A DNA stretch of 64,000 bases from Xestospongia bergquistia. Taxonomy: Eukaryota > Porifera > Demospongiae > Haplosclerida > Petrosiidae. Location of the stretch: NCBI GenBank assembly GCA_963965975.1, contig OZ014414.1, forward strand, positions 2,517,501 through 2,581,500, read 5' to 3'. Below are positions 1-64,000 of the stretch, piece by piece; the first letter of the stretch is position 1, and every line of letters begins with the position of its first letter. The notes beneath the pieces were generated by a model. That model ran no database searches, was not told where the DNA came from, and saw only the letters and a list, made by a program, of their open reading frames with translations. A program made the translations under genes and the position numbers.

Positions 1-59
1 CCACAAAAACATATTTTTGTCAAGACAGTAAACAACTTGAGGATTGTGGATACGAAACA

Positions 60-346
60 ATTGTATATGATTGTTCTTTTAATCATTTGAGGTTACTTGT
101 AGACAACCTTTAATGAGTCTACAAATAAAGCAATGAATTATTATTAAACTTTGCATAAAGAGTTTACCTAGCCTCTATATAACCTATTCCAGTGGCTTTG
201 ATCACTCCGTGCAGGAACTTTAGTTAATTCAATTTATACTGAACTACTACATCTGTTAATATGACAAGATTGATGAATTGTGTCAAGACATTAAAGTTTG
301 TCTACAAGTAACATCAAATGATCAAAAGAACAATCATATACAAATT
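60..346. repeat. Imperfect inverted repeat, arms about 55 bp, spacer about 170 bp
   Basis: The stretch at about 60-115 is nearly the reverse complement of about 290-346 (shared core ttgtctacaagtaac and its complement). The spacer is an inverted relative of sequence near 13.37-13.50 kb and 20.30-20.45 kb, so this end of the window seems to be a rearranged copy of the dispersed flank repeat. Confidence 0.6.
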
Positions 347-1920
347 GTTCTCCAAAGATTTACGAGAATAGGACTATGTTTAAATTGTTAGGTACATAAA
401 ATACATGTGTATTTGTATACAACCACACCATATCTTTCGCTTTTCTCACTAATCTATCCTGATTTCATTGGTAATATAAGATATGTGATAGTTACTGCAT
501 GTAGTTACAAAGATCAAGCAAAATTAATAGTTAAGTCAATGGAACAAAGACTATAGAGACTTATGTTGTTGTTAGACAAGTAGTGTACGTGTATAAACTA
601 ATAATTTTAATTTATTTAACAAGTCTATACATTTTTGACAAAGTGTACATTCATATCACTGTATGATGATGTAGTTTTAGTAAAAGTTTTAAGTATAAAT
701 AATAGAGTGACTTTGTCATTCTGTGCTATTACACAAACTCCACTGTTGCCATATTAAGGCAACACTAATCATGACATGCATACTATAATACTTGTGTCAT
801 ATCACCTGTAACTCTAGGGGATATGAAGGTCTTCATGCAGCAGAACCTATAGTATATCATCCTTTCTTTTTATCCCCCATTAGACAACAAAAAAACTACA
901 TTTATTTAAATGATTCAATATTATTTTGAAAATATTGTAATTATTTATTGAAGATTTAGTTGTTTATAAAATTGTATAAAACCTTCTTCCTGGTCCCCTC
1001 TCTTGAAAATATTGTAACCAAATCAAAATCTTCACATTTGCATAAAAAATACAGCAAGATAAACAAAATAGCATGCACAAAACAATTATTTCAGCTTGTA
1101 ATATAACTAAAATGTGATAAGCAAACTACATTATATTTTGTGTGTTATAGGTGCAGTTATTCAGACAGATTATGTAGTGAGTCCTAAATAGTCACGTATC
1201 TTGGTAGCTATTGCTTTATTGTTAACAATAGGACCCTCAAGAGCATCAACCACTGTCTTCCAGGTAACTGGTGTTGACTGAGCATTTTTCCAGCATTGAA
1301 TAACTTCGTAAAGTTTAAGAATATTGCTATTACGACTTTTATCTAAACCATTCAAAACATGGTCAGGAACTTTCAAAGCCAATCCAACTTCCTTCCATTT
1401 GTCATCCATATTAGCTAATAGTGTAAGTAGATCACATCCATCAGGAGTACTGTTTAAAATATCTGGAATACCTGTGATATAAAAGTATCACTACAGTTAA
1501 CAATGATCTAAACAGATTAATAACATGATACATGATTACTATAACAATGCTAGAATTAGTTAACATCTTGTTATTCATGAAATGAGTGCATGTCCAGCAT
1601 ATACTGAGGAATCAACCAAATAAAATCATTACAAAGTTGCAGCATTGGCTATAGCATCATTACTACATAACAGCAAAGGCAAGTATGAACAGATTTGTCT
1701 AAAAGAAATACTTCTAGCAAACTATTAAAACTGCATATTATGTGATTTATATTCAGCCATTTTGTATTGGTTGTCTAATGACCAATATGACATTACTAGG
1801 ATTCCAATTTAGTAGGCATCCTGTATATAAAAGATGATTGCATAGAAATGATGTGTATTCAAAACGTTTGTCAGCTAGTGGTCTCTTTGGCAATGTTGGT
1901 CACTACTGTTAACAAATAGT
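280..1920. repeat. Segmental duplication block A (partner at 20.44-22.02 kb)
   Basis: Long stretches match 20,440-22,020 in the same order, for example ttaacaagtctatacatttt and the sequence around gtaggcatcctgtatataa. The block includes the Death-domain exon at 1,170-1,471. The partner keeps only the 3' part of that exon, interrupted by a MITE. A third, weaker relative surrounds the Death exon at 24.9 kb. Apart from the Death exon, no gene is seen in this block. Confidence 0.75.
1170..1471 (-). CDS. Death-domain terminal exon (probable C-terminus of the ROCO-like gene)
   Basis: This exon encodes a Death domain, a six-helix adaptor fold that binds other Death domains in cell-death and immune signalling. 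Visible hallmarks are the KWKEVGLAL helix-1/2 pattern, an ILKLYEVIQCWKN helix, and the conserved PVTWKTVVDAL segment with the core Trp. It ends LGLTT and a stop at 1,170. The 5' end is a splice acceptor (atatcacag then GT), giving an exon that enters in phase 1, like every other Death exon in the window. The preceding exon is probably the 3,969-6,105 exon, whose likely donor is also phase 1. That join is inferred from phase, strand and spacing only. Confidence is high for the domain and moderate for the gene model. Confidence 0.8.
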
Positions 1921-2048
1921 TTTCATATCTAATTTGTATGTGATACTACTAACAGTAAGCCTCATTAATATTATATGTTGATCACATGATATATACAAAC
2001 AATGTCTTTTGTGAAAAAAGTAGATTAGATGTATTCTTTTGAAATGAA

Positions 2049-2050
2049 TG

Positions 2051-2081
<31 letters not shown>

Positions 2082-2090
2082 TATTCTATG
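2049..2090. repeat. (AT)n microsatellite
   Basis: A simple run of at/ta dinucleotides with one interruption (acatatatatt). Confidence 0.9.
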
Positions 2091-2099
2091 ATGGAGCAT

Positions 2100-3320
2100 A
2101 TCAATCCAACAAATATCATGAAAACAAGAGAGAAATCCCATTGCTGGCTAGACACAATTGCACAAATCTGCTCATGCTAACATAGATATGAATTTTGGAA
2201 GACACAAACAATTATTCTAGAAAAATTATCTATAAGTATAAAAATTAATTAAAACTAGAACATTTATGTAGTCATTGCCTAGTACAAAAGTGATGCTATA
2301 AATAAAAAGAATTGTGGCCAATTAGCATGTCTATAAATATTGTTGCATATTAAACCTAAGAGTTAACATAACAATTATAATTTGTAGTTTAAAGGCAATG
2401 AAATAAGAAATCAAAACTTTATGCACCTATGATGCCAAGAAATATTGTCTTTGCAAGGACTTAAGTAGTTGTGTGTAAGTGCATATGGTTCCAATTGCCT
2501 AAGTACATGACATTGTTATAGTGTTCAAAATTGTCAGTCATGAACATGATATCATTAAATTTTAGCAAATATTCATAAATAGGTTATATGCAGGGCATTG
2601 TGATGATAGCTAGAACTTTGAATCAGTTGTCACAATTTTTGATTTTATATGTACTTTGGAATACTGAAGTATTAGTACAGAAAATCAGTGGGGGAGTTTG
2701 TAAACAGCATATTTTAACACCACTCCTAAACATTAAGTGTTATATTACAATATGTGGTTCAAAGTTCAGACACACTGACTGTCCCACTGGGCTTTTTTGT
2801 AGATTATAGCTCTGCTCAGAATGCATGCTGTGAATGTTGTAATAAATGCAATTATGTGTATTAACTGTCTCCATCCTCTCTATTCTGTCATTTCATTCCT
2901 AGATACTGCCTCAACTTGTTACAATCTGAAGTCTCTTTTGCTCATTGAACTCTCTCTTTCTTTCCCTTTTCTGTCACAGCCTCCTTTCTCTTAGCTTACC
3001 TTTACAATTTTCCCTCCTCTTACTTGGTCTACAATGACATTGTTCTCTATACTAATTAGCAATTTTAATCTCTCTTTCTGACTTCTTATCTGTACTCTTT
3101 ACTCTCCTTCATCAATTCCACTTACTCTCAGTGTTATTTAGTTATTTTGTATGTAGAATATATGTATATCTAGCTTTTAACTTAGTCTTTCATCTTATTT
3201 AATTTCACACTTCTTATAAACATCTGTTAGTTGTTTTAAATATGTTGGCTTTTTATTTCTGTTGTTGCTAAACATAGAGTAAACACTTTCACTGTGAATG
3301 TAACTGACACATGCTTTCCA
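2100..3320. other. Intron or intergenic DNA, no gene recognised
   Basis: Short ORFs here (for example 2,588-2,809 plus) lack coding character and splice context. The stretch from 2,870 to 3,130 is unusually CT-rich on the plus strand. If the ROCO-Death model is right, this region is intronic. Confidence 0.5.
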
Positions 3321-3323
3321 TAC

Positions 3324-3341
3324 CTGTGGTTCTGGGTTCTG
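3324..3341 (-). CDS. Possible 18-nt linker micro-exon
   Basis: On the minus strand, actttag precedes CAGAACCCAGAACCACAG, which is followed by gtatgg. The borders fit acceptor and donor consensus. The length is a multiple of three and both borders would be phase 1, encoding about TEPRTT between the ROCO-like exon and the Death exon. It is short enough to be coincidence and would need a transcript. Confidence 0.3.
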
Positions 3342-3968
3342 CTAAAGTAATTATTGCATTCCTAAACTTGACCAAACTATACATGTATAAACTAATGAGA
3401 GAATTTCTGTTGTACCATTGAGATTTGTTGCCTTGCAGTACCACAACTGATTGTAAATATCATTTTTATAACTGGTATATCAGTGAAAATTATTTTTTTT
3501 GCTTATACTGCTTTTCATGCAGTAATAACACATTTTTGATTTTAATATATACATGTAACTTCAAGGTAGGCTTAAAGTACTAGTATCATCAGTATTATAA
3601 AGTTAAAAGTTTGTCAAATTAGCTTCTGAAAATAATTACTTACAAATTATTGGTCTAGAATTTTTTTCCCTCCAAACTTACAACATAGCACTCTTATGCA
3701 TACTTCCATGAGAAAAGTTTATAATCTAACCAAACAGGAGTGTTGTGAACATATCTTCTGAAATGGTTACTCTAATAACAATATTTGATAATCACTATGA
3801 CAACATTGTGGTACTGCCCCACATTCCAATGGGCAGGTACCCTTCTAGAACCTTCTCTGTCCATCAGCTAAACAAAACAAAGAGAGGCTAGGTTGCTAGA
3901 CTAAATTACCAGTAACAACTAACACAGTTAAGAATTCAAATATATACTGTCATTAGACCTTAGCTTAC

Positions 3969-6105
3969 TTTTATTCGGAAGCCATGGTTGTTGACGAGAA
4001 TTAACAGTAATCGTAAATAAAGTTTTGACACAAGAGAGGGTTTCCTTGTCTTCGTGCAAATTGCAAAAATGTACTAAAGATGTTGAGGTGCATTTTGGAA
4101 TCGTACAGTAAAAATATTCCTTAGGAATTTCTTCATTAGCCATGAAATTGAAGTGGCTTAAGATTTGCAGGATTCTGTTATGTACAATTTCACGTATAGC
4201 AGAGCATTGGTCGGGATCAGAACAGTATAATGCTATCCAACAAACCCCATCAACTAAAAAAACATTACCAGTATTAATGCGTAAAGCGATTGCATTCCGA
4301 GAACGTGGAATGGAACTTGAAAGATGTTTATCAATGAGTTGAAACTTCAGTGCACCTTCATAATTAAGAAGGCTGACAACCAATGCAGGGAAGACACCAC
4401 GAGGAACTGGCTTCATATTCCATGAGATAATTAGAGGATCAACTTTATTTTTAAAAGGAGCAAGCATTTGTTCGGTGACAGTAATATTAGATAGGACAGT
4501 TGGAAGAAAGTATTTTCCTTTTTCTGGTAGAGAACCCATAATAAATAAACCTGTCATTAACTTAACAAAATCATGTTCGGAAAAGTCAGAAGAGAAACCA
4601 TCTCTTAAGTGTGATGATAGTAATTTTATGTTAAAAGATCCTTCATCTTTGAGCTCATTATAATCTTTTGGAGGAATACGTATATTACACTTCAAATGAT
4701 TAATTGTGTCAGCAAAAAATATACTGATTAAATCAGAGAGCTTGTTAAAGAGTAGTTGTGGATGAAGGAACACAACATCAGACAAGATACTAGGAAAATA
4801 CAGAAAAATGGTCATATCATGGTAGTACATTAAGGCTGCCTCAATATCATCAGCCTCCATCTGCAAGCTTTTCCCAACCTCCAAACATTTTGATTTGCTT
4901 ATTATACCAACACTTGATTTAGATAGAGAAGACTTCTGATACTCATATAGTTCAAGCTGAAATAAGAACCACCTAACAGGAACTTTTACCTCAATGTAAT
5001 ACTGGCATATTTCACGACGTATGCGCTCAGCCATTTTTTCTTCATTGTCACCTCTGGCAATAGTATTAACAGGAAAGATCACTTCTTTTTCTGCTGTAAG
5101 ATGCATAATTGTGGTATCACTAAGATCGCATTTTTCTAGTGTTGATAAAAGACATGAATTTTTGTCTTTTAGTGACTCACCAGAGAGCCCAGGCTTTTTA
5201 AATTCATCATAGAATGTTCCTAGTGCTATGCAGCGTGGCTCTTGATAATTTTTAATGTGGCTGTTTGATAATTTTGGAGATGATAGTAAGCAAAAAGAAG
5301 CTTCAAGAAGTTGTAGATTTGTAAGCTGCTTTTCTTCTGGTTGTTCAATTTCATTTCCTTTAATACTATAAAAGAACTTAACTTTGTCATCAAGTCTTTC
5401 AGTTAGTTTGTGGGTGAGAATGTTGACAGAGTGATATTGTAACAATGCTGGAGCAATGTCTATAAATGCAGCCAGACCACCACTATTAATACCATATATC
5501 CAATGAGATTGATATAGTTCTTCAGACTTATCTACATGAGGTAAGAGGTCAACAATTTCCTGAGTTACAATAGCATCATGTCTTTTTGTGGTTGATGATT
5601 CTAAGTCATGACTGTCTGCTGTTTCTTCTTGTGGATTTGTTGGTTGATTATTTGATTCTTTTAAGGGATGAGTTATAGACATGCTTTCTGATGGTTGGTT
5701 TAGAGGCATGCTTTCTAATGAGCCATGTTCCTCTATTTTTTCTGATTTATGATGTCTGATGCCATCTTTAACTACTTGAGCAATCTTTTCTTTTAGAGAG
5801 TTATGATCTATTTTTTTCCATACCAAATCATGATCTACAATAGCAGGTATGACATCAACTCTTCTTGTTTCATAAGTAGCAACAACTGAAGTACTGTTGT
5901 TATCTTCAGGTGGTGGTTCATTATACAATAGCTTTAGAAATGATGATTTGCCAGTTCCAGGAGCACCTGAGACAGAAAACTTGGACCACTTAGCAGTGAC
6001 ATAACCTTCCTTCATAGCTTTGTCCAGTAACTTCTTGTTAATATCTAACACAGAATAAAAAAAGTCATATTGTGATTTACAAAAGGATCTATCCAGTGTT
6101 ACCAT
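3969..6105 (-). CDS. ROCO-like P-loop NTPase with COR-type domain, large exon
   Basis: This open exon encodes about 712 residues (725 if read through to the stop at 3,928). A Walker A motif, GAPGTGKS, lies at residues 47-54. A poorly conserved Ser/Pro-rich insert covers about 120-175. About 204-216 reads YGINSGGLAAF, at the place where ROC GTPases carry the DxxGQ switch-II motif, so that motif is degenerate. LGTFYDEF near 295 sits where a G4 motif would be. About 374-465 resembles a COR domain (VPVRWFLFQLEL, then YFPSILSDVVFLHPQLLF). The last 160 residues form a separate domain (SWNMKPVPRG, WIALY, a Cys-rich YFYCTIPKC...HFC) shared with the 55.9-56.8 kb exon. The start at 6,105 follows an in-frame stop and a tataaata stretch. 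A likely phase-1 donor (gtaagc) at 3,968 would bypass the stop and join a Death exon. Confidence 0.75.
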
Positions 6106-6553
6106 TTTTATTATTTATACCACAGTACAGTTCCTTTAACTCATGTGTTAAAGAAAGGGAATAGGATTTGTGGGTGTGGTTACAATTGTATACAGATTGA
6201 CATGATGATGTTTGGCTAACAAAATTTCACAAATGCATAAAAAAAACACTAGTAAATTCGGGTAGAAGCACTACGTCAGCAGCACTTACTAACAATATGT
6301 CTATATGTAAGGTATGAAATGCATTAGATTTTCATTTTTAACTTTACATAAGCTGATACATCAGTGTTAACATTATGATAATTGTTATATTTGAGACAAG
6401 TAGGTCACTAAGTAGACATTTGGACTAATTATTAAACAATGATCATTTTTTACTATATAGTGTAACAATATGTTGTTTGTCATTTATGTTGTTATTGTAC
6501 TGCAGCTATGGCTATAAAAGCCACTTGTTATCTAAAGATTTTTTTTTATCTCT

Positions 6554-6607
6554 TCACTATATGTTATGGTATTTATTGGTGACAATAAATGCCATAACAT
6601 ATAGTGA
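6554..6607. repeat. 25-bp hairpin with 4-nt loop
   Basis: The arms 6,554-6,578 and 6,583-6,607 (tcactatatgttatgg and its complement) pair with one mismatch around a gtga loop. It lies about 450 bp upstream of the ROCO-like start on the minus strand. It could be a foldback element remnant or a structured RNA, and nothing further is visible. Confidence 0.8.
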
Positions 6608-7318
6608 TCAAATCTCATGCCAAGAATAGGCAGTATTTGAGAGTTTGAGGCCAATCAGTAGGACTGGATGTCTTACGCTGATTGTTTACAACACTGTACT
6701 ATGACTAAAAATATTGCTGATCCTAGCCAGTACTGTTCAGTGTTTGTGGACCACCAACTTACAAGCTGATTCAAAATCTTGCCACTTCAACTCCATTGTC
6801 TGAACTTTCAATATTATCATTCATGGAATCATTGTTGTCCAAACCATCAATTACAGTTAAACTTTTAAATTTAATTCATATTATTGTCAACCAGTATTCT
6901 TTCTGAAGGAAGCTTACTGAGTTCTGTGACTTTCATGATATAATTGATTTTTACAACCAACAACTGTCCCATTATTGTTTAGTAAAAGTTTCAAAGTCCA
7001 CTTTGATTACTATTAAGATGAATAAATTCATCAATTTGCAAAAAAGCTGTTAGAAAAGTATTTAAGAAGTAGTTGCTATCTTATTGAACTATAACCACAA
7101 AAATGTTTCATAATGTTTTTATAGTTCATACAAGTACAATATGCATAAGACAATTTATGGGATGAGCATAATGTTGTCTGATGTCAGTCCACTCTGTAGT
7201 TCATATTTAATGAACTGTGCATAGAAGCTGTCATGTGTCAATATATCATGATTTAAACTATAATACTAAAATGTCTTAAGAGTACATATCAGAAATAATT
7301 TATTATAGTATCACTAAC

Positions 7319-7582
7319 CTATTTTGTCTACTACAACTGGATCTTCTTGACTAACTACAACTGGATCTTTTGGAGTAACTACAACTGGATCTTTTGGAGT
7401 AACTATATCTGGATCTTCTTGACTAACTACAGCTGGATCTTTTGGAGTAACTACAACTGGATCTTTTGGAGTAACTACAACTGGATCTTTTGGAGTAACT
7501 ATATCTGGATCTTCTTGACTAACTACAACTGGATCTTTTGGAGTAACTACAACTGGATCTTCTCGACTAACTCCAACTGGAC
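7319..7582 (-). CDS. Repeat exon: eleven 8-residue repeats (DPVVVTPK/SQE type)
   Basis: The minus strand between acceptor (ttgttaag) and donor (gttagt) is exactly 264 nt, eleven 24-nt units, entering and leaving in phase 1. Units read DPVVVTPK, DPVVVSQE, DPDIVTPK and DPAVVSQE; the first is degenerate (PVGVSRE) and the last ends DPVVVDKI. The units form a higher-order order of SQE and TPK variants, which suggests expansion by unequal exchange. This is a low-complexity acidic/hydrophobic spacer, probably between domains. It follows the Death-like exon at 8.4-8.8 kb with matching phase. The opposite strand is also open because the unit length is a multiple of three; that reading is a shadow. Confidence 0.7.
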
Positions 7583-8397
7583 CTTAACAAAAATAAAATA
7601 AAAGTAACAAAAATTAATAATGAGTCAAATTAATTTCCACAAAATAGACTGGTAATTAAATAATGTGGTCAAGTAAAAACTGATGCGTAAACCTTTAACA
7701 TAGGTATTCAGAGGCGTACATAATCATAACCTCATCACAATTAGTCATTATAAGTACATGAAACAGCAAAGACATAAATGTTAAGCTAATTAATTTGTTG
7801 TGAGGGTGTGGCAAGTATCAATGTAACTTCAATTAACATACAACAAGATATGTCAAATAGACTATCCCTTTAATAATATATCTTGACTATTGAAGTTTTG
7901 TGAAGGCTGTTTGTAAGGATAATGATTTGTCCAAATGAATTTACAAAAGCTGAATGCATAGCTTCAATTATGTCTTATAGATGCATAGCTTCACTTGAGT
8001 TAATAGTAGGGCCCTGTAATTTCTGCACCAGTAATTGTTTATTAGGATGTAGTCAATTGCCTTGTCTTAATTTTACATTGTCTATACGTGTGATATCTAG
8101 CAGAGTAAAATTGCGACATTTACATTTCTTTAGCCATTTTAAACATCAAACAAAAGTCTGGTATGCTCTGTGTTTCAAGCCAATTAATGACCAAAATATG
8201 CTGGCTAAATATTCTTAAGTGAACTAATGAAAACAGGTTTAAAACACTGTTAGACTGGTTATGAAAGGCAACTTAAGACAAGTAACTAGATTGTAGAAAT
8301 GAATAATGTAATGTTGTCTCCTATAATTGCTATACTATTGTTTATACTTTAATGTATTAATAGTTAACAATTTTAAGATACATGGATTAAAATTTAC

Positions 8398-8778
8398 CTG
8401 GAATTGATTTCTTCAATTGGTCCATATACTTGTCATATATATCACGATTGCTTAAATGACCCCTGACCACATCAGAAACAGGCTTGAAACCAGCTCTATT
8501 GTTCCCAATTGTAATGACAGTTGGTTTATCTAATGCATTGATGACAGAACTCCAAGTGTAAACATAATCATCAGCATTATCTCCAGTTATCTCATCAATC
8601 AGAAACTCAAGCTCAGTAAAATTACGAAACCACACATTACTCTTTTTTGCATCTTTGAGAAGACGATTCGCAAAATAGTCACGCCATTTTTTGCAATCAC
8701 CTTTAATACCCTTTAACACAGTCATTAGATCAGACTTGTCAGGAATCGCACCCATAATTTTATCAATATCAATAATAT
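8398..8778 (-). CDS. Divergent Death-like exon
   Basis: This exon has 127 codons, phase 1 at both ends (acceptor tttccaatag; donor gtaaat). It begins DIIDIDKIMGAIPDKSDL, echoing the start of the Death exons (IPDILNSTPDGCDL). Its centre and end keep the family layout: KKWRDYFANRL for the first helices, YTWSSVINAL in place of PVTWKTVVDAL with the core Trp retained, then VSDVVRGHL in place of IATKIRDYL. It is longer than a normal Death domain owing to an insert after the Trp helix (PTVITIGNNRAG). I call it Death-like on this positional similarity; another helical-bundle family is possible. It sits between the 2A-signal exon and the repeat exon with compatible phases. Confidence 0.55.
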
Positions 8779-9140
8779 CTATTGGAAAAAGTTAGTAACA
8801 AGCAGTATATATACTGTTGATTATTTATTGAATTGAACTAGTTTGTATAATTATAAGCAATATTAACAATGACATAGCTACATGAGTGCTAGGAATAGTT
8901 GGAAAGCTGATTTTATCAACTAATGTCAACTAAACTGACACTAATTATGTTCTTTATAGATATATAATTGCTAATACAATTGTCATCTATTATTGACATG
9001 AGTAGCATTAGATTATTGCTTTATAAAATTCTAATTCTGGAATAAACTTTTCATCCGTAAATAAGAACAATTAATTCATCATTAATGACTAACAGGTATG
9101 CATAAAAGAGACATAGGTTATTCAAATATAGTAAAGTTAC

Positions 9141-9366
9141 CTGTTTTAGGCCCAGGATTAAGTTCAACATCTCCTGATAAAATAAGGAGAAGTAAGAGAA
9201 AGACTCCCAAAGAGAAAGTAATATCTTTAATCTTCCTGATAATAGTCACTCCATCTATACTACTACTGATCTTAGTTTTTGGAGTCTCTTTAGAATGAGT
9301 ACTGCATGACATCTGACGACACGTCCACAATCCAACACTCACTCTCCATTGAGCAATATCAATCAT
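9141..9366 (-). CDS. First exon with hydrophobic segment and 2A-like motif
   Basis: The exon encodes 75 residues from an ATG at 9,366. A basic stretch (IRKIKD, about 44-48) is followed by a hydrophobic run (LGVFLLLLLIL, about 53-63) and directly by SGDVELNPGP (64-73). The latter matches the 2A consensus D-V/I-E-x-N-P-G-P, at which ribosomes skip the Gly-Pro bond. The exon ends two residues later at a phase-1 donor (gtaact). In sea urchins and sponges, N-terminal 2A-like sequences have been reported on NLR-type immune proteins, where they can also act as signal sequences. The next in-phase exon is the Death-like one at 8.78 kb. If skipping works, the 72-residue leader would be released and the main protein would begin at the Pro. 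No alternative start is obviously better, though Met19 is possible. Confidence 0.75.
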
Positions 9367-9639
9367 TACTATAATGTTATAATGTTAAAAAGTGAGTACT
9401 ATCATTTCCATTTCTACATAATTTCATATTAAAACACCCTTGATATATTTCAATTACTCAGAATAATATATTGGATATATTAATATTAATTGAAATACTA
9501 AATGTTATCAGTTTTAAATGACAAAGTTTTAATAAAGGCAGGAGATTATGGATTCTTAATGAAGGCCATACTTCAACTTGAATATAATTATGATATGATT
9601 ATCATTGTTAATAACACAAACATTAATTAGTCCTAAGAT

Positions 9640-9870
9640 TTAAATTATAAGTTGTCAATACACAAGGAAAGCCTTTAATAGGTTATTACCTTTTTGGTTT
9701 CAAGGATAATAGAACAAATATCAACAGCAACTATTACAAAACTGGAGCCTTCAGTGAAGTGAGCATCAAGTATAGACTCAGTTGTAACACAGGTCTGGTC
9801 TGAGTGCCTCAAATACCAAAATAACTGTAATTAATAAAATTACAAAGTAGTTCATTAAGATCATGACTCA
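9640..9870 (-). repeat. Dispersed upstream block, copy 1 (possible promoter / 5' UTR exon)
   Basis: This stretch recurs in diverged form at 12.75-13.03, 45.40-45.70 and 52.43-52.96 kb. On the minus strand each copy runs to a donor-like border (…aag then gtaataacc, gtaaaataa in the 12.9-kb copy). Reading frames are not conserved between copies, so a non-coding leader exon or promoter module is more likely than a coding exon. This copy lies just 5' of the 2A-signal exon. Confidence 0.5.
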
Positions 9871-9974
9871 CTTGTATAGACGTGGTGGTATAGTTTAGAC
9901 AACAGAAGATTCTTTACCTATAGAGATTATCTTGATTACTATTAGTTTTACAGACATTAAGTAGTTATAAGTCA

Positions 9975-10030
9975 TCTGGCGTATTCAGCCCTCCTCCCTG
10001 CTAATTGTATCTAAGGACTGGCTAAGCAAA
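9975..10030. repeat. Short MITE-like repeat (agcc…ggctacgc family), degenerate copy
   Basis: It matches 13.02-13.08, 20.09-20.15 and 45.79-45.84 kb. The best copy, at 20.09 kb, is bounded by gcatagccagtc and gactggctacgcgaga, a short inverted repeat. Confidence 0.5.
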
Positions 10031-10139
10031 ACTATTTCTAATCTAAGTTGACATGTTATTATTTTATTGCCTTTAGAAAGGTCATTTACAACAAGCAAAA
10101 GCTAATGTAGTAGTATGCTTGTTAATATTATGATTTATG

Positions 10140-11285
10140 TAGTTATACATAATTATACATTGTGGTTCAAATGAAACTGACAATGTCTTGACTCAATTTG
10201 TCAATTTTGTCCTCTTAATTAACAGCTGTATTAGTTCAGTATAATAAATTGATTAAGGGCATTGGAGTAATCAAATCCTTTTGGATAAGATTTTATTAGA
10301 TACTAGATCAACTATGCATACAAAATATAATAATAATTTTCCACGTTGTTATTAGTGTATGGACTAAACTTTTATTACAATCACCTCAAATGACCAAAAG
10401 AATAATCTACACTTATGTAAATATTAAAGGTCAGTCCAGTTCAGAATTCTCCTATTTACTTTTTATCATATTCATTATTTCATATGAAAGGTAATATAAT
10501 ACATCTGGTGTGCCTCTCATGGAAGCTATCACCAGATGTATCATATTATATTTCACATCATATCAAAAAAAATGAATATCTTTGATGTAACTGGTTGCAA
10601 CATCAATGACCCACCCACTTTTACAAAATAGAACACACTACATAGATTGAGCTATGAGGATTTAGTCTCAAACAACTACTTGATTAATAGAAGCATGTGC
10701 ATCTGTGGATTTTAGTCAAATTTTTTGGGCATTTTAATACCTCATTTATGGGTAAGAGTGTGATTGCAAATGAAAACGGTTTCTTCAGGTAATACAAAAA
10801 GTTGCTACCATATGTTAGTGAAAGCTTCAAGGGCTAGTTTCAGAAAAAAATGCAACTGTATTTTTGATGTAATTTTTATCAATAATAATTGAAGCAGCTA
10901 TTAATGTGACAAAATTCAAACATTCTAATTGGTTGGTCAAAAAGAGGTTTAAAGGTAACGAATAGAGTTACTAAAGCAAAAAAAGAAACTTAAATCTCAT
11001 CTTTTTAAAATTTTTGTTGCACTCATTACTATAACCACCATCTTTAGGGCACCAAGTTATAGTATTGGCAAAGTCTGTTAACAACATTTGTGATGACCAT
11101 ACTTATATTACATCTTTTAATAGCATACATTATACAGCACTTTGAGATTAATAAAAAAAAATTAATACTTCAGTGAATCATTTGTTGTTGTCAAGAAAAA
11201 AGCTGAAAACATGTTCTCATTCATTTATATGCCCTGACATTTTCCATAATGGTTGCTATTTTGGTTTAAGATCATAATTATAAGA
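10140..11285. repeat. 1.1-kb tandem duplication, unit 1
   Basis: The block from tgtggttcaaatgaaactgac to about tttccataatgg recurs in order at 11,365-12,480 with modest divergence and small indels. A foldback at 10,490-10,555 is preserved in both units. No coding exon was found. Shorter relatives of the left end occur at 13.33-13.50 and 20.26-20.45 kb. Confidence 0.85.
10488..10556. repeat. Foldback sequence (copy in unit 1)
   Basis: The sequence aatataatacatctggtg is followed about 15 nt later by caccagatgtatcatattat, making a long imperfect stem. The same stem is at about 11,705-11,770 in unit 2. Confidence 0.75.
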
Positions 11286-11359
11286 AATATCGTAACTACA
11301 TCTTCTACTTGTAAATGGTCTACATCAACAGGTACATTGATTGCTATCATGTTAATATT

Positions 11360-12490
11360 ATGATTGATATAATTATACATATACATTGTGGTTCAAATGA
11401 AACTGACAACACCATGACTCAAATTGTCATTTTTGTCCTCTTAATTAACATTTGTATTACTTCAGTATAATGAGTTGATTAAAGTTATTGGAGTAATCAA
11501 AGCTTTTGCATAACATTTATTAGATACTAGGTCAACCATAAATTCAAAATATATTAATAATTATTCATTGTGTTATTTGTGTATGCACTAAAGTTTTATT
11601 ATAATCACCTCAAATGTCCAAAAGAATAATCTACTCTTATGTAAATATTAAAGGTCAGAGTATTCTCCTATTTACTTCTTATCATATTCATTATTTCATG
11701 TGAAAGGTAATATAATACATCTGGTGTGCCTCTCATGGAAGCTATCACCAGATGTATCATATTATATTTCACATCATATCATAAACAATGAATATCTTTG
11801 ATATAACTGGTTGTAACATCAATGACCCACCCACTTTTACAAAATAGAACACACTACATAGATTGAGCTATGAGGATTCAGTCTCAAACAACTACTTGAT
11901 TAATGCAAGCATGTGCATCTGTGGATTTTAGTTAAATTTTTTGGCATTTTAATACCTCATTTGTGGGTAAGAGTGTGATTACAAATGAAAAGGTTTCTTC
12001 ACGTAATACAAAAAGTTTTACCATATGTTATTGAAAGCTTCAAGGGCTGGTTTCAGAAAAAATACAACTTTATTTTTGATGTAATGTTTATAAATAATAA
12101 TTGGTCAAAAAGAGGTTTAAAGTGGCTATTAATGTGACAGAATTCAAACATTCTGATTGGTTAGTCAAAAAGGGGTTTAAAGGCAAAGAATAGAGTTACT
12201 GCAGCAAAAAAGAACTTAAAATTCATCTTTTTAAAATTTTCTTTGCATTACTATAGCCACCATTATTAAAGCACCAGCTAAGTATTGGCAAAATCTTTGT
12301 TAATAACATTTTTTGATAACCATACTTACTTTATAACTTTTAAACAACATATATTAGATAGCACTTTGAGATTAATAAAATACTTCAGTGAATCATTCGT
12401 TGTTATCAAGAAAAAAGCTGAAAACATGTTCTCATTCATATATATGCCCTCATATACCCATAATGGTGGCATTATTTTATTGTAAGGTTA
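11360..12490. repeat. 1.1-kb tandem duplication, unit 2
   Basis: This is the partner of 10,140-11,285. A 40-bp internal segment (ggtcaaaaagaggtttaaa) is repeated within this unit near 12.1 kb. The plus-strand ORF at 12,285 is not conserved in unit 1 and looks spurious. Confidence 0.85.
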
Positions 12491-12749
12491 TAATTATTAG
12501 AAATATTGTCTAGTTGCTTGTAAATGCTCTATGTACCAGGTACACTTTCCTGCATTATGTGTCTAGGCACAAACTAAGTAGGGTCCACTTTACTGGACTA
12601 GTGCCATATGGTATTAATATTTGAAGATTTTAAACAGTGACGAGTTTAATACAACAAGTTTAGATGCAAATACCAGAATTATGATAAAAGTCCTTTACAT
12701 TCTATTTAAACCATGTCAATACATGGTAGACATGTATAGAGTAACTTCA

Positions 12750-13030
12750 ACAATAAAGGACATTATGTGCTAGTTTGGTAAAATTATGTCCTCTTTATTG
12801 ACCTATTATACCTTCATACAATAAGCAAGGTTCATAACACTAAACTCATAGATTTAAAACGTAAGTTAATAAATTATTTTACCTTATTGTTTCCAATGAC
12901 AACAGCACAAAAAATAGCAATAACAACTATCACAAAACGTGAACTTCAGCGAGTAGCAAGTATAGACTAAGTCGCAGCACGGCTCTTGTCTGAATGCTCA
13001 AATATATGCTGGCTACAAGTAATTTCGTGC
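12750..13030 (-). repeat. Dispersed upstream block, copy 2
   Basis: It resembles 9.64-9.87, 45.40-45.70 and 52.43-52.96 kb. Its left part (aaggacattatgtgctagtt) matches 44.60 kb. No intact minus-strand gene follows it directly; the next recognisable coding sequence downstream is the 2A-type gene. Confidence 0.5.
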
Positions 13031-13067
13031 AGTCAGCCCCTCCTCCATGATATTGAAATTAAGAAAA

Positions 13068-13220
13068 GGCTACGCGAGAGTCATTAACCTCGCCTGGCGT
13101 GGGCGTATAGCGAGGGTACTGTAGTCTGTCAGTGTGTGTGTGTGTGTGTTACCCGGGGCAAATGCTTTGAGCTGCTTTAACTCGGCAAACACGGCACTGG
13201 TAGTCACTAAACTACAGGCT
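13068..13220. mobile_element. GC-rich insertion flanked by ggctacgcgaga direct repeats
   Basis: About 140 bp of unusually GC-rich sequence (cgcctggcgtgggcg, a (TG)n run, acccggggc) lies between two copies of ggctacgcgaga inside the short repeat family. The paralogous loci at 10.0, 20.1 and 45.8 kb lack it, so it appears to be an insertion or an expansion by recombination. Confidence 0.45.
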
Positions 13221-13729
13221 ACGCGAGACTAACAATGTAAGTGGTCATGATCATTATTATGTCACCTTGAGAAAGGTCATTTACAACAAGCAAAAGCTAT
13301 ACTTATATCTGTACTATCATGATAATATTATGATAGATATATACTATATCATGCAGTTCAAAGGAAACTGACATTGTCTTGACCCAATTCATCAATTTTA
13401 GTTTGTCATATTAACAGATGTAGTAATTCAGTATAATCCCTTAGAGTAATCAAACCTTTAGTATAAGATATAACAGAGACTACGTCAACTGTAATGTTGT
13501 TTAATTTAAATAGTATTCAATGTTTATTCTCTAAGTACAGTAATAATATGAAATCTCATAAAATATATTATACATTGTGTATTTACCATATATATGAACA
13601 TTGTGTACAATTATATATTTTGCATATAGCTGCATATGTTCTTAACTGAAAATTAAAATTAAGTACATTTATACCATCCATACAGTAACAGAGTTTTAAA
13701 AAAATCAATCCATGCATATTTTAATATGA

Positions 13730-14950
13730 TAAACATGAAAACCAGTACCTTTGATGCTTATCAATACAACATGTACAAGGAGTCTTACAACAAATAAGGT
13801 GTTTGAAATCTTTATCTGGACGACAGAACTGTGGCTGAGTTTTGTCTGGACATTTTGTATAGTAAAAACACTCATAAGGACTTTTACAGTAGTCATATGA
13901 CTAAACTTGTCAATAATACTAACAATTCCAACTTAGATTGGATTCATGTATTGCATGACATTTGTTTAAAAAGCCACAATAACATACCTCCATATATTTA
14001 ACTGAATGAACTAAAAGAATGTAGCCATCATCATCAAATACATAATGTAATTGCATTGCAATAATGTGGATGGTCTTTTGAAGGAGGAAGTTCGAAGTTG
14101 AATAAACCTTTGTTATGTAGAAAGTAGGCCACTTATGCAGTAAAGACACCTCAAAGAAGTGGCTTCTCATCCCCATTTAAAATTAGAAGGTCAACATTGC
14201 ACAATTATACTGTCTCAAAACAATTTTTTATTTGAACCCCACATGACTAATACAAAATCAGGAATAAAAGTAACATTACACATGGTTTGTTTTGTAGAGC
14301 ATGCTCAGTAATGATATACTAAATATAGAATATACATGATTAAATATAGAACACAAACTAAATATAGATCATACATAAGCTTTACAATTATTCTACAAAC
14401 ATCATTACTATATTACTAAATTGAGCTTTCATAGTTTAAGTGTCTTCTGTGACAGGAAGGACAGAAGGGAGAAGATATACTTATTGTCTGGTAAAGAAGC
14501 CAAAATATTTCCATTAATTTAAGAAAATCTTGCAGTGTAAACTAAGGATAGAATCCTTGTGACAAATGTGAATTGGGTGATGACATCAAGTCTCTTCAAA
14601 TGTTCCTTCATCTTTTAGTTCTTCACGAGCAGCAAGATTGTAGAGAGAGATACCTTTTCTTCCAATCAATCGACAGCATCACCAAATATGATACTGATTA
14701 GACCAGAGAGCCTCTCAAAGAGTAGTCAGAACAATAATTATGAGGAACTACACATGAAATTAGGTTTCTTCCTCTCTTAATAATGATCTATTCCAAGCTG
14801 TTTGCCTTCTCAAGTAAAATTGTAAAGAATATACTGTATAATATGTAAGTTGAACCAGGAGCTCATAAGCTTTCCTCTTATTGTCAAGAATAGGGTCCTC
14901 ATTACAAGAAATCATTGTTCCCCAGTTGATATCTTGTATCTTGTATTGGC
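13730..14950 (-). pseudogene. Decayed ROCO/COR relative with C-terminal Cys-rich domain
   Basis: Reading the minus strand in shifting frames recovers pieces of the 3.97-6.1 kb protein in the right order. FERLSGLISIIFGDAVD near 14.69 kb matches the COR segment FNKLSDLISIFFADTIN. GVFTA and FNFELPPSKD...NAITLC near 14.05-14.15 kb match the C-terminal domain. A Cys-rich ECFYYTKCPDKTQPQFC near 13.83-13.88 kb matches YFYCTIPKC...HFC. Several stops and frame changes separate the pieces, so it is a pseudogene. The final stretch ends CTCCIDKHQ and a gtactgg donor at the same point as the other copies. No Walker A motif was found upstream. Confidence 0.65.
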
Positions 14951-17000
14951 TGAGTATATGGAGAGATTAATAAATGAGTGGATCAACAAAGATCAATTGA
15001 AAAATAAAGGTTGGATACATTAATCAATGTTTGGATGAAGAGAGATAGAGTTTATAATAGAATACTAAATGATATATATCTATAACATGTACATTCTAAC
15101 AGGTGAGTTCATATGTTTTTCAACACATAACTTGTAAATATAACATGTTTGCTTGACTTGCTATATTGGATACAATGAATAGGATTCTAAATCTTATATC
15201 ACAAAGATTATTAACCTATAAAAAAATGAAAAATGTGATTAAAACTGCTTTATAGAACATGTTACAGAAAATAGTTTTTAAATAATAAATTAATGAATTT
15301 TTTATTAGAATACTTATCAAAACTAGCTACAAGAAACAGTTCTTTAACTGATTATGTACCTGTTTTGAGAGAGAAATATTAGTTTCATTGAAGTTAACAG
15401 AGTTTAAGATGAGATCAGTTCTCACTCTTTGAGTGTTGATACTAAAGATTTTGTTGATCATTCTGTTCTTGCCATATATAAGAAGTCCACTGACTTTGTT
15501 ACCTTAATATATCATGTTATTGTGTCATAAATGTGTAAACAAAAGTTTGGAGTACTGTTCACACTTATGAAGTGTGCTCAAGACACCAAGTTGCTAGCAA
15601 GTGTGAGTAGCAATGGGACACCAATGGTGTGCTGTCATGTAAGTGTACAATGTACACTAATGTTTTTACAGTGTACAAGTACTTATTATTACAATTAACA
15701 GGATGCTGCTTTAGACTTGATTAACAATCATACACATACCTGCACTATTATAATTTTGTGCATTGCTATGTTTAGAATCTTTATCATCATATTTAGAGGC
15801 AAGTAACTGTACTACCTGTCAGTTTATGTGAACAAAGTCTTTGTTTAGCTTGTTTAGATGATTTAGGATAACATTTTTTGATATTCTGCTAGAATTTCTT
15901 TGTTTGGATGTACTAGAAGAAACACTGTTAAGCATGGGCACAATAGTACCTGTCAGGATTTTACATGAATCTAGTGCTGTTTAGTAACAGGAAAACCTTA
16001 TTATTAATTATATTCATAACTTCATTGACTGCTGGCCATGACCTACAAGTATGTTGTAACTGGCAGGATATGTAAAACAAGTTCATATTAACTTAAATTT
16101 TTTGAGGGAAATTTCATTTCATAATAAGCATGTTAAATTACATGAAGACATTTCTGTTTTACTATTTATCCATCTTTCAACAATATAATTATGTATTGTT
16201 AAAACTTTTAGACACATTTCATTACAGAAACAACACTGACCACTTCTAAAATACTGTTAGTATCCCAACACCCTTGCATTTAATATGAGTGAATTAAGAG
16301 AAGCCATACTTGTTAGCTCATAAAATGGCTCTTAGATAGTAATCCATACAACTTCAACCATGGCCGCTTAATTTTAATTAGAATATAGACTTCAGTTAGA
16401 CATTTGTAAGAGGAACTGGTAACTCAATCACCAGTGCTCATGGTCTAGAATAACTGTCTTGTTATAATTGAAAAAAATGGGCGACAAATACTCAGATTGG
16501 ACTGGAAGGAGACAGAAGCAGTTTATACTAGTAAGTCAGACTTAGATACCTTATTAGAATATATCCAATTGTAGTCAAGTCTGAACTAGTTTAATTCATT
16601 GCACAGTAGTGGCATAACCTATGGATCCTTAAGCAACAACTAGGAAATTCTAGTTCTTAGTTTAAAATAGTATTATCAATCACAAACGTTCACTCTGTCA
16701 TCCACCTTATAATGGCCAACAGTCCTAACTAACAAAGAAGGATTGCAAAAGCTCATTGGATCCTTAGAGACTGTAAAAATTCTTATCTTATTATATATTT
16801 TATTACATATTTTATAACACCACTAAAGCCTCTTGCTTTTAATAATGGAAGGAATGTGGAGTTGACAACAGCTGTGTTTCTCTAGTTTTAACAATTTCTG
16901 TTGCATCCATGTAAAATTATTTGACTTACATCCTTTGCTAACAATATTACAATATTAAGTAATCCATTATCACCTACACAAGTACATACTATACTGATTT
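14950..17000. other. No gene recognised
   Basis: AT-rich DNA with no ORF or splice-bounded exon that I could support on either strand. Confidence 0.5.
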
Positions 17001-17003
17001 CAT

Positions 17004-17015
17004 ATATACATATAT

Positions 17016-17060
<45 letters not shown>

Positions 17061-17096
17061 TGTATATATATATATATATAATTATATATATATATT
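17004..17096. repeat. (AT)n / (TATATACA)n microsatellite
   Basis: A run of about 90 bp of at/ta with scattered ac/tg. It accounts for the Tyr/Ile run at the end of a spurious minus-strand ORF. Confidence 0.9.
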
Positions 17097-17421
17097 ATTT
17101 TACTTCTGCAGTTAGCCATACTCCTGGCTGTAAGGTGTTGTATGGTGCCTTGATCTCTTTCCAGTCCTTTATTCACATATATAGAATGAATTCTTTGCAA
17201 TGCACTTACTATTTTCTTGTCTTCATTAACAACAACTAGTGAACTCTGATAGAAATATTCTAAGCATATTTTAATAATAGACTTGACTTCTTTCCATGAT
17301 AAAATTGGTGGATGATCAATCACTTTTAATACAGTCTATATAAATTTAATTAGCATAATGAATTACAATATGTATTATGTCATATGCATGCTAACCTCAG
17401 ACTCATCTGACTTGTATATAG

Positions 17422-18735
17422 CTAGACATACATTTCTCTAAGAGGCAACCATAATGATGGATTGTTTTCATTATCTTTACTCACTGAAATGTAGTCTATA
17501 TTTCCATTGCAATCGTAGTTAGTAGTTATGTTATTATCATCATATTCAATCCATTCTCCACCTGGTGTTTTCACTAATGCAGTGTCTATTGTGTTTGTTT
17601 TAATGTAGGTATCTTATAGCTGTATAATAACTTACAATGACCTGTATCTACAGATGTTGAATGTCCATGATGAACCTACACACCAACAGGACTAAAAGGA
17701 AACTTTCATTATAATCAGTACTAACAGCTATTCCAAGTAATCTGTACATTCTTGAGGTGTAATCATGTCTTGTAGTTTTTTCAATTGTAATTGTTCTATT
17801 AGATATAATATCAGATGGATTACATTGCCTGGATCTTACTCTTGTAGCAAGAATGTCTTGTTTGATTTTTTACTTGAATGTGTCTTTGAGAAATGCCTGT
17901 TATCTGTTCATCTGGTAATGAAGCAACATTTGTACTAACAGTCATTAGACGTTCATTGCAAGGTATGCATCTGGAAGCTTATTATGGCATTATTGTCCAC
18001 AATATATAGCTTACAAATGATGGGATGTTTCATCTGAGTAGCAAGATATTTTTTTCCACCACAATTCTGATATGTGGTTTCCTTTTTGTCCAACTACTGA
18101 AAATAATAGTATTTTTGTGTACTCTTCTCCAACATATATCTAATTGTTAATATAAACAACACAGTGATCATCACCATAACAGACCTCCTTGCAGATAGGA
18201 TATTGTTTCTCGGTGATTGTATATATATTAAACAGTTTATGTTTATTAGACAAACAAACATCTTACTTGATTAGAGTTGTACATTGGTTAAATCTCCATT
18301 GCCTGCATTGATTGAACACTAACGGCATCAACAAATATTTTTATTCCTTCTATTACATCATTCTGGCGACCAAAGTCTATGTGTGTTGATATCATCAATG
18401 AATATCAAATTACATAAATTATATTATATTGCTTAGTTCTAGAAACAAATGAATACTGTTATCATCTGTGAATTAACAACGTAATTTTCTACTACTCACT
18501 CAATGTTTAAGTATTCTTTTTGTACTGGTATTAATTACACTCATGGTATACCTATTAAAATAATTCATCAACGTTTAAAAGTTTGGGGTTTATATTTACC
18601 ACAAGGATGTTTTGCCAGGGGGGTTACATGCAATAACTGGAGGACACAGTTTATCCAACATAGGTTGCTGGTTTGATTTCTAAAACCCTTGTTGGGTGTA
18701 TAGCACAACTCCAATGGTGCTGCAGTCTTATAGAT
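17422..18735 (-). CDS. USP-family (C19) deubiquitinase, multi-exon, short introns
   Basis: USPs cleave ubiquitin from proteins. The Cys box is in exon 18,600-18,735 (GFRNQTSNLCWINCVLQLL; catalytic Cys in NLCW). A QNDVIEGIKIFVDAV segment near 18.33 kb fits the QxDxxE motif. Exon 18,015-18,096 (ELWWKKISCYSDETSHH) splices in phase 2 to 17,874-17,970 (CIPCNERLMTVS), giving paired Cys as in a USP zinc-finger region. YRLLGIA, ending at 17,726 before a 50-bp intron, joins exon 17,636-17,675 (VHHGHSTSVDTGH), then exon 17,422-17,585 (TALVKTPGGEWIEYDD), to give the His box HHGHSTSVDTGHYTALVK and the Asp/Asn box. The stop is at 17,422. The end of the gene splices cleanly. Boundaries from 17,726 to 17,874 and 18,100 to 18,600 are unresolved, so it may be intact or slightly damaged. 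Any N-terminal exon before 18,735 is unknown. Confidence 0.7.
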
Positions 18736-18873
18736 CTGTCATAAACAAAGATCTTGTCAAAGGTAAGTGTTTATTAACTCACAGGTCTTGATGGTAACAA
18801 ACAAGGTTGAAAGAAGTTATAATGACATCTTCATCCTCATTATTGTATTCATCACCCCTAGAGGTTATCTATC

Positions 18874-19572
18874 GTTAGTTGTTTTGATATGGGTGTGTCT
18901 TTCCTGCCCAGCAATAAGGGCCATTTGTTCATTTTTTAGTACATTTCCCCTTATTGCTAGCTTTTGAGACTTTAAATGTGAACAACAATGTCATATTGAA
19001 AAGCATCAGGTTAGTGCAAATACTACTGTTAGTTGCTTTGATGTGGGTGTGTCTTTCCCACCCAGTAATAAGACCATTTGTTCATTTTTAGTACATTTCT
19101 TCTTGTTACTGGGTATTGAGACTTGGAATGTGAACGACAATATGATATTCAAGTGTGTCAAGTTAGTACAAATACTATCGTCAGTTATTTTGATATGGGT
19201 GTGTCTTTCCCACCCAGCAATAAGACCTTTTTTCATTTTTTGCTACATTTCCTCTTATTGCTGGCTTTTGAGACTTTAAATGTGAACAACGATATCATAT
19301 TGAAAAGTGTCAGGTTAGTGCAAATACTATTGTTAGTTGTTTGATGTGGTTGTGTCTTTCCTACCCAGCAATATGGCCATTTGTTCATTTTAGTACATTT
19401 CCTCTTATTGCTGGCTATTGAGACTTTCAATGTGAACGGCAATATGATATTCAAGGGTGTCAATTAGTACTAATTTTATTGTCAGTTGTTTTGATTTCGA
19501 TGTGTCTTTCCCACCAAGCAATAAAACCATTTGTTCATTTTAGTACATTTCCTCTTATTGCTGGCTATCAAG
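18874..19572. repeat. Tandem repeat, about 152-bp unit, 4.6 copies
   Basis: Units begin near 18,874, 19,028, 19,180, 19,332 and 19,481 with gttagttgttttgat-type sequence, and contain ggtgtgtctttcc and ttgttcatttt. They generate overlapping short ORFs on both strands, which I regard as spurious. The array lies just upstream of the USP gene on the minus strand. Confidence 0.85.
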
Positions 19573-20089
19573 TCTATTTTTTTGTGTACAGCTGTAATGA
19601 TGTATACTAAGAAGTCACATTGAATGACGTTGTCACCTTGTATATGACAAGCCATTTTAATTTTATGTTTGCACATAAGAATGTGAAACTTGTCATTAAA
19701 CTACCATTTTTAACTCAGTAATAAAATTCATGTAAATGCAACTTTTTTTAGATTTGTATGCGAAACAATCTAGTGTAATTATCGACAACCAGTGACTGCA
19801 GTGCTAGTTTCTTGATTATTATTTATACTGACAATTTTATGCTAAAAATTATGTTTGTAAGAAAATCTGAATCATTTATAGTACGTTAACTAAAACAGAT
19901 GGAATGTTCTGTCCTACACACAATTTTGTTTTAGTATACAACAACTGCAGCTCCACCCTATTTTAAATATTTGAAATCACAAATATTTAATAAGGCGAGG
20001 TTCTCTCCTCTATATACATATTAGTTTTATTGACCTAAATGCTAAATCAAAAGAAACTTGTAATACTTTAAATAGCCATAAGTTGTCCC

Positions 20090-20153
20090 GCATAGCCAGT
20101 CTGGCCCAGCCTCTCACACTGCTAATTGCAAATAAAGGACTGGCTACGCGAGA
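20090..20153. mobile_element. Short MITE-like repeat, best copy
   Basis: About 65 bp between gcatagccagtc and gactggctacgc, which are inverted complements. Copies are at 10.0, 13.0 and 45.8 kb, always in the same larger flank repeat, so they may have spread by duplication rather than by transposition. Confidence 0.5.
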
Positions 20154-21289
20154 CTACTTACAGTCTAAGTGGTTATGTCATTATTATGTTGCCTTGACAA
20201 AGGTCATTTGCAGCAAGTAAAAGTTAATATAATAGTATACCTTCATATACTATCATGTTAATGTTATGATATATATATACCTATATCATGTCGTTTTAAA
20301 GAAACTGACATTGATGCTTGTAATGATAACAGACTCCGTATAATCAGTTGACTAAAATCTTTATATAGAAGCTAGGTCAACCATACATTCAAAATTTAAT
20401 AATACTTCATTGTTTTATGTTTTATTTGTGTATTTACTAAAGTTTCCTACAAATGACCTCAAATAAAAAAGGCATATATCAGTTTTTCTCTATAAATTTA
20501 CCAACAAAAGACTGTATTTAGATTGTTAGGTTACAAACACTGTGTGGACCAGACTGGTATAAAACCATACCACTTTCTTTCTTCCTCCTCATTTTATTGG
20601 TAATATATACTTATTACTGATAATAAATATGTTAATATATTCACAGATTAAGAGAATAGTTTGGTTAATGGAACAAAATTGTAGAGAACTATATTATAAA
20701 TGTTGTTGTTAGACACATAAAGTGTACATGTATAACAAATTAATAATTTTAATAAAATTCTGACTTTAACAAGTCTATACATTTTTGATAAAACTATGTA
20801 ATATGTATACACATTTCATGGTATGATAATTTAGCTTTAGTAAAAGATATAAACAACGGAGTGACTTAGTGATTTTGTTATATTACACAAACTCCACATG
20901 GTCATGCTCAGGCAACACTAATTATGATTTGTAATATAATAATTGTTTGTCACAAAATGTGCAACACTAGGGAATATGACAGTCTTCATTAGAACTTATA
21001 ATATATCATCCTGTCCTATTCTTTTCCATCAGGAAAATAGACAACGTTCAGTCAACAGAACAAAAACTACAATTATTTAAATAATTTAAGTCTTATATTA
21101 ACAATATTGCTATTATTCATTAAAGATTTGTTATTTTATAAAGTTGTATAAACACTTCTTCTTGGTTCCCTACTTGAAATGTTCATAATCAAAACTTCAC
21201 AATTAATCATCAAAGTATATACAATGTAGCATGTACAAGAGTTTTCATCATGTAATTAAAATAAGCAAAGTTCAATTATATTTTACTGT

Positions 21290-21394
21290 AGGTCCAGTTA
21301 TTCTCGCAGATGTGTGTCATACATCTGGTTAACATTTGCTTTTTTATTAACAACTGAACTCTCAATAGCAGTAACCACTGTCTTCTAGGTAGCT
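21290..21394 (-). pseudogene. 3' remnant of a Death-domain exon
   Basis: The minus strand aligns with the end of the Death exon at 1.17 kb. PAT-stop-KTVVTAIESSVVNKKA corresponds to PVTWKTVVDALEGPIVNNKA. The core Trp codon TGG is TAG here, and the helices before it are missing. A MITE (21,401-21,751) sits exactly at the break. It cannot encode a folded Death domain. Confidence 0.75.
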
Positions 21395-21400
21395 GGTAAT

Positions 21401-21751
21401 TACAGAAGCTGAAAGGGGCCATCCATTTCTACTTCATAATTTCATATTTTGCTTTGAAGTCTTTCGAAAATATCTAATTCTATTTTGCAGCTTCCCCAAA
21501 CAATTCTAATTCCAATTCTATTTTCTATCCTTCGATGGAATATTTAACAACTAAAATTCTATAACCCCAACCTAACTGGAAACATGTCTCTTTGCTCCAT
21601 TCTAAGAGACGACTCGCGGTGCTCATTTCACTTCATTGAGCAATGGAAAATAGAATTGGAATTGAAATATTTTTATTGGAATATTTGGAAAATTTCAAAG
21701 CAGAATATGAAATTATGAACTAGAATTGAATGTCCACCTTCGGCTTCTGTA
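21401..21751. mobile_element. MITE family 1, complete copy (351 bp)
   Basis: The ends are tacagaagctga and tcggcttctgta, with inverted arms extending at least 60 bp (cataatttcatatt in both). It is flanked by GGTAAT direct repeats at 21,395-21,400 and 21,752-21,757. There is no ORF for a transposase. Copies are at 27,467-27,760 and, truncated, near 31,272-31,437. Confidence 0.85.
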
Positions 21752-22029
21752 GGTAATAGCTGATACTACATGGTAGCAAAAACAAATATAAAGAGATTTA
21801 CCTAAAAGAATTACGTATCTAGAAAACTATTAAATACACTTCATATTATGTGGTTTATATTCAGTCATTTCATAGAGAATATCTAATAACCATCAAAAGA
21901 CTCCTAGGATTCCTAATTTGGTAGGCATCCTGTATATAACAGTGATTGTGCAGCAATGGTGTGTACTCATAATTTTATGCTTGTTAGTAATCTCTTTTAG
22001 AGATATTGGTCACTATTGTTCACACATGT

Positions 22030-24400
22030 CCAGGTGCATGTGCCATCAAATGCCTATAGCAATATCCTATTCTGTCCATAATCACACAGTCCCATATGTT
22101 TGTAGAACGATAAAATAAAACTAATGGATTCCAAGGAAATTCTGTTCACAAACATGGATAACACTGCTATTATTAACAAATACTTTCTACATCTAATTGT
22201 GTATATGATGCTATTGTCATCACTTCTGTCATGTTATTTTGTTATCTTGATGCTTTATCACAGAATATACCTCATCCACTTCAAAAGAATACATCTAATG
22301 TATTTTCCTTACAAAAGATATCATGACTATATGTCATGTACCAAGATGTAATATGATCATGGTTTACTGTTAGTGTTCTGCTATTATGTTGTACAGTTTA
22401 CACATCTACATTATCATTTATGAAATATCTATATAGATGTGTTTATGAATTTTTGGTAGTAAGAACAAATGGTAGCTTTGGTTGAATGGGCAACAAAAAC
22501 GTTTTGTTCTTTGCCATGAATATGTACCAGATGACATTAGCCAATGTGCATGTGTCCTGGAACATGTTGGCATTGTCATATCTATACATTCACATTAAAT
22601 TCAATTTAAAATTACTTTTGATAGCAGACATAGCGACATTATAATACATATTATAGTTGCAAGAACATTAATGTAAACTTTTTATATTTCGTACTCCCTT
22701 GACTGGTTTAACTATTCATTTATCCCTACTATTATTTATAAAATAGCATTATCAATAATAGTAGAATTGTTAACAGTAATAATTAATCATTACAATTAGC
22801 TACATTGTCCCCTAATAAATATTATTGAAATTAATTAGCAAATCAAGTCAGCTTGTTTGGTTACACTATCAACATATCATATTACTCACTTCATCAACAA
22901 TCTATAATATAGTAATATTAACATGAAGTCACAATGTACTATTAATATACTGATACTAATTTTTGTACAGGATAACATTTTTTATCCAGGAAGACCAATC
23001 ATGATGACCACTTAATAATAATTTTGAACAGTAGTTCTAACAATGTCACACTATCAAGGAAAATATGTCAGACATCATATATATACATTTTAGGCTATTA
23101 TAGACAGGACTTAGCTGGCTTAGAGTCAACAATTTAGTAAGTATAATTAAAATTAACAATCAAATAGTTATGTAATATCCAGCAATTACACACAGAACAC
23201 TGTACATATCTTTCTTAATATAAGGCTGGAATATTACACGTATCCTATCCAACATAAAAATGGGTCATACACAGACCTACAATGTTTTCCTACTGTTTAT
23301 AGGTCTGGGTATGAGACTACATTCTGTCTGGACTAGTCTAGCATTGTTGCCCACATTGCACATAGAGAATGTGATCTGGGGATATTACACATATCATTCA
23401 TATTCACTGCAAATATATTGTGGCTCAGTCAAATTGCAGTATTCAAAGTAACACTAAAAGAAATGCCCTGGTGGCCTTGAATGTAAAGGATATCTTAAAC
23501 ATAAAATTTTTTCTCTTGTTCACAAAAATGAAAATTGGCGCAAATTTGTTCTTGTCACTTGCCCTGTTAGTAACATCTTACCACAAGCAATGAAAGTATC
23601 ATAGACATTTTCTGTTCATCAGAAGATACAATTGTCATAAATGCTTGATACCCACTCAACAAAGCACCTCTCTAAACCAAATCTACCTAGATCCATTCTG
23701 ATGAGTAATATGTGCTGGTATCACCAAACTCTTCCTTTCTTTTTGCAAAAGGTTGTCAACACCAGAGTAGTCTACATGTCTTATTGGTCATTGTCACAAA
23801 ATTCAGTAATCAGTAATTTTGCCATTTGAGCATAGATAATTGGAGATAATCAGTATGAAAGTATATATCAATCACTTTAGAATTTATCGTAAATATGTGA
23901 CTTGTTCTTTTATTCATTTCGATTAGTTCAATGTGATATCTCAATTTATAGTGAAGTTCATGTAGAGTGTATATGTACATGTACTGGTTATCCAATTAAT
24001 GTTTTAAAATAATGAGTTTCTTTTTATATAATCTAATGCAAGATTCACTCTCCGTTTCTAGCTGGTTTATTAATAACTATATCATCAGAAAACAGTATAA
24101 ACAAAGTAAGTAATAAATATAAATATTCTTTAACATTTATTCATCTGTAGTTGCTCTTAATGATGCTTGAAAAGAGAACATTATTCTAATCACATTATAA
24201 TTATAAACCTCTCTGGTAAGTCCCTATTATTGTTGTCATAATGATTTTATAGATGTATTAGGTGAAAATAATTGTTTGACTAAAGTCTTTGGAATGATTA
24301 AAGCATTTGATATAGCAATGAGAAGTTATAGAGGAGCAGTCAACAGTGTTGTCACTACTGCTAAGATATAATAATAATATTCATTATTAGATATACATAG
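22030..24400. other. No gene recognised
   Basis: Several 60-75 codon ORFs (21,918, 22,124, 23,260, 23,641) are open by chance in AT-rich sequence. They show no domain, no splice context and no relation to neighbouring modules. Confidence 0.5.
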
Positions 24401-24861
24401 TCATATGTTAGGTTTTACTTAATAAAAGCACTGAGTGATAAAAACAATAACAATTGTGCATAATCATGTGTTCAATGATATTTACTTCTTTCTCTCTTCC
24501 TTTCCCTAGACTGATCCTATTCTTATTGGTGATATGATAGAAGTGATAATACATTGATATGTTCATGGACATGAAAGTGAAGAAAGTACTTTAGTTGATG
24601 GAACAAGGATGATTGAGATAGTCAAGTACTTTGTTAGATTATTGACATATCTAAAGCAGTGATAAATGTAATTGTAATCTAGTTGCCATTTTGTTATTTA
24701 ATTTTACATTCCTCCCTGCCTACCCTCTGACTTTAAATAACGTTATGATTACAAAAAAAAATTGAAAGCAGCAAGTAGAGAAGTTATATAATTATAGTAT
24801 TTGTAGAGTGTAAAATGTTCCAAACTATAATTTAATAGTCCATATATAGTAGTTTAGTTAG

Positions 24862-25169
24862 TTAATTATTAACTTCTGGGAGACCTAGATAGCAACGTAT
24901 TTCATTTGCTTTTGTTACAATTTTAATTCCTTGCTCAATAGCAGAGATCACTGTCTCCCAGGTAACAGGTGATGACCGACTATCGATCCAAGTGTTGATT
25001 ACTTCTGCAAGTTTAACTGCATTGCTGCAAGGCTTATGCTGTAAACCTTTTAAAACATTCATGCGAACTTTCAGGTAAATTCCAATTTCATTCCATCTGT
25101 CATCATTATCAGCTAATAGTTTAAGTACCTCATACCTATCAGGAGCACTTTTTAAAATATCTGAAGTAC
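24862..25169 (-). CDS. Death-domain terminal exon of the TIR-Death gene
   Basis: The exon enters in phase 1 after attttatag and ends at a stop at 24,862. It encodes 102 residues. TSDILKSAPDRYEVLKLL is the family leader, DRWNEIGIYLKV the first helices, NAVKLAEVINTWID the middle helices and SPVTWETVISAIEQ the Trp helix. The end reads IRCYLGLPEVNN. All core positions including the Trp are intact. It fits in phase and strand behind the linker exon at 28.36 kb and the TIR exon at 28.5-29.0 kb. Further small exons in the 3.2-kb gap are possible; one candidate is about 15 nt at 25,473-25,487, also phase 1. The order TIR then Death is the reverse of MyD88. Its role as an adaptor is inferred. Confidence 0.8.
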
Positions 25170-25209
25170 CTATAAAATAATACAATGTTACAATGCAATT
25201 ATACAACAG

Positions 25210-27040
25210 CCAGAAATGTTCTTTACATCACTAACATGTTTGTTATACTATTGAAGTACAAAATATTGTAGGGACAAAACTTATGTTGAATGATATTCAG
25301 ACAATGGACTATACATTGTGTTAGCAGGAGCCCTTAGCTATACTAAGAAGTCATGCAACTGCATGGCAGCAAAAACACTTTTTGTTAATAACCACATAAG
25401 GAAACATTTAATTATATTCATAGTGTAGTTAATCATGTTCTTAAGGTTCTAAATATGATCACTACCTGATGCTGTACCAACTTCAGTATTTTATAATATT
25501 AAACAATAGTTCCAATTATAAAATCACAAAGTATTACATAACTTCTTAGGATATTCAATGATCCGCATAGCAAGCTGTTATATTGTCACATGACAAACAG
25601 ATTCTTACTGTACCAAGTTTAAGCAGTATAACACGAAGATCGATACTTATATTTCAAAAATTAAAATACTTTGAACAATAAGAAAACAAAAAAAATATTT
25701 CTATACATAACACCTTTCATAAATCACAGGCTGTATACAACATTATTTAACAACAAATGATGTGATTTGATAGGCTTATTACACATATATACTCCTCTTA
25801 ATGGTTACGCTATCACACCTATTCAATGAAAAACATAGCTCCTTATATGGTGGAATGTTAATATACTATGATAAAAAGTATATATGTTAGTAATTTTAGA
25901 TGCTTTGCAAACATTTGAGAATTTTAATTTTAACACAGTCTGAGGTATACCCCGTGAGCGATTAGTTGCTATTATACCAGAAATTATGTCATGCTGCTAC
26001 CATAGACAATAAAAAATTAATTTAATACCTCTATTTATACTGAACTGTCTATGCTAAAATGATGAAACAAATATACCCACATATTTGCCATGTTATTAAG
26101 ACATGGTTCAGAGGTCTATATGCATTATATTAGTCTGCTAAATAAAGGGGTTTGGAAAACACATTGCCTGAGGGCCATGGGTTTATATCTTTTATAAAAT
26201 CCTAAGATAGTTGGTTATATAACACACATAGAACACTGAACCATGACGTATCTGATATAACTTATTATGAGATTTATTCTAACCTGTCACTGTTGCTACA
26301 TAGCATAGCATGTGGCTTGCCAACCAAAAGTAATTTACATTCCCAGGTTGGCAGGTTTATAATGCTTATAGACCTGTTAATAACGACAGAACTAATAAAG
26401 CTTGTCATTAGGTCTATATAAACCTTCCACTTCTGATTATGAAGAAGGAACTAACTATTCAAGCTGTCTGGTATAATATTTTCAAATAATAGCCTCCATG
26501 ATAATGACACTTACATTTTAAATGTCTTGACTATGAATCTCATCATAAGATATACATGTGTGTATTTCACACAATGTTGACATATTTGTTGCATTATAGG
26601 CTAGATAATAAGGTTTGGGAGTACATTATAATGTAAAGGAGTAGCTTGAATATGGGAAATAATCAAGATAAAGAGGTTGTGTATCTATAATTTTCTAAGA
26701 AATATCTAAATTATATTGTAAAGGCTACGAAGAAAAGACAGACAAGAGCTATCATGATTGAAAAAATGAATACTGTTTTCAAACACATAATTATATACAA
26801 AGTACATGTAAACAGGATATAATCCTATATCAAAATTAATAATTATAAATATATGCATTTTCCATAATAAGTTATTAGTCCACAAAAGCAGGACACTGTT
26901 TTAGCAATTCTTTTAAAAGAAAATTTGGCCTTTAAAGAGAGTGCATTAGCCAATTAATAATTTCAGTCATAGACTATATATATATACATATATATATATT
27001 CAGATTGTGCTGGAATATACAAAAGTATATTACATCACAA
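25210..27040. other. Probable intron of the TIR-Death gene
   Basis: No open coding segment longer than chance. A microsatellite of ta repeats lies at 26,977-27,000. Confidence 0.45.
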
Positions 27041-27049
27041 TATTTTCAG

Positions 27050-27463
27050 TTGACAGTGCAAACGGTTCTTTGCCTGACTTTTCAACTGAAATGATGAAAG
27101 ATCTTGCTTTTTGAATACGTGCAAGGTTAGTTCGATGTTATTTATTAATTTAAGTCAAAATATTTTGTTGACAACTTTTGCTAACAATATCAAAATCTCA
27201 AGTCTTGTCATGTGTCTGTTTGTAAAGATAGTTACAGTGCTTTAAATAAAGTTTTAAAAGTACACAAAAGTCCTTTAGGAAGAAGAGGCAAAGCTGTTAT
27301 TCCCTTAAAGATAGTTTTAGCAAAAGTTTAGATGGATCTGCTTTGCAAGTTCTGAAACGACCTATGCCCCGACAAAACGATTTCAGTGCGACCTTGACAA
27401 GACGTTCCTCACCTTGCATTTCGTCTGAGACTAACGGTTTTGTAAAATTAACTCTTGTGTAGT
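27050..27463 (+). pseudogene. Unrecognised plus-strand gene fragment
   Basis: A segment bounded by atattttcag and gttagt at about 27,050-27,127 reads VDSANGSLPDFSTEMMKDLA before a stop. From about 27,195 to 27,463 two overlapping plus frames look coding and more GC-rich than the surroundings (KVHKSPLGRRGKAV, then LDGSALQVLKRPMPRQNDF and ATLTRRSSPCISSE). A frame change near 27,290 would join them. The fragment ends where MITE copy 2 begins. The family is not recognised, and the frame breaks suggest a decayed gene piece, possibly inside the intron of the minus-strand TIR gene. Confidence 0.35.
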
Positions 27464-27466
27464 AAC

Positions 27467-27760
27467 TACGGAAGCCGAATGCGGTCATTCATTTCTACTT
27501 CATAATTTCATATTCTGCTTTGAAGTTTTCTGAAAATATCCAATTCTACTTTGCAGTTTTCCCAAAAAATTCCAATTCTAATTCTATTTTCCATCCTTCG
27601 ACGGAACATTTAACAACTAAAATCCTATACCCCACCCTAACCGGAAACATGTCGCTTCGCTCCATTCTAAGACAGCTCGCGGTACTCGCGCTCCGTGCTT
27701 TGCTTCATTGAACGATGGAAAGTAGAATTGGAATTGGAATGTCCGCCTTCGGCTTCCGTA
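27467..27760. mobile_element. MITE family 1, complete copy (294 bp)
   Basis: The ends are tacggaagccga and tcggcttccgta. It is flanked by AGTAAC at 27,461-27,466 and 27,761-27,766. It shares internal sequence (aacaactaaaat, ccggaaacatgtc) with the 21.4-kb copy. The family therefore makes 6-bp target duplications of the form RGTAAY in these two cases. Confidence 0.85.
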
Positions 27761-28360
27761 AGTAACCAATGTTTATTCATTTTTATATTGTTACTCTAAC
27801 AGCGCATGTGTTTATTGAAAGCTTCAACAAATTCAGTTTCATGAACACTTTAAAATGGTATGAAAAAATTAAAATGACAGAAATGACTCGAGTGGTTCCT
27901 TTTTGCATATCTGGTGACATTTGCTGTGTAAACCTCCAACTTATTGTATAATCATTCCATATCACATAATACCTCAGCACCTTCAACAATCCATGCAGTA
28001 AACTGTATTATTATCAATTTGTCTAATTTCATCCCCAAAAATCAAATTGTATCAGGTCTATCTCTAAATCATGGCTTCAATTAAATTGCAAGGATTACAT
28101 TTGTGTTTTAGTTGGCTTAAAATATTGAGTTAGTCTATTTTGACTTTATTTTGGTAATTCAGTATTGGGTTTACATTGATGAAACTATGCGAATTGCATG
28201 AGACCTCATGTAAAGGTCACAATCCTTGTAAGTGTATACAAATTAATACAAGTAAGATTCCAATAATATTCATGTTTATTAATTACTACTACTGCAATTT
28301 CTATATTGTCAGGATATATTAACTTTAATTTGATGCACTATAGCAATACATCATGTTTAC

Positions 28361-28399
28361 CTGATGATGTTTCTTGTCTAGTTTCAACTGTAGGTTGTT
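28361..28399 (-). CDS. 39-nt linker exon (TIR-Death gene)
   Basis: On the minus strand, aatgtatag precedes the exon and gtaaac follows. It has thirteen codons in phase 1 at both ends, reading EQPTVETRQETSS, a polar linker. It connects the TIR exon donor with the Death exon acceptor without breaking the frame. Confidence 0.6.
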
Positions 28400-28540
28400 C
28401 TATACATTAAAAAATTGGATAAACCATATAAAGATTGGCATAATTTATTATAGTTAATTACCTTGTGTCACCTGAATAGATACAAGTACACCTACAAGTA
28501 GATAACAGCAGTAACATTGGTAGTGACTGTTATTACTCAC

Positions 28541-28979
28541 CTAGAACCTTTTGCTTGATTGCTGCTAGTAAATGATTATACGCAAGATCCTCCAGTTTTG
28601 TTGTTTTAAAAGTTATATATTGAACGCTTGTCACTATAGACCGTATAGCCAAACCATATTTGCCGTTTTCATATTCTAGTTTGCAATCTCCAATGAGGAT
28701 AGAAAAGATAGGCTTTTTATATGTATAACTAGCATCAAGGATCTCTTTATGACATGATGGAGAATCGAGATATTCTTGTGTTATTATAGGAATGAAAGCA
28801 TCGCAATCTTTTACTTTTCTGGCAATATATACGTCCCATACTTCACCAATAGGAATGTCTTCTTCACAGATAAATACTTCAGCAACACCAGGTTCATGGT
28901 TGAGTTTTGTCTTCAGTTCTTTAGCAAACTGGCTGACTTTATCTATTTTAGTACTATAACTAATGAAGATCTTCATCAC
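28541..28979 (-). CDS. TIR-domain first exon
   Basis: This exon encodes 146 residues from ATG at 28,979 and ends in phase 1 at a consensus donor (ctag then gtgagt). It begins MMKIFISYS, the TIR box 1. VFICEEDIPIGEVWDVYIA carries the BB-loop region. VKDCDAFIPIITQEYLDSPSC is box-2-like, with EILDASY following. A Glu (E79-type position in DSPSCHKEI) lies where NADase TIRs keep their catalytic glutamate, so either a scaffold or an NAD-cleaving role is possible. The protein is cytoplasmic, with no signal or membrane segment upstream. TIR plus Death suggests an adaptor in pattern-recognition signalling. This is a domain-level call with high confidence; the biological role is inferred. Confidence 0.85.
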
Positions 28980-29057
28980 TAGACAGAGAACAAATTTGAT
29001 AGTTGAGTGAAAGCTTTACATATACTAATGTTAACTGTGACTAGTACCACATCAACT

Positions 29058-29474
29058 TAATGAAAAGATTACAATCTAAGACCACCTTCTTTGTGGATTA
29101 CAATGAAAAGATTACAATCTAAGACCACCTTCTGCTTGGATTGCAATGAAGAGATTACAATCTAAGACCACCTTCTTTGTGGATTACCATGAAAAGATTA
29201 CAATCTAATTAAGACCACCTTCTTTGTGGATTACCATGAAAAGATTACAATCTAAAACCACCTTCTTTGTGGATTACCATGAAAAGATTACAATCTAAAA
29301 CCACCTTCTTTGTGGATTACTATGAAAAGATCACAATATAAGATCACCTTCTTTGTGGATTACCATGAAAAGATTACATTCTAAGACCACCGTCTGTTTG
29401 CATTACCATGAAGAGATTACAATCTAAGACCTCCATGAAGAAATTACAATCTAAGACCACCTTCTGTTTGGATT
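29058..29474. repeat. Tandem repeat, about 43-bp unit, 10 copies
   Basis: Units of the type atgaaaagattacaatctaa followed by gaccaccttctttgtggatt. Units at both ends are more diverged (tctgtttggatt). It is located just 5' of the TIR exon, where a promoter would lie. A degenerate tail extends to about 29.70 kb. Confidence 0.9.
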
Positions 29475-30149
29475 AACAACCTTTTTATTTTATGCAAGTG
29501 TTCAATAATATGTATACTATATACCAACTGAGACCATGGTCTGTATGGATTACAAGCCTTCTTAGAAAATGCAGTTGTTCCACGATAAAGTATCTTATAA
29601 TACCAATTAAGGCTGTGGCCACTTTCTGTATGGACTACTAACCTTCCCAGCTTATGCAGGTGTTCAATAAAAAAGTATATTGTTGCCAATTAAGACTGCC
29701 TTCTGCTATTAATGTTTGCATTGTTTTCAGTTGCTACAAGGATTGCATGCATGAATGATTTCTGCTCTTGACTTGAAAAAAATATTAAAAAAAGATTAAT
29801 GCATGTGAAAGAAGCTTCTTGCCTTAGGTGTAGTTATAATTGCGACTTGAAACATTGGTTTACCAAAGTTTTCAGACTATGGAGATGTTCTATAACAAAG
29901 TTACTATAATCCCAACTATGACAACTTCTGTTTGGTGTGATGTATTGATTCAGTTATAGTTAATAACTTTATTTAAGTATAAACACGTTCACATATGATA
30001 TAGCACAAAACTCAAAGACTCCAATGGATCAAACAATAATGAACATTTTATAAAATACATTGCATTGAAGTCTACACATGATAATAATATTCATAAGCAC
30101 TACAACACAATAACAATATCAAATAATAATACAGTACATTCCTCCTACC

Positions 30150-30345
30150 TTAAGATTAAAGATATCGTTCAGGAGGCTTCCAAATTCTAGATCTTCTTGA
30201 TCCTGGAATTGGTGGTAATGCTGGACTAGCATCCACAGTAGCTCTCTCGGATGTAACTCCAGGAAAATCATCAAATGAGATGTCTGATTCATCTGTTTCA
30301 GACAATAGAGATCTTCTCTTATATATGGCATTCCAAACTGGACAA
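30150..30345 (-). pseudogene. Possible retroelement polyprotein C-terminal fragment
   Basis: After ttttgtccag the minus strand is open for about 60 codons, ending PIPGSRRSRIWKPPERYL and a stop. The acidic stretch followed by a basic R-R-S-R-I-x-x-P-P-E-R-Y end is typical of integrase C-termini of LTR retroelements (motif knowledge). No other element part was found nearby. It could also be a real terminal exon of an unrelated gene. Confidence 0.35.
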
Positions 30346-31271
30346 AATTATGTTGACAAAAACACCATTACCTAGACAACATCGCCATGCTCAAACAGTG
30401 CTTCATTCATGTCAGTTAACTAGTACTGTTGTTCATTGTCTGATCAATAGACAACATCTATATGCTCAACTTGAACACAGTACTATCGTCATTTTGTGAT
30501 CGTGGTGGATCCACAGACAAGATCATCATGCTCAACAATACTATCATTCATAGGTCTCAGCAGCAGACAAAATCGTCATGCTCAAACAAAATCGTAGTGG
30601 TCAAACGCCCCGCCCAACGGAACTGACGTCACCGTCGTCATATGAATTGTTAATAAGATTAATTATTATTAATTATTAAATTGCTAGCAATCTATTTATT
30701 ACGTATTAACACATTGTTGTAATACTTCAGATAATAGAGAATCTTGTGTTGTTGATAACTTTGATAGTGCCTAAGGGAGTAGCATGCTTTCTTTTTAAGT
30801 GAATTTACAATTGTTATGCCAACATGTAATAGGTGAGGTTTACTACTTTGATTAGCACGAAGGCCTAAGCTCTGATCATGAGATCTTGAGTCAGAAACAA
30901 TTTTAGAAGTCATTTTTATTGTGCAATGTATAGACAATAAAGACTACTAAAGAGTCAGCCTCGGAATATAATTATAAATAAATCTGAAAGGGGAAGGAAG
31001 AATTTGCTTTGGGAAATTTGGTGTGAAGATAATGAAAGAAGATTGGAATAATGATCAGATATCAGTGGACTAGAATGCTCAGATGATATGATAAAGCCAA
31101 GTGATTAGTGTTATTAGGAGATAACTCTATAAGTCTAAGATGTTTTTGTCTTTGTGGATGGATTTCTCAAAAATGGTTTCCATTTAAAACAAATTTAGGC
31201 AGATAGCATCTTTCATGACAATCATCTCTTGTGTATCAGAGCCCACCCAACTGTTTTACTGATTAACAAAC

Positions 31272-31437
31272 TACAGAAGCCGAAGCCGGACATCTAATTC
31301 TATTTTGTAATTTGATATTCTATTTTGAAATTTTCCAAAAATATTCCAATTCCAATTCTATTTCTTATCCTTTGATGGAATATTTAACAATTCAAATTGA
31401 GCTCAATGAAGTGAAGTGAGCACAGTGAGTACACATG
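31272..31437. mobile_element. MITE family 1, truncated copy
   Basis: The left end tacagaagccga and the first part of the element are present, up to about gagctcaatgaagtg. The right half and terminal repeat are missing. Confidence 0.75.
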
Positions 31438-31572
31438 AAAACAAATCTATTATTGATAATATATAAAACAGTACTAAAGATTATTATAAACTATTTACTT
31501 TACACAAATATTATATACCTCTTTTTTAAATATCAAACACTTCACTTATGTATAATAATTATAGAATAATGT

Positions 31573-31593
31573 AATACATAATATATATATATA

Positions 31594-31651
<58 letters not shown>
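31573..31651. repeat. (AT)n microsatellite
   Basis: About 80 bp of at/ta dinucleotides, interrupted once by aatt. Confidence 0.95.
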
Positions 31652-31652
<1 letters not shown>

Positions 31653-31877
31653 TGTTTAATTTGCATGGCTAATTTACCCATATAACCATACATTTAAGTG
31701 TTAATTTGTTTCTATCTCTGTCAACTCAGTTGATCACTTCAATAACTGCATAGCATGTAATTACCAGACACAGTTCTAATTATTAGTAATGTGAACTAGT
31801 GTAAAAAGTAAATTTAAACACATTGGTCATTTAATTCAACATATTATACTATAACATTGTGTGATAATCCTTTTAAT

Positions 31878-31995
31878 CTAATACTGTGCATATTCATATT
31901 CTGATATATCACTGGTGACACCTTTTATCAAGAACACTTTTCTTGTACTATATGATGGACTGGTCTGCAATTGAGGATCTGGTATAGCTTTTTTT
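31878..31995 (-). CDS. Cytoplasmic tail exon of membrane receptor 2
   Basis: It follows acceptor tttttcag and contains a run of seven A, then KKAIPDPQLQTSPSYSTRK and a Tyr-rich end SEYEYAQY before a stop. The upstream membrane exon ends in phase 0, which would put this exon in the wrong frame and stop early. With six A instead of seven it would read straight through. So either the run is a sequence or length error, the gene is newly broken, or the splice is elsewhere. Confidence 0.45.
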
Positions 31996-32046
31996 CTGAA
32001 AAATGATTAAGATCAAATGATAGTCTACTCTAAATAATTACCAAAC

Positions 32047-32206
32047 CTTTCTGTTAATATACACAGCTATTCCTGATATCAATATTATTATAGCCGTAGT
32101 TAGTAAAAACAGAATGATAAGTATACAACCAAGAGTTACTATAACTGTCAATAAAATAATAGTACAGTCTCTGCTAATGGATGAGTTGGAAGTGAATTTC
32201 CAACTT
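32047..32206 (-). CDS. Transmembrane exon of membrane receptor 2
   Basis: The exon, between gctttttacag and gtttgg, encodes 53 residues. A short polar, glycosylatable start (SNSSISRD) is followed by about 33 hydrophobic residues (TVIVTLGCILIILFLL and continuing), then YINRK as a basic stop-transfer. This is the pattern of a type I membrane protein passing into the cytoplasm. It enters in phase 2 and leaves in phase 0. The extracellular exons were not found in 32.2-34.8 kb. It may be a paralogue of the receptor at 34.9-36.3 kb, given duplicated intron sequence between them. Confidence 0.6.
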
Positions 32207-33579
32207 CTGTAAAAAGCTCACTCTTAACAGTTGTTTATGAGGAAGATTACCTGTACCTACTACTAGTGATAGGATCAGCACTACTAATAAAGGTTGCAGT
32301 ATATGAAACAAGATCTATAACTGTTTAGAAAGTTGTTGTGATGATTATTGTCAAATTAGAACAAGAAGAAATGGTCACTCAAAGGAAATGGAAAAGGAGA
32401 TGAGGTCCTTACATTTGATGTCATCAAAAGAGGTAAAGAGACAGAAGGGGTAACAAAATGTGATGAGAAAGATAATGATGGTGACAAGATAGCAAAAAGC
32501 AAGAGATATGAAGGTACTGGAGAGGATGACAGACAATTGTTCTAAAAGATAAAACAGTTATATAATAATAACGATAAATTATTGATAACTACTGGTTGAA
32601 TATATTAATTTGTATCATTACGGATCAATTCATGGTTCTCTGACCGTTTGAAATATTTAATACAGGACTACTACTGATAAGTGACAGGAGAGAGAAGATT
32701 TGGTCTATACACATGTTAATACAATAGTTTTTCTTTTTTGTAACATATACAACATGCTAAAGATAATGAATTGTCATTTTGATTTCAAACAATATTTTTG
32801 AAGACAGACAGACAGACCAATTGCTTAACCCTGCTATACTCTCCTTGCAATGTGGGACAATAATTTTATAATTGTAGATTTTATTGATTGTAACTACTGT
32901 TTGTTTAAGAAATGTATATTATACAAGAGATAAAGAGCTCATGTTGACTGTATGTAGCTAGTAATGTGATACTTAATTCTTTATCACTAGAACAATAGGA
33001 GACAATATATTAATATATATATAAGTTTCATAGTAAAATTGTTAGACTTTGGCTAACAGCAACTACAACTAATATGAATTAATATACTGGTACTAATTCT
33101 ATACAGAGATCATTGAAAAAGATTTGCTTACTGAGTAAAATGACCATTGGATGCCAAAATGAGGAATGCATAATTGTTACAGAATTGACAAAGGCTTAGT
33201 ACTTGCATAAACACTATAAAAGAATAAATGATTTTAAGCACTTTTAAAGCACTTTAAAGTTCTTTCATATATGTGTCTAAACTTGAAGTGTGTCAGTGTC
33301 TATGATTCAGTTGTCAATTATAGTATTATATATTGTAGATATAACAATGCAATCACCTGGGAATACTTTGTTAAGAAGAGGTGTTCATTAACTGTTAAAC
33401 ACTTTGAATAACCTATGTTTATTACATGTAACAAACATTTATAACATACTTCACAGTTGAGTAGTAAATTAAATATAAATATGTCACTGATACATTTTGC
33501 ATAAAAATGATTAAGTTATTTCTAAAGTACTTTGCCCCATATATCTGATTACAAGTATATATGATATCAGTTCATAGTT

Positions 33580-34030
33580 GGCATATGCTATATCTTGATA
33601 GCCAACAGTTCAGTTCAAATAAACAATCAAAACATACATCAAATTAATGGACAACGTATATACTGTTTTATATGATGGTTAAGCCATAACTTCTGAACCT
33701 TAACACCAATTTATAGGCATAAAAATCACTATACCTAACCATATCAATTTTTATAAGGATTATAATTATTTGTTGGAGTAACTGTCAGTTTACTAATCCA
33801 CCCCCTCTCTCTACAAAACTAACAATAATGTATTTTTTAATGAAAACATGTACAGTTACTACTCAGATCATATCATATTGACATAATATAATGAGTAACT
33901 AATGAGTCATATATTATTACAATGAGTTAAACAGACTTTTTATATCACTTAAAAAGATACCATATACCATTGATGATTAAAAGATGTTGACTAATAGCAA
34001 AAATAGTTTTATACTAACATAATTACCTGA
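33580..34030. repeat. Diverged tandem duplication, unit 1
   Basis: It resembles 34,370-34,735 in order (gttcagttcaaataaacaatc; cattgatgattaaa; atactaacataa). Together with the two receptor tails, this suggests a duplication of the receptor gene region. No exons were seen. Confidence 0.65.
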
Positions 34031-34369
34031 TCACTAAGATAAAGAAATAATAATATCATAAATAAATAATTAATTGTATTGTGAAACCAGACCTGACAAA
34101 ATGTGAAATGTCCAGTCAGCACATCCTAATTATAAAATGCAAAATCATTATGAAAATCCCTAAATAATTTTTTTAAGCAAGAAATTATTTTGATCACTTT
34201 TAATTTCTGCCTTTTTGTACAATACGAGTGTGTTGCCAGTTAATCATTTTCATTTATTTTGCATTTAGAATATGTGGCTTGTTGTTAATTTGACTGTGTA
34301 GCTTAATTCTTTTCAAGAATAAACTCATACACTTTGAGTATACATAATTACAATTAACAGATACTGAAT

Positions 34370-34735
34370 GATATTAGACATATACTATAGCTTATTAGCC
34401 AAATGTTCAGTTCAAATAAACAATCAAGACATACATACAAGTTATCAGACAATATATACATCATTTATATTATAAGAACTCATAATCCATAAACAATCCT
34501 AATACCAAATTATAGGCATAATGGTTATTATATTTAACAATATTAATTTTGTGACAGATTACTTGATGCAGTAAATGCAACAAGAATATACAATATAAAT
34601 TTACTAATGAATTATTACATTTTAATTAAAAACAAAAAAAATTTATATCACTTAAAGTGATGTCATATATCATTGATGATTAAATGATGCTGACTAATAA
34701 AATGATTTGATACTAACATAAATTAATAGCAATAA
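34370..34735. repeat. Diverged tandem duplication, unit 2
   Basis: This is the partner of 33,580-34,030. It is followed by a short (aat/gat)n microsatellite at 34,730-34,770. Confidence 0.65.
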
Positions 34736-34851
34736 TAATAATGATGATGACAGTGATGATGATGACAATAATGAACAGAGATACAACAATAATAAATACC
34801 AATAAATGATACGACATGATGAGCGCTTCCTGTGAAGTAATTTATTAAATA

Positions 34852-34941
34852 TTATGTAATACTGGCAGCATCCTGTTGACCTACTGTTGCTGTAGGATAA
34901 TCCCTTTGAGTAAACTCAATTGGAGTATATTGTGTTGTTGT
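34852..34941 (-). CDS. Receptor 1 tail, last exon (ITSM-like)
   Basis: The exon, after atgttag, has 29 codons and a stop, entering in phase 0. TTTQYTPIEF contains T-x-Y-x-x-I, which fits the immunoreceptor tyrosine switch motif; DYPTAT follows. It is the 3' end of the series of phase-0 exons up to 35,872. Confidence 0.65.
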   Translation of the reverse strand, partial: TTTQYTPIEFTQRDYPTATVGQQDAASIT

Positions 34942-35119
34942 CTAACATAGGAGATATAATTATTATAGTACTGGGAATTATATATGATTAAACATTGTCA
35001 TGTTTAAAATATATAATATTACTATATAATAATATTATATCAATAAGTAGAGTGGAAAGATCATTAACTAATTACAAGAATTGATAATATTCATGTACTA
35101 TTACATAGATACTACATTT

Positions 35120-35169
35120 ACTATCTATATGTACATGTACATGTAATAGTACATGTACATATAGATAGT
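35120..35169. repeat. Perfect 21-bp hairpin, 8-nt loop
   Basis: The arms 35,120-35,140 (actatctatatgtacatgtac) and 35,149-35,169 are exact complements. They lie in the intron between the last two tail exons. An outer partial copy (tgtactattacatagat) lies to the left. Confidence 0.85.
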
Positions 35170-35185
35170 ACATTTAAAACATTAC

Positions 35186-35257
35186 CTTCTTTTTTGCTGA
35201 TCTTATCTCACTCATTTCAGCATACAAATGAGTACTTGTATCATCTTTACTTTCATT
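35186..35257 (-). CDS. Receptor 1 tail exon (YxxM)
   Basis: It has 24 codons, phase 0 at both ends (tttatcag; gtaatg). THLYAEMSEIR contains Y-A-E-M, the class bound by PI3-kinase SH2 domains in other animals. It ends in a basic SAKKK. Confidence 0.65.
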
Positions 35258-35301
35258 CTGATAAAGTCAATATCATTAAAAATATCATATTATAATCTAA
35301 C

Positions 35302-35406
35302 CTTGATTTGATCCGATGAATGTGGAGAAAATGATGTCTTGTTACCAAATAAAAAGGTACCATTATTATCTGAGACATTACTAATTGGAAGAGAAGGTAA
35401 AGGAGA
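35302..35406 (-). CDS. Receptor 1 tail exon (Ser/Pro-rich)
   Basis: It has 35 codons, phase 0 at both ends (ttctctag; gttaga). It begins SPLPSLPISNVSDNNG and ends SPHSSDQIK, with no tyrosine. It is a likely unstructured cytoplasmic spacer. Confidence 0.6.
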
Positions 35407-35557
35407 CTAGAGAAAATTGAGAGATTCAAATGTCAGAGTGACAACTTGGAAGTTCTTACTTTGGGACTTCGTATTGAGCCCTTCTCCTTCTTTTTACTAT
35501 TGGTCTAAAATGGGTGGAGTAATGGGTGTGTCCTCTCATTACACACATACTCAATAC

Positions 35558-35614
35558 CTTTTTTATATTAACAGGTACCTCATTATAACCAGGCATGTCA
35601 ACAACATTCTTCAA
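35558..35614 (-). CDS. Receptor 1 tail exon (GYNEV)
   Basis: It has 19 codons, phase 0 at both ends (ttctcag; gtattg), reading LKNVVDMPGYNEVPVNIKK. It carries a single tyrosine in Y-N-E-V context. Confidence 0.6.
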
Positions 35615-35824
35615 CTGAGAAGGGGATGTAGTAGGAGGAGGTACAGGGAGTGTAAAATAAAGACATTAACAGCTGTTTCAGGTGTAGAATAATTTGTATT
35701 AGGTAACATCCTCAACAAAAGAAGTCCACATGTACATATTACATTAAACAATACATATATTTATAATATACAACTTATTGTACTATATGATGTGTTATTG
35801 AGTACAGTAAGTAGAATTATTCAC

Positions 35825-35872
35825 CTGGTCGGTTATGAGCTCAGCATATGCTGAAGTTGTTTGGACATTGTT
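35825..35872 (-). CDS. Receptor 1 tail exon (ITIM-like)
   Basis: It has 16 codons, phase 0 at both ends (tgttacag; gtgaat). TTSAYAELITDQ contains S-x-Y-x-x-L, an exact fit to the immunoreceptor inhibitory motif consensus. With the three exons downstream and the last ITSM-like one, it makes a five-exon tail of about 123 residues with four tyrosine motifs. The matching membrane exon was not found; the only one seen (32.1 kb) is on the 3' side. Confidence 0.65.
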
Positions 35873-35894
35873 CTGTAACATATAATAATATTAC

Positions 35895-36290
35895 CTGATA
35901 TTATTGTAAAGTTATCTTTAGCAATAGCTAGTTCACTATAACCATATTGTGTACCAGCAGATACACTCCATTGTAACTGACTACATTCAATATATGATAT
36001 ATTATCTTTACATAGAGTTATGTTAGTTGAGTTAGTTACTGTAGTGAACATTACTGATATATTTTCAGAGTTAACTACTGTTATATTGTACTGTAACTGA
36101 ATATAGTCCATTAATGGAGGAGACCATCTTAATATCATTGCATTGTCCAGTAACTGATGAGTTAGCAAGTGATTTAAATAACTGACTTGGAATATTATTG
36201 ATTACTGTTACTAGAATATCACCATCATTAGATGTGGTGCAATTGAGTAGAGAAATATTATATCTAACAGTAATAAATTTTATTATCAAA
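35895..36290 (-). pseudogene. FN3-domain fragment(s) of receptor 1, frameshifted
   Basis: A fibronectin type III pattern is visible in one frame from about 36,168: NAMILRWSPP (strand B with Trp), LQYNITVVN (strand C), LQWSVSAGTQYGYSELA (strands F-G), ending at a phase-1 donor (gtaata) at 35,894. A second piece, VRYNISLLNCTTSNDGD near 36,265, looks like the end of a preceding FN3 domain but is in another frame. Many N-x-S/T sites suit an extracellular domain. The donor lies only 22 nt from the next tail exon, too short for an intron. This exon therefore either splices elsewhere or is a remnant. Confidence 0.5.
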
Positions 36291-36299
36291 CATTTGTGG

Positions 36300-37900
36300 A
36301 TTAAGCTAAATTTCCAGATAGATTACTAAGGTTAAAAACTTATTAATTTGATTTTAAAGACTATGAGAATTCCACAGGATGAGAGAGAAATAAGTCAATA
36401 CTTTAAGAAGAAATGCAAATATAGGAGAACGTTCTTTCAGGTACATCAACAACAGAACATTGACTGGAAAGGTTTACCACTATGTCTCAGAGAGATAAGT
36501 ATGACGTCCACATTAATTACACCTTAAATAATTTCTAATGACTCTCACAATTCCTTATCAGTAATGTTTTAAGAAACAAACAATAATTTGAGGATTGGAA
36601 TAGAATTTCTTAGTAAATAGGGCTCTACGTGTCACATTTGCAACAAAAGCTTTTGCATACCAATAAAATATTTTGTGACACAAACCAGTTCGCTTCAACA
36701 GAGTGCTTTTGTCAACTATATCTCAAAGTTTTAAAGTTTTCTAGTTGACAGAAACATAATCAAGTCTTAAATATCCCAACAAACAGATTTTATGTATGTA
36801 AAAATATTTTAAACTTGGCTAGTAGAGTTAATATAAGTCACTATTTTAACTATTTGGAAAACTTCATGTGTGAAACATGATCATTTCTATTGAACCAAAC
36901 CCAATGATTGTTATCAGGAACCATTATTTTCTTTTAATAACTGCCGCTTTTTAAAATCAAAATTGTATATAAGCTGAAAATAGCTTGTTTGAACTTGCTA
37001 TAGCTCTTAGAAAGTTGGCTTCTGTTTTTTGTCGATTTTTAGGGTACGGCATATACAACGAGTTACTATAGAAGTATTGAACCATGCATTGCCTCACATG
37101 TTGATCCAAGTAGACTAACAAGTTTGGCTTAGATTGCAACTGGCATGTATGTAATCTATTATTACTTTGGAATCATGACAAGGCCTTGATTTAAATTATA
37201 AGGTAATTCCATACATTAATCTTGTAAACCCTAAAGCATTGGTTGATATACATTAAAAGTATTGTATTGTTTAATTGTAGTAAATTCAGTGTTTAAAGTT
37301 ACATGGCATACCACCCAAAATTTTGGTGTAATAATGTAATTGGATACAGCACAGAATGCAGTGCATATACTTTAGATTACTAAGTATGAGAAACAGTGCA
37401 AGGACCTAATATGTGTATGATGCATATATTCTTTATCTTGCAGACTATGATGAGCAACCACCAACTCTAAATGACATACTTTAGTTTATTATTGGATTAT
37501 GAGAAATACCACATCTTGGCTTTCCGAAAGGTTTTGCTATATATTTCATTGACAATCCTGATAAAGTGTTACCAGAAGTCAATACATGCTTTTACTATAC
37601 ATTGCATTTGTCATTGCATTTCAAGTCAAAAAAAGTCTGTGCCAGATTTAATCAAGCAGTCTTATACTTACTTAACCACTTTGGGCAATTGTAGAAATTA
37701 AACACCTAGTCATCCAATTTAATCATTTATAATTATACATACCATAATTTACCACTTGTTAAAATCATGCACTTGATGTTCACAAATGAATTCTCTTGAA
37801 CTCTATCATACCATATACCATTGTCTTTTACCATGTTATCAATAATGTGGTCAATTAGATTTATCTTATAAATTTATTATTTTGGATTATATATCAAGTA
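36300..37900. other. No gene recognised
   Basis: Short ORFs at 36,957 (minus) and 37,471 (plus) show no recognisable domain or splice context. Confidence 0.5.
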
Positions 37901-37901
37901 C

Positions 37902-40334
37902 TCAGTTCAGTTCATTTATTACTGAGCAAAACAAAGTTATACCATAATTATTATCATCTGTTAAAGGGTGTGGAAATTGAGCAATTGATACTGATGGAAG
38001 ATTTATATGAGGAGGATCCACAACAACAGCATTGTCTGGTACTAAAATATCCGGAGTAGGACCATCCTCTTCAATGCCATATACATCTGTATCAATTGTG
38101 ATGGGTCAATGGCATGTGGAGAGACTGTAAACAACTGTGTTAGATTATGCTCTGTTCGAAGTTGGTGGATGTTGTATTGCCTTTTAAATTCATTTAGTAC
38201 CCGATTTACTCGAGGAACAAAAATATAACGAAGTGCAAAAAGGTGGTGTTCATTTAGATGGTCCAATAACTCAACAGACTCCAGGAAATAGAATAGATGT
38301 CTCAGAATTACACGTTTTATGTCTCTCCAAAGGCGCTCTATCCTCTGATTGTGTGTTGAACTGCCTGTAATAATTGATTGTCAGTTTACTCCTCTGCCTT
38401 CTAACATAAAACGTGCAACACCAACATTTTCTGTATCTAGGTCACACCGAACATGAGATGGTACTCCAAACTCAGCTACCGCATCTCTAAAGTAATCCAA
38501 GACAGTTAACAACTGGTTGTTGGTTGAACATCTAAGGTATGTAACTAATCTGGAATATCCATCGATAAATAGAATAACATAATATGATACAGAAATAGCT
38601 CAGGGCAGTGTAGAGCTAAAAAGAAAATCGAATAGACCACATGGGCTATTGTTTGAGGCTATACACTAAATGATACTTTCAGTGGATGAACCATTACTGT
38701 CTGTCATTATCTGTTTGCACTCGAACTACCAACATTTGGTTTAAAAAGTAATGATGCTCTCTATATATACAACCACAACTAGGTTGGTTATATTTACTAT
38801 ACATACCTCAATGGATGACCATCTTCCACCTTATGAGTTTGTGGTTTCCATCGATATGCCTATAACAAATGTATAATTATATGTAAACATTAATTTTATA
38901 CAACACTTATGTCTTATAGGTGCAACATTTCCCACAGATGAACTGTCCAATATGACAGTCTATTAGATACTATGTGGCTGTCTGTTACTGAGTATTTGAA
39001 TGCATAATACATATTACCATATAATATACTTGGGTTGACTTGCCATAAAAACATAGCAGATTCATCTGATATTACTCAGTTAGCACTCTAATAATGTTAC
39101 ACACAGGCATATTTAAGATTCTAAGTTAACAAAAGCAGAAAAAAGTTATTTCAAGCCTAAAAATATCAAATCTTTGAGTAAGACTCACATATTATTAGTG
39201 AAATGCTATCAAGTATTTACCATCCATGATTGTGACAAAAGGTAATTTTTAAAAAAGTGGAGTAAACATCATAGCAGATTAAGCCACTGTTATGGATGTC
39301 ATGTTCACAAATCTTGATAATTGTAGCAACAGGAATATCAACAAACTATCAAATAAAGGGTATGTTCAGAAGATTTTTGATTTTTTATAGATGAAGTAAG
39401 GCCTGGAAAAACCAATTCCTGAACATAATATTTACATTGGTATTGGTATATCCTGTATTATGTAACATATTCCAAAAGACCTCACAATATAAAAATTTGC
39501 TATAAGAACACTAATTGCTAACCACAGTACTGTAAAAATGAAGTAAAGAATGCACAATATTTACCATAAAGCATTTGGTCCTGCAACAGAGTGGTGTATT
39601 CTAGCTGCTCGTCTTAGAGACTGACTGACAGGATCAACTCTTTGCATGCTCTCAATAACTTTACTTTTTTGGATAATGAGCCCCTCCGAACAAGTGACAA
39701 TCCAAAATCCATTGTAACCTGTTATTAGTATATAAATAATTTTTATAACCAAATTCAAACACTTCTATTATATCATGTACCAGTGGATGTCAATGGTACC
39801 TGTAAAATGTTAAAGATTATGTCATTTAGTTCTTCATTAGAAATCTGTGTGAAGTTATTCCCTATTCCAAGACCAAACAGTTCTCTTCGTCTTCTTAAAG
39901 TTCTTTCAGACACTCCAAGAATCATAGACATTTGATGGAAATTGAATCCAAGCTCTAACAAAGATTCTAAATCTTCTTCACAAATATGGTATGATGGCCA
40001 TCCAGGATGTCCTGTTCTTTGACAAGAAAGATGGTGGTTAATAGGGAGGTTGCTAGGATCAGGTTGTATACGAAGTGTCCATTCCCCATAATGGGAACAC
40101 AACCTTTGAAATTCTCCTATTACATACTCAATCTCTTATGACTTCTTGTGGAGTATGGTCATTTTCTAATACCCTCCCTAAAATCACTCGAAGGACACTT
40201 ATACAGTCTTCAGCCCTAAAAGGTAAGTTATCTGCCAAATTCAAGTTGTTGGTGTTATAGTGACGATGGAATAGAGATGACAATCCCAATAGGTACTCCA
40301 AAAAAGAGTCTATATCAAAGGTTGAACTTATCAC
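37902..40334 (-). pseudogene. Broken multi-exon integrase-core (DDE) gene
   Basis: Pieces lie in order on the minus strand. The N-terminus is at 40,334-40,128. A helix-turn-helix-like part at about 40,120-39,790 has ILGVSERTLRRRRELFGLG. SVAGPNALW with a phase-2 donor (39,563) matches the next exon start, HIDGNHKLIRWK (38,855). [14 protein letters not shown] follows near 38.56 kb, then [24 protein letters not shown] and a C-terminal PTPDILVPDNAVVVDPP to a stop at 37,902. Asp, Asp and Glu of an integrase triad can be placed in IDGYSR, RCDLD and RIERLW. Defects are an in-frame TGA after WKMVIH near 38.82 kb, a TGA after EGRGVN near 38.38 kb, and frame changes near 38.09 and 40.12 kb. The family recalls the intron-bearing integrase-core genes common in cnidarians, sponges and fish (recollection, not a search). 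Confidence 0.7.
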
Positions 40335-40910
40335 GTGTAAATGCGGTCATCAATATAAACCTAGCCAATTGATTCATCATTTTCTTTTAAATGTTATAAT
40401 TATGATCTCAATATATTTGGATAATTACATGTATGCAGAAGCAGTAGTTACCAGGTATGAGGCTGGACATCAGTCATGGTGGAATGAAAGAATGCCATTC
40501 CCTTCATATAGGATTACTATCTTATAGCTTTCTCAAATAACCAGTCCTCATTTTTTAATAAAATTTGCAGACTTGAATGGCCTTTGAATGGTACAAGTCA
40601 CTTCACTCAAGGTCATGTCCTAGTCAGAGTTTATAACACTAAGTGGTAATTTTTGACGTGAACACAGAATAATTTATGACTATATGGGTTGACTTCTTAA
40701 ATGGCTTCAAAAATTACTTATAATAATTTATCACGCTCAAATGGACATGCAAAACTCTATACATATAACATATATAATCAAAAACAATCTAAGGACTACT
40801 TGACGTGCTTTGTGGGTCAGGGAGAGTAACAAAACATGAGATTAAAACATGATCATGTCATTCAATAAATTAATAAGTACAATGTGTGTGGCTGAATACT
40901 ATTGACATAC

Positions 40911-40976
40911 CAATTGAATAAGTGTCTGGAATTGGGTGAGAAATATGGTCATGTGAGGATACTGCATCCATTTGAG
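40911..40976 (-). CDS. 66-nt linker exon
   Basis: After atatatag and before gtatgt, 22 codons in phase 1 at both ends begin AQMDAVSSHDHISHPIP. It follows the Death exon at 41.2-41.5 kb in phase. A copy at 43,231-43,287 has lost 9 nt and gained an in-frame TGA. Confidence 0.55.
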
Positions 40977-41181
40977 CTATATAACGAGATTTAAGAATTA
41001 CTAGAAAGTTATAGCAAATGTTTGTTGCTAATAGTAATATGCCAATCTTGAAATAAAAATAATGCTAAAAAAATTCTATTAATGCAAACACAAGTACACA
41101 AGTACCCTATACTGTTATAAAATTTTAAATTTAGTAATACATGTATTTTATTTTCTCAAGATAATTAATTACCTAACATAC

Positions 41182-41499
41182 CTTGATATTTAGAGTACAC
41201 CTCTTGTTGAGAAAGGCATCTACGTATTTTGTTTGTAGTTGAATGATGTGCTATGAGAGGTCCCTCAACTGAATTTATAATGTTTTGCTATGTTACTGGA
41301 CGTGACATTGTGTCCATCCAAATAGTCAATACTTCAACAAGTTTCACCATATTAGATTCAGCACTTTGAGATAAATGATCAAGAAGTGACCTTTGCACTC
41401 GAAGTGACAGACCAAGTTCATACCAACTGTATGTAATGTCTGCTTGTACATTGAGTAGATCATGTTTGGTAGGGACTTTTTGTAACATTGTAGTAATAT
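41182..41499 (-). pseudogene. Death-domain exon with a single stop at the core Trp
   Basis: The splice borders (attacacag; gtatgt) are intact, the length is 318 nt, and both ends are phase 1. The exon reads KHDLLNVQADITYSWYELGL, MVKLVEVLTIWMD and RPVT, then TAG at 41,288-41,290 where the other Death exons have TGG (Trp). Beyond the stop the frame continues in register through VEGPLIAHHSTTNKI to KYQ at the donor. Only this codon disrupts it. It is either a young pseudo-exon or a skipped or recoded exon; simple pseudogenisation is the default reading. The 3' linker exon at 40.9 kb is intact. Confidence 0.8.
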
Positions 41500-41590
41500 C
41501 TGTGTAATAAATAATGATATGGTCACTAAGAAACATACATGAAGTAACTGTCAATCAAGACATTAACTAAGGACAGCTTGTTTATGATAT
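41500..41590. repeat. Serial duplication unit: conserved intron segment
   Basis: The segment beginning tgtgtaataaataatgatat directly 5' of the Death exon recurs at about 42,478, 44,040 and 46,331. Four copies in 5 kb, two with full Death exons, show repeated local duplication of the Death-exon unit. Other shared pieces are 40.88/43.20 kb and 42.71/46.55 kb. Confidence 0.8.
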
Positions 41591-43230
41591 ATTACATTGA
41601 CATACTTACTATTTACAAATAATGAAAACAAATTGTGTTATAGACAGTTGGAAACCTTAGTATATAGCTAATATGACTGTAAAACTTAGAGACTATTTAT
41701 TTTATAAGACATTGGACAGGACATTATAAAGACACAAAACAACAAAAGCATCTATGCCTCTATCTCTAACATAGCTTTACCACCTTACATCCTTATAGAA
41801 TAAAACACTACCTTTGGACATATATACAGTACATCATTACATTACATGTAAAATCTTTAAAAATCATTAACAATAAATTAAAGTGATGTCTCTGCAAGTG
41901 CTGCAAGTTGGGCATAAATAATAAAGGTTTGAAAGCTTCTTTTAATCTATTTCTCCCAACTTTCCAGCCTTCTTAAAATTATTAAAATTTCACAAACCAA
42001 AGCCAATGAAATTTACCACTTTAAGAAACAACACAAGAGTAACATATTACAAATTGTACTCAAATTATTCTTTTACAAGAATTAATCATATACTTTTATA
42101 TTCTGTCTGTTGCTTTAAGAGAAGAAGGCAAATTGACCACAAATGTGAGGCTATTCTTTCTACCTCACCCATTGGATAATGATGTGACAGTATACATGTA
42201 CTTCTTTGCTGAGGAAGGTGGAGCTAGCATTTTTAGCTTAAAAGTACAATGAACCTAAAACTCTTGTAGACTTAAAGAAAAAATTACATTAGAAGATTAT
42301 AACATATACAGGACATTCAAAACAAGCATTTCTTCATTACTAACATTGACTAGTGTCACTTTATATAATAATGGAATTGAGTGGCTCTAAATCACAATAC
42401 TTAATTTGATTTTCATGTGTAAAAAAGATTCAATCCATTGACTCTTCTCTACAAAACATTTTTGTGCATGTATGTAATATCTGTGTAATAAATAATGATA
42501 TGGTCACTAACAAATATGGATGCAAGTAACTGTCAATCAAGATATTAACTAAGGACAACTTTTTTAGGATATATTACATGGACATATGATAATTTATCTG
42601 CTGCCATTTTTATGTAAATATGCTCTCACAGCAATAATTTATAGTGTAGTCAGGAGTGACCAGAGTTGTTAACAAGTGTTAGGTCAGGCCTAACAGTTCT
42701 TAGAGTAATAAGGGCAATCTAACTCAGCTTTAGTAACTAAATTATATGCATAAAACACAAAGGCTACATGATAGGCTCCTTGAAGTAACCTCTTACATAC
42801 TCAATTCAAACTTACAGTTTGTATATTTACAAGCAATAATAACAATACCTTACATGAGTGTTAGAAATAATTAGTGATCTGATTTTGTGAACTATTATCA
42901 CCTGGGCTGACACTAATTAAATTCATCATCATAGGTTAGTGAGCTATTACTACATAATTGTCAACTGTTATCAACATGAGTAGTGTCAGATTATGTTCTA
43001 TAAAATTATGTAGTGAAATATTTTTAATGGCTTCAAAAATAAGCTTACACACTCATAATGAATATACAAGTAACACATGCAACAAGTAATACATAATACA
43101 TACAATCATAAACAATGTGAGGACCTGCTTTGTGTGTCAAGCAGAATAACAAAACATGAGATTGAAACATGCTCGTGTAATTCAATGAATTAATAAGTAC
43201 AATGTATGTGGTTGAATACTATTGACATAC

Positions 43231-43287
43231 CAATTGAATGAATTGGGTGAGAAATATGGTCATGTGAGGATACTGCATCCATTCAAG
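43231..43287 (-). pseudogene. Decayed copy of the 66-nt linker exon
   Basis: Borders are retained (cttatag; gtatgt). Relative to 40,911-40,976 it lacks 9 nt and its second codon is TGA. Confidence 0.65.
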
Positions 43288-43725
43288 CTATAAGGAGATT
43301 TAAGAATTACTAGCAATTGACAATAATGTAAACCACAAGGAAATAGTTTATTTTTAACAGTTACATCTACATGTATGCATTAATATAAATGTATCATCTA
43401 CCATAACAGTTACTTGAACAATATGATTTCTGTAGATTCATTATACATGTAATTACTGTCATTAGACCTTTATACATCAATGATGGGCAGGATTTTAAAC
43501 AATATTAAATGTTAGATTTATAATATAAATATATGTACAGTGCTCTGAGTGTGAATAGATTAAGGAGTTTATAGCAAATATTTGTTGCTAATGGTAATAT
43601 ATTAATCTTGGAATAAAAATAAATACTAAAACAACACTAATACAGGTACTCCTACATTGTTATAACATTTTAAATATAGTAATAGATGTACTTATTTTCT
43701 CAAGATAATTAATTACCTAACATAC

Positions 43726-44039
43726 CTTGATATTTAGAGTATACCTCTTGTTGAGAAAGGAATTTACCTATTTTATCTGCCGTTGAGTGGTGTTCTACAA
43801 TAGGTCCCTCCACTAAACTTAGAATGTTTTGTCATGTTACTGGACTTGACATCGTGTCCATCCAATAAGTCAATACTTTAAGTTTCCATATATTGGTTTC
43901 AGCACTTTGAGATAAACCATCAAGAAGACTTGCATCTACTTGGAGTGGTAAGCCAATTTCACATTACCAATGTGCAATGTTTGCTAGTATATTGAGAAGA
44001 TCATGTAGGTCAGAAGCTTTTCTAACACTGTAGTAATAT
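43726..44039 (-). pseudogene. Death-domain exon copy, frameshifted, stop at core Trp
   Basis: This is the sister of 41,182-41,499 with the same splice borders but 314 nt. Small indels after the acceptor and in the first helix (a stop after HW near 43,965) break the frame. The Trp codon is TGA at 43,832-43,834, whereas the sister has TAG. The part after it (VEGPIVEHHSTADKI to KYQ) is still readable. Confidence 0.8.
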
Positions 44040-44449
44040 CTGTGTAATAAATAATGATATAGTCACTAACAAAACATACATGAAGTAACTGTCAATCAAG
44101 ACATTAACTAAGAACAGCTTGTTTATGATATATTACTTCGACATATTTACTATTTACAAATAATGAAAACAAATGGTGTTAGAGACAGTTTGAAAACCTT
44201 AGTATTTAGATGATTTGATTGCTTTTGTTCCTTTGTAACACTTAGAAGAATGACTATTGCTCTTGCAACGATGATGTTTGAGTCCATTTTCTGACAAGAC
44301 AGCTGATTTTCTATTTTCCAGTTCAGAATGAGCTGGGACAATAATGGTCTCCTTTAAAACTGCAGTTGCTGGTGTAGACCTTGTGATGGTTTGCGTAGCA
44401 GAGTCCAACGGTACTGCTAAGTTTCTCCCTGAGAATTGTAACAAGTGTT

Positions 44450-45400
44450 GTCCACAATCGATAATACATTGTTGTTGTTAAGGAAGTCTAGTCCCAATAT
44501 AGCCTCTCCTGTAAGACCTTTTACAACTATAACAAAATGTAATTGTATAAAGAGCCATCCATTTATACATATATAGAAAGGAATATATAAACTATAAGGA
44601 CATTTTGTGTCAGTTTGGTAAGAATTATGTCCTTTTTATTGACCTATTTAAGGGAGTACAGTCATGAGTTATTTTTTCTAAATTTATTTGAAAATCGGTT
44701 CTTCTATATAACATCTTTTTAAATATTTTTAAACATAATTATTTTTCTGTTGAACAAATTACCAGAAACCCACAGAAATATCATAACATAGCCTACTGCA
44801 AGCTTCATAATGTAATAAAATCATTTTAATAGCACATCCTACAATTTAAAAAAAAATCTAATTATAGTGCTTCCATATACCAAAAAATTACATGTGAATT
44901 TTTGATATGGTACTTCGTTGATCTGATTTTACACTTTTATTGATCTTTCATAAATTTATTAGTATATTTTAATCATTACGCATTTCTCTGAAGGAACCAT
45001 GCATAATTTTTAAGAAATCATGCTATTGTACATATCTGAAGTTTGTACTTGCGAATTATTCATTTAAAACAAAGCTATTTCTAAAAAAATACCTCACAAC
45101 AACAGCTTTACTAATCCACCATTTTTAATTTTTGTGACAGGTATTTTATTAAAAAAAGAGAGATGTCTGTTTCCATCTGTGAACCTCCGTATTTCCTTCA
45201 CTGTAATTACAAAAGTATCATCATCATGACTAAAATGATTAATAAAAGCGTCATCAAGTTCTTTGTAAATCAACTAAAGCACTTTTAATAAGAAAAAAAG
45301 TAATATCATTTTCCAGATAAAGTAAGGACGTAAAAAATCGAAAAAATATAAAAGGGAACCAGATATCAAGAATTCTCTATAACAACATAAAAATGTTAGT
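44450..45400. other. Repeat-derived DNA, no gene recognised
   Basis: The left end (aaggacattttgtgtcagtt) matches 12.76 kb; about 45.26-45.40 matches 52.44-52.56 kb. A short G run occurs at 45,436-45,444. The minus-strand ORFs at 44,150-44,444 lack support. Confidence 0.45.
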
Positions 45401-45970
45401 AAACATCTCACACTGTACCTCCTTAAGTGCCTTAAAGGGGGGGGGCAAAGTCTCAGATTTAAAGTGAATACACAAGGAAACTATTTAATAGGTTATTACC
45501 TTATTGCTTCCAAGGACAACAACACGACGTATGTCAACAGAAACTATCAATAGACTGTTACTCTCATAGAGGGATAAGTACAGCCCCAGCGCGAGCCTGA
45601 TCTGGAATACCGGAAATAACTGCATTCCGTAAAATTAGAAAGTAGTTCACTCGTGTGGACTTGTTTGCTAATATTTAACAGGAAGTATTCTGTCCTCTCT
45701 CTTTATATTTTTTGAGTGAATGTTAGTTTCACAGTCCTAAATGTTCAACCAAAAGAAATTTGTGATACATTAAGTAGCTGTAAGTAGTCTTGCATAGACC
45801 CTCACACTGCTAATTGCAATTAACGGCTGACTACATCATGAGACTTCTTAGATTGTACAATCTAAGTTGTCGTACGTGTGTCATTTTTATGTTGCCTTTA
45901 CAAAGTCATTTACAACAATTGGAACTTAGCATATAGTATACTTACATTTACTATCATCTTAAGGTAAAAA
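45400..45970 (-). repeat. Dispersed upstream block, copy 3, with flank repeat
   Basis: It matches 52.56-52.96, 12.88-13.03 and 9.65-9.87 kb, including the donor-like gcaataag then gtaataacc. The right part (45.79-45.96) matches 20.10-20.28 kb. Confidence 0.6.
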
Positions 45971-46286
45971 TATCTGAAATTTTTTTTCAGCTTTTTTTGA
46001 TGCAATCATGTAAAGATACTTGTTCTAATAATTGATCATGCTTTAAATTTTTTTTAAACCCTAGTACTTTGCAGAAATGTAGTTTGATTCCTTAATATCT
46101 GCAATGCTTTGGAGACGTCAAATAATAATTAAAGAACCTAGAGAGCTGAAACTTTTGAAAATGAAAGATGAAGTCAATTACTACAATTATACGGATGGAT
46201 TTATTTCTACAATAATATTTGACATTTTTACAAAGCTATAAACATTCCCTACTTTAATCACTATTATCATTACATGTTATACATAT

Positions 46287-46331
46287 AGTAGATCATGTAT
46301 GTCAGGGACTTTTTGTAACACTCTTGTAATA
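46287..46331 (-). pseudogene. 5' fragment of a Death exon
   Basis: Only the acceptor (attacacag) and about 45 nt corresponding to the leader (DITRVLQKVPDIHDLL-like) remain. The same intron segment flanks it as at 41.5 kb. Confidence 0.65.
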
Positions 46332-47443
46332 TCTGTGTAATAAATAATGATATGGTCACTAACAAACATACATGAAGTAACTGTCAATCAAGATATAAAC
46401 TAAGGACAGCTTGTTTAGAATATACTACATGGACACATGATCATTTACCTGCTGCCATTTTCATGTAAATATAGACTCTCAATACTATATCACAGTGTAG
46501 TTGGGAGTGACATGACTAGTTAACAAGTGTCAGGTCAACATTTCTTAAAGTAATAAAGGCAATCTAACTCATCTTTAGTGACCAGTAATGAATAAAACAC
46601 AAACTCTATATGATAGGTTCCTCCTTGCATACTCAATTCAGACTTATAGTTTGTATAATTATAAACAAGAATAACAATATCCTAGATAAGCGTTGGAAAT
46701 AATTGGTAAGCTGATTTCATCAATTAATATCAACCGAGCTGTTTTTTGACTCAACATATTTGACTGAATTATAACAAGTTTATTCTTAGGTAGGATAAAT
46801 GCACTGTCAGTATTCTGTCTCACTTTATGATTGCACTTGTCTTATTTGTTGCATTCTACATTATAACACTGTTTTTCTGTTTGTTGTTAACATGATTATG
46901 TATGAACTTTATCAAACTACTAATGCACATCAGTGGAAAGTAATGATCTTTTATTATTAGACTCTACCAGGTATGAATGTAATGGTTTGCTTGCTTGGTT
47001 GTCTTTGCAATTGGATGCTCATGAGCTCTTAGAAGAAACCACACCCACCATTGAAGACAAGTTCAGTTTTTGTGAACTTTTGTCCAATCATTTTCTGGTC
47101 ATTCTATCTATTTTATTAATTAAGACATGAGTTAAAACAATAGTTTTTGAGTAGTGAATTTGGTAAAAACTGTTCTAGAGCATACATGTTTTGTAAGGTC
47201 AATAACACTAATTAAGTTTAGCATAGTTTGATGAGCTATTATTGTTTATGAAATAGTCAAGACTATTTATGAAATATTAATTATTATGACTTATTATTTC
47301 ACTCTTCTACCCACTATAATAGTACTAATAACAAAATAGAAACAGTAAATCACAGTATCATAATTATAGAGCTAGTTTGTGCACTCAAATAGTGTGTTCA
47401 GTATGGTCAAAATAATTATTTAAGCAATTCACTAAGAGGTTAG

Positions 47444-47763
47444 TGTTCGCAGGCGCGTTTGTAAATCCGTCACTGAGATATCTCAATAGACTCACAGGAA
47501 ATCAATTATTTTTAAAGATAGAAATATAGAATAGAATACACAAATCAGATAAGGCCCTACTTAAATACACAACTGAAAAGAGCAGAGCCTCAAGTCATAA
47601 GGACAAAGACCCAAACAAAAATATAACAAAAAACACAATAAACAAAGAGATGGCTAAGAGAAGGAAGAGCTAGGATGAGATACATTAATTAAAACCTATT
47701 AACACATATACAGTAGTCAACACATGACACACAACTGCCTAATTACACACTCATATACCAACA
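47444..47763 (-). repeat. 3' LTR (copia element)
   Basis: 320 bp, matching 51,838-52,157 base for base as far as read. Confidence 0.95.
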
Positions 47764-47773
47764 CTCCCACTTA
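47764..47773 (-). promoter_or_regulatory. Polypurine tract
   Basis: On the minus strand the stop codon TAA runs directly into aagtgggag, immediately before the 3' LTR. This purine run is the expected plus-strand primer. Confidence 0.8.
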
Positions 47774-50700
47774 ATTTGACAGTTTGTGTTCCATTAGTCC
47801 CATACTCAATCGTAGAGTTTCGAATCTTCCTTTATTCAGTGGCTTGGTCAGTATGTCAGCAATCATGTCACTTGTTGGACAGTATCTCAGCTCAATTATT
47901 CTCTTCTGTAAAGCCTCACGAACATAGTGGTAACGAATATCAATGTGCTTTGTCCTTGCATGCATAATGGGATTTTTTGCGATGGCAATAGCCCCTTGAT
48001 TATCTTCCATCAGCACTGTTGGTGTAGTAGTGCTCACGTTCAAGTCTGACAATAACTTTCTCAACCAAGTTGCTTCTTGAGTAGCTGCACTAAGTGCCAC
48101 ATATTCAGCTTCAGACGTTGAGAGTGCAACAACTCCTTGCTTCTTGCTTAACCAGTCAATTGATCCTCCAGCCATTATGAACAAATTTCCAGTAGTTGAA
48201 TGACGATCATCTAAGTCTCCAGCCCAATCTGCATCAGAATATCCAATCAGCTGTCCATCATCTGTTTTTCCATATTTTAGTGCTAGATTAACTGTACCTT
48301 TGAGATACCTCAGAATCCTTTTTACAGCTGTCAGGTGTGCCTCTGTTGGTTTGGAGTTGAATTTCGACACTACTCCTACTGCATGAGCAATGTCAGGGCG
48401 AGTTGCTGTGGCAGCATATAACAGACTTCCAACCATTGATTGATACTTGTTTGGATCAACTGCTTTGCTAACACCATCATCCATTTTCAGCTCATTATTG
48501 ACATCAGCTGGAGTTGAAACAACTTTAGAGTCAGCAAATCCATACTTCTCAAGCACCTTTAAAATGTACTGTTTCTGGTGTACCCAGATGCACTTCTGAT
48601 CTTTGTCTTGCTCAATACTAATTCCAAGACAGTAATGGAGAGGTCCCATGTCTTTCATCTTGAATTGAGTTGCCAGGGTTTCTTTTATTCTCGTCATTTC
48701 CTCTGGAGTTTTGGTGATTACAATGAGATCGTCCACATAGACTGCAACGATAGTAATTGTGTCAGCTATTTGGATGTAGACACACGGGTCAGCAGTACTC
48801 TGTTTGAATCCAATGGACTCGATGTACTGCCTAAATGCTGTGTTCCAGCATCGTGGTGATTGCTTGAGACCATACAGCGATTTTTTCAGCTTGCATACCA
48901 GGTGCCTTTTTTCAGGTTGGACATAACCTTCTGGTTGCTCCATGTATATCTCCTCTTCTAGACTCCCATTTAGAAATGCTGTCACCACATCCATTTGATG
49001 AATCAACATATCGTTTTCAACTACAAAAGCTAGTAGTGCCCTGATTGATGAGAATCGCACCACAGGTGAGAAAGTTTCCTCATAGTCAATCCCATACTTC
49101 TGAGCATAACCCTTAGCAACCAAACGACCTTTGAACCGTTCCACTTTACCATCACTTCCATGTTTGACCTTGAATACCCACCTGCATCCAATAGGTTTGC
49201 GACCACTAGGTAGTTCTACCAGGTCCCATGTTTCATTTTCCATGAGTGATTTGTACTCCTCATCAGCAGCTGCTTTCCATTCTTTGGCACAATCACCAGT
49301 AAGAGCTTCTTCTATGCTTCTAGGTTCATTGATTTGGCACACATGATAGGCAACATGATGAACTTCATCATCTACTGATGCCACATCTGCATACTCATCT
49401 TGACCATATCTTACAGGTGGTCTCCTCTGGCGTTCTGTACGACATTGAACTTCATTCTGTTGTTGTTGCTTCTCTTTTAGTTGTTCATCTTTCTCTTCAT
49501 TCGAATCAGTATTCACTTCCACTGTGTACTTTGACTTGGTTACTTCTCTGAGTCCAAAGTCTGCTTCATTGAATATCACATCACGTCTTATGACCACTTG
49601 TGAATTCATTTCATCCAACAGCCTGTACCCTTTTGACTCCTTACAGTACCCAACAAAACGAAGTTTTTCTGATTTCTTGTCTAATTTCTGTCGCTTATTA
49701 TCTGGAATATGAGCATAGGCAATACACCCAAACACTTTCAGGTGACCAATATTTGGTTTCCTTCCATACCATTGCTCATATGGTGTTGTATTGTTCTTAA
49801 CAGCTGTTGTTGGTGTTCTATTTTGAATATACGCTGCTGTGGCAACTGCTTCTGCCCAATACTTGTCGGATAGTCCAGCATGAGCTATCATAGATCGAGC
49901 TGATTCCATTAGTGTTCGGTTCATACGTTCAGCTACTCCATTTTGTTCAGGCGTGTGAGGTACAGTCAGCTCATGACGTATCCCCTTTGACTTTAGATAA
50001 GTCTTAAATTCTCCCGACAAATACTCTCCACCATTGTCTGTTCGTATGGCTCCAATTCTTTGGCGACAATCATTTGTAGTGAGTGCCTCGAACTCTTTGA
50101 ATTTTTCGAATACTTCTGACTTGTATTTAATGAAGTAAACAGCACAGCAACGTGAATAATCATCGATAAAGGTTACAAAATATCGTCGTCCACCAATATA
50201 TTCTGTGGGCATTGGTCCACAAACATCACTATGTACCAATTGAAGCTTTCGGGTCGAAGGTATTTCTCCCACTGGCTTAAATGGGGCTCGATGCATTTTT
50301 CCTTCCACACATCCTTCACAAAACGACAACTTCGATGCTTTTGAGAATCTCATTCCATTTGCCAATTTCTTCTGAACAATTTCTTGGAGTCGTTGTCCAT
50401 TCACATGCCCTAGCCTTTGATGCCACAGATCCATCTCATTTGTTTCTTTGGATGCTGTTGCAACTGAGGCTTGTTGTTGAGAGATGGTAGGTTCACAGTC
50501 CAAGTGATACATCTTTCCTATTAACGAACCCATACCAGATAGGTTTCCTTTCCTGTCTCTGATCCAGCATCTGAATTGACCAAATTTTACAATGTTTCCC
50601 CTTGCAGCTGCTGCTCTCACAGAAAACAAATTGCAGGTCAGCTTGGGAACGTACAGTACTTCATGAATGATAGACTCCTTTGGCTTACTCATTTTGAATA

Positions 50701-51715
50701 GCATGTAAACCCTAACTTTTCCAATGCCAACAGCATTGACCACACGACCATCGCCCAACCCGACCTTCTCTGGCTTCTCGAATTCACGGTAATCTGACAA
50801 CAGTTCTTTATCCCGTGTCATATGACTTGATGCTCCAGAGTCCACAAGCCATTTGTCCTTTTGAGAGGAGTCCTTTGAGCCAAGTGACACTGCAAACGCT
50901 CCTGGACTGGCTGAATCCACGTCCGAGTGTTTTTCTTCTGCAGGTTTGGCTCTATGCGTAGGTCTTGGTCGTTCTTGTTCTTTCTTTCTTGGGCAGTTAC
51001 GACGAAAGTGACCTTCCTCACCACAATAAAAACACTTGAGCCTACTTGCTTGCTTTGTTCTCTTCTGATGAGCTCCCACTAGTGCTGAGGCCGTGCCACG
51101 ATTGACACTAGACAACGTACTAGTTCTACTTGAGTGTCCGTTTATCTTCTGTTCCTCATGAATTAAGGCTTGTTGGACAAAATTTAATCTCACATCATCA
51201 ACGCGAGCCTCCAGAGCTGTCACCAGGGTAGAATAGCTCTGAGGTAGACTTCCCAGCAATGTAACCACCTGGTCCTCCTCTGAAATAGGAGCTCCAATTG
51301 CTGCTAACCTATCAGTGATTTCCTTCATATGTTTCAGATGTGCTTCCATTGATGATCCTTCTTTCATTTCAGTTCGAAAGTACTGCTTCTTCAGGAAGAG
51401 TTTGTTAGCTAGAGTATCTCGCTCAAAATGGTTGCGTAGAGAATCCCAGGCTTCCTTTGGTTGTTCACATGAAGTCACTAAGTACAGCTGTGGAGTACTA
51501 ATGGCTATAATAATTGTAGAAAATGTTCTCTGTGATCTCCTTCGAAATTCCACCTGTGCCTGAGCGTTTGCATCTTCTGCAAGTACCTCTGTACCATCTA
51601 TGAATCCCCAGAGTCCTTTTGCCAGCAACAAGTGACGCATCTGGAACTTCCACGTAATCCAGTTTGAACTGTCCAGCTTGTCAATTGACCACTTTTCATC
51701 CACAGTTCCAGCCAT
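47771..51715 (-). CDS. Copia-type Gag-Pol polyprotein (1,314 aa)
   Basis: A single uninterrupted ORF makes all the proteins needed for retrotransposition. Domains run in copia order, with integrase before reverse transcriptase. Gag is followed by a CCHC knuckle (CFYCGEEGHFRRNC, 228-241). The protease has VDSGAS (291-296). The integrase zinc region starts WHQRLGH (431) with CEGC (466-469). The integrase core has Asp497, Asp560 (RTDNGGE) and Glu596 with D-35-E spacing. The reverse transcriptase has YVDD (993-996). RNase H carries DADWAGD. There is no frameshift between gag and pol, so Gag must be made by processing or another route. The start is the first ATG, 122 nt inside the 5' LTR. All key residues visible are intact, which fits the identical LTRs and suggests a potentially active copy. 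Confidence 0.97.
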   Translation of the reverse strand: MAGTVDEKWSIDKLDSSNWITWKFQMRHLLLAKGLWGFIDGTEVLAEDANAQAQVEFRRRSQRTFSTIIIAISTPQLYLVTSCEQPKEAWDSLRNHFERDTLANKLFLKKQYFRTEMKEGSSMEAHLKHMKEITDRLAAIGAPISEEDQVVTLLGSLPQSYSTLVTALEARVDDVRLNFVQQALIHEEQKINGHSSRTSTLSSVNRGTASALVGAHQKRTKQASRLKCFYCGEEGHFRRNCPRKKEQERPRPTHRAKPAEEKHSDVDSASPGAFAVSLGSKDSSQKDKWLVDSGASSHMTRDKELLSDYREFEKPEKVGLGDGRVVNAVGIGKVRVYMLFKMSKPKESIIHEVLYVPKLTCNLFSVRAAAARGNIVKFGQFRCWIRDRKGNLSGMGSLIGKMYHLDCEPTISQQQASVATASKETNEMDLWHQRLGHVNGQRLQEIVQKKLANGMRFSKASKLSFCEGCVEGKMHRAPFKPVGEIPSTRKLQLVHSDVCGPMPTEYIGGRRYFVTFIDDYSRCCAVYFIKYKSEVFEKFKEFEALTTNDCRQRIGAIRTDNGGEYLSGEFKTYLKSKGIRHELTVPHTPEQNGVAERMNRTLMESARSMIAHAGLSDKYWAEAVATAAYIQNRTPTTAVKNNTTPYEQWYGRKPNIGHLKVFGCIAYAHIPDNKRQKLDKKSEKLRFVGYCKESKGYRLLDEMNSQVVIRRDVIFNEADFGLREVTKSKYTVEVNTDSNEEKDEQLKEKQQQQNEVQCRTERQRRPPVRYGQDEYADVASVDDEVHHVAYHVCQINEPRSIEEALTGDCAKEWKAAADEEYKSLMENETWDLVELPSGRKPIGCRWVFKVKHGSDGKVERFKGRLVAKGYAQKYGIDYEETFSPVVRFSSIRALLAFVVENDMLIHQMDVVTAFLNGSLEEEIYMEQPEGYVQPEKRHLVCKLKKSLYGLKQSPRCWNTAFRQYIESIGFKQSTADPCVYIQIADTITIVAVYVDDLIVITKTPEEMTRIKETLATQFKMKDMGPLHYCLGISIEQDKDQKCIWVHQKQYILKVLEKYGFADSKVVSTPADVNNELKMDDGVSKAVDPNKYQSMVGSLLYAATATRPDIAHAVGVVSKFNSKPTEAHLTAVKRILRYLKGTVNLALKYGKTDDGQLIGYSDADWAGDLDDRHSTTGNLFIMAGGSIDWLSKKQGVVALSTSEAEYVALSAATQEATWLRKLLSDLNVSTTTPTVLMEDNQGAIAIAKNPIMHARTKHIDIRYHYVREALQKRIIELRYCPTSDMIADILTKPLNKGRFETLRLSMGLMEHKLSN

Positions 51716-51819
51716 TCTTCACAACTGCAGTGAATCCAGAAAAGGTTTGTTTCGTGACAACACAGTTCTTCCCGCACTTCTGGCAGAAATAAGTTTCTCC
51801 TTTTTGACAGATTTACTTC

Positions 51820-51837
51820 GAGTCTGGGCTCATAACC
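51820..51837 (-). promoter_or_regulatory. Primer-binding site for initiator tRNA-Met half-molecule
   Basis: Directly inside the 5' LTR the minus strand reads GGTTATGAGCCCAGACTC, complementary to …CTGGGCTCATAACC, the anticodon stem-loop region (CAU) of a tRNA-Met. Priming from an internal tRNA-iMet site rather than the 3' end is the known habit of the copia/Ty1 group. Confidence 0.8.
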
Positions 51838-52157
51838 TGTTCGCAGGCGCGTTTGTAAATCCGTCACTGAGATATCTCAATAGACTCACAGGAAATCAAT
51901 TATTTTTAAAGATAGAAATATAGAATAGAATACACAAATCAGATAAGGCCCTACTTAAATACACAACTGAAAAGAGCAGAGCCTCAAGTCATAAGGACAA
52001 AGACCCAAACAAAAATATAACAAAAAACACAATAAACAAAGAGATGGCTAAGAGAAGGAAGAGCTAGGATGAGATACATTAATTAAAACCTATTAACACA
52101 TATACAGTAGTCAACACATGACACACAACTGCCTAATTACACACTCATATACCAACA
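51838..52157 (-). repeat. 5' LTR (copia element)
   Basis: Identical to the 3' LTR as far as read. It should hold the promoter on the minus strand. Confidence 0.95.
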
Positions 52158-52429
52158 GTTAGCAGCTTCCAAGGCCACTTGATAAAAACCAATATTTTTA
52201 TTGTTTATGAAATTGTCATCTATTATTAACAAGAATAGTGTCATATTATGATTTATAATATCATAATTCTGGAGTAAACTGCATATCATTACCAGCTGTA
52301 TAACTGTACATAAATGTTTCAGTATTCAGTTTTTTAATCACAATATCAATTGACAATAAAGTACAAAAGCCTGGCTACTACATCTATTAAAGACATATAA
52401 AACAAAAGCTAATTAAAGATATTTTGAAT

Positions 52430-52960
52430 ATTGTCAATAAGTTCTTTGTAAATCAACTAAAGGACTTTTAATAAAAAAAGTAATATCACTTTCCAGTAAA
52501 AGTAAGGAAGTAAAAAATCTGAAAATATAAAAAGGGAACCAGATATCAAGAATTCTCTATAACATTATAAAAATGAGAGTAAACATCTGACACTGTACCT
52601 CCTTAAGAGCCTTAAAGGGGGATCCCAAAGTCTCAGATTTAAAATATAAGTTGTGAATATACAAGGAAACTATATTTAACAGGTTATTACCTTATTGCTT
52701 CCAAGGACAACAACACCACTATGTCAACAAAATATAGACTGGTGCTCTCAAGAGAGATAAGTACAGCCCTAGCGCGGGTCTGATTTGAAATACCGGAACT
52801 AACTGCAATGCGTAAATTAGAAAGTAGTTCACTCGTATGGACTCGTTTGCTATTGTTTAACAGGAAGTATTCTGTCCTCTCCCTATATATATTTTGAGTG
52901 AATGTTAGTTTCACAGTCTTGTATTTGCTTTGTGTGTTTATGAAATCATTACCCAACCCC
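52430..52960 (-). repeat. Dispersed upstream block, copy 4
   Basis: It matches 45.26-45.70 kb closely. On the minus strand it is open for 89 codons to a gtaataacc donor, but the frame is not kept in the other copies. A leader exon or promoter is therefore more likely than a protein. Confidence 0.5.
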
Positions 52961-53137
52961 GTTTAGACTTCCTGTTCCTTAGTGATCTATGCAACATGCT
53001 GTATAAATCATCCATATTATGAGATTATTTAGGTATTTTGAGTTTTGTATTATGTTGAATTTGGATGTGTTACTACTCAAATAAAGACAATAACTATAAC
53101 TGAGGGAATACACAATAATTTACATACAAAAATACAT

Positions 53138-53312
53138 GACTTATTATTTCACTCTTCTACCCACTATTATAGTACTAATAACAAAATAGAAACAGTAAAT
53201 CACAGTATCATATAGAGCTAGTTTGTGCACTCAAATAGTGTGTTCAGCATGGCCAAAAAATTATTTAAGCAATTCACTAAGAGTTTAGCAGCTTCCAAGG
53301 CCACTTGATAAA
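53138..53312. repeat. Paralogous empty site of the copia insertion
   Basis: It matches 47,280-47,443 plus 52,158-52,185 as one continuous sequence. It reads actaagagtttagcagcttc where the filled site has actaagaggttag, the element, then gttagcagcttc. It holds only a single target-site copy. Confidence 0.92.
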
Positions 53313-53950
53313 ATTTATAACTTTCTCTATCATATTTTCATCTAATAAAAACAAAAGAAACAAGATTAAAAATGTCTAAAATTTAAAAAAATAACAATGA
53401 AAATGAAACATGTATTATTAAAGGATAGATTGTTTACACAGGCTGTAGCACTATAAAGAAGCGTTTTTTAAAAAAATTAAAGAACGTTAAAAGTTTAAGT
53501 AGTCATGCTCAATATTTTAGTGCTCATAGTAAAGTAAAAATAAATTCATTGGTTGCTAGTGTCAATGCATAGGAGTTAGCTTTTGTTTGTGACACTGGAA
53601 AGTTGCATACAGTAATACAAAGAATGAAAACAAACATGTAGATGTAATGTATATATTGATTAAGGGGTTGATATAAATCAAAAAACCTGGCAATAAGGGA
53701 TTTATAAAAGATAAAATCATTTTATAACTTGACTATATAAACAAACTAAAGTTATTTCTTTTTAACACATCATCTTTTAATGGTCTGAAGTAGTATCATG
53801 ATTAGGGATAGAAAAATCACAAACATTATCTTAAGCGTGAATTATAAAAATTAATATAAAAGATATGTCAACAAAGTGTATGTCAATGTTTACCATTTGT
53901 ATCAATTATGCCTGTTGTATATGAATAACCTTAATTATAGTAATACTTAC

Positions 53951-54007
53951 CACTACATCCTGATGCATCTTCATGAGTAACAATACAAAAGTCTTCAAGT
54001 GATGCAT
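53951..54007 (-). CDS. 57-nt linker exon of the 56-kb gene
   Basis: The exon lies between acceptor tcttttag and donor gtaagt, 19 codons, phase 1 at both ends, reading DASLEDFCIVTHEDASGCS. It follows the 55.9-56.8 kb exon on the minus strand with matching phase. The next exon downstream is uncertain because the copia element and duplicated Death exons follow. Confidence 0.65.
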
Positions 54008-54832
54008 CTAAAAGATAAATAAAGAAAAGTGCATATTATTATGTTAATAAGACAAAAAATAAATAGAATTAATATAACACAAACATGTAACTAATAATGA
54101 CATAATAGTGATGTAATAGCATACATGTACCAATTAACAGAGCAGAAGTGTCAATGTGGCATCATATGATATCATTAACATTGTTATGATTATCACTTTG
54201 TTGTTATTATGTTTTAATATTCCATTTTCTCAACAATACTTTAACGTTCATAAAAACTTGATAACTATTTACATATTCTTTTACATATTTTGTATTAATA
54301 AAAACTTAGTTCATAAATTTGGTAAATACATTACAAAGAGGTAAATAGTCTAAATACATTACATTGCAATGGGACTGAGCTTAACATTATACCATTAACA
54401 ACTACACAAATCAGTAACAATAAGTCATTCTATATTGTGAACATTTAATATTGTTATGACAAGATTTCTTTGTAATGGTACCCAATTTTCTAACTTAGTG
54501 AGGTCCCTCAACATTTTTGCTTATACAGCAATATAAACTTTAATCAACAATGATATCAGTATAGGAATAGCTGCTATATATAATGCATAGAATCCTTTTA
54601 GGTATCAGGTTACTAGCAAATTTATGACTGAAAGTTGACACAAAATGTGTAATTAATATCCACAGAAATTTATACTCGGTAGTAGGTTTATATAGAGGAA
54701 GAAATTTGCCATCAGCAAAGGTAAACTTAATTTAAGCTTGGTAACTCATTATCTAAGTGGTGTTATCTTTAAGTGAACTTCAGGGCTATAGTTTGGAAAG
54801 ACACTACTAGAGAGTTTGGATAGCTATACCTA

Positions 54833-55230
54833 CTGTAAGGGTATAAATTTTCGTGGGGGATTTAATTTCACTGTATTCGTGGGTTGTTGTTATATCACGA
54901 AATTTAACTTTTATTCCACCCACGCATAATCACGCAAAGGGATTCATGTCGGTCACTTCTTTCTCTTTACACTGTCTGCAGTACTTCTCCGTCAACTGCC
55001 TCCCAGATTTTCTTGTATATAGGGTACCCTCTCACCATGGATTTATAGGAATAGGTAGCCATAATTCGCGAAAATCACGCTTGTGATCACAACACGTGCC
55101 TGATACCACACCCATTAATTAATACTTCACACCCACTAAACACGAAAATTAATACCAACGAAATTTAAATAATAAAGCAAAATTTAAAAAACACGAAGAT
55201 TTAAACCCTCGAAAATTTGTACCCTTACGG
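54833..55230. mobile_element. MITE family 2 (398 bp, TA target)
   Basis: The ends ctgtaagggtataaattttcg and its near-complement (cgaaaatttgtacccttacgg) form terminal inverted repeats. TA flanks both ends (54,831-54,832; 55,231-55,232), as in Tc1/mariner-type elements. The inside is rich in cacgaa/ttcgtg motifs and has no transposase ORF. Confidence 0.85.
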
Positions 55231-55239
55231 TATTAACTA

Positions 55240-55930
55240 TTATGTGCAAGGTATGTGAGGCTTAAGATTTATGAAAAAAGTAACATTATATAATCCTTAA
55301 ACAAACCTATTATTGTATCATTGTGACTACATGTAGTAAATGTGACAAATGTGATCAACCATGAGGAAATTACATACAATGATACATTACTGAATGTTTT
55401 TACCAACATGCTTTCCAAAATAGTAGCCACACGTATTTTGGACAAGATTTTGTTGCTAGTTAAAAATGTATAGATTCTGCAGCCGTTTATTTTGTTGAGG
55501 AACAGGTAATAATACTTTCATTTAACGTAGGTCGTCTCAATTTGCATAATTTGGCCTATATATATATATATATAATTTAATCAAGAAAATGGTTAGAGGA
55601 AAAAGGAAGGAATTGTTAAGGCATTGTTACAGTTTAACAAGAGAATATAAGTGAATTATTTCAGTCTTTATTATCAAGCAGAAATCATAATCACAGATTT
55701 CTTAAATTATTTTTATTTACAATGTCTTTCTATAGCCCTCAAAGGAAAAAATCCCATAATTTCGAGTATGAGGATGAAGAACATAATAAACAAACAAGTA
55801 GTCATGCATTTCAATATCCCACCTTTATTCAATATCAAGTTTAAAGTATGGCCTTGGGTGTAGGGTCAGTGTATTTATTCTGCCTATGCACAATATCATC
55901 ATGCCATATATAATACTATTACAAAACTCA
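55240..55930. other. Intron, no exon recognised
   Basis: Contains a (TA)n run at 55,556-55,575. The ORF continuing leftward from the 56-kb exon past its donor is intronic. Confidence 0.5.
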
Positions 55931-55931
55931 C

Positions 55932-56753
55932 CAAACCAAGGGAGTTGATGAGATTCATTGATGCAGGCAGTTATATGGTTGACACAACAAGTAACTGTTT
56001 TCCAGTCAGCATTTAAACGACAGAAATGTTCTGCAGGTTCATTATCAAGGGAGCATATTTTACAGTAAAAATATTCTTCAAGATTTTTAGAGTCAATCAT
56101 ATAACGGAAAATGCTAACAACTTCAAGAATGCCATTAAGGATTGCTTCACGTAAAGCATAGCATCTTTTTAATGGGTCAGTACTGTATATTGCGATCCAG
56201 CAATCCCCATTAATTAAAAGAATGCTACCAAAATCTGAGCATAATGTAATAGCATTGGGATTCCGAGGAGTGAGAGTTGATGGGTCTCTGAGTTGAAACT
56301 TTGGCGAATGATTACGATGTAAAAGGGTCATGACTAATCCATTGAACATTCCTTGAGGAAGAGGTGTCATATTCCATGACAAAATTAAGGGGTCATTATA
56401 TTGTTTAAAAGGAGCTGGTATAGATTTATATTCTGTAAACTGATTGATATCAGCTTGCATATCTTGAGCTGATGTGTGTGTTTGAAAATTTGCCAATGCT
56501 ACTTCATTTTGTTGTAGTTTTCGTTCTTGCTGTTCTTGTTGTTGTTGTTGTTCTTGCTGTTGTTCTTGTTGCTGCTGCTGCTGTGGTTGTTGTTCTTTAG
56601 CATCCTTCACTCCTTCAAATGACTTTGATAGACTTGCTTTACTAACAAAACCAGAAGATAGATTCATATCATTTACATGACCTGGAGGCACAGAACACGC
56701 ATGACTATGTAAAGATGATAATGATGTCCAAGATGTGGGTGGAGGTAAGCTCC
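55932..56753 (-). CDS. PolyQ plus ROCO-type C-terminal domain exon
   Basis: The exon has 274 codons, phase 1 at both ends (ttctattag; gtgagt). It opens GSLPPPTSWTSLSSLHSH and continues through a Gln/Glu tract of about 28 residues. It then carries the domain seen at the C-terminus of the ROCO-like protein at 4 kb: PAPFKQYNDPLILSWNMTP, GDCWIAIYSTDP, a Cys-rich YFYCKIC…HFC and PWFG at the donor. The P-loop and COR parts are absent, so this gene has combined only the last domain with a Death exon upstream (60.4-60.7 kb) through linker exons. The function of the domain is unknown; its Cys/His spacing could bind metal. The polyQ is encoded by mixed caa and cag codons. Confidence 0.7.
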
Positions 56754-56809
56754 CTAATAGAAAATAGTAAATAGTGACAGTAAAGCATTAGAAACTGCTA
56801 AATTTAAAA

Positions 56810-57760
56810 GAAAATGGAAAGGCTATCAAAAAAAAAGCTTCTGATCATTTCAATAAAATGCACAAAAGGCCATTCAGTTAAAAACTTACTGTGTATGTAT
56901 GTAAAATAATGCCATTACAATCTGAGAATGTTTCACTAGCTAGTAAATAGAGTTCTTAACATTTATGGGAGAAACCTTTCATCATTCAATGAGTTTGCGT
57001 TGGTAATATAATATAAAACCATCATTCATTATTGAAAATTAATTATAATTATGATAAAATACAACAAGCATCCAGTGTATCAAAATAAATATACAGTACA
57101 TAGAAATCAAAGTATATTGATCTAACATTTTGGTGCATCAATTGGAATCAAGTATAAGTCTTTTATCTGAAAAAATATTTAGAAATGTCAATGACAATGA
57201 TATTTTGATTAACAAAGTAAATGCACTGTCAAATCTTTCTCAATTACACTCAACATTATATACATATTTGGGACCACATGTTATCAGATAAAACACTGCC
57301 TACGTTAGTCTGGTAAGCTAGAACCTCTGTCTTTTTGATAAAGTGACGGATGATGGAGGGTTTAAATGTAAGTAAGGTTAATGTCCTATTGGAATGTGTA
57401 GAATATGGAATTGCCACGTGAGAGTTATAAATGGTGTAAACATAGCATTACTACTCTGTATTCAATGCATTCTAATGTAGTAGTAAGTTTAGTTCACTTA
57501 TAGACCTTTCACCACCCATCAGCTAATCAAAATGGAGGTAGTAGCAGCACAAAATACTTAAACACAAAATTAATATTATACATTAACTATGTTGATCAGC
57601 TTTTATGTGACTTCTTGTAAGACTATTCACCTCAAACATTTGCTAAAACTATAATGATAAAACATTATGCTCTTGGTATTGTGGTTACTAATTAGGGACA
57701 TCCATAATGTCATTCCTACTTATGTTTGTTTGAGATGTTATACCATCATTCCCACATTAT
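56810..57760. repeat. Duplicated linker-exon unit (decayed copy)
   Basis: Collinear with 58,440-59,400 (aaaggccatt, caattacactca, accacatgttatcagataaaac). The mini-exon equivalent at 57,125-57,168 keeps its acceptor (tttttcag) but has an in-frame TGA and no donor. Confidence 0.75.
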
Positions 57761-58643
57761 TTGAGGAATTTTAAAAAATTACTAACTAGTATAAGTAAGT
57801 ATTAAATATCCATAGTGTATGAGGAACATAATATGTATGAAGGAGAGCTCACTATTTCTAAAACATAAGATGAAGACAAGTTTGCACAGGCATTGAAATT
57901 TCATACCTTGTGGTAGCTCAATGCTATGTTCTCTCAACTTATACAATATGTATGGTGTGCTATTTGTATTCAGCACTATACTATATCTTATACTGACTGT
58001 TACAGACCCAACCCCAAACCCTAAGGTTGAGTATACAATCATATATCTAAATTAAAATGCATAGCTAGAATGAGCCACTCTTGTAATTAATGTTTCATTT
58101 AGTCATAAAATGGCATGCTATTAATATGTACTATTCAAGAACAGTTCATTGTTCAACATAATGTTTCTTGTACAAGTATAAGCAAATTTATTATCAATGT
58201 GTGGGCACAACCTTAGAGAATTCAGAGGATAACAAAGCTGTATTTGCTTGCTTCGACTAAATTAAACAAAATTTAAGCAGTCTATCATGGAACAGTATAT
58301 GCATGGAACTCTCAATATTTTCTATTTTCAGTTCTATTAAGACTAGGCACAGAATGCTCATACTAGGTAGAGATAATGATGATGTCTGAGTCGTAGAAAC
58401 ATGTGAGTTTCCTAATTGACAATGTTCACTAGTTATGCTAAAACATTAAAAACTGAATATTTACAAAATAAAGCCTATATTATGAAAAAGAAGGCTTCCT
58501 ATTCTTTCATCAAAATGCATAAAAGGCCATTTAGTAATAAACCTGCAGGGTATGCATGTAAGATGTAGTGTTACAGTATAAAAATACTGCATAAATATAC
58601 TATTAAGACTTATTGGAGAAGCCTTTCATTACTCAATGTGTTT

Positions 58644-58678
58644 ACTATGTTAGTATTATAATATAATACTAACATAGT
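58644..58678. repeat. 15-bp perfect hairpin
   Basis: actatgttagtatta and its exact complement lie around a 5-nt AT centre. Confidence 0.8.
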
Positions 58679-58785
58679 TAATAGTTATCGTTAATATTAT
58701 TTTTGGAAATAAGCTATAATTATGACATAATACAACAAAATTCCAGTGTACATATAAAATAGAAGTTACACGGAAATCAAAATAC

Positions 58786-58836
58786 CTGGATCTGATATTT
58801 TGGTGTGTGAACTGGTATCAAGTGTAACTCTATTAG
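58786..58836 (-). CDS. 51-nt linker exon
   Basis: It lies between ttttttag and gtattt, 17 codons, phase 1 at both ends, reading ANRVTLDTSSHTKISDP. Its surroundings are duplicated at 57.1 kb (dead) and, more distantly, at 59.65 kb. Confidence 0.6.
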
Positions 58837-59648
58837 CTAAAAAAATATAGAAATGTCAATAATAACAATAAATTCATCAATAACGACTTCATTTTTGAAT
58901 GTACACCTTGCCATTTCCAAACTTATATAAATATAAATAACTGCATTGGCAAGTCGTTCCCAATTACACTCAGCCCTAACATTACACATGTACTTTAGAC
59001 CACATGTTATCAGATAGAAGCATTGCCTAGCTACAAATATTTAAATTTGAACATAATTTTATTTGCTTTAGCAAATTTTATAATTCAAAGAAAATATTAA
59101 CAAATGTAAGGATGGTCATAAAAAATCTCCAAGAAGTTTAAAGTAGGAATGGCAGTACGGACATCCCTACATAATATGCATACAAAAGTACTTAAGACAA
59201 AATTGATGTTATATTTATTTCTATATTGTGCAGCATTTATTTGACTTTCAATGAGACTGTTTGCATTAAACTTCTACAACTATAATGATAAATAAACATT
59301 ATGCTCTTTATATTGTGGCTACTATGTAGGTATGTCCATATTGTCATCCCTACTTTGGGTTAAAAATGTATACTGCTATCAGAACCCACCCATATTAGTG
59401 AGCCACTCTCATAATTGCAATGTTTAATATATAAACAGGACACCATAATTGTGAACCAAGTTTTAAGAATTTATAGGATAACATAGAAACACAAATTTTA
59501 TGAAAAGTTATACGATATGAAAAGTGTTTATTATATATGGCAACATAAATCCATTAGATATTCTCAGAAAAAATGTTACAATTGTGATATTGGAGCAAAT
59601 TGTACAGTAAACATAATGTATTTATCTATAATATGGAAATATAAGTAC

Positions 59649-59705
59649 CTGAAGTAGATATTGTGATGTCTGGACTGAGATTAGATGGAAAACTTTGAAA
59701 TTCAG
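59649..59705 (-). CDS. 57-nt linker exon
   Basis: It lies between ttacctgtag and gtactt, 19 codons, phase 1 at both ends, reading AEFQSFPSNLSPDITISTS. It follows the Death exon at 60.4-60.7 kb. The sequence 3' of the exon on the plus strand (tttccatgtcactgaaacc, tacatatgtactttgg) resembles the flank of the 58.8-kb exon, so the linkers arose by local duplication. Confidence 0.65.
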
Positions 59706-60428
59706 CTACAGGTAAAAAATAAAAAAAGTTATCAATGATAATAATGATAAATGAATTGATTATCTCATTTTTGAGACTTGACTTGAAATTAATAAAATTA
59801 TTAGCTATGCTGATGTCAATATTGTGCAAACTCAATAAAATTGCATTATCAGTTCTTTCCATGTCACTGAAACCTAATATTACATATGTACTTTGGACAA
59901 AATTAATTACTATTTTGACAATGTTAGTTAACTTGTACTTTTGGTATATAACATGCACTAATTATGCAAACTTAACTCATAACTTGGTATTATAAATTTT
60001 TAGTAATATCTATATTTGTGAATATCTTTATCTTATGGCCTTCTTCAGTTCGAATTTTAGTAGTGGTATAGTCATTGTCACAATGGTAATATTAGTAAGC
60101 AACACTATTGTGGATATCAACCTACTATGATCTAACAAGTGACAGTTTTAAATTAACACATAAGGATTACTTTCAAGCTAAAATAAAGGTGCTAATTTTC
60201 TTGTATGTACATGGCACAAGTTTGAGACATACTTGGATACCCAAAACAAAATAAAAATCATTCTAAATATAAACTACATTTTTTGTATCTTATCACAAAC
60301 ATTAATCACAAAAAGGGTTTGTCAAGTAATCACAAAATTTGTACTTCAAACCTTCTGCAGCATAAACATACTGACAGTGGTAAGATGTTCATTCTTAATA
60401 AAACAACCACTTAATAATAATCACTCAC

Positions 60429-60716
60429 TATGTTTAAGATTTTGACGCATGTGATTAGCTATCTCTTTCTCGTTAACAGGATAACTCTCAATAGCAGTAA
60501 TAACCGTTTTCCAGGTAACAGGGGATGGCTTAGTCTCTTTCCAGAGTTCAATGATTTTCTTGAGTTTCTTGTATGAGAAGCCCGGGATACATTTTAAGTC
60601 ATCCAATGACTTGCGATCCACCCGTAAAGATAAACCTATCTCGTACCACTTGTGATCAATGTCCATTAATAGGTGGGCTACTTTTTCACTGTCAAGAGTT
60701 GAGGTACCGGAAATGT
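60429..60716 (-). CDS. Death-domain exon of the 56-kb gene
   Basis: The 96 codons run from a phase-1 acceptor (attatctcag) to a consensus phase-1 donor (cata then gtgagt). SEKVAHLLMDIDHKWYEIGL, DRKSLDDLK, KLKKIIELWKE and SPVTWKTVITAIES give the complete Death pattern with the core Trp. It ends EIANHMRQNLKH. If the donor is not used, a stop follows at 60,421, which would make this a terminal exon like those at 1.2 and 24.9 kb. The donor match and the in-phase exons downstream favour an internal exon. The first exon upstream was not found. Confidence 0.8.
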
Positions 60717-60799
60717 CTGAGATAATAACAAAGAAAATACAGACTGTCACACCTAACATCATAAAATTTAAAAAATACCATGTCAAATGTATTGACTGA

Positions 60800-62760
60800 T
60801 GTGTTAAGGTGGTGGTAATACAGTGACATTAGTTATATTCATAGTTTAATTTCTTTCATTATATTTTTGGGATACCATTCTTGGACCAATAATCACCAAT
60901 TATTATTTATGCACACATATATCAATATGTTTGTTTCTTCATGGTTTCACTGTATTGCTGTATCTAGCTTTGGAAGGAGAACACAAACTGAAAAGCTAAC
61001 ATATAACAATACTAACATCACAGAAAAAAAGCAGAATTATAACCTTAGTCTCATATCCAGCCATTTGTTGAAGGGAAGGAAGGTCTGGTAAATTGTGTAG
61101 ATTTGTAGATTTACCTTTTTAATGACTGAATGTTGGAAACACTGATTAAGTATTTTGTGGGCTAAGTTTTAACATTGATGTCGTTATAATTTAAATGTGG
61201 AGCGAATCACTTGACTATGGTTGCAGTTTCTGTTTCATAGATTGTATTGATGTGGCAATACTGGCAACATAGCAAAGGCTGATGACAATTTATAAAAAAT
61301 GGAATAGAGTATTGAATATAATCAGTAGTAGAGTGGACGCCTACTAAATGTGAGTAACCATTGTATGAATGAGTACCTGCTATAAGTCTGGTTAAGTTGA
61401 TGAAAATCATGAATGAAGTTTTTACCATTCCTTGTCTCCACTTCTAATAAAGCAGAGGTTTGACTCACAGGGTTAAAAGAGAAGTTATTACATCAACTCA
61501 TGTTATTTTTTGAAGCATATCACTTGGGAAGTACTCTAGACACCATGTTATTTTGAATAACATTTAGATATTGTGGATGGGATTTTATATAACCACATTC
61601 ATGGCTTAGGTAAATACCAACACGTCACAAAAGTTGGTATTAGTATCATTTTACTTATAAAAGAAGGAAGTGACAAAAGTAATGTGCAGTAACATAATGT
61701 TTGAACATTGTAATAGGATCTAGAGTTCAGTTTAATTTTTTTTAAAAAAATCAGGAGATTCCCAAAAGCCTACTTTTAACCATAGTTGTTTTGATAGCAC
61801 TTATAGCAATCACATTTAGAATCAAATGGCATAAAAGTTACTATCTTATTGTATTTTGTCATATCTGATTCAGAAGTGAACTACAAATACTTCCAGGATA
61901 AACCCAAGCTAACTATTTTCAAATGTACTTATACTGATACCTCACCTAAACAATTTTCTATAAGGAGCTGTGGATCCTTTGCAACTTCACTCTATTAAAC
62001 CTTTCTTTGTCCAAGATAGTGCTATATTTGTGGCCAACACCTCCAAGCTAGCATCTACTAAAGATTTGAAAGTTACATATAATGGGGATGGTAATTTATT
62101 GGAATACTATGTGGTTCCATATCCTTTTTAATGATAGCTCTAAGATATCTAAACTGAATCATAAGCCAGCTGACCTGACAAAAAAATCATTTGCAATTTC
62201 TTACTACTATACTTCAACAATTTTATGCTAGTATAAGTTTGAAGCAAACACACTTGGTGTGGATCCAATATTTAATTGTGCCAACTTTGACTTCACTGTA
62301 ACCACATATCCTCATCCTCTTCATAAGTCAAACGTTCAGCAATAACCAATCAGTGTTAGGATGTACATTTGTTCACAATAGTAAAGTGTGCAAACATATT
62401 CATCATTTTTTCATGTCTTATGGGTGACTACAATGACCATAAGTTTCATCACTGGCAGATCTGTGGAGGTGCACAGGCCCCCCTTTTATTCTATAATAAT
62501 ATTCATGGTCAATCATTCAAGTCACACTCTGTGGTATATATAGGCATATTTAGACCAAGGTTGGGGGGTGGGGGGGCAGCATGGGGGTAAACTTGCCCTG
62601 ACCAAAATTAATTATATTTTTTCAAAAAAAAATTCATTGCTTTGAACTTTAACCAAAATGAAATTCATAATCTGTTTATTTACACAAAGATTAACCACTA
62701 ACACATGCCAGTCCACATGTATTGTAGAGTTTTTTCCATAGTTTCTTTTGAGTGAGTTTG
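60800..62760. other. No gene recognised
   Basis: Short ORFs at 60,867 (plus) and 61,207 (minus) have no recognisable domain. No start exon for the Death gene could be identified. A poly-G stretch lies at 62,562-62,577. Confidence 0.45.
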
Positions 62761-62776
62761 ATCATTTTGTGAACTG

Positions 62777-63289
62777 TGATCTGAGTCTGACTTGAGTGTC
62801 AATATAAAAAGAACTCTTAGAAACATTTGGGCTTCTAGTAATAGTAGCAGTAATGGTGTAGCTCCAATTAAAAAAGCATACAATGATCCAGAGGGTGAGG
62901 AAGATGACAGTGGAAACAACAGCAATGAAGAAATTGACAGAGAAATTAGAGGATTAAATGATCGATATGGTTAGGTGTAAATCTAATAACAAAGTAGCTT
63001 GAAATTATTCTTCCTACATTTCTTGTACTATACAGACACAAGTGGTGATGGTGTTGATCTAGAGAGTCCACAGGGTTTAGGTAGTGATATACCCACAATA
63101 CCAGAAGTTAACGTACATGTACATTTACAAAATTTTCTTATAACAAACCCTATTCCTGAGGACAAGAAGCCAAAGAAGGACACTTGTTACCTTTTGGAGC
63201 ACCTAGACCCCTGTAAAGGAAGCATTTCCACTTCTGAGAGAGTGCTTAATGGTAGTGATGACTTTTGGTACCTCTACTGCAACTGTTGA
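62777..63289 (+). CDS. Unrecognised plus-strand two-exon gene fragment
   Basis: Exon a (about 62,777-62,969) encodes a polar acidic stretch with NIKRTLRNIWASSNSSSN and DPEGEEDDSGNNSNEEIDR, ending at a possible donor (tatg then gttagg) in phase 1. Exon b (63,034-63,289, acceptor tactatacag) continues in phase with TSGDGVDLESPQGLGSD, PEVNVHVHLQ and DTCYLLEHLDPCKGS to a stop. No known domain is recognised. It is one of very few plus-strand coding candidates in the window. The 5' end is uncertain. Confidence 0.35.
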
Positions 63290-63299
63290 ATGCAGTTTT

Positions 63300-64000
63300 T
63301 CATCTTTTTGTTGCAATAAGACGTATTTGCCCTCCACTATGTCCCAGGAAAGGTTGGATAGTTTAGCTTACTGTCAATAGAAAGAATCCTGTCATCTCGA
63401 CTCTGGGATTTAAAGTTTGGTCGTAAACACAACATCTGTAAGATAGCCCTTCTTTAAATGAACTTGTTTTTGGTTGAGTAAAGGTTTAAAATTGTTAATA
63501 ACTATTAATAACTACTATTAATAATGATGAATAATTAATAACCCTAGTACTTTTGAAGACCTAGATACACCTATGGTGGTATATAATTATTACTTTAAGT
63601 ATGTTCATAGCAAATTCTTTCAGCCACATCTTACAATTAAAAGGGTGTGCTATGAATAACAAATTATGAATATTTATTAGGCTTAAAAATTTTGTCCCAA
63701 TCTATGTGAGTGGTCTGTGCACCCGCTATTTCTACATTCTGGATCCACTGGCAGATTTCATAGCATATTGCACAGTTTGAACCAATCAATGAAAACTTTT
63801 AAATGTATTTTTGAGTTTCTGCTTATCTAAAATGCTATCTACACCTTGAAAATATTTTTGGGCAGAGGATTGGTATTTCAAGTAAAGCGAAGCAGTTATT
63901 TTTATCAGACATTGATCTTAGAAATTATTGCACCTTTAATTATAAATTAGACACTTCTCATGATAATCTTGTTGGAGAATAGTGATTTAATAAGTATGAA
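63300..64000. other. No gene recognised
   Basis: AT-rich sequence with a short (taatna)n stretch at 63,495-63,540; nothing further seen. Confidence 0.5.

Follow-up and report, generated by a model that had tools for sequence, protein, structure and literature searches.

The window, a stretch of 64,000 nucleotides, is best read as part of a cluster of related animal signalling genes on the minus strand, probably of an invertebrate and plausibly of a sponge, with each module apparently on an exon of its own. With moderate confidence, we propose that these genes act in innate immunity or cell death of an invertebrate, that they were assembled from class 1-1 modules, and that exon-level and segmental duplication, followed by decay, remodelled them. 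Such duplication would have copied Death modules between genes, the common intron phase would have preserved the reading frame upon copying, and many copies would then have decayed. The Roc-COR and TIR proteins may recruit partners through their Death domains, and the 2A leader may divide its product between secretory and cytosolic fates, by analogy with the leaders of sea-urchin NLR proteins. Death exons and linkers are named below by their positions in kilobases.

Table 1 Predicted exons, candidate exons and decayed copies in the window
Feature	Positions	Strand	Remarks
First coding exon: leader with hydrophobic run and 2A motif GDVELNPGP; phase-1 donor	9141..9366	-	
Death-like exon, divergent, class 1-1	8398..8778	-	tblastn to Death 1.2, E 2.8e-4; alignment A1
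24-nt (8-aa) tandem-repeat exon, class 1-1	7319..7582	-	
Roc-COR-like exon: P-loop GAPGTGKSS, COR-A, C-terminal COR-B-like part; class 1-1	3969..6044	-	
Terminal Death exon with stop codon; phase-1 acceptor	1170..1471	-	Pfam Death, E 0.012, sub-threshold
TIR exon (TIR_2), class 1-1	28541..28978	-	Pfam TIR_2
Terminal Death exon, presumed part of TIR gene; phase-1 acceptor	24862..25169	-	
polyQ and COR-B-like exon, class 1-1	55932..56753	-	Higher-scoring phase-1 acceptor at 56681
Internal Death exon, class 1-1	60429..60716	-	
Linker exon, 57 nt, class 1-1	53951..54007	-	Good splice-score support
Candidate linker exon, 39 nt	28361..28399	-	Background-level score
Candidate linker exon, 66 nt	40911..40976	-	Background-level score; near copy at 43231-43287
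Candidate linker exon, 51 nt	58786..58836	-	Background-level score
Candidate linker exon, 57 nt	59649..59705	-	Background-level score
Decayed COR/COR-B copy with stops	13739..14725	-	tblastn
Death relic (3' part) inside segmental copy of Death 1.2 region	21316..21396	-	TAG at conserved Trp
Broken Death exon; phase-1 borders	41182..41499	-	TAG at conserved Trp
Death pseudo-exon; phase-1 borders	43726..44039	-	1-nt deletion, in-frame TAA, TGA at conserved Trp
Truncated copy: upstream intron, acceptor, few exon bases	42459..42586	-	
Truncated copy: upstream intron and first part of Death exon	46277..46435	-	

Nine minus-strand exons are well supported: the 2A leader, Death 8.4, the 24-nt repeat exon, the Roc-COR exon, Death 1.2, Death 24.9, the TIR exon, Death 60.4 and the polyQ/COR-B exon. 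Each has a single open frame, and the best-scoring splice site was in phase 1 at all 15 of their borders, with one to seven candidate sites per border and a lone candidate only at the 2A donor. The matrix used was a generic textbook one that owed nothing to training on the window; it replaced an earlier exon scan with matrices trained on the exons of the initial annotation, which was circular. As computed from the sequence, the module introns flanking these exons have the same phase, which places the modules in class 1-1. Exon borders match domain borders, with one Death-like or TIR domain per exon, and the modules judged reliable all lie on one strand with a common phase. Eleven internal exons (six of the nine and five linkers) have lengths divisible by three, as follows from equal phases on both sides. 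For nine distinct introns all to be in phase 1, P is approximately 2e-5 at an assumed phase-1 rate of 0.3, a value to be taken as nominal, given that the Death exons are paralogues of one another and that it was guessed how many introns are independent.

The initial annotation listed 15 exons, or 16 with the Roc-COR exon, and ascribed phase-1 borders to at least a dozen. Ten of the 16 (the nine and linker 54.0) proved well founded and four linkers did not; the other two, Death 41.2 and Death 43.7, have phase-1 borders but are broken. The further statement that any exon could be lost or doubled holds for internal exons but not for Death 1.2 and Death 24.9, because they carry a stop codon, or for the 2A leader, because it carries the ATG. 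The common phase could allow modules to be swapped between genes.

Joining the exons in frame gave a 2A-Death-repeat-Roc/COR-Death model of 1082 amino acids. Because the join follows from the phases, it adds little evidence, and we infer the gene limits, those of this model included. In a six-frame search, NPGP occurred once in the window, at the 2A leader, where D[V/I]ExNPGP ends a hydrophobic N-terminal leader in the manner of 2A-like leader sequences. The Pfam match of the Roc-COR exon to COR-A (E 7.3e-6) fell below the cut-off; the Pfam Roc profile did not match this exon, in which the P-loop is visible, and its C-terminal part is what we take to be COR-B. A PDB sequence search with the exon returned one chance-level match, to a designed protein (E 0.45), and its AF2 fold was unusable (2 rows, mean pLDDT 34). 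Scans with this exon found a relative neither in prokaryote contigs (14 pattern stretches) nor in viral contigs (4), as expected because the collections searched are prokaryotic and viral. Neither NACHT nor LRR was among the families listed for the 27 window queries scanned with Pfam.

The Death and Roc-COR identities correspond to sub-threshold profile matches. Pfam Death matched Death 1.2 at this level, and Death 24.9, Death 60.4 and Death 8.4 had no Death match. Searched against the PDB, a profile of alignment A1 had FADD chains as its top five matches (E 0.026-0.048), and with the A3 profile two uteroglobin chains ranked above FADD. The AF2 model of Death 8.4 was poor (4 rows, mean pLDDT 56), and a Foldseek search with this model gave no match at E 0.001 or better and listed no Death fold.

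The TIR exon matched the TIR_2 profile at 54.7 bits, against a curated cut-off of 28, and had no PDB sequence match at E 10. This exon lies upstream of Death 24.9. If both belong to one gene, the order differs from that of MyD88, in which the Death domain is N-terminal to TIR. For a single fn3-TM-TIR receptor gene extending from 36 to 28 kb, also considered, no convincing splice-site chain was seen; where genes begin and end between 60 and 24.9 kb is guesswork. The polyQ exon and the C-terminal end of the Roc-COR exon share 41.6% identity, and a dN/dS of approximately 0.4 indicates that this COR-B pair is under constraint.

Death 1.2 and Death 24.9 are alike within the exon only. The exons align with a z score of 57 (73% identity), whereas their flanks do not (z of -0.1 for the 300 nt upstream, -0.3 for the 300 nt downstream and 0.3 for the 600 nt upstream). 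A segmental pair of roughly similar divergence, Death 1.2 and the 21.3-kb relic (68% identity over 1055 nt, 76% over 265 nt), served as the single control and retains much of its flanks, with z of 27 downstream and 51 upstream. This control is imperfect: beside the relic, a repeat that also occurs near 27.5 kb has taken the place of the initial part of the exon and of the intron just upstream, and the upstream homology restarts approximately 190 nt beyond the exon. The earlier proposal of a modular design, with related Death modules in different settings, is supported by this comparison. For this one recent pair, the exon-limited likeness is consistent with movement of a module without its neighbours, the gene limits being those deduced from the sequence. 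On its 3' side the homology ends close to the stop codon; as no intron is known there, intron-to-intron exchange alone cannot explain this edge. In these two terminal exons dN (0.39) nearly equals dS (0.41), so that they show no sign of constraint. The Death 60.4/Death 1.2 and ROCO/polyQ pairs are also alike in the exon only, which is uninformative because both pairs are old (dS of approximately 1.0 and 1.2).

Birth and death of copies, likewise suggested at the outset, is borne out by tandem copies together with dead or truncated copies at 46.3, 43.7, 42.5, 41.2, 21.3 and 14 kb. The initial annotation had overlooked the Death fragment at 46.33 kb, the intron/acceptor copy at 42.5 kb, the relic at 21.4 kb and the COR copy at 14.7-13.7 kb. 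Duplication of intron-containing segments followed by decay, not cassette swapping, accounts for much of the turnover seen here. In the comparison of Death 41.2 with Death 43.7, 63 of 252 sites differ in the exon core, against 18 of 228 in the introns next to it. These counts leave out a gappy intron stretch at 41109-41010 (18/85 differing), with which the introns differ at 36 of 313 sites, as well as short exon ends (2/19 and 4/46 differing). Positive selection as the sole cause of the exon divergence is disfavoured, since synonymous divergence is also high (dS 0.38, dN 0.24). The stops at the conserved Trp codon, TAG in two copies and TGA in the third, were also considered as a quirk of the genetic code; one substitution can turn TGG into no stops other than TAG and TGA, so decay suffices to account for them. 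A recent Copia insert is present at 47.4-52.2 kb.

Several other accounts of the locus have to be weighed. An ordinary tandem family, in which genes or multi-exon segments were duplicated from an ancestor with phase-1 introns, exons were later lost and no lone exon moved, would explain why segmental copies contain introns (41.2/43.7, and the pair at 0.3-2.1 and 20.1-22.4 kb), and modules of metazoans often have phase-1 introns on both sides (excerpts of PMC8001218). On the other hand, the common part of Death 1.2 and Death 24.9 is the exon alone, even though a similarly divergent segment keeps much of its flanks, and the Roc-COR and TIR exons upstream of the two are unrelated to each other; we regard this account as possible but doubtful. 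It is unlikely, though still worth considering, that an intracellular death/immune signalling family became modular in the manner of secreted proteins, starting from a signal-like 2A leader exon whose phase-1 end set the class 1-1 design, that Death, TIR and Roc-COR exons were then exchanged between genes by intron recombination, and that the introns at 41-46 kb were homogenised while old exon differences persisted. Introns of that array are indeed more alike than its exons, and MHC genes show a similar combination of homogenised introns and persisting old exon differences.

The single strand and common phase of the reliable modules, as well as the array of near copies in the middle of the locus, would also suit an active system, with one or more long transcription units, alternative cassettes yielding many proteins per individual, and copy number varying between individuals. 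Given that two Death cassettes of the array are broken, that the Copia element inserted recently and that the presence of two terminal stops but a single start points to separate genes, such a system seems improbable. Coincidence combined with biased reading, whereby phase-1 borders were picked among many possible splice sites, would fit four of the five linkers, with their background-level scores, but the generic matrix ranks the phase-1 site first at every border of the single-open-frame exons; this explanation is hardly credible overall and is strongly disfavoured for the long exons.

The favoured reading, duplication of class 1-1 modules followed by decay, has counterparts in several known systems. 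Excerpts of PMC8001218 describe the shuffled class 1-1 modules of metazoans as being for the most part extracellular and chiefly beta, although intracellular ones occur, as in the muscle Ig/fn3 proteins. These modules, too, are symmetrical in phase 1 with exon borders at domain borders, whereas the Death, TIR and Roc-COR modules of the window, which come together with a leader exon, are apparently intracellular; if the reading is true, the family would be an intracellular, partly helical exception. It would also offer a mechanism by which the numerous unique Death-like architectures of Amphimedon and other invertebrates could have arisen: the Death-like/TRADD-N expansion in this sponge, as outlined in excerpts of PMC8195603 that make no mention of intron phases, similarly combines Death-like units with variable partners, although no TRADD-N was identified among the Pfam-scanned queries here. 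Sea-urchin NLR proteins carry 2A-like N-terminal leaders with a reported dual fate (PMC4981915, in part); both there and here, a hydrophobic leader ending in D[V/I]ExNPGP precedes a Death-containing protein, which is Death-NACHT-LRR in the sea urchin and Death-repeat-Roc/COR-Death in our model.

The IAP genes of the hard clam, which according to sections of PMC7831173 have a whole genome and expression data behind them, likewise form tandem arrays of apoptosis genes with domains on exons of conserved phase and with domain shuffling, but their modules are BIR and RING, with phases of their own. Brown-algal ROCO genes (passages of PMC11378527) are Roc-COR candidates for immunity as well, with pseudogenes among them and with exon shuffling as a proposed process; there the shuffled unit is a 72-bp phase-2 LRR exon and the structure is LRR-ROC-COR only. 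Novel combinations of connector domains of the Death and TIR type are common to the window and to another invertebrate, amphioxus, whose innate-immune rearrangements were, in the parts of PMC2575513 used here, deduced from gene models and cDNA, with no argument drawn from intron phase.

Among the linkers, 54.0 was matched by no plus-strand segment and by none in 15 shuffles; of the two phases in which it reads open, 0 and 1, phase 1 has the better coding score. Linkers 28.4, 40.9, 58.8 and 59.7 were at background: the plus strand contains 16 to 156 open 1-1 segments that score as well as they do, and shuffled sequence contains an average of 14 to 136. A duplicate of linker 58.8 near 57.1 kb is without the donor GT. 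Linker 40.9 and its copy at 43287-43231 are identical at 55 of 57 aligned bases, with one 9-nt in-frame gap, and this copy lends linker 40.9 mild support.

The window is AT-rich (G+C content of 28–33% in 15 of 16 blocks; the remaining block, at 42%, contains a retroelement), and its DNA is animal-like with many introns. The borders of the exons named in the initial annotation were read on the minus strand, on which nine exons each contain a single open frame. Given that we wished to avoid choosing borders by eye, every AG or GT from the domain core to the nearest in-frame stop was scored with a generic animal splice matrix without training on the window. The top-scoring site was in phase 1 at 15 of the 15 borders of these nine exons. 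The top acceptor was 56681 rather than 56753 for the polyQ exon, and acceptor 7576 slightly outscored 7582 for the repeat exon, with all four sites being in phase 1; the 2A donor had one candidate site only, and the closest rival in another phase was found at Death 60.4 (1.24 versus 3.84). The nominal chance of nine distinct introns all being in phase 1 is 2e-5 at a phase-1 rate of 0.3, and paralogy makes the independent events fewer. No clean control gene for the local phase rate is present in the window.

Positions of exons and decayed copies in the window
Feature	Position	Strand	Frame
2A leader exon	9366–9141	minus	single open frame
Death 8.4 exon	8778–8398	minus	single open frame
24-nt repeat exon	7582–7319	minus	single open frame
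Roc-COR exon	6044–3969	minus	single open frame
Death 1.2 exon	1471–1170	minus	single open frame
Death 24.9 exon	25169–24862	minus	single open frame
TIR exon	28978–28541	minus	single open frame
Death 60.4 exon	60716–60429	minus	single open frame
polyQ/COR-B exon	56753–55932	minus	single open frame
Decayed COR copy	14.7–13.7 kb		
Death relic	21.4 kb		

The initial annotation had assigned phase-1 borders to all listed exons, including five short linkers, which we scored with matrices for which the long exons alone served as the training set. No segment on the plus strand or in 15 shuffles equaled linker 54.0, and the assignment stands for it as for the nine long exons. Linkers 28.4, 40.9, 58.8, and 59.7 were not above background and are unproven, given that 16 to 156 open segments with phase 1 at both borders (class 1-1) on the plus strand scored equally well. 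Phases 0 and 1 are both open in all five linkers, with the coding score being better in phase 1. At 56686–59355, a tandem duplication (69–76%) covers the linker 58.8 region and the beginning of the polyQ exon, with the linker donor absent from the copy. A stop codon terminates both Death 1.2 and Death 24.9, and the start codon lies in the 2A exon; the proposal that any exon can be dropped, duplicated, or joined therefore holds for internal exons alone. The repeat exon, located between Death and Roc-COR, is a coding minisatellite whose 24-nt unit equals 8 codons and stays in register; it is likely to show length polymorphism.

Homology between Death 1.2 and Death 24.9 (73% nucleotide identity) is confined to the exon (z of 57 for the exon, and of –0.1 and –0.3 for the flanks). 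Age alone would not readily explain the missing flanks, given that a roughly as diverged copy of the Death 1.2 region at 20.1–22.4 kb (68% over 1055 nt, 76% over 265 nt) retains them (z of 27 downstream and 51 upstream). This control is imperfect, in that a repeat that recurs near 27.5 kb replaces the initial part of the exon, together with the closest upstream intron, at the 21.3-kb relic, a decayed Death exon within the copy, and upstream homology restarts ~190 nt past the exon. Homology is also exon-only for Death 60.4 and Death 1.2 (dS of 1.0) and for the Roc-COR and polyQ/COR-B exons (dS of 1.2), both pairs being too old to be informative. One edge of the homology between Death 1.2 and Death 24.9 lies near the stop codon, away from any known intron. 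We conjecture that both exons possibly derive from internal cassettes extended past a lost donor; Death 24.9 reads TATCTAG/GTCTCC at the possible place of such a donor.

The birth and death of copies anticipated by the initial annotation is borne out by the decayed COR copy, by the Death relic, and by four copies of the Death-41 unit at 46.3, 44.1, 42.5, and 41.5 kb, two of which are truncated and two frame-broken. Death 41.2 and Death 43.7, which had been listed as cassettes, have broken frames and drop out of that list: TAG replaces a conserved Trp in the former, and the latter has lost 1 nt and contains a TAA as well as TGA at the Trp position conserved in Death exons. A stop is present at this same codon in three decayed Death copies (41182–41499, TAG; 43726–44039, TGA; 21316–21396, TAG). 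Death 41.2 and Death 43.7 differ at 63 of 252 sites in the exon core versus 18 of 228 in the adjoining introns (P of 4e-7). In pairwise comparison of the four copies (six pairs), upstream introns are 88–95% identical and exon parts 46–84%, with the lowest exon values belonging to pairs with the 42.5-kb copy, whose exon homology stops almost at the acceptor. Given that synonymous divergence between Death 41.2 and Death 43.7 is likewise high (dS of 0.38), exon and introns seem to have had separate histories, through either intron homogenization or replacement of the exon core. The change-over point for this pair lies inside the exon, which agrees better with gene conversion than with an intron-to-intron swap.

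The TIR exon matched the TIR_2 domain (54.7 bits, cut-off of 28). Its SCHKEI motif resembles the catalytic-glutamate region of SARM1, and the module may be an NADase. The large Roc-COR exon contains a P-loop and a COR-A match below threshold (E of 7.3e-6). Death 1.2, Death 24.9, and Death 60.4 are mutually homologous (tblastn E of 2e-24 to 6e-14), and Death 8.4 matched Death 1.2 with an E of 2.8e-4. The match of Death 1.2 to Pfam Death was below threshold (E of 0.012). In PDB, the top five matches of a four-sequence Death profile were Death domains of FADD (E of 0.026–0.048); with a three-sequence profile, FADD was outranked by two uteroglobin chains, and structure prediction of the modules was of no help in assigning Death. 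Given that the support consists of mutual homology, a sub-threshold Pfam match, and FADD profile matches, the proper label for these exons is "Death-like," with Death 8.4 being the least certain. In the 2A leader, the motif GDVELNPGP lies downstream of a hydrophobic run and has the form of that in sea-urchin NLR leaders, which are reported to both skip and target (PMC4981915).

Three gene models are predicted. The most compact joins the 2A leader, Death 8.4, repeat, Roc-COR, and Death 1.2 exons across four introns (362, 815, 1274, and 2497 nt) in one frame of 1082 amino acids, a continuity that follows from the phases and hence is not independent evidence. The TIR exon would lead to the terminal Death 24.9 in another gene, with or without linker 28.4, and a third may include Death 60.4, linker 54.0, and the polyQ/COR-B exon. 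Death and TIR domains form signaling oligomers, and Roc-COR proteins dimerize and bind GTP. The products of these genes are probably sensors or adaptors that act inside the cell in infection or cell death. The common phase would allow duplicated Death modules to be gained or lost without frameshift, and the 2A leader would split the Roc-COR product between two compartments.

Modules of class 1-1 are described in a review as mostly extracellular and mainly beta (PMC8001218), whereas those in the window are partly helical and apparently belong to intracellular proteins. Modules of conserved phase have precedents among intracellular or immune genes in the IAP genes of clams (PMC7831173) and in LRR exons of brown-algal ROCO genes (PMC11378527). 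The sponge Amphimedon has 357 TRADD-N proteins of the NCOA6 clade, mostly with Death-like units and up to half with unique architectures (PMC8195603), and in another sponge, Dysidea, TIR2 genes are reported to differ from the TLR-like and MyD88 types of TIR. Among the open-access matches listed, a scope outside which most subscription journals fall, no title or opening of an abstract pointed to a paper on the intron phase of sponge Death, TIR, or Roc-COR exons.

A Copia-type LTR element (47444–52157, minus), apparently complete and containing a long open frame, sits in the sole 42% G+C block; its 320-bp LTRs are 100% identical and flanked by a 5-bp target duplication (GTTAG), marking it as a very recent insertion. 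Upstream of Death 8.4 lies a short stretch (8839–9048) that recurs at 74–79% upstream of copies of the Death-41 type (42816–43007 and 46647–46734) and close to the Copia element (52200–52280); it may be a mobile element or a shared intron piece. Transposase/integrase-like open reading frames at 38042–40346 (minus) matched PF24764 (E of 6.4e-25), with a sub-threshold helix-turn-helix match upstream (E of 4.3e-5), and an interrupted stretch at 63220–63400 (plus) is similar to the COOH-terminal dimerization region of hAT transposases. Ubiquitin-specific protease–like pieces at 17425–18738 (minus), with a weak UCH match (E of 0.065), stops, and a His-box pattern, are probably a decayed gene. Cell-surface-protein–like open reading frames at 31881–36322 show a very weak match to fn3 (E of 0.084, near 36.1 kb), a run resembling a transmembrane segment (near 32.1 kb), and an EYEY-containing tail (near 31.9 kb). 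A 1.2-kb tandem duplication (10120–12544, 85% identity) has parts also near 0.1–0.3, 13.3, and 20.2 kb, and tandem arrays are present at 18869–19568 (152-bp units) and 29060–29431 (43-bp units).
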